Below are positions 1 to 64,000 of a stretch of 64,000 nt of DNA, in pieces. Where the stretch lies: NCBI GenBank assembly GCA_964017155.1, contig OZ024857.1:6339619-6403618 (forward strand), read 5' to 3'. The position numbers and the translations under genes were made by a program. The notes under the pieces were generated by a model, which worked only from the letters and a program-made list of their open reading frames with translations, searched no databases and had not been told where the DNA came from. Positions within the stretch are counted from its first letter, which is position 1. Each line of letters begins with the position of its first letter. The stretch comes from Oasisia sp. SBJ-2009 (taxonomy: Eukaryota; Annelida; Polychaeta; Sabellida; Siboglinidae).

Positions 1-654
1 AGGGAGGCGCTATAAATAGACACTCAGCTGTAGCTGTGTCTCACTCAGATTATGATGATTGAACTGCCCGGCAACATTCCGGCAATGGCAGCTATAGGTG
101 CAATTTCCTGAAGCTGTTTGTCATTCGCAACTGATACACACTCCTCTGCTGGCTTAACACCGGCCGTCACCCGGCGAGATAGACACGTAATAGAAAAGTA
201 CATAAATAATCCGTGGTCCGGTGATGAACGCAACTATCTGGTAATGTGCGTCCAACAGCGGCCAGGCAGTGGTAGGGGGATGTAGTAAATTGTAATCCAC
301 CTATCCCTCAGAGGAACTGCTGATCCAGTGCTGTAGGCACTTTCTGGACAAACTCCTGCATCCGGATAACTGCCTACTATCCTGATTTAGGGCTGCCGTA
401 GTAACCCATGGCTAGATGGGCGGGGCCAGCACCTGTCAATCATCCACCTCTCGCCTCTGGCACTGGCCCACACATGCCCCCGGATGCATGCATGCATGCA
501 CAGGGCAGCCATGCAGACAGGCACATGGACACCACATAACATATGCAACAAACAGATGTGCCTATCTGGCAGATGCACTGGTGCCTGCACCAGTGCCTGC
601 ACCAGTGCTCCCAGCAAACAAGGAACCATTTCTGAACCAGTTGGCACATGTCAT

Positions 655-930
655 ACTGGTTCATAATTGGTATCGCTCCACCAGTACGTGTTTTCATGTA
701 TATTCACGTGAATACACGTGTTCTGCCTGTTGTCACAAGTTTTGAACGAGTTTGACACAAGTTGTACTGGGGCAGAACTGGTACAGTTTCACTGGTACGT
801 GTCATCAAGTGAAAAACTCGTGATTTCATGGTAAACCCACCAAATTTGTTCACAGAATCCGGTGAATTCACATGAATTGAGCCAGTTGAACTCATGAATT
901 CACTTACAGAACATATGAAATCACGGGTCA
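655..930. repeat. Region of nested imperfect inverted repeats
   Basis: Several self-complementary segments occur in 275 bp: attcacgtgaat near 702, gtgatttcat near 821 against atgaaatcac near 915, and gaattcacatgaattga near 863 against tcatgaattcac near 892. The segment could fold into hairpins. It does not have clear transposon ends. Confidence 0.4.
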
Positions 931-1238
931 TTGTTTGCTGTGCTGGCTATTATCACTGCGGCAATTAACAAAGTGTGAATGTCTGTTGTTTTAGGTGATA
1001 GGAGAAAACTGTTCAGTCATCCGGAATGGATATTTGTCACCGCCTGTTTTTGTTTAATTAGTATCTTTAAATGACAATTAATTTTTATTTCTGTACTATT
1101 TGTATACAAGTTGAATTTTCATTTCTCAATATCTTATGTGCTGTTCTGTCTAAATAAAGGCAAAACTATGTAAAATGTAAGTTTTGTGTGCATGTACATA
1201 CAAGCATCTTAGTAAACACAAGTGGAAGACAGGAATGA

Positions 1239-1239
1239 T

Positions 1240-1281
<42 letters not shown>
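1239..1281. repeat. (AT)n microsatellite
   Basis: Uninterrupted alternating AT run of about 40 bp. Confidence 0.95.
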
Positions 1282-1285
<4 letters not shown>

Positions 1286-2782
1286 AGCATTTAGTCTAAG
1301 TATCCACTGGAGATGCAACACCTATACAAATACTGCATCCTCTGATGAGTTTCAAATTACCTTACTACACCAAACTATTTCCTATGTTCCAAGAAGTTCA
1401 CATACACTCTTAAATCTTCACATACTCCGTGCATAATCTAAAACCTCCTGTACACCTGAGGAAGAGGTAAATTGCGGCCTGTCCCCAGTCTATGGCAACA
1501 AGCTGCATTGACCTTGAAGTGATAATGTGGATGAGTGTGTACACAGATGGGGAGACAGGCGGCTGGCTGTCAGACCCTACATAACTGTACAGCAGTTAAT
1601 CAGAATAAACAGCAGAACCTTTCCCCATGTCTGCAGGCACCCAGGGCGGGCAGACAGACTGACAGGGCAACCAGTCCGTATGCCTCTCAGACCCTGGTTC
1701 AATTTGTCATTGAACTCAAACTGAACTGATAAAATTGTGTAAACTGGAACTGAAATTTAATAAAATCAAAACAGACTCAATTGAATTTTAACTGGAACTG
1801 AAATTACTTACTGCAAAGTAACTGTGGTAAGATGAATTGAATGGATCTAGTCAAGTTTGAAAATCTACTATTTTGGTCAAACACTGTTCCACTAAATTTT
1901 TTTCTTTTAAATTATCATTACTCTGTTTATTTGAACATCGCAACAAAATGTGAATGTTGCCAGTTTGCTATTTGAATTAGAACTGAATAAAATTAAGTGA
2001 GTTGAATTTAAATATATTTTGTAAGTACCCGGTACTCAGTTTACTGAATTGATCCTTGGTAAATACAAATGAACTGTAATTGAAATAGAAAATGAATTAA
2101 ATCTATACCTGATGTCAATGATATCATGAATCCCCTATTACTATAAAATCATCTGAAACCATCTTTCACAAGAAACTCAATACTTATTCCATTCTAGCCC
2201 TATATCTTTGGCAGTCTTGTCCATCCATTCATGTTTATGCTAAACGATTGCTGTATTCTGCACCTCTGAGCTCGGATTCCCATCAGCACCACAGGCGTCT
2301 ATTATTAACACAGTTGTTGACAATTCCTGATTCAACACTATACATATGGTTTATCACTTACTTGAATGGATTTACAAAACCTCAGATGATCTCACAACGT
2401 AACCGCACAGAGCCCCAGAAGTTGTGACCCCCTGGCCTGTGGTTTTGTGGTTTGTAGACACAGCCATTCACCCCCCAAGGGCTGACTTAGGTAAACAGCA
2501 CCAGTGAGTGCTTAAGTTAGACAACTTGGCCCCAAAAAGTGCCAACATCTCTGAGGGGGGTGGAAGACTGCCAGGAGGATGGCTGAACCCTTTGGTCGTG
2601 TGAATGCCCCCAAAGAAGAGTAGATCAGTGGATCTCTGATCTAAACCTGCACTGGCTGACTGTAGGTGAACTCGCAGTGAAAGCTTATGTAAGTGTTAAT
2701 AACATTAACCATTTGTAAGGAATCTTATAAAAATATACATACATAACCTATGACAAATTATGTGTGTGTGTATGTATGCATG

Positions 2783-3183
2783 CGTATATGTGAGGGGTGG
2801 ACAGTGTAGTGGTCAGTGCATCCACCTGACATGCTGGTGGCCCGGACTCAATACCCGGACTTGGTGGAGGCAGCCGGTGGGCATGCTATATTTGGTGAAA
2901 AAACCTGGCTATCCACATTGGGGACCATGTATCCCTTGTGAATTGGAGAATCATGTCAGTGTCGGTCCTGTCTCAATTTGGGACGGAAAAGAACCACTGA
3001 GGATGACAAGCACCCTGGCAGAGATGACCCAGAAAAGAATGGTCGGCTTGGCATAAATGTTCTGAAAAAGGCTACTAGTTCAATGAGACCTTATAAGACC
3101 ATACTATTTTAGCCACAATGTATTATATAGACTAGTAATTAATAGAACCCTGCTGAGTACTGGAAACAACAAGAGAAAAAAAA
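2783..3183 (+). mobile_element. tRNA-derived SINE, family A copy 1
   Basis: The head looks like a tRNA. An A-box-like gtagtggtcagtgcatcc is followed about 30 bp later by a B-box-like ggactcaataccc. The body is shared with 31207-31560 in the same orientation (aaaacctggct, aaaagaacca, agcaccctggcag, tagttcaatgagacc, aatagaaccctgc). The 3' end runs into an A-rich tail at 3173-3183. No protein is encoded, as expected for a SINE mobilised in trans. Confidence 0.75.
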
Positions 3184-6100
3184 TGTATGTATCAAGATCT
3201 TGATGACAATCAGAGAAAGCTCAGCCCAGTTTGCAAACACTGCTCAATCCGTTTTCAAAAAGCTGGTTTCTTGGTATGTAACTATGTATGTACCCACACC
3301 ATAGACAGAAACAATCAGGGAAGCCTTTTCAGGAGGACCGCACCTGAATTTGGAATAACATGAAAAAGATCATGCAGATCACGCAGGACAAAAACCAGTG
3401 GAAAGGTATTGTGACATTCACAGGACCTAGGCTAGATATTTCTATTTTATAATAAAACAACCCACATGAACACAGAAAGAAAGATTCATCGTGTTTAAAA
3501 TCACATTTTATTTACATCTTGTCTACATTCTGAAACTAGGTTTACCATGCAGACACTTGAAGTGTAACAGCACTTCTATTTCCACCAAGAACACAGCCTC
3601 GATTTACATGGCTGGGTACCCCATTTAATCAACCCCGCAGCATTATGGGTAGGTTGAGCCTTTGCCAATTACCTTCACCTGCCAGTTAAAATGCCATCCA
3701 CATGCTATAAAAGCCAGACTACATTCTTGGGTCAACTAATTGCCTGCAAATCCCAGTGATGATTTGCAACAAGTGTTTATCTCGACACATCATTAATTGA
3801 CAAGGTCATTTTTCTGATTTATCGCCAGCCTGAATTAGAACATTAGGTCCATTTGTTTTTATGTGAGGCCACTGCAAACATTTAGGTGATATTTCATGAT
3901 TCACACTGCATGTTGTTTAACATCTAGTGTAATCACGACAACACATACGTGCACGTCTACCTGCATGCATGCTGGTACAATATGATTTGCATATATGCGT
4001 GCATATGCACATGCATAATGGGTTGTTTTGGGCATATCTGTGGTTTGGAAATTTATATAAACAATACACATCTCTAAAATAACTCAATTGCTGATATCGG
4101 GACCATCATAAAATACCTGGAAAACAATTGACAGGAGTTACACTAGAATGTTAGGGAAGTGTTGAAATGTCCACTGTACCAAGAGGATGATAAATAAAGG
4201 CCTTTATGGGGATTTAGACAAAATCACAAATACGATTTGCATGAGGCGCTTACAACCAGCTGTCACTGCTGTCAGAATACGGAAAAACACTGTGGACCCC
4301 CCACTCATGACAAGAGACACTGAATTAACAAAGCAGGCCAAAGAAATCATACCGAGCTGATTTATGAAAACAATGACATCTACATAGCAAAATAATTAAC
4401 ATTAGTATTATTATTATGGTCAGAGCTGTGGGTCTTCATGAGTGATTGACCCACACAGAAACATCCACACTCCAGCATTAGCCAATCACTGATGACAATA
4501 AAAAAGACTTGACAAAGTCTAGAAAGTAGAAACAAACAAGACAACAAACCACACTCTGTCCCCACCCGACAGCTGACCCTGGCTGGGTGCTACATAAGAT
4601 ATTAGATTGTGACTGTATCAAATGTACCACAGCCCCTGGAGCCAACATCTTACACACTGCATCTGTTGATATCACACAAAACCAAACACCCTTGAAACTA
4701 GCGAATCTACGATCTGTGAATGATGCTTCTGGACAGCCTGTGGAAAGACCAGAGCATCTTGCGTGTAGGGAATGATTCAAGATGCACTTCTCCAGGCTGC
4801 CGTATCCAGTTTCCACGTAGGTCTGACATAACTCTAACGAGACTGAGACCTAGGATGAAGGAGAGACTGACGGCTCCAGCGAGGCTAAGCGTTTCCCTTT
4901 CAGCACTGGGCATTCTCCGAGGGACCCGGGATAGATGATGATATTTCTAGTTGGGAGCTGGGTCTTCTCCCATGGATGGGTGTTTTATTGGCCGTGTCAG
5001 GCGTCTTACAGCCATCACAAACACCCCGTTTGGGTGTTGGTTGCTATGACTGAAATAAACTGCCAGGATAGAAATAAACTGCCAGGAAATATAGTGGAAT
5101 TATGTAATAAATAGTAGAAATTAAATGAACGAGAATTGCTGCTGCTACAACTTTGACTTACATCAGTTTGTGATACAACAGAACTAATATCTTATATTTA
5201 TCATAACGAAAATAATTTGGGACTGTCCAAGGATTTTCTTAATTGAGAGGTGGCTGTAATACATGGGTATTAGAAGCAAGGTTCCACGGCATTTAGGTTA
5301 ATTAGCTTTGTATTTGCTGGTGTCCCAACAGTGGATAAATTGAGTGATGAGCCACTCTATAGATGGCACCACTGTGTTCTGTTTACTAATAATCATTCCA
5401 GTCGATGATTCAGTTATTTCCTATTAAGACCCAGTCTCACAAACCGCCAAGATCGATGACGATGTTTCTGCGCAGGTTACTAACATAATCACACGTGTCC
5501 AAGTGCTTTGGTAATTACGTAACTGTGACGTCATCCACTCTCTCAATCTGTCTATTTCTGCAGGTTTTGTTTTAGTACCTGCGAAGGTCAGGGGGGAGGG
5601 GGTCAATCCACTCCCCCAGTAATCTACCTGACAGACCCAAATGGTTTTCACCGACTGAGCCAACACTATGACCCAGAATCAGCTGGGAAATGACCCAAAA
5701 ATAGCGGTGCAATGGCCGCATAAATTGCCATTTACATGAACACTGCCATTAGTAACACGGTCCACACTTATCGAAGTGCTTAAATCGGCTGCATGGAGGA
5801 AGGTATCAAAAATGTCAACAGTTAACTAGGCTTACAACAGCAGGAATAGGTCATGAAGTAGCTGTAATGAACTCATGTGACATTGACCCAAATTGTGTTA
5901 TTTTATATCCACCACTGATCTAACTATAATTAACTAACAGTAACAAACCTGCAAACTCAGTGGGAATTGGGATAATTAATTAACCACTGATTAACCACTT
6001 ATTTTATTCACCCAGTTAAAACCCATATAAAGTGATCACAATTAAGGAAAAAGTAACTCATCCCCGATCGTGGAACAATAACGCAAGGGTAGCCATAATT

Positions 6101-7687
6101 ACCACTATGTTCTTTTTACACAGGTTGGTGTTTGTTTCCTGGTAAAATTAGGCCCATTTATTCTACCACTGGTTATTAATGAAATATGTGACTTGAAGAT
6201 AACAATGATCAAACTTCAATATGATATCTGAATTCACAAATATTAATCAAGAATTAAGCTGCATAACGGACTAGCTAACACAGATTTGTTGGCATGCCTT
6301 CTCTGGACCAAAAGACATGCATGTCTCTAACGCATATAAACAGACACAAAGACTGCCACGTTCCAACAGGAAGCAAGTGCACTGTGCAGACTGGCAGCAG
6401 CACAGACAGTGCTGCCTCCTGGTGGAACATGCAAGTACTACACAACACATAAGTCGTGTCAAAATTCAAATAATGTACAGCATTAAAATGAAATGTCAAG
6501 TTGCACCTGATATGTGGTGGATGTGTGAATCTATATTTATTTACCCATATACCACATGTCTCTAAACAAAGAAGCAGTGGTATTTACAATATAGATAATG
6601 TAAGAAATAAACAATTTTATACACACAGACAGACAACTAATAACAACAACAAACTTCAAGTCTGCCTCAGTGTCTAAATATGACAATGACATTTCTATTT
6701 TCAGTAAATGTTACACTATACTCAGCAGACCAGTGGGTAACATTACATTTATAGGCCAAAATATTACCAGACAGTTTCATAAAAGAACTAAAGTACGTCA
6801 GGTAAAACTAAAAGGCTTAATAAACACACTACAAAGTCAATCAGAATATGAGACTAGCAATGGCAAAACACATGTCCAACTTGTGGCACACCTGGAGGTA
6901 ACTGAACTAATGCTGCTGAGAAGAAAAACAGCTCAAATTATCTGAAGATAGACCCGGGAAGGTAAGTGGAGGTAAACATAGTGCATGGAGACAGGGACTG
7001 AGACTGAAGGATGGGAATGCAAGAAGAAGGGTTGTTGGCGGTTGTGTGGCAACACTGACACATTAATAGAAACAACGGCAACAGAGCGTTGCATGTAGGA
7101 GGAACTGTGTGGAATTCACATGTATTTGATTAAGGTTTTTAATGACATGTACACACACATGCATGATTTTCCAGCATGGTCATTATTATACATAAGCACA
7201 CACACAGGCACACATACTAAAACATGACCTAGGACTTAGCATAACGGCCAAGTCAACATAGCCTAAACTGTGACAAATAAGTGTCTACTGTTCACCAAGA
7301 AGACCATGCCTTTAACATCACAGGAAATAACATACATATTGCAGATCCTCAGTATGAGCACAGAAGGTCAACAGAGAGCCTAGAAATGCTGTGTTTTCCC
7401 CTACAGGGGCTGGTCAATCACACCTCCAACTGAGCATGGAGAAGGCCTCACTCTGGTGGAAGAGAACACATTTGAGATGACCTCCAAATATGCCCTGTGC
7501 ATGTAGCTACCAAGCATGTATGCAGCTGGTTCACATCGTCACTGTCTTGTCTTCACTTGTTTCTCTTGATGTGCCAGAATGCCAGCTTCACCGTTCTGCC
7601 TCGGTGACACCAGAATGTCAGTGTCACGTTCCGCATGAACGATCTCATCGGGCACTGACTCCCTGCACCAATATCACACTCCATCCA

Positions 7688-8868
7688 ACTAGAATATCAT
7701 ACTCTAACCAAACAGAATATCATACTCTAACCAAACAGAATATCATACTCTAACCAAACAGAATATCATACTCTAACCAACTAGAATATCACACTCTAAC
7801 CAACTAGAATATCACACTCTAACCAACTAGAATATCACACTCTAACCAACTAGAATATCATACTCTAACCAACTAGAATATCATACTCTAATTAAACAGA
7901 ATATCATACTCTAACCAACTAGAATATCATACTCTAACCAACTAGAATATCATACTCTAACCAACTAGAATATACTACTCAAACCAACTAGAATATCATA
8001 CTCTAACCAACTAGAATATCGTACTCTAACCAACTAGAATATCATACTCTAACCAACTAGAATATCACACTCTAACCAAACAGAATATCACACTCTAAAC
8101 AAACAGAATATCATACTCTAACCAAACAGAATATCATACTCTAACCAAACAGAATATCATACTCTAACCAACTAGAATATCACACTCTAACCAACTAGAA
8201 TATCACACTCTAACCAAACAGAATATCACACTCTAACCAACTAGAATATCACACTCTAACCAACTAGAATATCATACTCTAACTAAACAGAATATCATAC
8301 TCTAACCAACTAGAATATCATACTCTAACCAACTAGAATATCATACTCTAACCAACTAGAATATCATACTCTAACCAACTAGAATATCATACTCTAACCA
8401 ACTAGAATATCATACTCTAACCAACTAGAATATCATACTCTAACCAACTAGAATATCATACTCTAACCAACTAGAATATCATACTCTAACCAACTAGAAT
8501 ATCATACTCTAACCAACTAGAATATCATACTCTAACCAACTAGAATATCATAATCTAACTAAACAGAATATCACACTCTAACCAACTAGAATATGATACT
8601 CTAACCAACTAGAATATATTACTCTAACCAACTAGAATATCAAAATCTAAACAAACAGAATACCATACTCTAACCAAATAAAATATCATACTCAAACCAA
8701 ATAAAATATCATACTCTAGCCAAACATTATACCATACTCTAACCAAGTAGAATGCATACTCTAACCAAATAGAATGCCATACTTTAATTAACCAAATAGA
8801 ATACCATTCTCTAAGCAAATAAAATATCGTACTCCAGGCCAATAGAATACCATACTCTAACCTACAGA
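7688..8868. repeat. 23-bp satellite array (about 51 units)
   Basis: The unit is agaatatcatactctaacc followed by aact, head to tail with a 23-bp step measured at 8358 to 8381. Variants are caaacag for caactag and cacactc for catactc. Units degrade toward both edges, most clearly after 8630, which is usual for a locally homogenised satellite. Open frames through it are by-products of the repeat. Confidence 0.95.
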
Positions 8869-10852
8869 TAATGCTATCTATGACACCAATTAAACACAAC
8901 AATAGTTAATTTGACATTCAAACAAACAGAATATTCCAATAGAAGATCAGTGCTATACCCAGTAGAACAGTCTGACTTCATATCAGAAGACTCCGAATCA
9001 TGTTCTAATTACTATCATTCTTTATGAATATTCATTAGAATACTTAAAACCATACTGTGGCAAATCTGTTAGTACACAAAGAACACCCAATACTGTCACA
9101 AAAAGGGTATTCTGTAACTATCTAACAGAATACTATTGAGGACTAATCAACAGAAAACTCAAAACCATATTTTAAAAATACTAAATAAAATGTATAAAAA
9201 TACATGTTTTAACTAACTCTAACTGCACCATTTTCAAATAATTTATTAATTATTTATATAAATAATGTTTTTACTAAGCTCTCCACACCTAAATAATTTA
9301 AAATAATTTATTATGCTTTTCCTCTACCGCTCCAAATAAGTATAAAGAACATAAATACATCAGTGCCATTCAACCTACTAGAATGCTAAAGGTAAATCTT
9401 TCATAAATCATACGGCTAAATTTCTGAATTACCATGGACCTAAAACATTTGACCACGACACTTACATGCAAGACTAGTGAACCACCTGATAACTGCAAGC
9501 AATCTCATCATTGGTTACATAGTCACTACCTAATCCACCCAGTGGCGCCACTATCTCCAGCCAGTTGCCATCTCAAGAGATTCACTCTCTAGAGAAACTG
9601 ATACTAAGTCTGACAGAATCTTGCTTCTGCATCAACATGTTAACAGAATAACGGTTATACAGGTATTGGTGAAGATAATTCATTCTATCAGTGGCACAGT
9701 TACCAGGCAATCATTTTTAAAGAATAACTTACACTAAGAATTGAATTACTCATAATTTTTATATTCTGAATGGACTCACTTATAAGCAGTCAGATTTCTA
9801 GTATATTTACACATGCGCGTGAGCACACATTCTAAGACGATTAATACATGACCTTGTAATGAACAAGACTACACTAATTCGGTGTCTTATCTGGGAAAGT
9901 ATAAATGTTATGGTGCACAAGTATAATGTTTAACTGCAAATTCATATTATGAATAATTGGAAGATAATCTAATGGTAGGATTTTACCTTCCACTGGCTTC
10001 AACTTAGATCGTGCTGCATCCAACCAACAACAGTCAGAATAAATTACATATTACATATGTTATATTTTATATGATGTCATTTGGACCTAATATGTTAAAA
10101 AACACAAAACAGAAACAGAAGAATTTATGTGCTACCCTCTTTTTGAAGAATGCAGATGAACAAGACTTAATATGATTTGATGAAACAAAACACAATTCAG
10201 TTTATTACACATAAAACTATTTCTTAAAACAACTATTTACATCATAGTAGCATCAATATATTTATAAACAATCTACAATGGATGTGGTTGACAAACCAAA
10301 AGCGTCCTTATCCACTGCCATCTGTGGGTACTACATGGGTGGCAAACTGGCAATCTTGTTAAATCTTGTTAAATGAATTTCTCCCTTCCCCTATCCTTCC
10401 CCGAAACCATTCCCACCAATGTTTTCCTGCCCTGCCACCAGCTGTTTCCCTGGTGTACATGTAATTGTGGCATTTTGCTCACAGTTGAAGTAGGAAGTAG
10501 AGGTATCTAACACAGACGGGTATTGTTTTTTCATGACGTCTCTTCCGTCTGTACAACGTAAATACCCAGACACACGTCCTCTGACTAGAGAGGTGTCCCT
10601 CTCCCTCTCCCAGGCACTTTCCCAGTCTCCCAGATTATTAACCCATTGCTCCCCAGGGAAACACTGCCCATGTCTGCATGCAACTGCATTAATCTTTGAT
10701 AAATCTGGAAAGGATGCTTTATAGATACAATACAATCTGTCCTTGTTCCATAACGGACGTCACTGATAGATGTGCGTTATGGCTAGGGTACCACTCTGGA
10801 CATGTAGTGGACATAGAGGACTTGGCAGACAATGCCACCTACCATAGTGACT

Positions 10853-10944
10853 GTATGTATGTATGTACGTACGTACGTACGTACGTACGTACGTACGTAC
10901 GTACGTATGTATGTATGCATGTATGTATGTATGTATGTATGTAT
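10853..10944. repeat. Compound tetranucleotide microsatellite
   Basis: gtatgtat runs flank a central (gtac)n block of about 11 units. The self-complementary gtac core could form a cruciform. Confidence 0.95.
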
Positions 10945-11085
10945 TTGAACACTGTGTCTTCAGCCACTCTACATAAATTATAATATTCCTAACTGAATAG
11001 TTTTGAACTCCTGTGATTTTTTATGTGTCCAAATGCATTCGGCACATGACTATGTCTCCTGGCAACAACACAGAGACTCGCGTGG

Positions 11086-11295
11086 ACCCAGGCACCTGGG
11101 AGGAGATTCATATGGACCCAGACACCTGGGAGGAGATTCACATAGACCCAGGTGCTTGGGAGGAGATTCACATAGACCCAGGTACTTGGGAGGAGATTCA
11201 CATAGACCCAGGTGCTTGGGAGGAGATTCACATAGACCCAGGTGCTTGGGAGGAGATTCACATGGACCCAGGTACATGGGAGGAGATTCACTTCT
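11086..11295. repeat. 30-bp minisatellite (7 units)
   Basis: The unit reads gaggagattcacatagaccc plus aggtgcttgg, repeated every 30 bp. Because 30 is divisible by three, long frames are open on both strands (for example a decapeptide containing WEEIHIDPG on plus). No start context, splice site or family resemblance supports a protein. Confidence 0.9.
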
Positions 11296-11704
11296 CACTA
11301 CCAATGACACTCACACCTATGCCTTCCAAATTCCATTTGCCATCCCACTGACTACAGGTAATCTGTTATATTCCACGGTAATTAAAATAACTGACATGTC
11401 AAGGCTGAACTCTCCAAGCCAGTAGGAGGAATATTTCTCATGTCCTACAGATGATGCCATTGCCATAGCAAAGCAATATAAATTAGAGCAATAAACTGGG
11501 GGGAAGGAATGTCATATATTGGGCCATTTGGCCTTGCAGTCTGTGTTAGTGACTGGACTAGGCTCTCTTGCCTCTAATCTATGTCAGCTGTGGAATATGT
11601 TCCTGTCATGTGACTATTTCTCTTTTTCCCCCTTGCGCCACTCCCGTAAAAAGGTAAAAAATTAAAAAGTAAGCTGAGTTCTTATAAATATAGCATACAC
11701 CTGT

Positions 11705-11925
11705 AGTATCCAGTCCTCAGATTACTCAATGCACTTTACACGTAACTGTCTGACAGACCTGTTCAATCAAACACCACCTCAACCTCTCTGGGAAGCATCC
11801 AGCCACACTGCAATCAATTACTGTGCAACTATCCACCACTGTCTGTAGCCAGGTACTCATTCCTTCAGATGGGCAAACTGGAGCAACATGCAGTGAAAGT
11901 ACTTGCTCAAGATTTGACACAGAAT
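11705..11925 (-). mobile_element. SINE family B, fragment
   Basis: Shares ordered blocks with 46940-47216: tccagtcct, tcaatcaaacac, gaagcatccagcc or its variant, actgcaat, ccactgtctgtagccaggta, ctggagcaac. It lacks the tRNA-like head seen in the full copy, so it is truncated at its 5' end (right side here). Confidence 0.65.
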
Positions 11926-13291
11926 TCATTACCAGGTGTTTCTTTGTGAATACCTCTTCTCTAAATTCCTTCATCTTCCTTCAATCTTTTCGAGTAACTT
12001 TCCATAGTCGCCAGTCCCCGTTGCTTTCTGCAACATGCAGCTTTCTCTGTGTGTCCACACAAACATTGCCACCCACAGGTAGAGGGGAATACACAAGCTT
12101 CCAACAGTTTCCTTTAGTAGGCTGATCTAGTAGGCTTTTTACAAGTCTGACAAAGTATCCTAAATAGTTGTCAGGGCTGGATTTTTTCTGTACACCAGTA
12201 AACTGACACTGATGTCTACAGTAGTTTTCTGTAAGACTCATTAAGGGAGTCCTTCTACTGTCACATTTCTCTGATGCCCCCACACCCTCCCCCCCCCACA
12301 AGCTCACACCCCCACCACATGTAACATAAGACTCCTGCCTGAAGCTGTGCTAATGCACAAACAACTCTTCCAGAGCATCAATGCACTAGTTGTAACATGA
12401 GCCAGACAGTATCCACAACAGTGTGTAAGTGACAGACATCTGTCAGCCTGTCTGACAGCTGTCAATCATCCACCAGCGGGTGGCCATATTCGACTATTTC
12501 TCACCAATATTCGTTGACAGAAGATTCTATCCTTGGGTCGTCACGTTATGGCTATATTACAGTTAACACAGGCACACAGACAAAATTTACCAACCATACA
12601 AATATTATAGGTTCCCAAGAAAGTGAAATTTGTATGTGATGTGTGAATTGTTCCCAATAACTTTGGCATCGATAAGTTACTAAAGTCAACGTACTCTGTA
12701 TTGCTTCCTATAATAGGTGGTCTACACAATGCATTAACATTTCAAAAGCAGTCATAGAATTGGCACAAAATTAACAAGTACGGATGTATCAGTGTTTTGG
12801 TAACAAAAAACGTAAAATGTTTACTTAATTTGTTATCAAGATCAGGTAATTCACTTAATTGACATAATATTATAGTGTGCTAAGAAACTAAAGAAAACCA
12901 TTGAAGAATTGTTTAATGGCCTATGCTAGAAAAAGTGACTGCTCTGTGGCTGTACCTCAGTTCAGCCTGTGTAGCTGTACTACACTGCTACGGGACTTGC
13001 CAATAAAGTATTCTCCTAATGCATACATTCCTGTGACATCCATCTCAAGGTGGATTGATCCACTTCACAAGTGAGAACAAAGACAGTGCGACTACCGCTG
13101 TATCAAATATTCAGGAAGCCCACGTTCCATTCCAACTAAGCTGAAAGACCATCTCCAGGTTCCTATATCGTGCGATTCACCTCCCCAGCTGAACTGAGGA
13201 CAGCATGCAAGACAGCGTGAAAAAGTCAGCTCAGATGTATTGCAGGAAGCATAGCTCAGGCAGCACTGATCATATATCTGTTTCTCAGCAA

Positions 13292-13426
13292 CTTTGTGTT
13301 CCTACGACTAAGCTTAACTTGGGCAAAGATGGTTTCTCTGTACAGTAGCTGTGCCTAAGGATCTGGAACAACCCAATCCGTTTAAAATCACGCAAGATTA
13401 TAGAAAACATTTCATAAAAACTCAAA
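13292..13426 (+). pseudogene. Relic of a non-LTR retrotransposon reverse transcriptase C-terminus
   Basis: In one plus frame the translation runs LCVPTTKLNLGKDGFSVQ, stop, LCLRIWNNPIRLKSRKI, then IENIS, stop, KLK. This follows the pattern at the C-terminal end of many LINE-type reverse-transcriptase proteins: L.VPRTKT..G..SFSV.AP.LWN.LP..IR....L..FK..LKT. Two in-frame stops show it is dead. The remaining upstream reverse-transcriptase domain is not recognisable. Confidence 0.6.
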
Positions 13427-13640
13427 ATGTTGTCGATCTTGAAACTACAACATGTATCACAAATCCCGTGGCCTTAAGAACTTCTGTATGGTTATGATAT
13501 CATGCCTGATGATTCCGGGTTTTTGCATCTCTGATCTTGGATTAGTGAAGATTTAGATGCTACAGGGTTTTTACTATAAAAAAGGCAACTGTTTATGCCA
13601 GCCTCCTCCCCACGGCTTTAGGTAGGACCAAATTATTGCC

Positions 13641-13915
13641 AGTCACACAGGTTTTGGTGGACACGTGGATGTAAACTATTAAGCCAGTTTACAAAGTTAC
13701 AAATGCGTCTGATGCGCTAAAATGGCTACAAACACCCGTGACACCATTTACACTCACTTCTAAGGTAAGGCATAACTGACAACATGTATGGTTTTGGAAC
13801 ACATTTTTTGCTCCTTCACTTTTTTACCCGTCCACCACCCGTCCATCCATACCTCTACCCGTCCACAACGGTATTTACCCGTCCAAATGAAGGGTGGACA
13901 TAAAGCTATGCTCCT
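13641..13915. repeat. Dispersed repeat D, copy 1
   Basis: About 270 bp shared in the same orientation with 57378-57645. Common blocks include ttttggtgga, ggctacaaacac, gacaccattta, tatggttttggaa, ttttttgctcc, acccgtcca and acataaagctatg. No coding capacity. Probably an old non-autonomous element; ends are not resolved. Confidence 0.8.
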
Positions 13916-14214
13916 CCCGGGCTTCAAGAGCAAAGGAAGCAGTTTTATCATCACCAGATGGCAGATACCATCGCCTCTCTGAAAAGCCTATTTACTGAGA
14001 CAGTTTGTAAATTGAATAAACTTAAATATAAAAATTATATCAACAATAAAAAAAATCACATTGTTAAAGTGTTTAAAACAATTGCCCAAAAATTCAATTA
14101 ACATGGCATTACATAAAGTGCAATAAATATGTAAATAAATAATAAAAACAAATCTTCAGTTTAAATGATACACTGTCACGTCGTAAATTCCCATCCCAGG
14201 TCTAACTGCAGTAG

Positions 14215-14292
14215 CTATAACAAGAATACAAATAGCTATAACGGGAAGTAGCTATAACGGGAAGTGGCTATAAGGGGAAGTGGCTATAAGAA
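14215..14292. repeat. 17-bp short tandem repeat (about 4 units)
   Basis: Unit of the type tagctataacgggaagt, degenerating to ggctataaggggaagt. Confidence 0.85.
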
Positions 14293-15298
14293 GACACAAG
14301 TGTGACATGACCCAGGAGATAAGAGGTGACCAGTGTGGCCAGCACTCCACTAATGACACAGGATAAACACCTGCAGCAGATAACTGATGGCACACCTTTG
14401 CTTAATAGATCAGATGGCAGACAAACGACTTAGCCTATTTCGGGGGAGCAGTAAACATGTCCTCGCCTGTCAAACCGCACACATTACCTTAAACAATATC
14501 GATTATTAGCAGATTTACTGCTGCATCCCGCTTTTATGTGGTTCTGTTTTGTAAGAAAAATGCACAAGAAATGCTTGTTTTCTTCCCATGTTTCCTCGTC
14601 ACAAAGGAATCAAATCAAACGACAGGTTTTTATTGGTTAAAGCGGTAATATTTTTTATGCCTGGCAAATTGCAGTTTGACGTAGGTGTATAATTATACCT
14701 TTTTACACTGTAATCTGACATATGTCAACACTTGATCAAACCAGACCTTCCCAAGATGTTTCATTTGATTTTGTTTGATTTTGCAGCATGATAAACATTA
14801 TTACATGATCAGAAGTGGATAAAACAAAACAGGCTCGTTGACCTACACAACCACTACCAGGCTGTTTTATATGGCTTTATAAATAATTTTACCTCAAATA
14901 TACTGGTTTCAACCCAACGCTAAGAAGTGAGAGGCGCATTTGGTTAGTCAGAAGAAGTCATACTATTAACCGTGTCCAGGTTAAAGTGTACTGCCAAGGT
15001 AGAACTAGTACAGTATACATACCTGCATTCAGGTTAAGGTGGAAATAGTTCAGTATATATAGTTCATTTCACACTCATGTTTATCCTTTTAACACATACA
15101 CAACTGCATTTTCACAGCCTTCATTCACCTGATTATTCTTCCTCTGAATAAGATTGTCATCCAGGTGCCAAGACTGACAGGTACGACAGGTACATAAGTA
15201 CACAAATAAACACACAGGTGTGTCCACACATACAGTGTAAGGATGAAGTGATCTAGTGGACACAGAGGATGTCTGTAATTCCCTTTTTCACTGCAATA

Positions 15299-15328
15299 GT
15301 GACGTGACGTGACGTGACGTGACGTGAT
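15299..15328. repeat. (GTGAC)n microsatellite
   Basis: Five to six gtgac units; they contain overlapping tgacgt/acgtca-like half sites, probably by chance. Confidence 0.85.
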
Positions 15329-15617
15329 GTCAGCTACAACGACAACTTTTACCACTGCTGCTCTGTAATGTTTTGATTTCACACACTGTTGATACATTCA
15401 ATTTCACTGGTAAAAACAATTCTGTATATTAAATGATACAGTTGTTAAATCACATTTATAAATAAATTATTAAGTTATTTTTGTAGCATGTTTTTATGAC
15501 CAAAGCTTGTTATAAATTATACACTTGGAATGTTACATTCATCTCTATATATAACAGTAAGTTTCTCTTGTTATTTATTTACGTCTCATTATTATTTTTT
15601 CTACTTTCATAATTGCA

Positions 15618-15823
15618 TGTGTGTGTGTCTGTGTGTATATGTTGTGCATATGTGTGGGTACGTCATGTGTGCATGCGTTGTGCATGTGTGCATGTGTGCA
15701 TGTGTGCATGTGTGCATGTGTGCATGCGTGCATGCGTGCATGCGTGCATGCGTGCATGCGTGCATGCGTGCATGCGTGCATGCGTGCATGCGTGCATGCG
15801 TGCATGCGTGCATGCGTGCATGT
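15618..15823. repeat. (TGCATGYG)n octanucleotide array
   Basis: Alternating purine-pyrimidine repeat built of tgtgcatg and then tgcatgcg units, about 200 bp. Such alternation favours Z-DNA. Cys/Met/Val- and Ala/Cys/His-rich frames through it are artefacts. Confidence 0.95.
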
Positions 15824-16014
15824 GTTTATCTGAACTAAAAGCAGTTCTTCATTCATGACTCTCAATTGGCCAGAACCCTATCACACCAAGCAAGACTAAC
15901 AGTACAACTGACTGAATGTAACATGTTAATGACAGACACTGAAAACTGCTGCTAAAGAAGGAAACAATCCTAGATGCCCCACCTCTCTCAACTTTTTTTC
16001 CTGTGCCCTTTTGC

Positions 16015-16870
16015 GTAGCTTGATGCTAAAAACCTTCGCAAAGACCGGCCCCCACGACTTGTTCGCCATCCTACAGATCCTCACGCCGTCTTATCCAAGC
16101 CGCTCGCTCGATATCCCATCGGTGCGTACGATATCCAACACAAACACAGTTCCACTAAATAGTAATCCAATCAGCGTGATATCTGCCTCACTTCGACACC
16201 TTCACCTGAGTATCATTCCGTTCAACCGACTGATATCGTGGCTTGAAATCGCGACAAATTGACAAAGTTCCACTACGGACGGCCTGGCCCTGTTATCACA
16301 TCCAGTGCTGAGCGGCATCCGCGACCAACTGGTGAAAGTTGTCCCAGTGCATGCACCAAAGTTCAAAGTTCACCGGCACCAACCAGCAACCGACCGTGAG
16401 TAAGCAACCAACAAGCGAGCGAGTGAGCGGTCGACTCGCTGGCCGACCAAACAGTGAGAGACGCGCTGAGACAACAGTCTGCCATCTGATCTGCCACTCA
16501 CAGCACCAGTGCCCAGCTGCCTCCTGGCCCCGCACATGGCCTGCCGCTGTCTTAGCACGGAGCCACGCTACCCACCCGCCAATAACACGGAGGCCACCTC
16601 GAGTGATGATGCGCCAATATCACCGATGATTAGCCACCATATTTACATATGAATATACCGTGCCGATCCGATCCGGCGGTACCGTGCCGATCCGATCCAG
16701 CAGTAGTAAACCGAGTTCACGCGAGGGGCTGCGGTATCAAACCCAGGCACCGTGATTAAAACCGCTGACATTTGCGCGCGAACGTTCGTCGCAAATCGTG
16801 GACGGCTGACAGCTATCACCGCGGCTCATATCACGGCCGCCACAGGTGTGGGCGGTGACAGCCGTGTGTG
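16015..16870. promoter_or_regulatory. CpG-rich, CCAAT-containing promoter-like island
   Basis: This stretch is clearly richer in CG dinucleotides than its surroundings (for example cgcgcgaacgttcgtcgc near 16776). It contains a good NF-Y type site, ccaatcagcg near 16167, and a 22-bp direct duplication around ccgatccgatccgg at 16661-16700. No transcript start can be read directly. It could be an internal promoter for shorter, minus-strand Trio isoforms (known for Trio genes) or the promoter of an unrecognised RNA. The direction is uncertain. Confidence 0.4.
16019..16162 (+). CDS. Candidate terminal coding exon of an unrecognised plus-strand gene
   Basis: A strong acceptor (long pyrimidine tract and gcgtag at 16013-16018) is followed by 47 codons with CG-rich codon use, opening LDAKNLRKDRPPRLVRHPTD and ending YDIQHKHSSTK before TAG at 16160. 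The opening AKNL.KD..RL faintly recalls the first strand of some C2 domains, but I do not recognise the protein. No partner exon or AATAAA was found nearby, so this may simply be open frame in a CpG-rich island. Confidence 0.2.
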   Translation, partial: LDAKNLRKDRPPRLVRHPTDPHAVLSKPLARYPIGAYDIQHKHSSTK

Positions 16871-19800
16871 ACCCACCTGTAGGGGGCCTGTCTCATATGG
16901 GTTGTCTTCTTAACATGTCACAGTGCCACTGGAACACACACATGATGGTGAACTCATGACAAGGGGGGGACTGTAACCAAACCATCCATGTGACTCTGGA
17001 CTGGGCCAAGCGCTGGTAACAAGAGGCTGTCTATGATGAAGGCTGATGAATTGTTGAAACCTGAGCTTGCCAACCCACCACACAGTAGCATGCTCCTCAC
17101 ACGTGCCAGCCTGGAACGTGATACCTTAGTAACCAAACAGTGGGGAGAGTGGCTGTCACTGACAGGTAGAGACTAGACGCACTAGACAGGCAAGAAAGAC
17201 TAGAGAGGCAGCAGTTGTCCTTGGGTAGGTCCTGGTGTCATCTCTGGACCTTGCCCTGCTCTACCAGGAGGCTCTTACAGGTCCTGGAGTCATCCTCTGA
17301 GTGGGGTCCTCCAGTTAGACCTTTTGTGTTATCAGTTACTGTCACCAGCTACATTATCTGGACAGTGGATTGGCTAGCTAAAGGCAACCCAAATGCTGCC
17401 TGCCCATGCAGCCCATCTGTCTCCCAACTTCCTAAACAAATCCTATCTTCTACGAAGTTTCCAAACTCTGTCTTCTCTCAACTTCCCAAAACCTTCCTTC
17501 TCCCAACTTCCCAACCCTTCTTTCTCCCAACTTCCCAAACCATCCCCACAAACAAGCACCCTGTGAATGCCTTCATAAGGAAGCACCTTGAGCCCTGCTT
17601 GACCCCCCCCCCACAGCTGCTAATGCAATCACATGAGAGCAACACTACACAGCTCCGGGTGTTGAATCTGTTGCTGTAGCACATGGCTGTACAATTAAAG
17701 ATGATAATCTGAGGAGGGAGGCAGACTGACAGGCCTGGTGCTCTCCACCAGTGTCTGTGTCCTCTCCTTACAGCTCACAGGGCTGTTAGACAGGGCCCAA
17801 GGGAAGCAGCTCATCACCAGTTGAGTCTTCCTACTCACAGCATTGCTTCAAGTTGCAACAATTGCAATCACATGTTGCAGGACAGAGCAGTTCAGTAGCT
17901 AGGTTAGGATATCGCCACTCACAGTGTCTTTGATAATATTACACCTATGTAGATGACACACCACAAAGCAGAATTGTAGCACAACATTTTGAACATACAT
18001 ACATAATACTCTGCATATACTAATGCCTAGTTTACCACAAACATCATAATGGGTATTAAAACTGGGCACATACTCTTGCAAGGATTGCTGCATGCTCTTG
18101 CGATAACTGCTTCTTAGTAGGTGTGTACACTACACTGATGACACAATCGTTGGCCAACTAATCTGACATCAGAAATATGTCATTATTTCAACTTGCAACT
18201 GTTACGTTGAACAAGAAAGAAATGATTACTAAGAGCTGCAACTGTTAGAATTAAAAAGAAAGAAGCCAACAGTAATGTGACTGATAGAATGAACAGTTTC
18301 AACTTTTACAATAAGCAAGAAAGGTGTCATCATTGAGAGTTACAAAATACCTAATTAGCCATGAAGAAGACTAATCCTCCCGCAAATTAACACATTACCA
18401 CTGTTTACCTGGGGCACAGGAATGCCACCAAATAAGCCACAATTAGGTAATTACCATTCACGAAAACAGCGGGGGCATAATGTGATCTTTGACAGGTACA
18501 ACAGTGAATATATGTTTTCAAAACATACATAATTTGCCACAACAGAGAAACAAAATACAGTCATTCCAATTAAAATAAATTCAATCTTTTTGTATAGTTC
18601 TGAACTGAAACTTCATGGTTTCTTCCAACAAAGATGATGGGAGAAGTTGGAAGAAATCAGCGGTAAGGGATGTAGTTCTGATGCCATCTGACCAACAGTG
18701 CAAACAACAGCCTCCACTTGTTACAGGCTACATGTGGTAATGCTTATTCAGGTTTCATAGAAACAGGGGGCATAATTAACAGATCCTGATAGATTTCAGG
18801 CACACATTAGTTCACATCCTGGTAGAGGTGGCAGCTAAACACATGGCTCACACACAAACTCTATCATCCAAAGTTGTAAACTCTCCACTCCAATAGGAGG
18901 AACATATTTCAGAATTTACTGTTTAGCAGTAAAAATATTATATACTTCAGTAATCCTCAGTAAAAATAGTGAATTAATTATGAAGGTCTAAAAATATTTG
19001 TGCAATATTATATTCATGTGTTAATTATCAGATCTGCCATCTTATTTACACAGAATATATAAATAACAAGCCACATATTTGCAATGGTTTTATTTACATA
19101 CCAGAGTAATAAGCTGCATCCCAAATTTGCAATCATAAATCAAGTTTGTCCAATTATGCGTGTTTACCGAAAGATCACACCATTATTAACCTCTTCATTG
19201 GCTAGGACCAGACAACTAAATTAGCATGCAGCCTTGGCTGGCCCAATGTAATAACCACATCAAGTTGTGAATGAATTATGAAGTGTCATTACTGGAGTGT
19301 GAAGTAACATTACTCATCCCTGCTGAACTGCGAACTTAGTTGGTATGGCAGCAAATTGGAGGTGAACGAAAACAAGACACCGGAGAGATGAACATGTCCG
19401 ACAGATGGTCAGATGAACTCACACCTTTCGAGAGGCTGCGTTGGCTGAGGCAGAGATTGCTGGTACAGACAAGTGTGCTGTTTATCAAACCCTGTCAACT
19501 CTCACACAGCTTATACTTAACATTTAAGTAAACTAATATTAATTTATATGCCACCTTATCATTTAAGTTTTATTAATATTTATTTTATATGCCACCTAAT
19601 CCAATAAAGTATACAGTGTTTGTCATATATAAAATCAAAAATCAAAGTAAATTTTGCATTAATTTGCCCATGTAAATAATCATAAAATTGTCAAGCATAT
19701 TTATTCGTGTTTTCTAAAAAGGAATGCTTTACTAGACAGCTGGTTGTAAAGTGTTGTCCAAAATTGAGGTGAACTAAACACATATATAATAATGATAATT

Positions 19801-21539
19801 AATAGTAATAATGATAATAATTAATTTCTTAAATAGAGTCCAATCCAAATATAATATTGGGGTGCGTTACAATGGTAAATTGATAAATATCACAATAAAT
19901 CAGACAGGTATGATTGTAAGTATGTTTTACCTGTAGTGGATATGTTATTGCGTGGGCCTGGGTTTGACATATATGTTCACAACAATTCCCTGCATACAGT
20001 GTGCAGTGTATTCTTGAAACAACCCGTTCATCCTTTAAGTACTCACAGTTCAGGAAAATAAACCGGCTGCACTCTGATCTCAATTACAGTTCCGAACTGG
20101 CCGTGGAGAAATCTCCTATTGAATTTCTAACCCGGTCCTGTCTGCCTCCATTTATAGAAGCAACAATCACAGCTAATCTGTGCTCTCAAACTGATTTCGT
20201 TCACATAGCTTTCATGCAGTGATGAACAATAACTTCATGAAGCTGATTCCTTTTATGTTGGTCAAGATCTAATGATTGTTTTGTCATCGCTGATTTCTAT
20301 CAGCTGTATATGGTGTAATTATTGTGGCGTTCTAGCAATGTGGGGAGTATGCAGTTACAAAAACAACTTTACGCATGTACACATAGAATCAGGCAGAAAT
20401 TTATTAATTGCATAAATATGTGACTTGTTCATTAGGTATTATACACTTGAAAGTATTGTTTAGAGGTGATAGCCCTTTTTAAAAATAAGTCCAATGACTC
20501 ATCAATTCATTCAACTGTTTCCAAAACTGTCATTACATAAACATTCTTCAGGACTTACAGTAAACAAAAACAATAACAGAAGACTTTGTCGATCTGTGCT
20601 GATAATCATAATATTTTTGTAGGTGATTAACATACACGTGTATATAATATACTCCATGTATAATTAATGTAACGTTAATTATTAGCACCCTAGTATACTG
20701 CCAGCCACGTGCATGTCACATGTGCTCAACTGCTCACACAGCCACTAGTGTGTGTAGAATGTATTCAATGAAGCTGACATGTTACTTGTGATGTTGACAT
20801 CAACAGCCGTCCCAATAACGTAATTAACATTAATTAGCCTTCTGTCCTCTGTGATCAAATCTCGCTGCCACCAAAGCCAACTCAGTCCCTACTCATCTGC
20901 ACTGTGAATTTTTCCTGCCGAAGTTGAGTAATTATTTCAAGATGATTAATCTCCAAGCTGTGGACTCGGCATATGTAAAATTGATTGCCTCCCAACTGCA
21001 ATAACGGCCACGTGCCAGGAGCTGAGTACATAACTATTGCCTCCCAAACAGCTAAGCCGGAGTATGAGGTAAAAAGCATGAACAGGGAACATCTCAAAGA
21101 CACGTGGAGTGAACGAGTCCATTTTGAAGAAGGACATGAAAGGGCAAATAAGGAGCAGGAGCCAGCTAGGGCAACACATGTGTGTGGAGACTGAACTAAA
21201 GCAACCAGGGGAACATGTGTGGTGAGACGGAACTAAAAGTTGACGCTTCAGATGGATCAGATTAAAAAGATTCAAAGGCCAGCATTTCAAGACAGTTTAA
21301 AACAAATTTGAATTAAATCGATGCAAACTAACAGAAATTGTGTGGAAAGATCTTCTGCATAGTAAAGTATACAACACATGACCGAGACAAACAAAGAAAC
21401 ACACTAACAATGAAAGAAACACCGCCAGAACCAAATAGAGACATAGAGACATCCAGAGGTTTATAGATACAATCAAAGAGACACACAGAGACAACCAGGG
21501 TGATTTATATAGAGAGAAATGTATAGAGACAACCAAACA

Positions 21540-23836
21540 GAGACAGAGAGACAACCAAAGAGAGACAGAAACAACTAGAGACACAGAGCCAACCAAAGAG
21601 AGACAGAACCAACTAGAGACACAGAGCCAACCAAAGAGAGACAGAAACAACTAGAGACACAGAGCCAACCAAAGAGAGACAGAAACAACTAGAGACACAG
21701 AGCCAACCAAAGAGAGACAGAAACAACTAGAGACACAGAGCCAACCAAAGAGAGACAGAAACAACTAGAGACACAGAGCCAACCAAAGAGAGACAGAAAC
21801 AACTAGAGACACAGAGACAACCAAAGAGAGACAGAAACAACTAGAGACACAGAGCCAACCAAAGAGAGACAGAAACAACTAGAGACACAGAGCAAACCAA
21901 AGAGAGACAGAAACAACTAGAGACACAGAGCCAACCAAAGAGAGACAGAAACAACTAGAGACACAGAGCCAACCAAAGAGAGACAGAAACAACTAGAGAC
22001 ACAGAGGCAATCAAAGAGAGACAGAAACAACTAGAGACACAGAGCCAACCAAAGAGAGACAGAAACAACTAGAGACACAGAGGCAATCAAAGAGAGACAG
22101 AAACAACTAGAGACACAGAGCCAATCAAAGAGAGACAGAAACAACTAGAGACACAGAGCCAATCAAAGAGAGACAGAAACAACTAGAGACACAGAGGCAA
22201 TCAAAGAGAGACAGAAACAACTAGAGACACAGAGGCAATCAAAGAGAGACAGAAACAACTAGAGACACAGAGGCAATCAAAGAGAGACAGAAACAACTAG
22301 AGACACAGAGCCAATCAAAGAGAGACAGAAACAACTAGAGACACAGAGCCAATCAAAGAGAGACAGAAACAACTAGAGACACAGAGCCAATCAAAGAGAG
22401 ACAGAAACAACTAGAGACACAGAGGCAATCAAAGAGAGACAGAAACAACTAGAGACACAGAGGCAATCAAAGAGAGACAGAAACAACTAGAGACACAGAG
22501 GCAATCAAAGAGAGACAGAAACAACTAGAGACACAGAGCCAATCAAAGAGAGACAGAAACAACTAGAGACACAGAGGCAATCAAAGAGAAACAGAAACAA
22601 CTAGAGACACAGAGCCAACCAAAGAGAGACAGAAACAACTAGAGACACAGAGCCAATCAAAGAGAGACAGAAACAACTAGAGACACAGAGGCAATCAAAG
22701 AGAGACAGAAACAACTAGAGACACAGAGGCAATCAAAGAGAGACAGAAACAACTAGAGACACAGAGGCAATCAAAGAGAGACAGAAACAACTAGAGACAC
22801 AGAGCCAATCAAAGAGAGACAGAAACAACTAGAGACACAGAGCCAATCAAAGAGAGACAGAAACAACTAGAGACACAGAGCCAATCAAAGAGAGACAGAA
22901 ACAACTAGAGACACAGAGGCAATCAAAGAGAGACAGAAACAACTAGAGACACAGAGGCAATCAAAGAGAGACAGAAACAACTAGAGACACAGAGGCAATC
23001 AAAGAGAGACAGAAACAACTAGAGACACAGAGCCAACCAAAGAGAGACAGAAACAACTAGAGACACAGAGCCAACCAAAGAGAGACAGAAACAACTAGAG
23101 ACACAGAGACAACCAAAGAGAGACAGAAACAACTAGAGACACAGAGCCAACCAAAGAGAGACAGAAACAACTAGAGACACAGAGCAAACCAAAGAGAGAC
23201 AGAAACAACTAGAGACACAGAGCCAACCAAAGAGAGACAGAAACAACTAGAGACACAGAGCCAACCAAAGAGAGACAGAAACAACTAGAGACACAGAGGC
23301 AATCAAAGAGAGACAGAAACAACTAGAGACACAGAGCCAACCAAAGAGAGACAGAAACAACTAGAGACACAGAGGCAATCAAAGAGAGACAGAAACAACT
23401 AGAGACACAGAGCCAATCAAAGAGAGACAGAAACAACTAGAGACACAGAGCCAATCAAAGAGAGACAGAAACAACTAGAGACACAGAGGCAATCAAAGAG
23501 AGACAGAAACAACTAGAGACACAGAGGCAATCAAAGAGAGACAGAAACAACTAGAGACACAGAGGCAATCAAAGAGAGACAGAAACAACTAGAGACACAG
23601 AGCCAATCAAAGAGAGACAGAAACAACTAGAGACACAGAGGCAATCAAAGAGAAACAGAAACAACTAGAGACACAGAGGCAATCAAAGAGAGACAGAAAC
23701 AACTAGAGACACAGAGCCAATCAAAGAGAGACAGAAACAACTAGAGACACAGAGGCAATCAAAGAGAGACAGAACCAACTAGAGACACAGAGCCAACCAA
23801 AGAGAGACAGAAACAACTAGAGACAGAGAGACAGAA
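21540..23836. repeat. 38-bp satellite array (about 60 units)
   Basis: The unit is aatcaaagagagacagaaac followed by aactagagacacagaggc, step 38 bp (22202 to 22240). Three main unit types differ at the junction (ccaacc, ccaatc, ggcaatc). The left edge (21400-21640) holds diverged, irregular units. Unit order is duplicated within the array (see findings). Purine-rich plus strand; no coding. Confidence 0.97.
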
Positions 23837-24195
23837 GGAGAAACGTGAGCCTGAGAAGGTAGGAAGTGGGAGATGTTACTACCATGAGAGAGGCCTGGGC
23901 ACTGGTTTATTTGCCTACTCCTACTGCTGTGTTTATGTGTTGGAGGACTGTCTGCCAGCCTCATCACACCACTGCACCTAGCAGCTGTCTTAATGTGCCA
24001 CATAAACAGATTCCTCACAACTCCCACTGTCCAGACACGCTGATGAAATCACTGGCCATGTTTCTCTCAGCATCAAGGTCAAACCGATCTCGTGTCCTGA
24101 CTCCCTGCCAGGGTCCATGTCCAGGTCCATCAGCCCACTGGTCCAACTGACTCTGTCCTGTGCAATGAACTGCCACTATTTCTCCTAGACCCTCT

Positions 24196-24408
24196 GTCTA
24201 AAGAGCTGTCCAAAGACCGCCTCATTTCAACGTGCACCATAAGAAGCTGCATGTGACCACTGACTTGAACCTTTTTATAGGTTTTTATTTTTAATTAATT
24301 GATTAAATAAATGTTAGTGACATTGCTATTCATATTAAAAAAATTAAATCAATTTGTGACTGCACTGGTTAGCTGGCAAGACAAACAACTGTTATTGTTA
24401 TTATAATT
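24196..24408. repeat. Dispersed repeat E, copy 1
   Basis: About 210 bp shared in the same orientation with 30805-31012. Common blocks are atttcaacgtgcaccataag, aagctgcatgtgaccactg, tttagtgacattg or its variant, and ggttagctggcaag. Non-coding. Confidence 0.85.
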
Positions 24409-24440
24409 AGGAGTGCATTCAGTTTTCATAGCCAAGAGAG

Positions 24441-24493
24441 CGCAACACCCAATCTGAGCACAACACCCAATCTGAGCACAACACCCAATCTGT
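24441..24493. repeat. 20-bp tandem triplication
   Basis: Three head-to-tail copies of gcacaacacccaatctga, the first and last slightly diverged. Confidence 0.9.
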
Positions 24494-24844
24494 TCCGTAA
24501 TGCCTTCAAGTTCATAACCAAGATCATAACTGGAATATTACAATGACCAGATATTTATAATCGTCACATACCCCAGGCTATTACAAATATGGAATTGTTC
24601 AGTTGCCGTTAAATATTAACACAACTGTGTGGAACTTAAAATAGTTAGCTGGCACCGTCGACAATTGTATTTAAAATTATATCAGAATAGTTACATTCTT
24701 ATACAACCTGCTATCCAATCATGAGGATTTCGTCCTTGGCAGTCCTGTCCATCTGAACATCATTTAAACAGTCAAGCATTCTGAGAAAAGTATTCCGCTA
24801 TGCTAAAGTGACTGTAAAGACTATTCGTAGACGTATATCTTTCA

Positions 24845-24960
24845 CTGACATTCATTTATACAGCTGGGTAAACTGGAGCGTCATGGAGTGACAGAAACTG
24901 TCCAGGCTCAGAATCAGTACAAAGAGGATGTGAACCCGGATTCTCTTCATTTTGAGTTTG
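24845..24960 (-). mobile_element. SINE family B, short fragment
   Basis: Shares agctgggtaaactggagc, atggagtgac and gtgaacccggattct with the right part of the copies at 11.8 and 47.1 kb, including a decayed B-box (read on minus, agaatccgggttcac). Confidence 0.5.
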
Positions 24961-26161
24961 TTGCACAACTTCACATGTTTACAAGGGACCATTTCACAAA
25001 CAATCATCAGCCCCATAACTCTTTAAATAAAACTGATTTTGCTCACTGAAAACTGTTAACATCAGGACAAGGGGGACTTTCGCTATGGGTCATAGAAATA
25101 GAGTACTTGATGACAGTGTTGGTGGCTTTCTACTTCTTAAATTTAATATATATTTAAATTAAATAAAAAAAGTCAATTTAATTATAGATTTTAATGATGG
25201 ATTTTCCTGATGAGCCTATTATCTTAGTGAGACATTCTATAAAAACACACTCTAGAAGTGTTAATGTTTCACCCTTCATTTGTGTATTCCATATACAAGT
25301 ATAAACAGCACAGGGACTGGATCTTTTGCAGAACACATTGATTTCTCTATAGATGTGTTGAGTGTTGACTCCCTGACATCAGTACATATTACATATGACG
25401 TCATCTTCATTAGTTTAATTGGGGACTAATGAAGCAGGCCTTGTAACGTGATCCACGTAACATGCCCTACCTCCATTGTCTACAGTTACTATGGCCACAT
25501 TGTGTGTCACGGAGAGTCAGTGTCAACTCTAGCTACATCGCGTGTCACAGTGAATACACACAGAAATGTGACATCCGTGTCCTCACTTCAGAAGATGATT
25601 CCGTTTGAATCCATGATGCTAAGCAGCTGTTGCTGTGACCATAAAATATGGTTAAGGCTATTTCAATATTACATCCATTAGCAATAAATAAAAAAATGCA
25701 GTGTATGAAGAATGGGTCATTACCATCACTGATGCTCCTTTGGAACAAAGAACATGTCAGCCACGGGTCAGCCTAGTTCAGCCTAGTGTCCTGACATGAC
25801 TCAGGAGTCTCATTCTTGACCGGCTGATCTTATTCTTAGTGCACTAGGGGCAGGATGGATAAATATGAAATGTGGAAATAAGTCTCCCAGAGATCATTAA
25901 GATTCAAGTCAGTTGACAAGATGGGTGGATATGCTACTGAGCACAGGTGTATCAGCAAGGTTATAAAATCTGTGTCAAACTAATGGTAGAATCGTGTAAT
26001 GTTTTCAACTGATCAACCAAGAGGTCTCAAATTCCTGAATCGGAACAGCAACAGATACCGCCTCAGTGTCAATGTTGGTATTCATTCTCACATAAAACAT
26101 GACCAGAGTTCCACCAGCGAGTCTTCATTGTCAGTCGAGTAAAAAAAATCAGGTAACTCAC

Positions 26162-26420
26162 CCAATTCGGAGCCTGATTCGAGCCTCCTGGTGTCAGAGA
26201 CGATGATGACGAACCCCCTGGTGGTAGTGATGGTTGTAATGACGATGACGAAGAGCCACCTGGTGGCAGGCTTGAGCCGTACGAGGGGAGAGACGACCCA
26301 CTGAGGTTACTGTCAGTTGTACATGTTGTTGTGATCGAGTTCACCGAGGTCATCGAACCTCGCTCCCGGTAGGGACGCTCAAACGACATGTCTTCAAAGG
26401 AAATTGTGTCATCAAGATCC
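26162..26420 (-). CDS. TRIO: Trio exon 24 of window (Ser/Gly/Pro linker after PH1)
   Basis: 259 nt: one base completes Arg, then 86 codons. Acceptor is ..tttggttgcag and donor is AATTGG|gtgagt. It opens [20 protein letters not shown] and GSMTSVNSI, then becomes low complexity: two [11 protein letters not shown] blocks followed by [11 protein letters not shown]. Vertebrate Trio has an acidic/Ser-rich linker (DLD..TISIASRTS) between PH1 and the first SH3, so position and the DLD..TIS motif fit. The linker is poorly conserved in sequence; the assignment rests on phase, splice sites and the opening motif. Reading through the donor gives 31 more codons before a stop at about 26069. Confidence 0.85.
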
Positions 26421-29400
26421 CTGCAACCAAAAATAACAGCCTTGATGTAATCTGCTTGTTGTTGTATTCAAATTACACAACAACGGAAGACGGTTTCACA
26501 AGATAGAACAGTTTAGTAATTTTATTTATTTATTTATTGATTTATTATTGATTTATTTTGAATTACAAATTCGAAGTTGTGATTTTTTCCTGTGACTTGT
26601 TTACTGTGACTTTATAACCTACATAAATATTTCCTACATCTTCTTTCCTAAAGTGTGACCATGAAGGTATGCTGTTGTAGAAACACTGCTATCTGAACTT
26701 TGTATAAAGATCAGTATAGTATTTCTAAATGTTGGCATTAGCAATGGCATAAACTATAACAATCACATGTCTAAAGTCAGAAATAATCCTATATTCTTGA
26801 TAATTATACACAAACATATACCGTATATTAAAAAAAAAAGTCACTATCACAATCATAGAAGTTTTTGTATGGTATTTCTGGGTGCTTATATGCAAATTCG
26901 CTTCACAACATTACTACAATATTTTAATGTGTCACTGAAACATTAATTGTAAAATTATAAGAGCCTGGAAGCATGTTTCACAAAGTGCATACTTTAAGAA
27001 AATATATTCATATAACTATTTTCTTAATCTGCCCTTTCTATTGTATCTAATTATTATATATATTAATTAGAAACGATCCCACAATCATATGTGTCATCAC
27101 TGTACTGTACAATTTATATATCACCACCTTCAAAAAGCCACTCACCAACATTGCTAGAATCTGAACATACAGTAGTGACATCTGGTGAATGACCACACAA
27201 CTAATACCAGTCTGGAAGCAACTGTTGAGCAGCTCAAAGGGTGTATTTTTATAAATCAGTCAAATTCTACAATTGCTTTGGCCAGATGTTTGCCTCATTT
27301 TGGTTTTAGAAGGCAACTATGAAAGGCGTGCCAAGCAATTAAAAAAATATAACTCGTGATACGGTAAATTATTATTTTTACTGAAATCTAATTGTTTTTC
27401 TAACAGATGTGTGTCTTCATAATATTAAAGTAAAATATAACAATAAAATAGTGCTCAATCAATTAATAATTGCTATCAGGCACTTTACAAACATATTCAC
27501 ATATACATAAATTGACATACAAAGAACTACATACATAAAATATACCTAAATACAGTCATTAAAGTGTATAACATGTCGGCATAAAGGCAGGTGTATAAGT
27601 AAACAATGCTACAACATATCTAGGTATTGGAACATGGTGAAAATTGGGGAAGGGGCGAATCACCAAAACCATTCAACTGAACCCCCATAACGGTCAGCAG
27701 AAACTGCAACGTTCTTAACAAGACTCACCAAAATCCAACTGAACTGTGAACCTTATCAAAATAAAGAGGGCTAAACGTATATCTTCAATCCCTGCATGCA
27801 CACCTTGCCAACAAAAAATGCTCCTTCAATTTGTTTTATTATTCATGCGAATGCCTAAACTATTACATGTCCTTCTACCAAGACCTGAGGTGCCTCTGAA
27901 AGTTGCAGACATTGTAAACAAACCATTGCCTCCAAAAACCCATTAATTTAATCAACAAAATGTTTTCACTAAAACACAACTGAGCAGTGAGCAGGCCATA
28001 ACGTATGTAGATTACCCTGTCTACTAAGATTCTATGACAGAAACAAACAGACGACCTCGCCTTAGACCACTTCACTGCGAGGTATGTTGAGGACACTGAC
28101 CTGCTGCTTCGCTGGCTGAACATCTTTGGTGCTGTCCGCTTGAAGATGGGGTTGATGGCTGTGCCAATGTACATGAGTCGCTCCTGGATAACTTCCCGCA
28201 GCCTCCGTACCCACTCCTGCTTGTTCTCCAGCGACCCCGCCTACAGCATCACACAGGTCAGTGAGGGGAACTCTCACTCTGATCAGTCTAACAAGAAATG
28301 TCATTCTTCTATCTCACAGTAACTGCCCACAATCATCAGGTAGATTATTCTGACATTGGGAGTTTAGAGAATGGTATCCCAGCTCTGTGAGTTAACATGG
28401 TTTTTCCATTTCTCTGTGTGGGATCTTTTATTTCCCATGGCTCATACACCAGATAGAAGCGACCAATGGCTTTGTGTCTCTTCCAAAAGACTCACACAAC
28501 GTATGGTAAACAAAACTGTCACGTTTCGACACAGCGGCTGAGCCAATCCCACAGGCGATGTCTTAATTATGTTTTTTACAGTATATGTTTTGCAGTTAAA
28601 GGTCAAATAATTTCTGATTTCATGACATGCCATACCACAATAACTGGGGACTAGTAGTACCCCTAGCACTAGTAAAAGCTGTATTTCCTTATGGTAACCA
28701 TGTCACATAATATATCGTGATTTTCAAAGGCCATAACTTTGGAGCCGTGGCATATAACTGATTTCTGAAACATCGTCACAGCAATGAAAACCCACGGCAC
28801 ATTTGATAAAGCATTAACAAGTTTAAATTTGAAGTAGATAGACACACTTGCTCACCCTGAGTATGATCTTGTAGTCAGAGATGGGTGCCACCGTGCCTGT
28901 CCACAGGGCGAACTTGCACTCATCACCCTCTATGTGTTCTGTCACCCCAATCTCACTCATCTGTGACGACAACACAACGGTCCGCATCATCACATGTGGT
29001 CAAAATTCACTTTTGGCTAATAGTTTTTATCGTTTGTAGAGATTGCACCGTGCATTAGATGGATATAACTGACTGTTTATAACATGTGTATTTTTTATGA
29101 CGGTTCCCAACAGCACTGATCAGTTGGGGACATTTTAGATAACTTTTTCAAGGATATGCCACAATTAGCATCATTCACGAATACTCTGGGAAACTGTCGT
29201 GGAGAGTGGAATTGAGCCACCAATGCTAGAGAATTATTTATTTTATTTGGAAACACTTATAAAACACCATGTATCCGGGTTAAAAACATGCTAAAAGACA
29301 CTAACAATATAAAATAAGTAAATGCATACTAAATAGCTAAATAATTAAGTTAAATAAATAGGTTAAATAATTATATTCAAATAAGTTAAATAAACAAGTT

Positions 29401-30066
29401 TATTAAATAAAATAATAAGATAAATGTAATACTAAATTGATTTTGTAAAATTAAACATGCATACAAATTAAGAAGACAAGCAAACCTTAAAACATATTAT
29501 TGATGTAGTTAAAAACATGTAAATAGTTAACTTCATTTAGAGAAAACACTGACCATGAGCCTGAACTTGTAGAAGTACTTGGTGCGTCCGTTGCTGTCCT
29601 TGACCTCCTTTGAGAAGACGAGGTACATCTCGAAGAGGAAGAGGTGGCGCTCTCGCCCCTTGCGGATGAGGTTCTTGGGGTCCCACACTGTCACAGTGTC
29701 CTGGAGGATCACCTCGCCCAGGGTGTCCAGGTTACCCTGCAACATGAAGGGCATGGTCACTTGACTCTCTCAACACAGGTTGTATAGTCTCTGTTCTTGC
29801 ACACACAAACACACACATACAACTACGCATACAATCACTCATACAATCACTCATCTTACTTTTTACATATATATATATATATATATATATATGCAAGAGA
29901 ATCAGAAATGTCCTTACTTACTCTGTTCAGTTTTTCTGTAAAAATATAATATCTTGACCTCATATATTATTTATATCATCAGTCTGTAAATTGATTCCTT
30001 GAGACTGACTTTCAAAATGCAAAGACAGTCACCTCATCCTATTTCTTGCAACTATAGTGTCATATA

Positions 30067-30132
<66 letters not shown>

Positions 30133-33100
30133 TGGTGGTCCTCGGTATAAGCCCCCAGGGGTTTCTAGAGGATCTCCACGGCTACATTTTATACTCATGT
30201 GAATGCTTATGCAATTGTTTGTATGTTGTGACCGAAATAAAGTTCAATTCAATATTACTTAATAAACCAATTTCACATGGATGTATTGTTTGTAATATTT
30301 GAAATACAAAATCTTTATGAATCTCATACATACCTGGCTCAATTATCGCCTGCACATGTAACAGTGCTGACACTAAATAAATAAACAATAACAACTTTTA
30401 TTTGTGGGACAATAACGAATGCAAACCATGAGACATGTCTGTGAAATGTGTTTATCATAGACTCACAAATGCATGTAACAATAGATGAAGCATGCAGAGA
30501 CTTATCGTAGTTTCGTGTTTTGTTGAAATTGCTATAAAAACTTCCGCATTTACATCCTTGTATATGTATCAACCGAATACATCAGTCTGCTTGGAAAACA
30601 GGAAGTGCCCTCAATCAAGATATATAGATGTTGCTGCGTACTCACATCGAATCCGTCCAACATTGACAAATGCATCGCGTCGTTGGCTCGTTTTGGCACA
30701 TTCAGCATCACCTCCAGACCATCCTGTAGCCATGACAACACAGACATAACAATAATGTGTCGTATCACCAAATAAACATCATCTGTTTTTAATAATGCAC
30801 CCAGCAGCTGTCTATCTATCCAAAGACCTGCCCATTTCAACGTGCACCATAAGAAGCTGCATGTGACCACTGTCTTGGAGAAATTTTTGTTATTATTAGT
30901 TATAATTGATGAAATTAATTTTAGTGACATTGTGATTTGTATTTGTACAACTAAATCAAATTGTGACTGCAATGGTTAGCTGGCAAGTTAAAGAACTGTT
31001 GTTGTTATTCATGTTATCAAGTACATCTGTTGTAAGCTGATTTGTAATGTTCACATTAAAATTTGGAATGAACTGCTCAGTAGACCAAATCTACAGTACT
31101 AAATTAACCCACACTGCCTTTCTCCATCTACACAGTTACATGTATATGACATGTCTGCTCCCACTGGCATATGTTGTGATAAAATGTAGAAATAAAGGGC
31201 TGTAAGAGTGTAGAGAGGCACAGGCAGTCTAAGGGTTAGCACATCCACCTGACATGGACCTTGTTCATGGTATACTTGTTGTAAAAACCTGGCTCTCAAC
31301 ATTGGGGATTATCCCTCATGAATTCAAGAATCACGTTAATGTCAGTCCCACCTCATTTTGAGACGTAAAAGAACCACCGAGGACAACCAGCACCCTGGCA
31401 GTGAACACCCTCAGTGCCAGCATAGAACGGTTAGCTTTGCGTAAATGTTCTGGAAAAGACTGACTAGTTCAATGAGACCTCATAAGTTCATAACATTGTA
31501 ACCACAATATATACAGACTAGCCTGTTAATAGAACCCTGCCGAGTGCAGGAAACAACTAGAACTACAATAATAAACACTGACCTTTATTTCTCCTTTCCC
31601 TTCCTCACAACAGGACAGCAGGTCTTTGAGAAGGAGCTGATACTTGGTGATCCTCTGGACTGGTTTGATGAGGTACGACGCCACTGGTCCATTCAGTCGC
31701 TTCTCCTGCTGGATGGCCTGCACATGGGGAGAAAAGGGTTAACAATGAATTTCACAACCAGTTTTCAGTTTCTGCTCTTGGGGAGGTCAATACATTTTTG
31801 GTTTAAGGATAACATTTACCATCAAGTTATCAGTTTACAAGATAGAGTTAAATAAATTATGAAGACCAAATAGGGCTTATGAGCTTCTAAAATGGTCCTG
31901 AAAGGTCCACTGTTGCAGTACATTTGTTCTTTTCAAAGGTTGGAAACTCCCCACTTTTACAGTAAAATCTTGTAAAACGTTAGACACCTTTTATAACAAA
32001 TTCAACATCTTGTGAAATTTCTTTTCTACCATATATTGTTGGCAGTCCTACGCTCCAAAGATGACTCTTGCCTGATCCACATGATCCCATTTATGATTTT
32101 GTTTAATGGTTTTGTTTGTTGCGCATCTGAGCTTGAATTTGCAAGGAAACAGACACTATAGAAGTGCTACAATTACTTATTCTACATTGTTTTGCGAAGA
32201 CATTCTAAAAGTCAATTCAAGATATAGAGAAAATTGCATGAGGAAGAGACAAGATTGAAGACAGGAGTCACTGACCTCAAAGAATGAGCCGGCGTACTGC
32301 ACCAGGACCTGGTTGGAGTCGGGTTTGTTCTTGCAGTACGTCACATACACTGAGAACCTCTCGGCCTAAAACAAACAGCAATGACAACAGTGCATGTTTA
32401 TCATTGTTTCCTAATGTTGTAATTCAAGCCCATCTTTTAATACATTATGAAGCACAAAGAGCAATTACGGATCTGATAATATAAACAGATACATCTACTG
32501 ATCGAGGGTGATAAATTACAACGTTTCATGGACTTTCTAAAAATGGCTTTCTTAAAATATTTTTAATTAACAAAATTAAAATATAATAATGAAGCTACAA
32601 CTATTTTGTAAATAATTAAGATAAGTAATTATTAACTATAATATTACTTCAATCAGGTGGATTATTTTGTATGTAACATGAATGCTACTTTTTAATCTGG
32701 CATACTGTGAATTCACAAACATGGTCACAATGAGGAGATTGTTTGGGACTATCTCAGTAGACGAGTTTCAATTTCAATGTATTTAAAATTTGAAGCTGTT
32801 TGGATAGCTTAACATTAAAAATTACAACAAACTTTAATCTTGATATGACAAGCTCCTTCTGCACCTCTGAGCTTGGATTCTCAAGGATATGGGAGCTATA
32901 AAAATATTCAACTGTTATTAATATTACTATTATTACTAAGGGGTGAAGCCACTTACCCACGTGACAAAGCAATGACCAACATCCTCAGGGAACATTTCAT
33001 ATTTCTCAAGTTCTTTCAAGAAGATGCTACAATAGACAAAGGAATTGCTTGCACCTGGCATACATGAATATCTAGCTCAAGTCACTCAGCATCTGAGTGA

Positions 33101-36100
33101 CAGTGCAAAATAGCACACATGTATGCCCATAGCTGCAGCCCAAAATACATCAGCAACATTTACAAACTGGTTAATGCATCAAACGAGAAAAATTACTAAA
33201 CAGTTCTAATTAAAACATCCCGATACAGTTGAAGCAGAAAATAGATCAAGTTGGCCTAGATGTAGAACTACGCACGCCGCATTACCTTAGAATCAATCCA
33301 GTCACAGATGTACATCTGTATTTGCCAACAACTTCTAACTCTAAGTATGATGTTGTATTCATGAGACTACAGGTAGAATCAGTTACATTCAAAGTGTGTA
33401 TTTCCACATAGTCACTGGCAACAGCAGCTAATTTATATTCATCTCAAACTAAATGTGCCAATTTCACAGATTATTCTGACAGAGATCCAGTTCTGAAGAA
33501 GAAAATAAATAATACTCACTTGTTATGGAAATTGTATATATCTTGGATGTTGCCGAAGATGATGTCATGTTTGCCCGAGATGCCCGCGGGCAGCTCCTTG
33601 TCTGGTGCCAGCATCTCTGCCATGTAGCACTGCAACAATCAGTAGAACATGGTACACGGACCAGCTGATTGTAAACTGTGAGTACACGGACCAGCTGATT
33701 GTAAACTGTGAGTACACGGACCAGCTGATTGTAAACTGTGAGTACGCAGACCAGCTGATTGTAAACTGTGAGTACACGGACCAGCTGATTGTAAACTGTG
33801 AGTACACGGACCAGCTGATTGTAAACTGCGAGTACACGGACCAGCCGATTGTAAACTGTGAGTACACGGACCAGCTGATTGTAAACTGCGAGTACACGGA
33901 CCAGCTGATTGTAAACTGTGAGTACGCGGACCAGCTGATTATAAACACTTGATGAAACTAACTGGTTTTAGTTTGCTTAAATTATATCATAATCATATAT
34001 GACAAGAATGAGTTGGAATTGGGGGGAGCTGTAGATTTAAATTCTGACATATACACTAAACACAGATCTATATCTGGTCCTCCATCTAACTATTGTATTA
34101 ACACTATCCACTGATAAACGTAGTTAGATATATAATACATGTATTGTTAGGCGTCATTATCCCCACATGGCCAGCCAATGCAGCCTGCTCTAGGACTGTG
34201 TCGACTCACATTGATGCAGGTCTCCAGGTCTTTGACGTAAGTGCGCTCCGTCTGCAGCAGTTCAGCCATGATGAACCTACAACGACCACTAGAGTCAGAC
34301 ACAGCATAAGAAACAATCAACATGCTCATTTTCCAACACTTGTCTTTGCGCTCCAGTTCAAGTCTTTTTTTAATACAGAACTCATTCAAATCCACCACTA
34401 AATGTAATCTGTTGAGAATAGTTAAACCTCTTCAAAATGCAAAAGGCTGCTGCTGTGTCAGAGGGGACACAATTTCCGTGACACAACATAAAAAAGGTAA
34501 AAATAAAAGAATGACAAATACTAAAAAGTGTTAAATAAAATATAAAACACACAGCAGATAATGGTCACTGGAAAACCATATGTAAAAATGCAACACAACG
34601 GGTTTAATTTCAGCAGAACTATTCCCCCAGACAGAAGGCGTGCACGTACTCCTTCCTGCGAGCAGACCTCCTCTTCTCCTCATTCAGTTCCTTCGCTGCC
34701 TGCTGAAGTTTCTCCTCCAAGTTTGGGTCGCTCTGTCGATCCTCCTGGGGCTGGGGGAAAGAAAGGACAACTTGGATGAGACACTCTGCACAACTTCCTC
34801 CATAGAACATGTGGCAAATACAACAGAGGTCCATCAGTGGCCCAGATGCCTAGCAAACTGTCCACCAAGCTAAACAAGTCAAACGTGGACAGCTTTTGTA
34901 CATTTGGTCATCTACCTTTGTGAAATTCTGACCTCAACATGTTTTATTTATTATACAAACCTAAGGAAAAGTTTTTAAACGACAATTTGATGACACCACA
35001 CACAATATTCTGACAGTGACATTTGCTGCAAACTATCAGGCCTTTGTAGCCCAGGACAAAGGCTAACAAGTGCCCAATAATGGACATTAACACAGAGACA
35101 ACCAGGAGACTGCGACTTACGTCGTGTGTGAGTCCAAGTGTTGTCTCAAGCTTCACGCGATGTTTCTCCATGCGGCAGGAGAAGTCCTTGTAGCGCCGGT
35201 CCACGGCTGCCACCCACGACTTGATGCTGGTTGCGTGCACATGGCCCTTCTCCACCAGGCCGTCAGCCACCTGAAGGAGGAGCTTCACCTTCTCTCGCGT
35301 CTCCTGTAACATTGTGTCAACATCTGTCACTAACTGTCACCTTCTCCACCAGCCACCTGAAGGAGGAGCTTCACCTTCTCTTGCGTCTCCTGTAACATTG
35401 TGTCAACAACTGTCACTAACTATCACCTTCTCTCCGTCTCCTGTAACATTGTGTCAACAAATGTCACTAACGGTCACCTTCTCTCGCCTCTCCTGTAACA
35501 TTGTGTCAACAAATGTCACTAACCGTCACCTTCTCTCACGTCTCCTGTAACATTGTGTTAACAACTGTCACTAACTGTCACCGTCTCTTGTGTCTACTGC
35601 AACATTGGATCAACAATTGTCACTAACTTCTCCCAGGTTTCCTGAAGTATTATGTCAACAACTGTCACTAACTGCCATCCCCTGTTTGTCTACTGAAACA
35701 CATCCACAGAGTTAGATCATTAATCTTTCCCCTATAGTTCTACTGGGGTGTTTTATTTATATCTATGGACACATCTGATTGTATCACCACAACTGCCTTG
35801 ACCCACCTGCCACATTGTTTATCTTTCACAACTATTCATGTTGCACTTACAACTGTCACCACAGTCAATACAAACAACATGTGTCATATAATCAACAAAT
35901 TACCTGCGTCACTAAAAACAATACACAACAACAAACCATCTATGTATGTGGCCCCCAGAAACAGCATTCCCTTAAGACCTCCAGAATAACCCTGAGATGA
36001 ACAAATCTCAACTACACGGGCCGATAATATGTTTTTATGACATTTTTATCGGTTACAAACAAAATATTTAATCAGTGATTTGGTTCACAGACTAGCTGCA

Positions 36101-39100
36101 ATGAGAAAAGGTCACAACACATTCAGAAACACTCCATACGCCAGGGTCATATGTTCATTCGGTTTTCAATTACAACATAAACATGACAGCTTTACCCCTT
36201 CAACAGTTACAAATCCTATCCATGGCATTGAAAAAGAGTTGCAATAAACAAAACAAAACCAAAACCAACACCACATCGGAAATTTTGATTGAATCCTTCA
36301 ACAACCAAATCTAACCCAACTCACTGTCGTCACAGACGTGATAACCAGAAAACAAAACAACATAACAACATTTTTCTGGTTATAAAACTGTGTCCTGCAA
36401 TATGTTACCTTAATGTAATACGTATCAGACTCATGCCACTTGTAGCCTGAGCTCCGAACTTTGACTTCATACACCACTGACATCTCACAACACACTGGTG
36501 GATCTAGTTCCTGTTTGCAAATTCCCACCAGTAAAACGCAACTACAGCCATAAATCTAACTCACACCAGGAAGTAGAGAGAACACGGACCTAAGAGATAA
36601 CATGTGCACATCGCAACTTAGTTTCATGTGATTATGGTGGTTATAGTTCCTCAACTAGGATTACCGAGTTTGTATTTCCTCAGAAACATTTCTTTTTATT
36701 CTGATTATTTATCTTTATACCTATCACTATCAGCCACCAACAGATATTCACGGGCACACAAACAGATTAAAAATTAATTTGTAAGAAGAGTCATAGTCAT
36801 TCTTTTGGCAACTTTCTTGGAGTGTCCTGTATCTTAGTTTCAACATATTTTTATGGAAGGGTAAACACATAACAAATTACCTGGATGGATTTAATTTTAG
36901 ATTGTGTTTAACATTGCTTATTTTCTGCAATGTAATCTACCGTAGTGTTTATCACTTGTTAAATAAAAAAAATCAGTATTTATATAAATTATATAAATAT
37001 TATACGATTATCTCCGATAATCAATTATCTGTTTGGCTAATAGTATTTGTCACATGGTTAAAAATCAGTATACATAAATAGGCTGACTGTATACAGACAT
37101 TTGTTATGGTGACACAAGACGGAGTACTTGAGGAAGCCCTGGATGGTATTACAGAATGGCTATTAATAGCTGACTAATTGTGGTCCAGGTGCCAAGTGTC
37201 TACAACTGGTGTCATGTGATGTCACATGACCAGCCCTTTGTGTTTTCTACAGGAACACATCTTTCCATTTATTGCAGACAAGGAACGTTATAGAAAAGGT
37301 TATGTCTCCTGGTATATGTAGTGGACATTTTATAATGCAATGATCACATATACAGATTGGCCGCATTAATAGTGTTACTTTTTTAAATCACTGCATTAAT
37401 AAATTAATGATAATTAGAAGATGAAATAGTTTTGAGCAAAACACCTTGAGCTATACCCAGGTACACATGTACTGTTCATGACGGAATGCAACCCTAAAAA
37501 TATGAGCTATGTGATCTTAGCACGATTCCTGTAGTAATAGCATTCATACATTTAGAACAGATTGCTGTAAATATGTCATTTTTATACCAGTACACTGTAT
37601 TGAGTATACATGTTCTATTTCAGGCATCTTTACAAAGAGTTGAAGTTGATTACAACCTTCACGTGGTTTCCGTTTCATTTACATGACACATACGTTAGGA
37701 AACACTGATCTAGATGTGGACTTACAGGTTTAAAGTCCATGAATTTAATTTGTTCATCCTGTTCCAGTGTGAGGTTTTTTATCATTTTTTTTTATGCTAT
37801 GATTATTCTTTTATTTATTTACGTTTTTTTATATTTATTAATATTTTAATTTTGTTTATCCTCTGTATATGTTCTTATCCCTGATGTAAATGTACTAAGA
37901 ATGTTACCAAGGAAATAATAGAAATGTGGAAGTAAACTTTTTGGACAATGATTTTTTGCACAGAAACAGCATTGTACACTATCTGGAAAGATATACGTTA
38001 AACATTAACAAATTAGAGCAGAATGTCATGATTCCGGCACTGGAAAAACAGACTGGTGATTCAAACAAGTTGTGATCTCTCCCTTGAACCAAAACAGAAC
38101 CTTTAGACCATGGCTTCTAAGAATAAAATGCGTCATTCTGTGGTTATATAGTACCTAAAACCTGGTTACCCCTAAACAATGACAACTACCTAGTACAGCT
38201 GTAGGTACTTCCTAGCAAAACCACCATCAGTTCGTGACATTTAATCACAGCTCATTTAACTATGATGCTCTCAACTAACCTCATTTTTTGCCTATGTAAA
38301 GTATGTTAAGTTAGTTTGATGTTTTTGTGTTATTTCTGTATTTTGTTCTCTTTTCTTGGTTTGCTTATATTCACAGTTGTTCTGTAATTGGTAAATATTC
38401 ACAAGTAGTTTAATTATATTCATCTCTTTTACAACAGCATCGGTCCTACTCAGTACATATCAGTTGTTTGAAATGAAGTAATAATTTTATATTATTATTA
38501 TTTCAAGTGCAGATAGTATAAAATTTGACGGAGTTTTAAAGTAACATTTGTAACAAATGGTAAACAACACCAAAAGATCTCAAACGCAGAAAAAATATTT
38601 GGTATAACATCTAAATTATAAACTAACAAGGCTACACATTTACGACCACATAATTGTTTTGCATTTCATAACCACATCTTGTCTCCTTGGCTAGTGGGAA
38701 ACATATCCTGAATTACACACCAAGTACTTTATCAATCTATTTAACTACACCTTACCTCATACGTGTAAACTTGAGGGTCAAACATTCCAGGAAAATGCTC
38801 ACCACTGTAACTAAGCAACCAGTGCTACCTCACAGACACTAATCTTTGTGTTCATACGCCATCTCTCATCCACTGCCAGGAAACAATGCAACTAAAATTA
38901 TGCAAAAACTCTCCAAATAAAAACACTTTCCAATGTGCTACATGATATCAAGCAGCCTCAGGTCGGAATGAACTGTGCTGCGCTAAAACGAAATCAGTGG
39001 GCGGGGTATACCAGATGGCACCACCGTACTAGAGGTCATCCCGTTAGTGAAGTTCATCAGGCCGAAAACAGCACCTGTTTTTGTCCTCGTAATCCTTTCA

Positions 39101-42100
39101 CATCGATCAATTACGACAGACACAGGCAGCACAATGCACCATCCAATTATGTCCGTTCACAACAAAGCCTGGCAAACTGCAAGTTGTAACTAAATGAAGT
39201 AAATCTTATAGATTCAATTACAATTTTGAAAATCAGTTGTTGTATAAATAGATTATGATATAATGATGTACTGGAGCTGGCAGCTTTGCTCAGACCATTT
39301 GAAGATCCATTCATCTGTGTTAGGAAATATAATTATGAAAATATTAATTAAAGTCAATCTGTCTACTTGTTAACTTACATAAAAAGATAGAAATTCCTTT
39401 CACGTCACTTACCCATTATGTTGTATCAATAATCTTGAGAAATAGCTCCATAAGCACAACTCAATAATACTTGTAATTAACATCAATATTGCTATATTTG
39501 AAACATCCAAAATTAAATGAGAAAACAAAACTCGATTTGAGGCACAGCTTCTCGATTTGAGGCACAGCTTCTGAAGCGGCTTTGTTACAAAGTCAAGTTT
39601 AACCCTCACTCATCTCATTGTGTGAAGTTAACCCTTGTCCTTCAGACAGTTACAGACAATGACTTGAGGCAGGGCAGACATCTCCATTGTGCTTTGTGTA
39701 AAAAGCTCTCATTATGCGAAATGAATTTAAATAGGAAATGGAACAGTGTGAACATGGCGCATAATGCTAAGCTCCGCCCACCTGGTGATTGACAGCCACT
39801 GACTCATGTACCCAGGGCTACCAGGATGGAATATGTTGCGACATTTTTGGCAGGGATGTTATCAGTCACATGAGAAACAGGATGTGAATCTTTTATGTTA
39901 GGCTACAGAAATAAATGTTGGAGATTAAGTAAGAATAACCGAGCTGATAGTTGCAAGGTGCAAAATTGTTCAGCGTAACAGATTAATATGATTAATGGTT
40001 TCAGCAACATTTTGAGGGAGGGGGTGGGTGTAGATTTATAAGAAAATCTCAAACAATTTCCATCCTGGATAGACTTGATGATTATGAGCCAATGTTTGAT
40101 GATGTTTGGCAGATGCATCAACCCGTCATACACTTTCTTGAATGAATCCATTTTAGAACATGCATTTTGAATTTTTTTACTCATACAATTTCTGCATCAC
40201 AAACAAGCCTTCTGTGCAAATCATACTATTTTGCTCATATAAAATAAATATATTTTAATAAAAAAAAAAAAAATTAACAACAACATTATGATCACAAACT
40301 CTCACACCAGACTGAACTGAGATGCCTCCAACTACAAAACCACTGCTATCTTTACAACAGACCCGTGTCAAGGTTAACCATGCAGACACAGAGAAAAACA
40401 TACCAAACCGAGTGATAAACAACTTGGAGCCGAGCCTCCTCATGAACTTGATTTAAGTTGAATAACCATGGAAAATTACCCATCAGTGTCCCAATTGTGA
40501 CCAACCACTGCCAATGAATATGGTAATGACATCGATTGAAAACACTGTGAGCTGACCTTTGCCCTGGCCTTGAACTCGTTGTGCTCCTTGAGGAGGGTCT
40601 GTGTCTCCTCCAGGTTCTTGCCGGCGTTGGTGTGAGTCGACAGGTACACCTCGCCGTTGTCATGGATCCACTCCAGCGCCTGGGGTCACAAGGTTAATAA
40701 TAATAATTTTTATTTTTATAAAGCTGGAAACATTTCCACTCAGAGGCGCATAAAATACATTGTAACACATACATATTTAATATATTCATAATCAGTTAAA
40801 CTAGCATGTAAAGACGAATTGTTAAATGATAATAAATTGATAATTAAATAAAGCTTCTAAAAGTCCTAGTTCATAAGCTAAACTTATCAGCAATAAATAT
40901 ATAAAATTAATAATAAATAAAATATATTAATCACTTAATAATAAAGTAAATAAAAAAATTGCAAAACTATAATTACTTAAAATAAATTCATTATAAAATA
41001 CCTTATAAGTAGTTTACAAATGCGGCCTTAAAATGATGTGTTTTCAAGTTGGACTTAAAAAGTTCAAGTGAGTCAGTCTATTAGTTGCAGACTATAACTA
41101 ACCATAACTAACACGGTCTAACAACAATTTACAAGGACACAAAAACAATTATGAAGATTTAACAAGATTCCCACTCCAAGCGATAGGCTTCATGTGGCAT
41201 TTGAAAAAGGAAGTCACAGCTTCAGAATGCATCTGTTTGCATATATGCATTTGCATGTAGTTCATTATTAAAGGGGCACTGTATGGGATTGAACCTTCCA
41301 CTCGTAACGGCAAAATTTGGCCAACCCGCGAGAGGCAGCATCGTCAGTACCTAAAAATATCTTGTCGACAAAAACTGCGACAACTGACAAGACAAGCGTG
41401 CCGCATGATAACTGTTGTTGCTATTTTTAACTCATGGCTTTTAAAAGTGATCCTGGACAGTGCAGTTGTGGAAACATCTGTAATAGATTGGAAAAGAGAG
41501 GCGTGTGTCCGTGTTTTATTCAAACGTCAACAAGATATTTTTAGGTACTGACGGTGCTGCCTCCTCGCGGGTCGGCCAAATTTTGCCGTTACGCGTGGAA
41601 CGTTCAATCCCATACAGTGCCCCTTTAACATCAATGTTTGTGTAAATGCAATTATGGGGCAATTCAGGGAAGCATTCAGCATGCTGAAATTAATGCATGA
41701 AGATTGGTAATGAAATCAGTTTGTACAACGTTTGATGACAACATAGAAATATATCATTGCAGGTTTACTGATCTTTATGAGATGTGGCTAAATGAAATCA
41801 TGCTTGATATAATTTACCTGTGAGATCCATATAAATATAATAAATAAAAACTAGTCCATCATAGTGGGTGACTGTGTAGCATACCACTCTCTACATTTGA
41901 TAGACTTTTCTGTAAAATAGTTTATAATAATATTAATCAATAAAAGAATGTGACATTGTGCACACAATTCCTCTCTACATGTGAGATGATGATTTAACGA
42001 ACATACCTGTTTTGCGCTACTCTCAAAGAACACGTATTGTTGGCACTGATCGAGTCTTCGCATCTTGGCTGTCCAGTACTCCAAGACAACATTCTCCTGC

Positions 42101-45100
42101 TTCAGAAGATGTTCCAGGGTCGCTGCAAACAACAGGAGTATAACTGAGTTTCACCCAACAAATATGTGCAGGATTATCTTTTTCTACAATGCTATATTTT
42201 CCAACAGTAACTGTGCATGCTCCATTATTAAAACTTCATGAAACAGAAATGTATGTTACTGACCTTTGACCTCCAATTCTGGGTCACGCACCAGATTCAT
42301 AACGAGGAAGTTGCGATGGAAGTATTTGAGGAAGGTCTCGGCAGTCCGTCGTGCCAATGTGCACGCCTACAACCATCACGATGATGATGAATACTCTCTC
42401 CGCCATTTACAAAAACATCTTCCCCTAAACTCCTCACAAATGATCACTGATCAACATGTGCTGGGGGTACTACAAAATGCATTTCCAATCATAAACACAA
42501 AGCATCAAGAGCTGACAATAACAGAGAAGGATCACTCGCACTATCTGTTTACTTGAAACTAAATTCCACAGAAAGCTGTAGTAATGTGCTACCACCTGGT
42601 GATCAACTGAGTAATCAAACAAACCACAGAATGCCAAGATGTCAACACAGTGTAACACATTCAAGGTATACTGCGGTGGGGTTGTCACAGTGATTTTGGT
42701 GACCTTGTGGCGAATTGGCCCCACCTTTTTAAAGTAAAAAATGTGTATTTGGTGGGAATGTTTGTACTCTTACATGTATTAGTATTATATGTAGAACGTT
42801 TATTGTGAGGTTTGGCTCAGAGAAACCAGTAGGTGACACTGGACACGGGCTCAGTGTCCGATAGTTGTATGGTTTTTAGAGTTACATGTTATTCCTACCA
42901 ATTTAATTAATAAATGTCATTCAATTGGCCATTTCAATTCTCAACTGCATTGGACTTGTCTTGGTTATTACATAAATAAATAACTGCATTGGACTTGTCT
43001 TGGTTATTACATAAATAAATAACTGCATTGGACTTGTCTTGGTTATTAAACAAACAAACAAACAAACAAACAAACAAACAAACAAACAAACAAACAAACA
43101 AACAAATAAATAAATAACTGAATGACCCCCCTGAGCCCGTCCACACTTAATATCCATGACCCCACACATGTATGACCCCTGACCCCATATTATGCGTGAC
43201 CCCTGACCTTGAGGAATGCCTCCTTCTTCTCCTGGTGCTTCAGGATGAGTTGTGTCATGGCCGCGGCCTTGTCGCTGGAGGAGGCGACTGTCTCCGTGCT
43301 GCACCAGTCCTCCTCCCGCCTGTACTCCCGCTCCAGGCTCTCCAGCACCGAACACACCTACACAACACACCCAGGGTCAGACGTGTTGACTCGGAACACA
43401 TCTAGGTGATAATGTGTTGGCTCAGAACACATCTAGGTGAACACGTGTTGACTCGGAACACATTCAGGTGATGATGTGTTGGCTGAGAACACATCTAGGT
43501 GAACACGTGTTGACTCGGAACACATCCAGGTGATGATGTGTTGGCTCTGAACACATCTAGGTGAACACGTATTGGCAAAAAACATATCCATGTGAACACA
43601 TACTGACACAGAACACATCTTGGCTCATAACACATCAAGGTGTTACCTCAGAACACATCCAGGTGAACACACATTGCTCAGAACACATTCAGATGAACAC
43701 ATATTGGCTCAGGACACATCAAGGTGAGCACACGCTGGCTCAAAACACATCCACGTGAACATGCGTTGACTCATAAAACATCCAGGTGATAATGTGTTGT
43801 CTGAAAACACATATAGGTGAATACGTATTGGCACAGAATACATCCAGGTGAACATATCTTGGCTCAGAACACATCAAGGTAGAACGTGTTACCTCAGAAC
43901 ACATCCAGGCAAACACACATTGCTCAGAACCATTCAGGTGAACACGTATTGGCTCAGGACACATCAAGGTGAGCACACATTGGCTCACAACACATCCACA
44001 TGAACATGTGTTGGCTCAGAACACATCCTGGTAAACATGTGTTAGCTCAGAACACATCCAAGTGAACATGTGTTAACCTAGAACATGTCCAGGTGAAAAC
44101 ACACTGGCTCAGAACATACTTCCAGGCAGAGAACATGTATGTTTAAACAAACCCATGTACAAACTCACTAAGACATTCATAACACACAAACACATCCAGA
44201 CAAACAAAACACATCTGCACGCAAACACACCTTCATACAGTTCCAACACATCTACGGAATCACACACTTGGCCAGACATAACAAACAGGGGAAGACAGAG
44301 ACACATTCGTTTCTACCTGTTCGGCTGTCTTGAACCAGTTGCGTGCCGATACGACCAACTTGATTCGATCCGTCGCATGGCACATCAACTGCTGCCACCT
44401 AGTGGTGACATTCTCTCCGATCGAGCGAATGATCTCGCTGCTGTAGTGATGGTTGTTGATCATGTGCTGTGCCTTCTCCGTCAGCTGTAGTGCCGCCGAC
44501 TGAAAAACGAGACATGACTTGTGTACAGCAATGACTTGTATAGACATGACTTGTGTATATGCCTGAAACAATGTGGCATGTTACAGATCATAGATACGGC
44601 TCGAGTCAGTTCAAGATTGAGACAAATCAAAGACATGATTAAAGTCATTTCGGTGTGATCATGGAACAGTTATACGACTTTTGTCAAGTCAAGACAGAGA
44701 AATGACTCATGCAATCAGGTTAACACTCTCAACGTATGTCACGTATGTCACGTATATCATGTATGTCACGTATGTCACGTATGTCACGTATGTCACGTAT
44801 GTCACGTATGTCATGTATGTCATGTGTGTTATGTGTGTCGTGTCTGTCACATACCTCGATGGCCAGTTGGAACTGTTCGACCTCCTTCCTCAGTTGCTCT
44901 GCCTCGTGTACATTGTTGGGACAGACGAGGGTCGCAGCTAACATGGCCTCGCCATTCTTGATCCACGCCAGGACCTGCACGGGAAAACGTAGTCAACACA
45001 AGTCGACACAAACACATCTAACACAGCCACAACACATCTAACATGGACACAACACATTTAACATGGCACTAACACATTTAACAGAGTAGAAATGTTGTAA

Positions 45101-48100
45101 CTAGCGATGCTTATCGGTCGTAGTGACACTTAGCAAATTTCACATGCTGTGACACACAAATACATATTACTATCTATTGATGCTCATGTCTAATGTGCGA
45201 GGATCGTTGAAACTGTATACACGTACTTATATTAATATAGCACACACATCTCACTATATTCAATGAAACAGAATGAAAATGGTCCCCTATAGATTATGGA
45301 CACAGGGTCATTTTCTATGGGAGGTCCATATTCTGAGACATAGGATATGGACCCCCATAGAATATGGACACCACCTGCATCAAAATTCTATGGGGTCCAG
45401 GACTCAAACCTTGTTTCGACCAATCAACAGTCCAGCACTCTAACTGCTCCCCCACGGCGCCTAACATGCGTAGACCCAGAAACGAAGACCCACCTGTTTC
45501 GCCTCATTCTCAAAGTGCCTCAGTTGCACACACTGCTCCAGCTTGACGCGTTTCTGTTCCCCCATGTCCTCTAAGTCCATCTCTCGCTCGTGCAGGAACT
45601 CAAGCAGTGTCTTGATGCGGGTGAGAGCGTCGTACTGTGAGTTTGCCATCAGCTGCACGCCTGTCTGCTCAAACACCTACCAACAAACAGTCACAGGCAT
45701 CAATCTGGGGCCGGTTTCATGAGGCATACTTAAAATTAGGCAATTACATAGCAGCACATGTTTGCCTAAACTCCTATGTTGGCTTACTGAAAAAAAAATA
45801 ACAGCATCATTTACTAACACAATTATGTCTTAGCATTAAGAACATTCTCAGCAGCTTCACAAAACTGGTCTCTGGTCACTGTATGTTGCCTTTTACTTAC
45901 TGATTTGTCACAATTTTAGCCAGATGTCTGACAATCGTTTGCAATGACGTATGTGTTTTCTATGATTGTTCAAGTTATAAAAACATGATCAATGGACATT
46001 TTATGTAGTTTTGAGCAATCGCCTAAAACCATATTATATGATAACATTGCAAATAACAGTTCAAATTACGTAATCTTTAAGAAATGTTTTGGTAAGAATA
46101 ATATAAATACTTTTTTTAAGCAAATATAATTCTTAGAACTTGTTTTTTCTATACTCTCACTATACATTTTATATATTAATCATTTTTTATCTCTTGAACA
46201 TTATAAGAAAATTTCCTCAATAGAGATAAATAAATGTATTTTGATTTGATTCGATTTGTGACACTGTTCGATAAAACTCTGTATGTTGAACCATCTGAGG
46301 ATGGACATATCTGCTAGCACTAATAACACAGTCAAACCTGTCCAGCACAGATCATTCAGAACTGTGCCCTTTGTGACAGGTGTGAAATAAGTATGCCTAA
46401 TTGGGTCAGTGTCGTGCTTACAAGACATTTCTCCCCACAACCCTACTGGCCACCTCATGCCCAGAGGCTTTCAGGGCTGGCCTTGGTGCCTCAATATCTG
46501 CCAGCTGATCATTTCTTCATGAGACCTCTATGTGCATCATATATAGACTTTTTAACTCACCCATGGTGCATACAATAACTTTATTACCATTGTAACACCC
46601 TTTTTAACATATTAACCTTTTGTTTTAAGAGAGCATACACCACCCCCCACCCCCCTAGTGCATACATTTCGTTGGACTTTTAACTTCCTGCAAGGGCCCA
46701 TGTGAGTATCTGGAAGAAGAAGAAGAAGACTCTCACCTGTGCTAGCTCCTGCCCGCGCTGGAGCACCTCAAAGACACAGTTCTGCATGTGCAGGATGCTC
46801 TCATTGTGTGTCTGCAGGTACTTCTCCGACTGGAGCATGTCCGTGCTCAGCTCCATGTGCTCCAGCTCCTCCGCCCACAGCTCCAGCTGCGACGTGATCT
46901 ACGACCACACATCACTTGTCAATGTCACTTTTCTCCTAGCGCGATATCCAGTCCTTAGGACTAAGTGCTCTACACTTTACTCCCTGGCAGAGATCTCCAA
47001 TCAAACACTGTCTCAATTCTCCAGGAAGCATTCAGCCTCACTGCAATTAATATGTATCCGTACACAAATATCCAACACTGTCTACAGCCAGGTACTCATT
47101 CCTATAGCTGAGTGAACTGGAGCAACGTAATGTGAACGAACTGGATTCGACATGGATTCGAACCCAGGTTCTCTTGGTTGAAAATGCAATGCTCTAGCCA
47201 CAGTCACTGTCACTGTCCTCTACATACGTTATATCTCTCTAAAAATACGTGAATGACTGTCACAATCGCTGCGGGATATGCTAAATATCCTCCTTGACTA
47301 GTTGCTGTGGTTGTAACAGCAGTGGATGGTTTATTCAGCGGTGGTGACCGTGGACTTACCCAGTGACCCGTAGATAGGGCATACAGGGTCTGTGGGTATA
47401 ACAGTGGTAATTATATCATGTATCTTGATGTATCAAAACTACAACTTCGTCCACGAACTGTTAAGGAAGGGAATAATTCACCATAAAGGTGTTAATGAAA
47501 TTAAAACATACTGTATGATTGAGATGCGTATTTATCAGTGAGCTTGAGTTCAAGATGATTTACACATTAAAGAATGTTTGTTATTATTATTAGCTGAACA
47601 TATGGTAATGATCCAGGTTATGGAACAGGCTTAACCACATCAGTCAAAATCATCCTTAAACGTAAGAGCAAAACAGAGAAACCTTCCTATATTACACATC
47701 CTACAACTTTTGTCAACAGATTCAATGGACAGCAAGAGAGTAGAAGAAGAAAATCAAGAAGATGGAAGAGAGTGAAAGAAGGATGAGAAAGATAAGACTG
47801 AGAACAAGGATGATAGCGAAAAAGAAGAGAATGAAAAGTAGAAAGATAACAAAACAGATAACGAACTTAATGAAGAGGAGAAGAACAGAGAACGATAAAG
47901 AAAAGAAAGAGAAGGCAAAAGGCATGAAAAAAGAAAAAAGGGGACAACGGAGGAGAAAAAAACAAAACCAAAGAGAAGTTATGGAAAAAAGAGGAAACAG
48001 AGAAGAAAAAAGATGAGAAAGAGGAGAGGGGAAAAGATGAGAAAGAGGAGAGGGAAAAAGATGAGAAAGAGAAGGAAAACGTTTAGAAAAAGAAAGGGAA

Positions 48101-51100
48101 AGAAAATTAGAAAATGGAACAGAAATAGAAGAAACCAGACACACAAGAGGTAGAAGGAGTAGAACCAGTGTTTGTTGTACCTCGAGTGCCTCCCTCTCAA
48201 ACAGCCTCAGCTGTAGACACAGGTCCAGTTTGAGGCGGCGGGCGGCCCACAGGTCCTCCAACTGCTCCCGGCCGTCCACCAGCGTCTGCAGCACATCTGT
48301 GGACAAACAGTGGTCAGTGAAAACTGGACACAACACTGGTCAGTGAAAACTGGACACAACACTGGGCAGTGAAAACTGGACACAACACTGGTCAGTGAAA
48401 ACTGGACACAACACTGGGCAGTGAAAACTGGACACAACACTGGTCAGTGAAAACTGGACACAACACTGGTCAGTGAAAACTGGACATCTGTGGACACAAC
48501 ACTGGTCAGTGAAAACTGGACATCTGTGGACACGACAATGGTCAGTGAAAACTGGACATATGTGGACACAACACTGATCAGTGAAAACTGGACATCTGTG
48601 GACACGACACTGGTCAGTCAAAACTGGACATCTGTGGACATGACACTGGTCAGTCAAAACTGGACATATGTGGATATGACACTGGTCAGTCAAAACTGGA
48701 CATCTGTGGACACAACACTGGTCAATCAAAACTGGACATCTGTGGACACGACATTGGTCAGTCAAAACTGGACATCTGTGGACACAACACTGGTCAGTCA
48801 AAACTGGACATCTGTGGACACAACACTGGTCAGTCAAAACTGGACATATATGGACACAACACTGGTCAGTCAAAACTGGACATATGTGGACACAACACTG
48901 GTCAGTTAAAACTGGACATCTGTGGACACAACACTGGTCAGTCAAAACTAGACATCTGTGGATACAACATTGGTCAGTCAAAACTGGACATAACACTGGT
49001 TAGTTAAAACTGGACATCTGTAAACACAACACTAATCGGTCAAAACTGGATAGTCAAAACTATGCTTCCTACCACATGCTATTGTAACAGAAACTCAAAC
49101 AAATTATTCCATTACAGTTTATGCTAAATCTCTAACTATTATTCCATTAAATCTGAGCTAACGAACTATTAGAAAAGTTTGTTAAGTGTTTTTACAGAAC
49201 AAGGAAAATACTACTAGTCTTATAAATAATTCTGCCTAAAATATGTATCCTGCTGTGTAGGATACATGGGCTGTGTAAATATGACACATTTATTATTTTA
49301 TGCAACCAATACGTGGCATTTGTTCTATGTGAGATCATACAATCTACGAACATAACATAATTGATCACAATGATTCAAATCTGGTTTTCTTGCCCGAAAG
49401 TTTAATGCTGTAACTACTGTGTGGTACATCGCCATACTTAAGAAAGCAGATGGCCAAAGAAGGTTGCAATTAAAACTAAATACCAGCACAGAATACAGTG
49501 CTAACTATCTAACGGCTTACCTACCACCGCTGCCTGAGGCATATGGACTATTGATGCACCACGTGCAATGGGTGAATTTAATCGCCTACTACAAGGTGTG
49601 TGACTTGATTAAAATAGATTATTGGGATGATTATCACCTGAGTAATTCCTTTAGACGTTAGTAATTATGAAGATCTAAATAGAACTAGTCAATAGGCAGC
49701 AGTGTTATTGACCCTGGTCAGGAACTGACCTCTACAATGTTGTGTCTTATAGTTGTCATATAGGGTTGAAGGGACTGCTTCAAAATGTGACTGAGAATAT
49801 AATGTTATGCTGTGCTTTGATTGAGTCACTATTAGGGATGGGACGATTAATCGCGGTTCACGGTATTCGCGGTTTTAAGGCTCACGGTTCGGTGCACCGT
49901 CGTCAGTTTGTGTACCACGGTTTTTATCGATTTTGATAAATGGCACATCATCATCACCTAATCGGTGTTTCCGTACACGTGAATGACGTGACGTATATGC
50001 TGGGAGGATATAATTATAAGGCTGCCAGCCCAGAAACATTTCCTACAGGTAACAATGCTGTCCCAAAGTTGAGTGATCGCAATTCTCCCGTCAGCGTACG
50101 CCTCCCGTCGCAGGGTTGAGAAACCACTACCGAGTGAACATGGCCACCATCGATGGTTACGCATAACTCTGTGATTACTGTAATATCCATATTGTTTTTG
50201 ATAAAAGTTCAGAACTTAGGCTAAGTTTTTAGGATAAAACTGGAATCCAGATTTAGCGACACCGCGATAAAATATCGACTTAACGCCACGGTAATCTACG
50301 ACTACGGCCTGCTTCACGTAAGTTCGGCGTAACAGTCGCTTGCAATGTCAGACTTTCGTTTAGCAAGATTTTGATTTGTGAATTTTATTCGTCACAGCAA
50401 TTTAAATGATTAAATTTTATGACCTAGCGTATGTATATGTAATATGTGTAATTAGAGAGGAAGTTTCGCGGCTGTAGGAGGTCGTTTTCATGATTAGATC
50501 AGAAAGTAAAAGATCGTTTTGCGGTGCTGGAAAGAATAACAAAATGGCGACCGCGGTGCGATTACCCAGACGCCGTGAGGTGCCAGCACTTTTTAGCCCT
50601 TCAGACCGAATTTGAAATAAATTAACTGAGAATAGTATTTATATCAATTATTAAAAAAAAAGATTAAAAATGAGGATACTCTTTATCAGATATTTTTTTT
50701 TTTAACCGATTCAAAATTAAACTTATACTGAAACGTGTCACACATAAAATAAACAGAATAAATAATTTTGTTGTTGTTAATAATTTTGTTCCATTTATTA
50801 TTTTCTACTTTTTATTTTGTGTATTTTACTACTTAGTGGTTGTAAGCACCCCCTAGTGTTGAATGTTGCAAACCCCTCACGAGAGACCACCCCTCTTTTA
50901 AGACCGCTCCACTCTGATTTGGGGGGCGTCTTAAATGAGGGGTTCCACTGTACTGCACTTAAAATTGTTCATTAAAAATGTTGTGTGATAGGTGGCGTGG
51001 TTGTGGAAAATATCGTGAATATATCGAACCGTGGGTCAGATATCGAAAATCGAACCGAAAATATAAAATATATATCGTCCCATCCCTAGTCACTATAAAA

Positions 51101-54100
51101 ATATCCGTGTGACCTCCATCAAATTTTGCCTTGCAACAGTCGTTACACAGTCATGTTTTGTTTATCCTGTCTTAAATAATCCGTATATTTCACGATCGGT
51201 ACATTTTGTGTATAAACCATCTTGATACCATCTATAATAAGGTTTTCAAGGATCATTTATCCAACCAAAAACCATGGGAACCAAAGTGTACAGATAAACG
51301 CGACATGACTGTATGTGAATTACATTATGACTGCGGCATGTCATCTCTTAAGGCAAACATTGCTGAATATGCTGTAATTTTCAAAGCTTTGTTTTAGGGT
51401 TTTTGTCATAAAGAAAAACCGTTGGGGTCATATTTTCAACAAAATATTTGAATGAATGTACAACCACACCATATGCTCTGCATTCATGTTTCTATCACTT
51501 GACGGAGCTGTTGCTAGCAGTCTTGACAGATAGGAGCCCGTCTCAATAACTTGTCATTATTTAGAACAGAGCCAAGTATCCTATGTTAAGAAAACTTGAA
51601 AATGATCTCTCTCAGTCATGTTTAATAACAAAAAACTTTAGTCGTAAACCAATACATCTGTTCAAACAGTTGTTGGCAACATAACATATTCTGACAGAAT
51701 TATAAATATCTATTAATATATAATTAAAGAAACATGGACTTGATTATGGTAATACCGAAATATAATTGAGGACATTTTCTCAGTGAAATTGATCTGTGTA
51801 ACATAATAGCTTTACTACAACTTTAATCAGTTTTTCCGTCACAGAACAGTAATCGAAGTCAAGTATTGGCATCAGTCACTCCAAAGCCTTTGAAACGATG
51901 ATGGATGATGACATTTTCACTGGGGCCTGGAGCTGTGCCACTGACTTTTGTACTGAGTAACCTTCATGTCTCACCTTCTATGTGTGTGTAGTCTGTATTG
52001 GAACTGGTCGTTTGTTCTGCTGCCATCCCAGGATCCCTGCAAGCAACAATGAGAATGTATCATTTCACCAATTGACCGAGTAATCAGTGATGAGTCTTTC
52101 ACTGTTTCTGTAGTCGGTCAGTGCAATTAAGACTGGACGAATGCATATCACGCTCTCTCATTCAAACATATCAAATTGCAAAGTGAACGTACGATACACA
52201 AAACAGCTGAATTAGCTACAATAACCTTTATGCTGTGCCACGCTATTACTATTACTGCAGTGCTCCTGTAATTGTGAAACACACGCACAAGAACAACTCT
52301 GTAGGAATGCCTGCTGTTATCACAACATTATAGACTTAACAACACAATTGTGTTTCTCTGACAGTCATAAATTATTTCACTACATTGTGGGTAATGTTCA
52401 ATTATTTTTAAAGTTAATTTATTCTTCAAACAAATTATTTAACTGTCTAAAAAAATTATTATTATGTGGTCAAAGTTTTGATATCATGGTGCCAAACTGT
52501 ATTGTGTCCAGTGATGTGTGAGTGATGAGGACATTAATAGAGTGTGGAAATCAGAAGAGTGGTAAACCATGGCTGGTCCTCTAAAGTGGTACTGGGGGTC
52601 CCAGCTAAGTGGATATGTGTGATCAGACTTATGGCTGCAATTTATAACTGTCGACATTTACTGTCTGCAGTACATTACTTTCCATAACTTCTGTAAGGCA
52701 AGTCTTAACTTCTGCCCCGACTGCCACGTTAGCTTCATATCAACACAGATCAAGAAACATTCAATTGAATCGTCCAATCGGCTCTCCAGAATCTCCTTTT
52801 GTCCTTTATCAGTCCAGCCAGCTCACTGATTAGCTGGTGCTTTGTGTCCTGTCAGTATCACTGTCTCCCACGTCTGTCAGGCACTGGCCCTGATGACAAC
52901 ATTGTGGTCAATCATGTCAACCGATCGCCAGACTGAGACAACTAGTAATTGCTACATAGCATCTACCAGGACAGATACAACTCATTACCTGGCGATAAAT
53001 TCCAGGCAATGAATATGACCTAATATGTAATTCTGGGTCTGGCTTTCGACTTGTCAACACTGACAGTTTCCACCTGGCATGTCTAGACAGTTACAAGGTG
53101 TTTCTTTGTGCGATGTGTTGAAGACCCAGATATTTATGTGTCACCATGTACACGGGAATGTTGGGAAATTCTGGGGGTGGATAAAGTAGGTGACAGAACC
53201 TGTCTATTAAGACACTGAGCATGGTAGGGTGTTGTTTAGGCAGGACGTGGGATCTAGTATTGAAGATATTTGATGCAGTGGGGGGAGTGGAAATGTGAGC
53301 AGGCTGGGACTGACACGAGGCTGGTAGGACACTGGGGCTGGTAGGACACTAGGGCTGGTAGGACACTGTGGCTGGTAGGACACTAGGGCTGGTAGGACAC
53401 TGGGGCTGGTAGGACACTGGGGCTGGTAGGACACTGTGGCTGGTAGGACACTAGGGCTGGTAGGACACTGTGGCTGGTAGGACACTGGGGCTGGTAGGAC
53501 ACTAGGGCTGGTAGGACACTGTGGCTGGTAGGACACTGGGGCTGGTAGGACACTAGGGCTGGTAGGACACTGTGGCTGGTAGGACACTAGGGCTGGTAGG
53601 ACACTGGGGCTGGTAGGACACTGGGGCTGGTAGGACACTGTGGCTGGTAGGACACTAGGGCTGGTAGGACACTGGGGCTGGTAGGACACTGGGGCTGGTA
53701 GGACACTGTGGCTGGTAGGACACTGGGGCTGGTAGGACACTGGGGCTGGTAGGACACTGTGGCTGGTAGGACACTAGGGCTGGTAGGACACTAGGGCTGG
53801 TAGGACACTGGGGCTGGTAGGACACTGGGGCTGGTAGGACACTGGGGCTGGTAGGACACTAGGGCTGGTAGGACACTGGGGCTGTAGGACACTTGGGCTG
53901 GTAGGACACTAGGGCTGGTAGAACACTAGGGCTGGTAGGACACTAGGGCTGGCAGGACACTAGGGCTGGCAGGACACTAGGGTTGGCAGGACACTAGGGC
54001 TGGCAGGACACTAGGGCTGGCAGGACACCAGGCCTGTTTACAGACCTGCAACAAACTGTCCTCGGTAAACCTGATATTAAAACACTAAAGGTACATTACT

Positions 54101-56989
54101 AATATCATAATTACCATTTTCTTGGTAGACTATTATTCCCACAATGTCACCCTACCACTTCATTACAACATTCCAGCTGTCAAATTCACCAGAAAGTGTG
54201 TGTGGCTGTAAACAGACCTGACTTTTGTCAACATTCTATTCTGTGAGGACTTCGTCTCCACCACTAGACTAACACCCTCAGTGGTGACTTCACTCATCTC
54301 TCCACCCAAGAACCAAGAGCAACCTGCCACACACAGGCACAAATCACTCTTTATGACTGGGCTGTGAACCAGATACTTATGATTCTTGGTGACAGATCAT
54401 CAGGCCAAACCACAGAGCTTGTTATCACCCCCTGGCCCCCAGTGAACAGCAGGACCTGATAATATCTCCCACTCAGGCACCCTTAATCTACAGTGATTGC
54501 AAGACAACCACCCCTCCAGGCTACACTCTGCATGTAGTGGGGATGTGTATCACATTCCCTGGTGCCAGTTCTCAAAGAACAGGATACAGACATAGACATG
54601 GATGTATATACAATATGTATATGAACAGTGCTGGTGCATGCACCAGGGTGAACATGCACATAGGTGCATTTCAGCTGTCAGTCTTTTGGATTCATTCACT
54701 GTTTAACATAACCCCTCCAGGTAGTGATATTATATTAATGTCAAATATAAACAAGATCATGTTAGATATGCTAATAACTCTGTTGCCTCAACAATGCAAA
54801 ACATATCCTGATAAGACTGTGTAGTGCTGGGCCAACTCAGTGGTTTCCATAGAACCATAACCATGTTCAAAATTGCCTCTAAGCACAAATTCCTGAGGAT
54901 ACAGCAATCTACCATTATTATTGCTATTATTAAATTCTACAAAGCCAATACTGGATCAAACATTTCACCGAAACAATACTTCTACATTAAAAAGTCTATG
55001 AAGCTAACTAACTATACACCTGTGATTTGGAGCTAATTATACATAGATTTTATATCCATGATTTTACAAAGCCATTTCTACACCCTAGAGCTAATTCTGC
55101 ATTCTAAAATGCACTAATATTCCAACACACCACAAATCATTTGTTCATGTCAAGATGAAAATTACTCAAGCTCACAAATTTGTATGGGATTTTAAACATT
55201 ATGAAAACCTTTATGAGCAAAGCTTATAATAGAATTATGGAGGAAAGCTGATGAAGTTCACATGTAAATCACCTTAGAGAGTCATTATTTTATTAGACTG
55301 ACCCCAATGAACCCATAAAATGCTGTCAGGGATATCTCTGGGGCCCAAGGTTTTATGGGGTCACTGACCTCCCTCTCCATCCCTGGGGGAAAGGACAAAT
55401 CTACTGTCAAAGCAAATTAAATCACAAACCTTTGCTGAACACAGTGAATGTGCACATAAAGTGCTGGCACATTTAAATCTACATTTAATTTTCTCCCATT
55501 CCTCCACTGACAATTCTGCAATGTCGAAGACTGATTCATCATGATTCACGAACATAACACATTTTGCAGTTGAAAAACTAAAAATAATAACCATGACTAA
55601 AGGCATGACAAATATTGATTTAATGACTATGACTGTTTCGTTGATGGAACAGGACAAAGTTTGTGGCATTAATATTTAACAAGAACGTTTTTATGATGAC
55701 GGCAATCCTCTAATCGTTTCCCTGTGAGCAAGGTTAATTCTTCACTTTAAAGGCACTCAGGGAAATGAGGTGTTATCCCCTTCCATGGGAGTTAACTTGT
55801 CCCATTAATGCTGTGACACTGGGGCCAGCCTCCGTGCACACACTGACAGAGCATGGGAAACAGAATTAGGGCAATAGATGAGGACTGAAATTACGGCGAC
55901 GAAATTATATTAAGAGAGATCTTGCAAAGTCAGGGATGAACAGTGAAGAGTGAGAGAGAATGTTTTCCTCCTTATTCCCTGCTGTACGGAGAACAGGGTC
56001 AGGGGCCACTTCACTAAAATATTGAGCTCTTAAGGAAAATTCATCATTGAACAAAATCCGATATTAAATAAGTTTTTCTCATGACACATATCCTTTGCCA
56101 TATTACCAAGGACACAGTTTCCGTGCCACACCAGTGACAATGTCTTGTTGGCATGTCATGATGTTGACAACTTTCAGGTATACAAGATCACTGTTAAGGA
56201 CCAAAGTCCCCAGGTACTGTAAATGGTCCCAAGGTACTGTAAATGGTCCCCAGGTACTGTAAATGGTCCCAATGTACTGTAAATGGTCGCTAGGTACTGT
56301 ACTGCTACACTTTACTTCCGTTGTTTTCTACATCTCTTGGTCTTTGAGCTGCTCTCCCTCCCTCCCTCCCTCCCTCCCTCCCTCCCTCCCTCCCTCCCTC
56401 CCTCCCTCCCTCCCTCCCTCCCTCCCTCCCTCCCTCCCTCCCCCCCTCCCCCCCTCCCCCCTCCCCCCCTCCCTCCCTCCCTCCCTCCCTCCCCCTGAAC
56501 TTCTCGTGTCCCTCCTCCAACAGATCCCCCCATCTCACTGAGGTCTCCCTTGATGTTTTTCCACCTATGTTCTCTTTGCTAATTTCCAGAACGACAGAGG
56601 AGAAAACATGTAAAGAGGGTAGAACAAACTAAATTACACTACACTACCCCATCCCACAGTGGCGGAGAACTTACAAGCAGAAATGGATTAACAATCTGAT
56701 CATGAAAATGGGGTGCAATTTACTGCATACCTTATTTGGTCGAGTATGCTCTCTCCCTCAGTAATCGTGTTGACGCACGCATCTGTCGTAGCCTCTTTCT
56801 GCTGCTCGAGCTGACCAATCAGCTGCTCAGCTGTCTCAACGCAATCCGCGATCTCCGAACTTGACAATTCCACTTTCAGTTCATCAAACCAAGTCGTTAA
56901 CTGAAACATATATGTCAAGTTTTAATTAACTGTCACATCTTAAAAACTACTTGTCCTATCTTAATCCAAGTTCCAGTGTATTATATTAA

Positions 56990-57050
<61 letters not shown>

Positions 57051-57844
57051 TGTAATAGATAAAATAACAATAAGTTTGCATGGTGGTAACCATGGTAACC
57101 ACACCATTCTTGGAATTTCTAACACAGGTAGTTTGTGAATAGTCCCAAAGGAAATGGAAGTAAAATATTTCCATTTTTTATTTACATGTACAAATATGAT
57201 ACTAATTAGTGCAAAGAACCGGTTTGTCAAACACCAGGTAGCAGTTTCGATTCCGATTACATTGAAAAAAACATAAACAAATGCTATATAAATCACATTT
57301 TTAAATACCATAAAAATCACATTTTTACCATAGTTTTTATAATATGTCAGTCATACACATCACCCACAGAGCTTTATGCAGTCACACATGTTTTGGTGGA
57401 TACATGGATGTTAACTGTTAAGCTAGTTTACAAACTTTCATATGTGCCTGCTGACCTGAAATAGGCTACAAACACACATATGACACCATTTACGCTTACT
57501 TTCAAGGCATAACTAACAATATCTATGGTTTTGGAAGACCTTTTTTTGCTCCTTTTTTTACCCTTCCACCCATGTTTCTACCCGTCCATATTCGTTTTTA
57601 CCTGTCCTAATGATGGGTGGACGGGTCTCTACATAAAGCTATGATCACCCACCTCATTGACATGTGTGTAGAAGGCGATGACGAGTTCGAGGAGGTTGCG
57701 TCGTCGCTCCACGCGAGACAAGAAGACGTGCATGCGCTGCTCCAGGGAGCGGGCCTCGTTGTAGATCTCCTGGGGGTCGCACTCCCCCGACTCCGCCAAC
57801 TCCTCCGCCGCCTGCAGCAACTTGTCCGCGTTGGTGATCGTGTT
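26162..57844 (-). CDS. TRIO: Trio/Kalirin-family RhoGEF, 24 internal exons (partial gene)
   Basis: Overall gene model. Trio is a cytoplasmic, membrane-associated guanine-nucleotide exchange factor. In the known family DH1-PH1 activates Rac and RhoG, DH2-PH2 activates RhoA, and the spectrin repeats bind partners during axon guidance and cell migration. Here 24 exons with GT/AG borders join in phase into 1067 codons without a stop. Visible hallmarks are spectrin-repeat motifs ([42 protein letters not shown]), the DH1 signature [15 protein letters not shown] and the PH1 segment [13 protein letters not shown]. Introns between repeats fall repeatedly at the same place, just after the ..AKQ or ..AEQ end of helix A's first turn, in phase 0. 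The 5' exons (Sec14 domain and first repeats) and the 3' exons (SH3, DH2-PH2) are not in the window. Trio and Kalirin are vertebrate paralogues; an invertebrate normally has one, called Trio or UNC-73. Confidence 0.96.
26421..28100 (-). other. Trio intron between exons 23 and 24
   Basis: 1.68 kb, AT-rich, with (attt)n-like runs near 26520-26560. No repeat family member or exon recognised. Confidence 0.8.
28101..28240 (-). CDS. TRIO: Trio exon 23 of window (PH1 C-terminal helix and linker)
   Basis: 140 nt, 46 codons plus two bases. Acceptor is ..gatgctgtag and donor is AGCAG|gtcagt. It encodes [20 protein letters not shown], then [20 protein letters not shown] and FSQRSS. The vertebrate match is SSIENKQDWIKHIREVIQER. 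The Trp is the invariant PH-domain C-helix tryptophan. Confidence 0.97.
28241..29553 (-). other. Trio introns around exon 22
   Basis: Introns at 28241-28855 and 28961-29553 flank exon 22. The second holds an A/T-only tract of taaataa motifs at about 29280-29420. Nothing else is visible. Confidence 0.8.
28856..28960 (-). CDS. TRIO: Trio exon 22 of window (PH1)
   Basis: 105 nt, 35 codons, phase 0 to 0. Acceptor is ..gtcgtcacag and donor is CTCAGG|gtgagc. It encodes [20 protein letters not shown] then [15 protein letters not shown]. The vertebrate match is SELGVTEHVEGDPCKFALWVGR..NKIVLKA. Confidence 0.97.
29554..29736 (-). CDS. TRIO: Trio exon 21 of window (PH1)
   Basis: 183 nt, 61 codons, phase 0 to 0. 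Acceptor is ..catgttgcag and donor is CTCATG|gtcagt. It encodes [40 protein letters not shown] and ends [14 protein letters not shown]. The vertebrate match is [41 protein letters not shown]. It forms the first strands of the pleckstrin-homology domain that packs against DH1. Confidence 0.98.
29866..29892. repeat. (AT)n microsatellite
   Basis: Short alternating AT run in the intron between exons 20 and 21. Confidence 0.9.
30068..30131. repeat. (AT)n microsatellite
   Basis: About 60 bp of alternating AT interrupted once by tacata. Same intron as the preceding run. Confidence 0.95.
30646..30723 (-). CDS. TRIO: Trio exon 20 of window (end of DH1)
   Basis: 78 nt, 26 codons, phase 0 to 0. Acceptor is ..atggctacag and donor is TTCGAT|gtgagt. 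It encodes [20 protein letters not shown] then MLDGFD. The vertebrate match is [26 protein letters not shown]. It is the last DH1 helix leading into PH1. Confidence 0.97.
30805..31012. repeat. Dispersed repeat E, copy 2
   Basis: Second copy of the repeat at 24196-24408, in the intron between exons 19 and 20 and about 80 bp from the acceptor of exon 20. Confidence 0.85.
31207..31560 (+). mobile_element. tRNA-derived SINE, family A copy 2
   Basis: Same element as 2783-3183, inserted antisense to Trio in the intron after exon 19. The tRNA-like head is partly eroded (tctaagggttagcacatcca, cacctgacatgg). Its 3' end lies about 20 bp from the exon 19 donor. Confidence 0.75.
31583..31717 (-). CDS. 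TRIO: Trio exon 19 of window (DH1 conserved region 3)
   Basis: 135 nt, 45 codons, phase 0 to 0. Acceptor is ..catgtgcag and donor is ATAAAG|gtcagt. It encodes [40 protein letters not shown] and KGEIK. The run [15 protein letters not shown] is the most conserved helix of DH domains and carries the GTPase-contacting residues. A SINE-like element ends about 20 bp beyond the donor. Confidence 0.98.
32276..32365 (-). CDS. TRIO: Trio exon 18 of window (DH1)
   Basis: 90 nt, 30 codons, phase 0 to 0. Acceptor is ..ttgttttag and donor is TTTGAG|gtcagt. It encodes [20 protein letters not shown] then [10 protein letters not shown]. The vertebrate match is [28 protein letters not shown]. Confidence 0.96.
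32957..33026 (-). CDS. TRIO: Trio exon 17 of window (DH1)
   Basis: 70 nt: one base completes Asn, then 23 codons. Acceptor is ..tctattgtag and donor is ACGTGG|gtaagt. It encodes [20 protein letters not shown] then VTW. The vertebrate match is [23 protein letters not shown], almost identical. Confidence 0.96.
33520..33629 (-). CDS. TRIO: Trio exon 16 of window (DH1)
   Basis: 110 nt, 36 codons plus two bases. Acceptor is ..gattgttgcag and donor is AACAA|gtgagt. It encodes [20 protein letters not shown] then [16 protein letters not shown]. The vertebrate match is ..[25 protein letters not shown]. A 30-bp minisatellite starts about 20 bp upstream of the acceptor. Confidence 0.95.
33652..33945. 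repeat. 30-bp minisatellite (about 10 units) beside exon 16 acceptor
   Basis: The unit is gagtacacggaccagctgat plus tgtaaactgt, exactly 30 bp, with single-base variants (cgcgga, cgcaga, agccgatt). It begins about 20 bp upstream of the exon 16 acceptor. Both strands are open because the period is divisible by three. Confidence 0.95.
34210..34276 (-). CDS. TRIO: Trio exon 15 of window (start of DH1)
   Basis: 67 nt: one base completes Glu, then 22 codons. Acceptor is ..gtcgttgtag and donor is ATCAAT|gtgagt. It encodes [20 protein letters not shown] then IN. This is conserved region 1 of the Dbl-homology domain, including the TERTYVKDL helix whose Glu contacts GTPase switch 1 in known DH structures. 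The vertebrate match is FIMAELIQTEKAYVRDLREC. Confidence 0.95.
34277..34649 (-). other. Trio intron between exons 14 and 15
   Basis: 373 bp with A-rich stretches and no recognisable element. Confidence 0.8.
34650..34750 (-). CDS. TRIO: Trio exon 14 of window (linker before DH1)
   Basis: 101 nt, 33 codons plus two bases. Acceptor is ..ttcccccag. The donor is AAGGA|gtacgt, chosen because only this joins in frame to the next exon as RRKE|FIMAEL; using the GTGCAC four bases later would create a stop. It encodes [20 protein letters not shown] and then [14 protein letters not shown]. The vertebrate match is AAHELNEEKRKSARRKE. A second AG six bases downstream (CAGCCCCAG) would remove the first two residues without a frameshift. 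Confidence 0.94.
34751..35120 (-). other. Trio intron between exons 13 and 14
   Basis: 370 bp, nothing recognised. Confidence 0.8.
35121..35303 (-). CDS. TRIO: Trio exon 13 of window (last spectrin repeat, helices B-C)
   Basis: 183 nt, 61 codons, phase 0 to 0. Acceptor is ..aatgttacag and donor is CACGAC|gtaagt. It encodes [20 protein letters not shown], then [20 protein letters not shown], and ends [10 protein letters not shown]. The vertebrate match is QTKERVKLLIQLADGFCEKGHAHA..KRYRDFSLRMEKYR. The first part of the exon together with its acceptor has been copied tandemly into the intron at 35338-35390, with an 8-bp deletion. Confidence 0.97.
35304..35692. repeat. Minisatellite made from the exon 13 splice acceptor
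   Basis: Tandem, decaying copies of the exon 13 edge. The first copy (35338-35390) repeats about 45 bp of exon plus the acceptor with an 8-bp deletion. Further copies every 50-53 bp carry only cttctctcgcgtctcctgta and attgtgtcaacaac-type sequence. In transcript sense each has a gttacag|gag acceptor, intact in copies near 35387, 35438, 35490 and 35542 and degenerate beyond. Confidence 0.9.
35693..40556 (-). other. Main part of the 5.25-kb Trio intron between exons 12 and 13
   Basis: AT-rich sequence with no clear exon. A 20-bp direct duplication (ctcgatttgaggcacagctt) lies at 39530-39570, and an A run at 40260-40273. No mobile element recognised. Confidence 0.7.
40557..40679 (-). CDS. TRIO: Trio exon 12 of window (last spectrin repeat, helix A)
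   Basis: 123 nt, 41 codons, phase 0 to 0. Acceptor is ..tgaccccag and donor is GCAAAG|gtcagc. It encodes [20 protein letters not shown], then [17 protein letters not shown]. The vertebrate match is [37 protein letters not shown] 5.25-kb intron follows. Confidence 0.97.
41272..41624. mobile_element. TTAA-flanked MITE (piggyBac-like), 353 bp
   Basis: The ends are long terminal inverted repeats of about 97 bp, both starting aggggcactgtatgggattg and extending through cgtaacggcaaaatttggcc to cagtacctaaaaatatcttg with a handful of mismatches. Direct TTAA copies flank it at 41268-41271 and 41625-41628, the target site of piggyBac-type transposases. The roughly 160-bp middle encodes nothing, so it is non-autonomous. 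It lies in the intron between exons 11 and 12. Confidence 0.9.
42007..42122 (-). CDS. TRIO: Trio exon 11 of window (spectrin repeat)
   Basis: 116 nt: two bases complete an Ala codon, then 38 codons. Acceptor is ..gtttgcag and donor is AAACAG|gtatgt. It encodes [20 protein letters not shown] and then [18 protein letters not shown]. The vertebrate match is ..[30 protein letters not shown]. It includes the RRLDQCQQY signature typical of Trio/Kalirin spectrin repeats. Confidence 0.97.
42264..42366 (-). CDS. TRIO: Trio exon 10 of window (spectrin repeat)
   Basis: 103 nt, 34 codons plus one base. Acceptor is ..tggttgtag and donor is GTCAAAG|gtcagt. It encodes [20 protein letters not shown] and ends RDPELEVK. 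The vertebrate match is ACTLARRNADVFLKYLHRNS. Only 141 bp of intron separate it from the next exon, the shortest intron in the window. Confidence 0.96.
42942..43050. repeat. 39-bp tandem triplication
   Basis: Three copies of aactgcattggacttgtctt followed by ggttattacataaataaat, the last running into the AAAC array. Confidence 0.95.
43049..43114. repeat. (AAAC)n microsatellite
   Basis: About 14 aaac units followed by three aaat units. Confidence 0.95.
43208..43357 (-). CDS. TRIO: Trio exon 9 of window (spectrin repeat)
   Basis: 150 nt, 50 codons, phase 0 to 0. Acceptor is ..gttgtgtag and donor is CTCAAG|gtcagg. It encodes [20 protein letters not shown] and ends [12 protein letters not shown]. 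The vertebrate match is [30 protein letters not shown], an unusually well conserved stretch. A minisatellite of roughly 31-bp units lies just upstream of the acceptor and partly resembles the exon edge. Confidence 0.97.
43358..44112. repeat. Minisatellite upstream of exon 9, partly resembling its acceptor
   Basis: More than 20 units of about 30-32 bp built on gaacacatctaggtgaacac plus gtgttgactcg. In transcript sense a unit contains cacctag|atgtgttc, comparable with the true edge gtgtag|gtgtgttcgg. Units are variable and several are truncated. Confidence 0.85.
44317..44499 (-). CDS. TRIO: Trio exon 8 of window (spectrin repeat)
   Basis: 183 nt, 61 codons, phase 0 to 0. Acceptor is ..cgtttttcag and donor is GAACAG|gtagaa. 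It encodes [20 protein letters not shown], then [18 protein letters not shown], and ends NWFKTAEQ. The vertebrate match is SALQVQQKAEAMLQANHYD..HWQQLMLKMEDRLKLV..FYKTSEQ. Confidence 0.96.
44733..44852. repeat. 9-bp tandem repeat at the exon 7 donor
   Basis: About 12 units of cgtatgtca with tgt variants, ending two bases before the donor dinucleotide of exon 7. Confidence 0.95.
44855..44974 (-). CDS. TRIO: Trio exon 7 of window (spectrin repeat, helix A)
   Basis: 120 nt, 40 codons, phase 0 to 0. Acceptor is ..cccgtgcag and donor is ATCGAG|gtatgt. It encodes [20 protein letters not shown] and then [18 protein letters not shown]. The vertebrate counterpart is VLGWIRNGESMLNAGL..EAEQLQREHEQFQHAIE. 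A 9-bp tandem repeat starts immediately after the donor. It stays open in the same frame, so retained intron would add Ile-Arg-Asp repeats before a stop near 44729. Confidence 0.96.
45265..45466 (-). mobile_element. tRNA-derived SINE, family C
   Basis: Read on minus the head is ggcgccgtgggggagcagtt, then agagtgctggactgttgat and ggtttgagtcctggacccc. These resemble A and B boxes of a tRNA gene (gagcagttagagtg; ggtttgagtcc). The rest is a body of repeated ccatagaatatggacacc-like segments. Sense to Trio, starting about 28 bp after the exon 6 donor. Single copy in this window. Confidence 0.55.
45494..45676 (-). CDS. TRIO: Trio exon 6 of window (spectrin repeat)
   Basis: 183 nt, 61 codons, phase 0 to 0. 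Acceptor is ..gttggtag and donor is AAACAG|gtgggt. It encodes [20 protein letters not shown], then [14 protein letters not shown], and ends [13 protein letters not shown]. This matches vertebrate VQDLLEFLHEKQQELD..CVQLRHLQAEVKQ. A tRNA-derived SINE begins about 28 bp beyond the donor. Confidence 0.96.
46737..46898 (-). CDS. TRIO: Trio exon 5 of window (spectrin repeat)
   Basis: 162 nt, 54 codons, phase 0 to 0. Acceptor is ..gtggtcgtag and donor is GCACAG|gtgaga. It encodes [20 protein letters not shown] and ends [14 protein letters not shown]. The vertebrate counterpart is ISDLESWNDELSQQM..TFDVIHQGQDLLQ. It forms helices A and B of a spectrin repeat. Confidence 0.95.
46940..47216 (-). mobile_element. 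tRNA-derived SINE, family B full-length copy
   Basis: Read on minus, gtggctagagcattgcattt is A-box-like and cctgggttcgaatccatg holds a perfect B box (ggttcgaatcc). The body (ggagcaacgt, agccaggtactcattcct, gaagcattcagcc, caatcaaacactg) recurs at 11.7-11.9 kb and partly at 24.9 kb. It lies sense to Trio, about 40 bp upstream of the exon 5 acceptor. Confidence 0.75.
47720..48150. repeat. 430-bp polypurine tract
   Basis: The plus strand is almost entirely A and G (gaagaagaaaatcaagaaga and similar, with a short tandem of agatgagaaagaggagaggg). Trio pre-mRNA therefore carries a long CU tract straight after exon 4. The Lys/Glu/Arg frame on plus and the Phe/Leu/Ser frame on minus are composition artefacts. 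Confidence 0.95.
48181..48296 (-). CDS. TRIO: Trio exon 4 of window (spectrin repeat)
   Basis: 116 nt: two bases complete an Asp codon, then 38 codons. Acceptor is ..gtccacag|AT and donor is CTCGAG|gtacaa. It encodes [20 protein letters not shown] followed by [18 protein letters not shown]. This matches vertebrate VLQQLDEAQSQMEELFQERK..LQLRIFERDAID. It is helix C of one repeat running into helix A of the next. Its acceptor is duplicated in the adjoining 36-bp minisatellite. Confidence 0.95.
48297..49064. repeat. Minisatellite made from the exon 4 splice acceptor
   Basis: Starts at the acceptor. First about seven 26-bp units (aacactggtcagtgaaaactggacac) to 48480, then about 15 units of 36 bp that add catctgtgga. 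In transcript sense the 36-bp unit contains ttttcactgacca then gtgtccacag|atg, nearly the same as the authentic ttttcactgaccac..gtccacag|atg. Every long unit thus has a branch-point-like ctgac and an acceptor. Confidence 0.93.
49833..51088. mobile_element. Non-autonomous hAT-type DNA transposon, 1256 bp
   Basis: Terminal inverted repeats tagggatgggacgat are perfect over 15 bp at both ends. A perfect 8-bp target duplication gtcactat flanks it at 49825-49832 and 51089-51096, the length typical of hAT elements. The subterminal part carries repeated tatcg, cggttcg and cgcggt motifs. No transposase frame remains. It sits in the intron between exons 3 and 4. Confidence 0.93.
51975..52036 (-). CDS. 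TRIO: Trio exon 3 of window (short spectrin-linker exon)
   Basis: 62 nt. It completes the Arg codon and reads [20 protein letters not shown], ending one base into the next codon. Acceptor is ..ttgcttgcag and donor is GAAG|gtgaga. Vertebrate Trio has the equivalent SAISSNKTPHNSSINHIE loop here. The exon is isolated by more than 3.6 kb of intron on one side and 4.7 kb on the other. It is too short to recognise alone; phase continuity and the HIE ending support it. Confidence 0.9.
52037..53320 (-). other. Trio intron between exons 2 and 3, proximal part
   Basis: AT-rich sequence with no exon or element recognised before the 17-bp array. Confidence 0.75.
53321..54030. repeat. 17-bp minisatellite (about 42 units)
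   Basis: The unit is actggggctggtaggac with variants agggc and tgtggc; later units have ggcagg. Three unit types are interspersed in partly repeated order. Minus-strand frames rich in Pro/Ser/Val are artefacts (17 is coprime with three, giving a 51-bp coding period). Confidence 0.96.
54031..56200 (-). other. Trio intron between exons 2 and 3, distal part
   Basis: No coding exon, tandem array or clear element recognised in this 2.2 kb. Confidence 0.7.
56205..56302. repeat. 20-bp tandem repeat (5 units)
   Basis: Unit ggtactgtaaatggtcccca with one- or two-base variants. Confidence 0.9.
56351..56493. repeat. (CCCT)n polypyrimidine array
   Basis: About 35 ccct units with ccccct variants near the right end. 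Strong strand asymmetry and a C-rich strand give potential for triplex or i-motif structure. Confidence 0.97.
56731..56900 (-). CDS. TRIO: Trio exon 2 of window (spectrin repeat)
   Basis: 170 nt, phase 0 in, ending two bases into an Arg codon. Acceptor is ..atgtttcag and donor is ATAAG|gtatgc. It encodes [20 protein letters not shown] then [20 protein letters not shown] and ends GESILDQIR. This aligns with vertebrate Trio [31 protein letters not shown] is helix A of a new spectrin repeat. Confidence 0.95.
56992..57049. repeat. (AT)n microsatellite
   Basis: About 56 bp of uninterrupted alternating AT in the intron between exons 1 and 2. Confidence 0.97.
57378..57645. repeat. Dispersed repeat D, copy 2
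   Basis: Second copy of the repeat at 13641-13915. Its right end lies about 7 bp from the exon 1 donor, so the first intronic bases (in transcript sense) after the splice site come from or abut this repeat. Confidence 0.8.
57653..57844 (-). CDS. TRIO: Trio exon 1 of window (spectrin repeat)
   Basis: 192 nt, 64 codons, phase 0 to 0. Acceptor is ..gttgacag and donor is GAG|gtgggt. It begins [20 protein letters not shown], continues with the conserved [12 protein letters not shown] and ends FYTHVNE, which matches the vertebrate Trio segment NTYTNADKLLEAAEQLA..THVKE. It forms the last two helices of one spectrin repeat and the start of the next. The acceptor is the first unit of a 19-bp minisatellite. 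A dispersed repeat ends about 8 bp beyond the donor. Confidence 0.95.
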
Positions 57845-58218
57845 CTGTCAACACAAACGTGTTCCGTCAACACAAACGTGTTCCGTCAACATAAACGTGT
57901 TCTGTCAACATAAACGTGTTCTGTCAACACAAACGTGTTCTGTCAACACAAACGTGTTCTGTCAACACAAACGTGTTCTGTCAACACAAACGTGTTCTGT
58001 CAACACAAACGTGTTCTGTCAACACAAACGTGTTCCATCAACATAAACGTGTTCTGTCAACATAAACGTGTTCTGTCAACACAAACGTGTTCTGTCAACA
58101 CAAACGTGTTCTGTCAACACAAACGTGTTCTGTCAACACAAACGTGTTCTGTCAACATAAACGTGTTCTGTCAACATAAACATGTTCTGTCAACATAAAC
58201 GTGTTCTGTCAACATAAA
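57840..58218. repeat. Minisatellite made from the exon 1 splice acceptor
   Basis: About 20 units of cgtgttctgtcaacacaaa (19 bp). The first unit is the authentic exon edge: read on minus, gtttgtgttgacag|aacacg. All but three units keep ctgtcaac, so they carry a gttgacag acceptor followed by exon-like aacacg. Variants ccgtcaac (two) and ccatcaac (one) lose the AG. Confidence 0.95.
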
Positions 58219-58235
58219 GGTGGCAGACATCAGTT

Positions 58236-58690
58236 GTCTGAAGTTTATCATGTGTATGACAACTGTATTATTCAAGCCATTTCATTTTTGTGATACACTG
58301 GGATCCTTAGATCATTTGTTTCCCTTCAGCAACTTTTCATTTGAAGTTTCATCACACATACAATGTAAACGAGTGTTTGTTACCTGGGTATACATGTATG
58401 GCCTGATCAAAGGTGGAAGAATGCACAGGAACTTCTCTGGTGTTTTATAATGTTTATAATGCATACGATAACTGTATTAGTTAAGTAATCTGTTTAATTT
58501 TTCTGATATCCCCAGGAATCTTAGATCATCCGTTGCCATTCAGCAACTTGTCAGCATTCATGATTGTGACTTGTTTGAAGTTTCGTCACACATACAACGT
58601 AAATGTTCGCATAAACTCAAACGAAAATTGTATTACTTGGACATACATGTATAGCCTGCTGAAAGGCAGAAGAAAAGTCAACCTGTGTCC
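58236..58690. repeat. Diverged 200-bp local duplication carrying a decayed exon edge
   Basis: Two neighbouring segments (about 58236-58430 and 58445-58690) share cttagatcat, ttcagcaactt, tgaagttt.atcacacata and tacatgtat.gcctg. The second contains, on minus, acaatcatgaatgctgacaa then gttgctgaatgg, which reads TIMNADKLLNG and parallels the exon 1 start [13 protein letters not shown] stop follows within 14 codons and no clean acceptor precedes it, so it is not a functional exon. Confidence 0.65.
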
Positions 58691-61660
58691 AGACTTATGA
58701 CCACTTGACTAATTGTGACTGTGCCTTCAGCAGTAGCCTCTGAACTTCACGCATCGACATTGCTAAGATCTCCTAAACCAGATTTTGCTCTTTAAAGTTG
58801 AATTTGCTCCTTAATAGTGGTCTTGAATACCCAAAAACGCCAACACCATGACACATCAATAGGACAGTGTTGCTGGTGTCACGGACATAGTATCCTCAGT
58901 AATACACCAATGGATGTTTGCGTTTTGAAAAAGCTCCTTTAATTTAATAAAAGATTTTTTAATGATGAATTTTCCTTAAGAGTTTTTTATCTTAGTGAAA
59001 CATTCCTCTCATCTGAGATGAGAACCGTTGCCCGGTGTTTCACTCCAGTCAAGGCAAAATCGATTTTGTGAGAAATCTATCTATTATGTTAATACAGATT
59101 GTTCTCTCAAATGAAAATATCAAGATAATGTGCAACCAGCAAGGAAGCTGGTTACACCCGATCAAGGTATGAATCTAGTGAAACCGGTGAAAATATGATG
59201 TGGATGTATAGATTTATACAGAATTTGAATTCAAAAGCAAGGATTTCAACATAATTGTTGTTGTAGTTTGAATGTGACCATCTGCCATACAGCTGAACAT
59301 AACCTTACATGTTGTGTTGCCTCCACCTAGAGGGACGAAGCATTCAAGTCTGGATAACCTGCTTCAAACTACACAAAGATGTAGATAACACTGTGATAAT
59401 TACAGCTATGGGCCAAAGTTTTTCTCCATCTTCCATCACATTCCTAACAATTACTGGTCCACACCGGAAAACAGGTTACATTCCCGTTAATATAAACACC
59501 CAAGAGGCCATCTGGTGTAACAAGGAATAACTAGGCCAGTTGTTATTTTGGTTCAAGTTACTAACAGTTCCAAGAAGAATTTCTAAGATGTAGACCACAC
59601 AAATTGTATAGTGAAGCTTAATTTCTCTAATATTATCCACAACATTATTTTCATATAATTTTTATTTTACACGATAAAACATTTACACCCAATTTTCTTT
59701 TGACTACCCACGGTAAATATAATTATAGTTACGCCAGCTTCCTGTGCAGTTCTCAATCTTCATAATATTTATATGATGAATGATTAAGACTATTTATATC
59801 ATTGAACCTTCACACCAGGACACAGTGCCACTGAAGCGTGGTGATCACTGAAGCATGGCAAATTCAGTACAGACTGATAATTCACTGTCACCGTGCAGAG
59901 TGAGAGTGATTTCCAGGAGCCATTTCCTGGAAGTGAAACACTGTGACAACTGCCACTAGCGCATGTGTTACTATTTCTGAATGCTTCACTGGGTCTCTTC
60001 ATTTCCTGGCGCTTTCTAAGAAGGTGTGTTCAAGGTAGGTGGTCATCTGCACTTCAGACAACTATGGAGAGGGCAAAAAGGCAGCAGAGTTGTTTGAAAC
60101 AGTACACTATATGACTATGGACGGCACCTTTCTAATACCCATAAAATGTCATAAAATAAAGTTATGAAATATGCATCCATTTTCTTGTGTATCTGGCTCT
60201 CCAAAAAGTTGTCATGTTTTGACATTTTACACTGTTAATATTTGTAAATTTGTTTTTGTAGCTGAACACAACATTTTGTTAATGATAAGCAAGTTGTGAG
60301 GTTAAAAGTAAATACATAAACATTTATGCTTAATACTCTAATATAAGATGGTTTTAGGATAAAAACAACTGGAGTCTGTGCATGATATCATGTTGAAAGT
60401 AAAAGGTTTACTTATTGCTAGCCACATGCAGGAAATTGCAGGGAGGTTTGCACTGCCCAGTGTTAATTTGTCACTGACTTTATCTGATTACTAGAGGCAT
60501 TCTGACTGGAAGGAATGTCAACTTGCAATAAAGTTAAACCATTCATTCCAGGCATGAGGCTGAACAACAGGATAAAGTAATTAATTTGACAGAAACATTT
60601 TATTGAACCAAGTTTGAATATGTGCTCTGTCAATCAACTGAACTCACATCATTTGAGTGGTCATGATGGTGACATGTTGGAATGACAATAATTTTTATAT
60701 TCTAAGAGTAGGATATATTCTAAGAGTAGTATATATTCTAAGAGTAGAATATAAGATTAACATTATCCAGTATCCACTGACTAAACACTGTGCTGCACTT
60801 TCCTTTATAATAATATTATACACAATTTCTGTGAGCTGGACAAAAAATTGAGTAACTTCTTTTCCTGTTTATAACATGCTTGCTTTGTTTCACTACTTCT
60901 ACAGCCGTGAGACAAATAAACCTCACAGATCCAACAGATTCTGATGTCATGGCCTGTGAGGTCAACCATCTGTCTACTCCAAACACTGTCATTCATAAAT
61001 GCTGTCAGTTTTAATCAGATGGCGCATTACCACTTCACAACTGTGTCGATGCAATCTATTATACCTAAAAAATTGGTGTGTAATTTCAGGTTGTGACAGA
61101 GAGGTTTTAGTGCAGGACAACTGGACATCACTGGGGGTAATCTCAGACCACTCCACTTGACAGTTTGATGACTAGCAGTGCTTCATCACTGGGGATATGA
61201 CCACAAGGTTATGGTCATAGCATTCTGAGCAAATCTCAATACCCAGGGGATAAGAGAGGAGTTCTGGGAGCAAGCAGAAGAACTACAAAAAAGGAAGGGA
61301 ATACAACATTATAAATGACCATAACTGACACAAAAACAACAATTTATTTAATGAAACGAATCAATTTAAAGCATGGTAAATGTTTTTCACAGTTGGTTGA
61401 GTAAAGGTAGCAATGGTTTGTAAGATTTAGTAGACAGCATATTTTGTTGCTGGGTAACACTAACAGTGCATGCTTGAGACATGACTATCATGTCTATCCC
61501 CCATCCCTCCATCCCATCATCCCACTCTGTCTCCCCAGTCCTTGTTTACTGGGAGCAATGGACAGGATCAACTAGTGGCTGAGGTGGGCCAAAGTTTGGG
61601 TCTTGAGGTCAACATAAACAACTCCACTCACTGGGTATTACTGAGCAACTGGACGACTTC
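58691..61660 (-). other. Upstream Trio intron, middle part
   Basis: No exon found, including none encoding the expected preceding spectrin segment. A 15-16-bp short repeat (tattctaagagtag) occurs three to four times at 60706-60750. Confidence 0.65.
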
Positions 61661-61661
61661 T

Positions 61662-62122
61662 CACTGACACAAGTACATGACTGTCACTGACACATGTTCA
61701 TGACTGTCACTGACACAAGCACATGACTGTCACTGACACAAGCACATGACTGCTGTCACTGACACAAGCACATGACTGACACAAGCACATGACTGTCACT
61801 GATACATGTTCATACTGTCACTGACACAAGCACATGACTGTCACTGACACAAGCACATGACTGACACAAGCACATGACTGTCACTGACACAAATACATGA
61901 CTGTCACTGACACAAGTACATGACTGTCTCTGACCCAAATACATGACTGTCATTGACACAAATACATGACTGTCACTGACACAAGTACATGACTGTCACT
62001 GACACAAGTACATGACTGTCACTGACACAAATACATGACTGTCACTGACACAAGTACATGACTGTCACTGACACAAATACATGACTGTCGTTGACACATA
62101 TACATGACTGTCACTAGCACTG
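61662..62122. repeat. 23-bp minisatellite (about 20 units)
   Basis: Unit tcactgacacaagtacatgactg with variants (aatacatg, agcacatg, catgttcatg) and several truncated units lacking gtcactga. Confidence 0.95.
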
Positions 62123-63287
62123 GGGTTGCAATGCATGGATAACTAAAAAATGGGCAGTTACAATTCATTGACATGAACACTTCTTAGGTACATAACTGTC
62201 TCTAGAGCGACTGAACAAACAACAAACAAACAAATGAAATACAAACACTGCTCCTGTAACTGACACAAAGTCACAAACACATCATCTGGTCTGTTTGATT
62301 GTTTTTGTGACTGAAAGTCACAGATGTGCAATTTAAAGATAACTATGCATGTCAAGGTACTAGGTAGACAGTTACTTGTCACCATATTAGCCTCAGCATT
62401 ATATGAATGCTTTGGGATGACTAAGACATATACTGCCATTGGCAATGAGAAACCCTACAACTGTATTTAAAATGCCGAGAGAATCAAAATTGTATCAGTG
62501 CATTTACTGTATGACTACACAATTAATAGTTGACATGTGAGTCACTAATTCTACATCTTGATTCCTATGCCATAGCCCCACCCCTATGTCTGCATATGGT
62601 ATGGTTGAATGGTTGTATGTCACTGTGTGAAATAACTGATCAATGGATTGATACTGGGCCTGGTCAGATATGTTAATTCATTCAGTGTCTGTAAACAGAA
62701 AAGGTTGTCTTATCTGACCCAGTCAGTCAGACACAAGACATATCTGGTATCTTCCACTGACTGCACTATCTACCCCACCCCTGGACACAGTCTGACCCCC
62801 AGTGGTCAGGGAATATGTTATTCCTTCAACTCTGACCTTGCACATGTCATAAGCCTGCCTTGACACAACAGGAATTCACTGACTTTTTCATCAGCTGGAT
62901 GACTGACTGTACTCCGTGGCTTTCTGGCTCAGAATGAATGACTCAGTGTTAGAACTGTTATTATTAGGATGAATGTGTAACGCACCAGGTATCTGGGTTA
63001 ACAGCCTGCTCAAAGAGGCTGAGGAAATATGTAAATAAGTCATTTAAAACAATACAAGTTACAGTTCTCATCAATGTCACAATTGTCATAAGTGTTACAA
63101 CTGTGACAGTTGTCACAAGTGTTTCTTTACTGTCTGGTAACAAAGGCTTCACTGGTCTTTCCAAGCCTTATCCTTGCACGCCAGATTCACTGCTGCTGAC
63201 CACCTCAGTTCCAGGAACAGTACCCCTGGCTGGTCCATTTATAAAACTGTTGAATTTAAGTTAAGCCAATCAAAAAGTCCATGAGTA
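62123..63287 (-). other. Upstream Trio intron between two arrays
   Basis: No gene recognised. A short imperfect repeat of gtcacaa/gtgttac-type sequence at about 63070-63125 is the only structure seen. Confidence 0.6.
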
Positions 63288-64000
63288 GTGTACAGTCAGG
63301 CACACATGTCACGTGTACAGCCAGGCACACATGTAAAGTGTACAGTCAGGCACACATGTAAAATGTACAGCCAGACACACATGTAACTTGTACAGTCATA
63401 CACACATGTAAAATGTACAGCCAGGCACACATGTAAAGTGTACATGTAAAATGTACAGCCAGACACACATGTAAAATGTACAGCCAGGCACACATGTAAA
63501 ATGTACAGCCAGACACACATGTAAAGTGTACAGCCAGGCACACATGTAAAATGTACAGCCAGGCACACATGTAAAGTGTACAGTCAGGCACACATGTAAA
63601 ATGTACAGTCAGGCACACATGTAAAGTGTACAGTCAGGCACACATGTAAAATGTACAGCCAGACACACATGTAAAATGTACAGCCAGACACACATGTAAA
63701 ATGTACAGTCAGGCACACATGTAAAGTGTACAGTCAGGCACACATGTAAAGTGTACAGTCAGCCACCCATGTAAAATGTACAGTCAGGCACACATGTAAA
63801 GTGTACAGTCAGGCACACATGTAAAATGTACAGTCAGGCACACATGTAAAGTGTACAGTCAGCCACACATGTAAAATGTACAGTCAGCCACACATGTAAA
63901 ATGTACAGTCAGGCACACATGTAAAATGTACAGTCAGGCACACATGTAAATTGTACAGTCAGCCACACATGTAAAATGTACAGTCAGCCACACATGTAAA
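63288..64000. repeat. 25-bp minisatellite (about 28 units, continues past the window)
   Basis: Unit tgtacagtcaggcacacatg plus taaaa, step 25 bp, with alternating aaaatg/aaagtg and cagtcagg/cagccagg types. It runs into the window edge, so its full length is unknown. Confidence 0.96.

What the first reader, a model, noticed from the sequence alone, without database searches (positions are those of the whole stretch)
33630..58218. Recurrent minisatellites seeded from Trio 3' splice sites
At least three introns (upstream of exons 1, 4 and 13 of this window), probably a fourth (exon 9), hold minisatellites that start exactly at the acceptor and whose units contain a copy of that acceptor. A fifth (exon 16) starts within about 20 bp. 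Tandem arrays are common in introns, but repeated origin from the exon's own splice acceptor in one gene is unusual. It implies that these AG junctions are hot spots for slippage or duplication, and it creates 4 to about 17 decoy acceptors per intron. I know of no named description of this pattern; whether it is new was not checked.
Basis: partly seen in the sequence, partly recalled or inferred. Interest (0 to 1): 0.8.

Follow-up and report, generated by a model that had tools for sequence, protein, structure and literature searches.

The report
Minisatellites that copy exon edges
In an animal genome very rich in short tandem repeats, some repeats contain copies of the place where an exon begins or ends; this was known from amphioxus as "mirages", and here it appears in another branch of animals, at both ends of exons and in other genes too.

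Summary
The anatomy is real. The window holds 24 exons of Trio on the minus strand. Three introns (before exons 1, 4, 13) end in minisatellites whose units carry copies of the authentic acceptor plus 6, 4 and 19 exon bases; the intron before exon 13 even holds a 50-base copy of that exon. Exon 9 is inconclusive. Exon 16's array starts 22 bp off without an acceptor copy.

The pattern has a name: tandem duplications of exon/intron boundaries are "mirages", described in amphioxus. It is not acceptor-specific: in Trio outside the window, arrays abut 5 acceptors and 4 donors, one donor being copied about 46 times. And boundaries are not hot spots: in 77 myosin exons taken blind from the same 764-Mb genome, arrays span 5 of 75 acceptors and 5 of 76 donors, while minisatellite coverage is lowest next to the exon (about 9% at 1-10 bp, 12-25% farther out).

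Best reading: frequent neutral tandem duplication in introns, blocked by coding sequence, tolerated across exon edges because the exon-proximal copy stays intact. The Trio protein places the animal in Lophotrochozoa, not amphioxus. So: a known kind in a new clade, with a rate estimate.

The parts
57653..57844 (-). Trio exon E1 (spectrin repeat); authentic acceptor at 57844/57845
   Evidence: 980-aa spliced frame, homologue match
57839..58222 (-). 19-bp minisatellite, 20 boundary-like units (the last is the authentic one) of the type TTGACAG|AACACG (6 exon bases); 16 of 19 decoys keep AG, the two nearest the exon do not
   Evidence: TRF; copy test; units
48181..48296 (-). Trio exon E4; acceptor at 48296/48297
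48300..49050 (-). 36/26-bp minisatellite; 36-bp units carry TGTCCACAG|ATGT (4 exon bases), 11 of 15 with intact AG; the 26-bp units next to the exon lack that segment
35121..35303 (-). Trio exon E13; acceptor at 35303/35304
35264..35690 (-). 52-bp array plus an 86-bp unit spanning the acceptor; units carry ATGTTACAG plus about 19 exon bases (GAGACGCGAGAGAAGGTGA type); degenerate units beyond 35628
   Evidence: TRF 35264-35628; boundary copies at 35389, 35440, 35492, 35544, 35596, 35641
35340..35389 (-). 50-base copy of exon 13 (exon bases 1-37 and 46-58, one mismatch) lying in the intron before exon 13
   Evidence: local alignment; shared word GAGAAGG at exon bases 10-16 and 52-58
43208..43357 (-). 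Trio exon E9
43381..44116 (-). 31-bp-type minisatellite 23 bp upstream of the E9 acceptor; copy of the acceptor inconclusive (p 0.056)
43157..43208 (-). 24-bp duplication starting at the E9 donor, with a second copy of G|GTCAGGGGTCA (p 0.008)
33520..33629 (-). Trio exon E16
33652..33946 (-). 30-bp x 9.8 minisatellite 22 bp upstream of the E16 acceptor; no acceptor copy
44732..44850 (-). 9/27-bp array beginning 4 bp after the E7 donor; no clear donor copy (p 0.042)
44510..44559 (-). 17-bp x 3 weak array 10 bp upstream of the E8 acceptor; 16 intronic bases copied, not the AG
45005..45083 (-). 20/40-bp weak array 30 bp upstream of the E7 acceptor; no acceptor copy

Best explanation
These are mirages: minisatellites whose repeated unit includes an exon-intron junction. 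SHOWN: introns of Trio in this animal are about 14% minisatellite; some arrays run up to or across exon edges at both acceptors and donors; units contain exon bases plus the splice site; the copies lie on the intron side and the Trio frame stays open. INFERRED: a tandem duplication (by slippage, or by unequal exchange at short shared words) that happens to include a junction is neutral, because one intact exon edge remains and the extra copies become intron; later rounds of duplication lengthen the array; duplications reaching far into coding sequence are removed by selection. [quoted passage not shown] nearly all other acceptor copies in Trio would shift the frame or bring in stops.
For: Boundary copies at E1, E4, E13. 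Exon 13 copy in the intron, joined at GAGAAGG, a word present twice in the exon. Outside the window: 8 exon bases copied at acceptor win +93450, donor copies at +90770 (25 bp x 9.9) and +83901 (39 bp x 46). Blind myosin exons: arrays span 5 of 75 acceptors and 5 of 76 donors and reach 7-43 bases into the exon. Coverage lowest next to the edge; exon interior 0.8% against 6-7% in the first or last 10 exon bases. Near edges pile up at exons (10 of 20 upstream and 12 of 25 downstream arrays within 25 bp or across) without higher coverage there, as blocked growth predicts. Only 3 of 185 AGs in the stretches upstream of E1, E4, E9, E13, E16 are in frame and open. Same anatomy and both boundary types in amphioxus globin genes, where RT-PCR suggests regular splicing (PMC3087553 passages). 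Nearest sites across the exon preferred in long introns (PMC9225289 abstract).
Against: No RNA: which copy is spliced is inferred from frame and homology. Trio leans to acceptors: 10 of 60 against 5 of 60 introns, 6 of 61 against 2 of 61 boundaries spanned, and in the window the acceptor side has 0.27-0.29 coverage at 26-400 bp against 0.08-0.13 on the donor side. In Trio outside the window acceptor-side coverage is flat, not falling (0.130 at 1-10 bp, 0.11-0.17 farther out). The two E1 decoys nearest the exon lost their AG (chance 0.0175, post hoc), which would suggest selection against near decoys rather than plain neutrality. A fresher-near-the-exon gradient is seen at E13 (rho 0.85, n 7) but not at E1 or E4. 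The blind sample is one gene family; a kinesin replicate did not complete.
Confidence: 0.8

Rival explanations
1. Splice acceptors are mutational hot spots: the AG junction or its pyrimidine tract promotes duplication, so arrays start there more than elsewhere.
For: In the window 3 of 22 arrays lie within 5 bp and 7 of 22 within 30 bp of an acceptor, far above free placement; whole Trio 10 of 60 acceptors against 5 of 60 donors.
Against: Blind exons: coverage upstream of acceptors 0.088 at 1-10 bp, 0.133 at 11-25, 0.127 at 26-50, 0.125 at 51-100, 0.168 at 101-150; donors alike near the edge (0.087, 0.146); intron-interior positions copied at least as often. Edge pile-up is what blocked growth predicts. 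Trio outside the window: 5 acceptors, 4 donors.
Confidence: 0.1
2. The arrays are kept because they regulate splicing: copy number sets exon inclusion or intron retention, as with the human ABCA7 VNTR.
For: Units carry plausible acceptors (E1 16 of 16 scored AGs with PWM >= 5); ABCA7 VNTR length correlates with exon 19 skipping and its unit begins with a splice donor (PMC5954066 abstract and passages).
Against: Nearly all acceptor copies in Trio would break the frame; copies occur at about 7% of sites of both types in myosin genes, more like a neutral by-product. No RNA or population data here.
Confidence: 0.08
3. Remnants of recent intron gain by tandem genomic duplication: the intron itself was made from repeat units holding AG and GT.
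For: The intron at win 83900..81654 is 88% array and has similar units at donor and acceptor; in 9 of 14 Trio introns with an edge array the non-array part is only 81-738 bases; the amphioxus authors propose this model (PMC3087553 passages).
Against: In 5 of 14 such introns 1.6-21.5 kb lies outside arrays; most arrays that I inspected carry one boundary type only. Intron age in relatives was not tested.
Confidence: 0.06
4. Assembly artefact: repeat copies added or collapsed at exon edges.
For: There are runs of N near Trio (gaps or withheld stretches), and one 233-base exact exon repeat abuts a 200-N run.
Against: Units inside arrays are diverged, boundary arrays occur in many separate places, and the Trio frame is intact. 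Exact copy numbers may still be wrong.
Confidence: 0.03

Closest known systems
'Mirages' of amphioxus (Adh3, globins BflGb6 and BflGb9, TnC, PGBD5)
   Same: [quoted passage not shown] PMC3902484 passages). The naming paper (Canestro 2002) was seen only as an entry of a reference list; it is not held.
   Different: Host is a lophotrochozoan by its Trio protein, not a cephalochordate; a blind rate is given (about 7% of acceptors and of donors in 77 exons); about 46 units at one donor. No RNA, haplotype or somatic data here.
Intron gain by tandem genomic duplication (AGGT)
   Same: Tandem duplication involving splice signals (PMC3443670 passages).
   Different: There an exonic AGGT segment is duplicated and makes a new intron; here an existing boundary is multiplied and the intron only lengthens (inferred).
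Human intronic VNTRs that affect splicing (ABCA7)
   Same: Minisatellite by an exon with a splice signal in each unit (PMC5954066 abstract and passages).
   Different: An effect of length on splicing is reported there and is untested here.
Dual-specific splice sites in tandem repeats (UBC)
   Same: Splice signals repeated in a tandem array (PMC10809524 abstract and passages).
   Different: There coding monomers are spliced in and out; here the copies are intronic.

Membership tests
Mirage (boundary-spanning minisatellite) | Tandem array of similar units | tested here: met
   TRF scores 670, 899 and 390 at E1, E4, E13
Mirage (boundary-spanning minisatellite) | Unit includes intron end plus exon bases of the adjoining exon | tested here: met
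   6, 4 and 19 exon bases at E1, E4, E13; E4 fails the ungapped test
Mirage (boundary-spanning minisatellite) | Unit includes the boundary at E9 and E16 | tested here: inconclusive
   E9 p 0.056; E16 p 0.08 with an 8-base match only: these two acceptor arrays are not filed as mirages
Mirage (boundary-spanning minisatellite) | Occurs at both 5' and 3' ends of exons | tested here: met
   Donors at win +90770 and +83901; five of 76 myosin donors
Mirage (boundary-spanning minisatellite) | Regular mRNA still made from the authentic edge | not testable with these tools
   No RNA; only an intact 980-aa frame and gap-free junctions
Mirage (boundary-spanning minisatellite) | Length polymorphism and somatic instability (reported for Adh3) | not testable with these tools
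   One assembly only
Tandem-duplication intron gain | Intron absent at this position in relatives | not tested
   No relatives' gene structures at hand
Splicing-regulatory VNTR | Copy number changes isoform ratio | not testable with these tools
   No population or RNA data
Duplication hot spot at acceptors | More array coverage or local copies at acceptors than inside introns and at donors | tested here: not met
   77 blind exons; edge counts in the window alone do exceed free placement

The most novel reading that the evidence does not exclude
In this genome mirages are a standing feature: about one exon in eight (10 of 77 blind exons) has an acceptor or donor multiplied in tandem, and the spliceosome must pick the one exon-proximal copy among up to dozens of near-identical sites. 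Exon definition would be the tolerance mechanism, and repeat-rich animals outside chordates would carry a natural, genome-wide test of exon definition against first-AG scanning.
Probability: 0.4. Interest if true: 0.65.

Novelty: new member of a known kind. Interest (0 to 1): 0.5.

Why it matters
It moves mirages from a handful of amphioxus genes to a second major animal branch and gives a blind rate, which suggests that other minisatellite-rich genomes may have them. It warns gene-annotation tools about decoy splice sites, and it offers natural arrays of near-identical splice sites on which exon definition can be tested. It also shows why piled-up array edges near exons should not be read as mutation hot spots without a coverage control.

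Tried and rejected
Acceptor hot spot: rejected by the blind coverage profile. Amphioxus as host, suggested by the literature: rejected by the Trio tree. E9 and E16 acceptors as boundary-seeded: not supported. Acceptor-like units as a mark of boundary arrays: rejected, because the intronic array 21539-23830 also scores high (59 of 59 AGs with PWM >= 5) with no exon recognised at its edge. Fresh-near-exon polarity as general: only E13. Intron length as a test of exon definition: uninformative (3 of 60 Trio introns are under 300 bp, none of them with an edge array). Rfam (gathering scores) and tRNA scans of the window: nothing. PMC3862624 (passages): only simple repeats in cone-snail introns. A kinesin replicate (PF00225) was asked for seven times and never answered. 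One search was a script error, corrected, where the least usable flank was also lowered from 290 to 282 bases; 70 of 75 acceptors and 71 of 76 donors had enough flank for that test.
Full report
WHAT IS THERE. The window (64,000 bases, no N, 40% G+C) is G000:C4:6339619-6403618 of a 764-Mb assembly in 33 contigs. On the minus strand it carries 24 exons of Trio (Rho guanine exchange factor). E1-E23 join, with GT-AG at every junction, into one 980-aa frame without a stop; E24 adds an acceptor at 26420. The protein matches Trio and Kalirin structures and homologues. The best named homologue over the full length is the brachiopod Lingula anatina (69-70% identical). In a 27-sequence tree the window pairs with an unnamed sequence and lies outside the group of arthropods plus deuterostomes, which includes Branchiostoma and has local support 1.000. 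So the host is most likely a lophotrochozoan and not amphioxus; the phylum is not settled.

THE ARRAYS IN THE WINDOW. TRF finds 22 minisatellites of period 7 or more from 26.1 kb upwards. At E1, E4 and E13 the units contain the exon's own boundary: a gapped comparison of -30..+12 with the array beats all 500 shuffles (scores 67, 58 and 74 against shuffle maxima of 35, 36 and 39) and all other acceptors. An ungapped test is stricter and passes E1 and E13 but not E4 (17 of 26, p 0.095), because the authentic E4 site lacks one base that the units have. E9 (p 0.056), E16 (p 0.08) and E7 (p 0.54) show no convincing copy; E8 has 16 intronic bases copied but not its AG. On the donor side, E9 has a 24-bp duplication with the donor in it (p 0.008) and E7 an abutting array without a clear donor copy (p 0.042). 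None of these p values is corrected for the number of sites looked at. In the ungapped test of all 24 acceptors and 23 donors, E1, E13 and the E9 donor were the only ones that no shuffle reached.

HOW THE COPIES WERE MADE. At E13 the 52-bp unit carries 19 exon bases, and one 86-bp unit carries 50 (exon bases 1-37 and 46-58, one mismatch), lying in the intron at 35340-35389. The exon holds the word GAGAAGG at bases 10-16 and 52-58, and the 86-bp unit has the length expected from a misaligned exchange between these two places minus the 8-base deletion (52 + 42 - 8; the route is inference). Units farther from E13 are more degenerate (rho 0.85, n 7), but E1 and E4 show no such trend.

DECOYS. E1 keeps AG in 16 of 19 upstream units; the two units next to the exon lack it (chance 0.0175, found post hoc). 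E4 keeps it in 11 of 15 and E13 has six boundary-like copies. Of 185 AGs in the stretches upstream of E1, E4, E9, E13 and E16, only 3 are in frame and open (two at E4, one at E13). By a small matrix built from the window's 24 acceptors, many decoys score about as well as or better than the authentic sites at E1 and E4, so sequence strength alone does not seem to pick the site.

OUT OF SAMPLE, SAME GENE. I fetched 100 kb on each side and found the rest of Trio with seven homologues. Splice sites were called automatically; within the window the method agreed with all 21 known acceptors it called and with 19 of 20 checkable donors, but its matrix was trained on these same sites, it missed the small exon E3 and it made no call for E10-E11. 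One of the 37 exons called outside the window is probably an assembly duplicate. In the 36 introns outside the window, arrays of score 100 or more abut or span 5 acceptors and 4 donors. Several are plain boundary copies, read by eye: TTTGCAG|GAGTGTTT upstream of the exon at +93450, GCCAG|GTGTTTG upstream of +84002, GGCCG|GTCAGTGG after +90770, and CATGAAACAG|GTCAGTGTTT after +83901 in an array of 46 units, with 38 exact AAACAGGTCAGTG words in that intron. At +88135 the copied boundary has lost its AG, at +81653 only the intron side is repeated, and +102456 and -44431 show no boundary copy. Over the whole gene, 14 of 60 introns are affected: 10 acceptors and 5 donors. By the stricter rule that an array covers -3..+3, it is 2 of 24 acceptors and 0 of 24 donors in the window (E4 is missed because TRF starts 4 bp upstream) and 4 of 37 and 2 of 37 outside.

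BLIND TEST IN OTHER GENES. A Myosin_head search of the genome gave 78 exon hits; 77 were fetched with 300 bp on each side, chosen without regard to repeats. Acceptors were called in 75 and donors in 76, by the same automatic method. Arrays cover the boundary (-3..+3) at 5 of 75 acceptors and 5 of 76 donors and reach 7-43 bases into the exon: examples are L057, with ACCCCAG|GGTGGTAAGAT repeated, and L064, whose 53-bp unit carries about 40 exon bases and the donor. Near edges of arrays pile up at exons (10 of 20 upstream and 12 of 25 downstream arrays within 25 bp or across). But minisatellite coverage upstream of acceptors is 0.088 at 1-10 bp, 0.133 at 11-25, 0.127 at 26-50, 0.125 at 51-100, 0.168 at 101-150, 0.150 at 151-200 and 0.143 at 201-250; downstream of donors it is 0.087, 0.146, 0.191, 0.184, 0.206, 0.247 and 0.240. 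The first and last 10 exon bases have 0.068 and 0.064, the exon interior 0.008. Intron positions 110 bp away are copied nearby in 10 of 70 and 14 of 71 cases, against 5 of 70 acceptors and 6 of 71 donors (score >= 34; Fisher p 0.27 and 0.089, so not significantly different). So in this sample boundaries are not hot spots, and acceptors are not preferred. Flanks of 300 bp cut long arrays, so far-bin coverage is if anything too low. Some sampled genes look like tandem paralogues by their places (C13:31.2-31.8 Mb), so the exons are not fully independent.

WHY THE WINDOW LOOKED SPECIAL. Free placement of arrays in introns predicts far fewer edges near acceptors than seen (3 of 22 within 5 bp against 0.10 expected; 7 of 22 within 30 bp against 0.49; donors 2 of 22 within 5 bp against 0.09). 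But arrays that grow until they meet coding sequence pile their edges at exons without any hot spot. The window's acceptor side is rich in arrays (coverage 0.27-0.29 at 26-400 bp against 0.08-0.13 on the donor side), yet even there it falls to 0.11 in the last 10 bp. In the rest of Trio the two sides are alike near the exon and reversed farther out (at 101-400 bp, acceptor side 0.11-0.16, donor side 0.26-0.28); there the acceptor side is flat rather than falling.

MECHANISM. The simplest account is neutral: introns here are about 14% minisatellite (Trio); a duplication that includes an exon edge leaves one intact edge, and the rest becomes intron. Which copy is used is not shown. [quoted passage not shown]

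COMPARISON WITH WHAT IS KNOWN. Such structures are named mirages in amphioxus: globin genes with 3' and 5' boundaries duplicated, Adh3 with somatic instability, regular splicing suggested by RT-PCR, and a proposed role in intron gain (PMC3087553, abstract and passages); also PGBD5 and TnC (PMC3902484, passages). My ten full-text searches showed no report of mirages outside amphioxus in the rows listed; the listings were capped at 10-25 rows and the library holds only open-licence papers, so this is no proof of absence. Related but different: duplication-made introns (PMC3443670, passages), the ABCA7 VNTR (PMC5954066, abstract and passages), UBC dual-specific sites (PMC10809524, abstract and passages) and C. 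elegans minisatellites near alternative exons (PMC4039745, passages).

VERDICT. This is a new member of a known kind, in a new clade and with a blind rate. On checking, I raised the odds of the intron-gain rival from 0.04 to 0.06, because in 9 of 14 affected Trio introns little DNA lies outside arrays.

Noticed in passing
window 21539-23830: 38 bp x 60 array (97% matches); on the minus strand all 59 scored AGs look like strong acceptors (pyrimidine tract plus CTAG), yet no exon was recognised at its edges.
   Followed up: partly
G000:C4, window coordinates +83900 to +81654 (outside the window): A Trio intron that is 88% tandem array: 39 bp x 46 with copies of the upstream donor (38 exact AAACAGGTCAGTG words), many units also holding an acceptor-like TGCCAG, and similar 38-bp units at the acceptor end.
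   Followed up: partly
G000:C4, window coordinates -41455..-41688 and -43700..-43933 (outside the window): The same Trio exon occurs twice, 233 bases 100% identical, the second copy abutting a 200-N run; probably an assembly artefact.
   Followed up: yes
window 41240-41656: Long imperfect inverted repeat (93-nt arms 84% complementary plus 38-nt arms 95%), like a foldback or MITE-type element in a Trio intron.
   Followed up: no
window 50000-50200: Part of a dispersed repeat: 39 other scored matches in the genome, 81-98% identical over all or part of the 201 bases, 40 of 200 candidates having been scored.
   Followed up: no
window 57839-57901: The two E1 repeat units next to the exon have lost their AG (GACAG to GACGG); the nearest AG lies 57 bases upstream, third longest of the 24 acceptors.
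   Followed up: partly
window 63289-64000 and 61661-62115: Two more large minisatellites (25 bp x 28, 23 bp x 20) in the intron upstream of E1, not at any exon found; a 5-kb run of N follows at 64001-69000.
   Followed up: no
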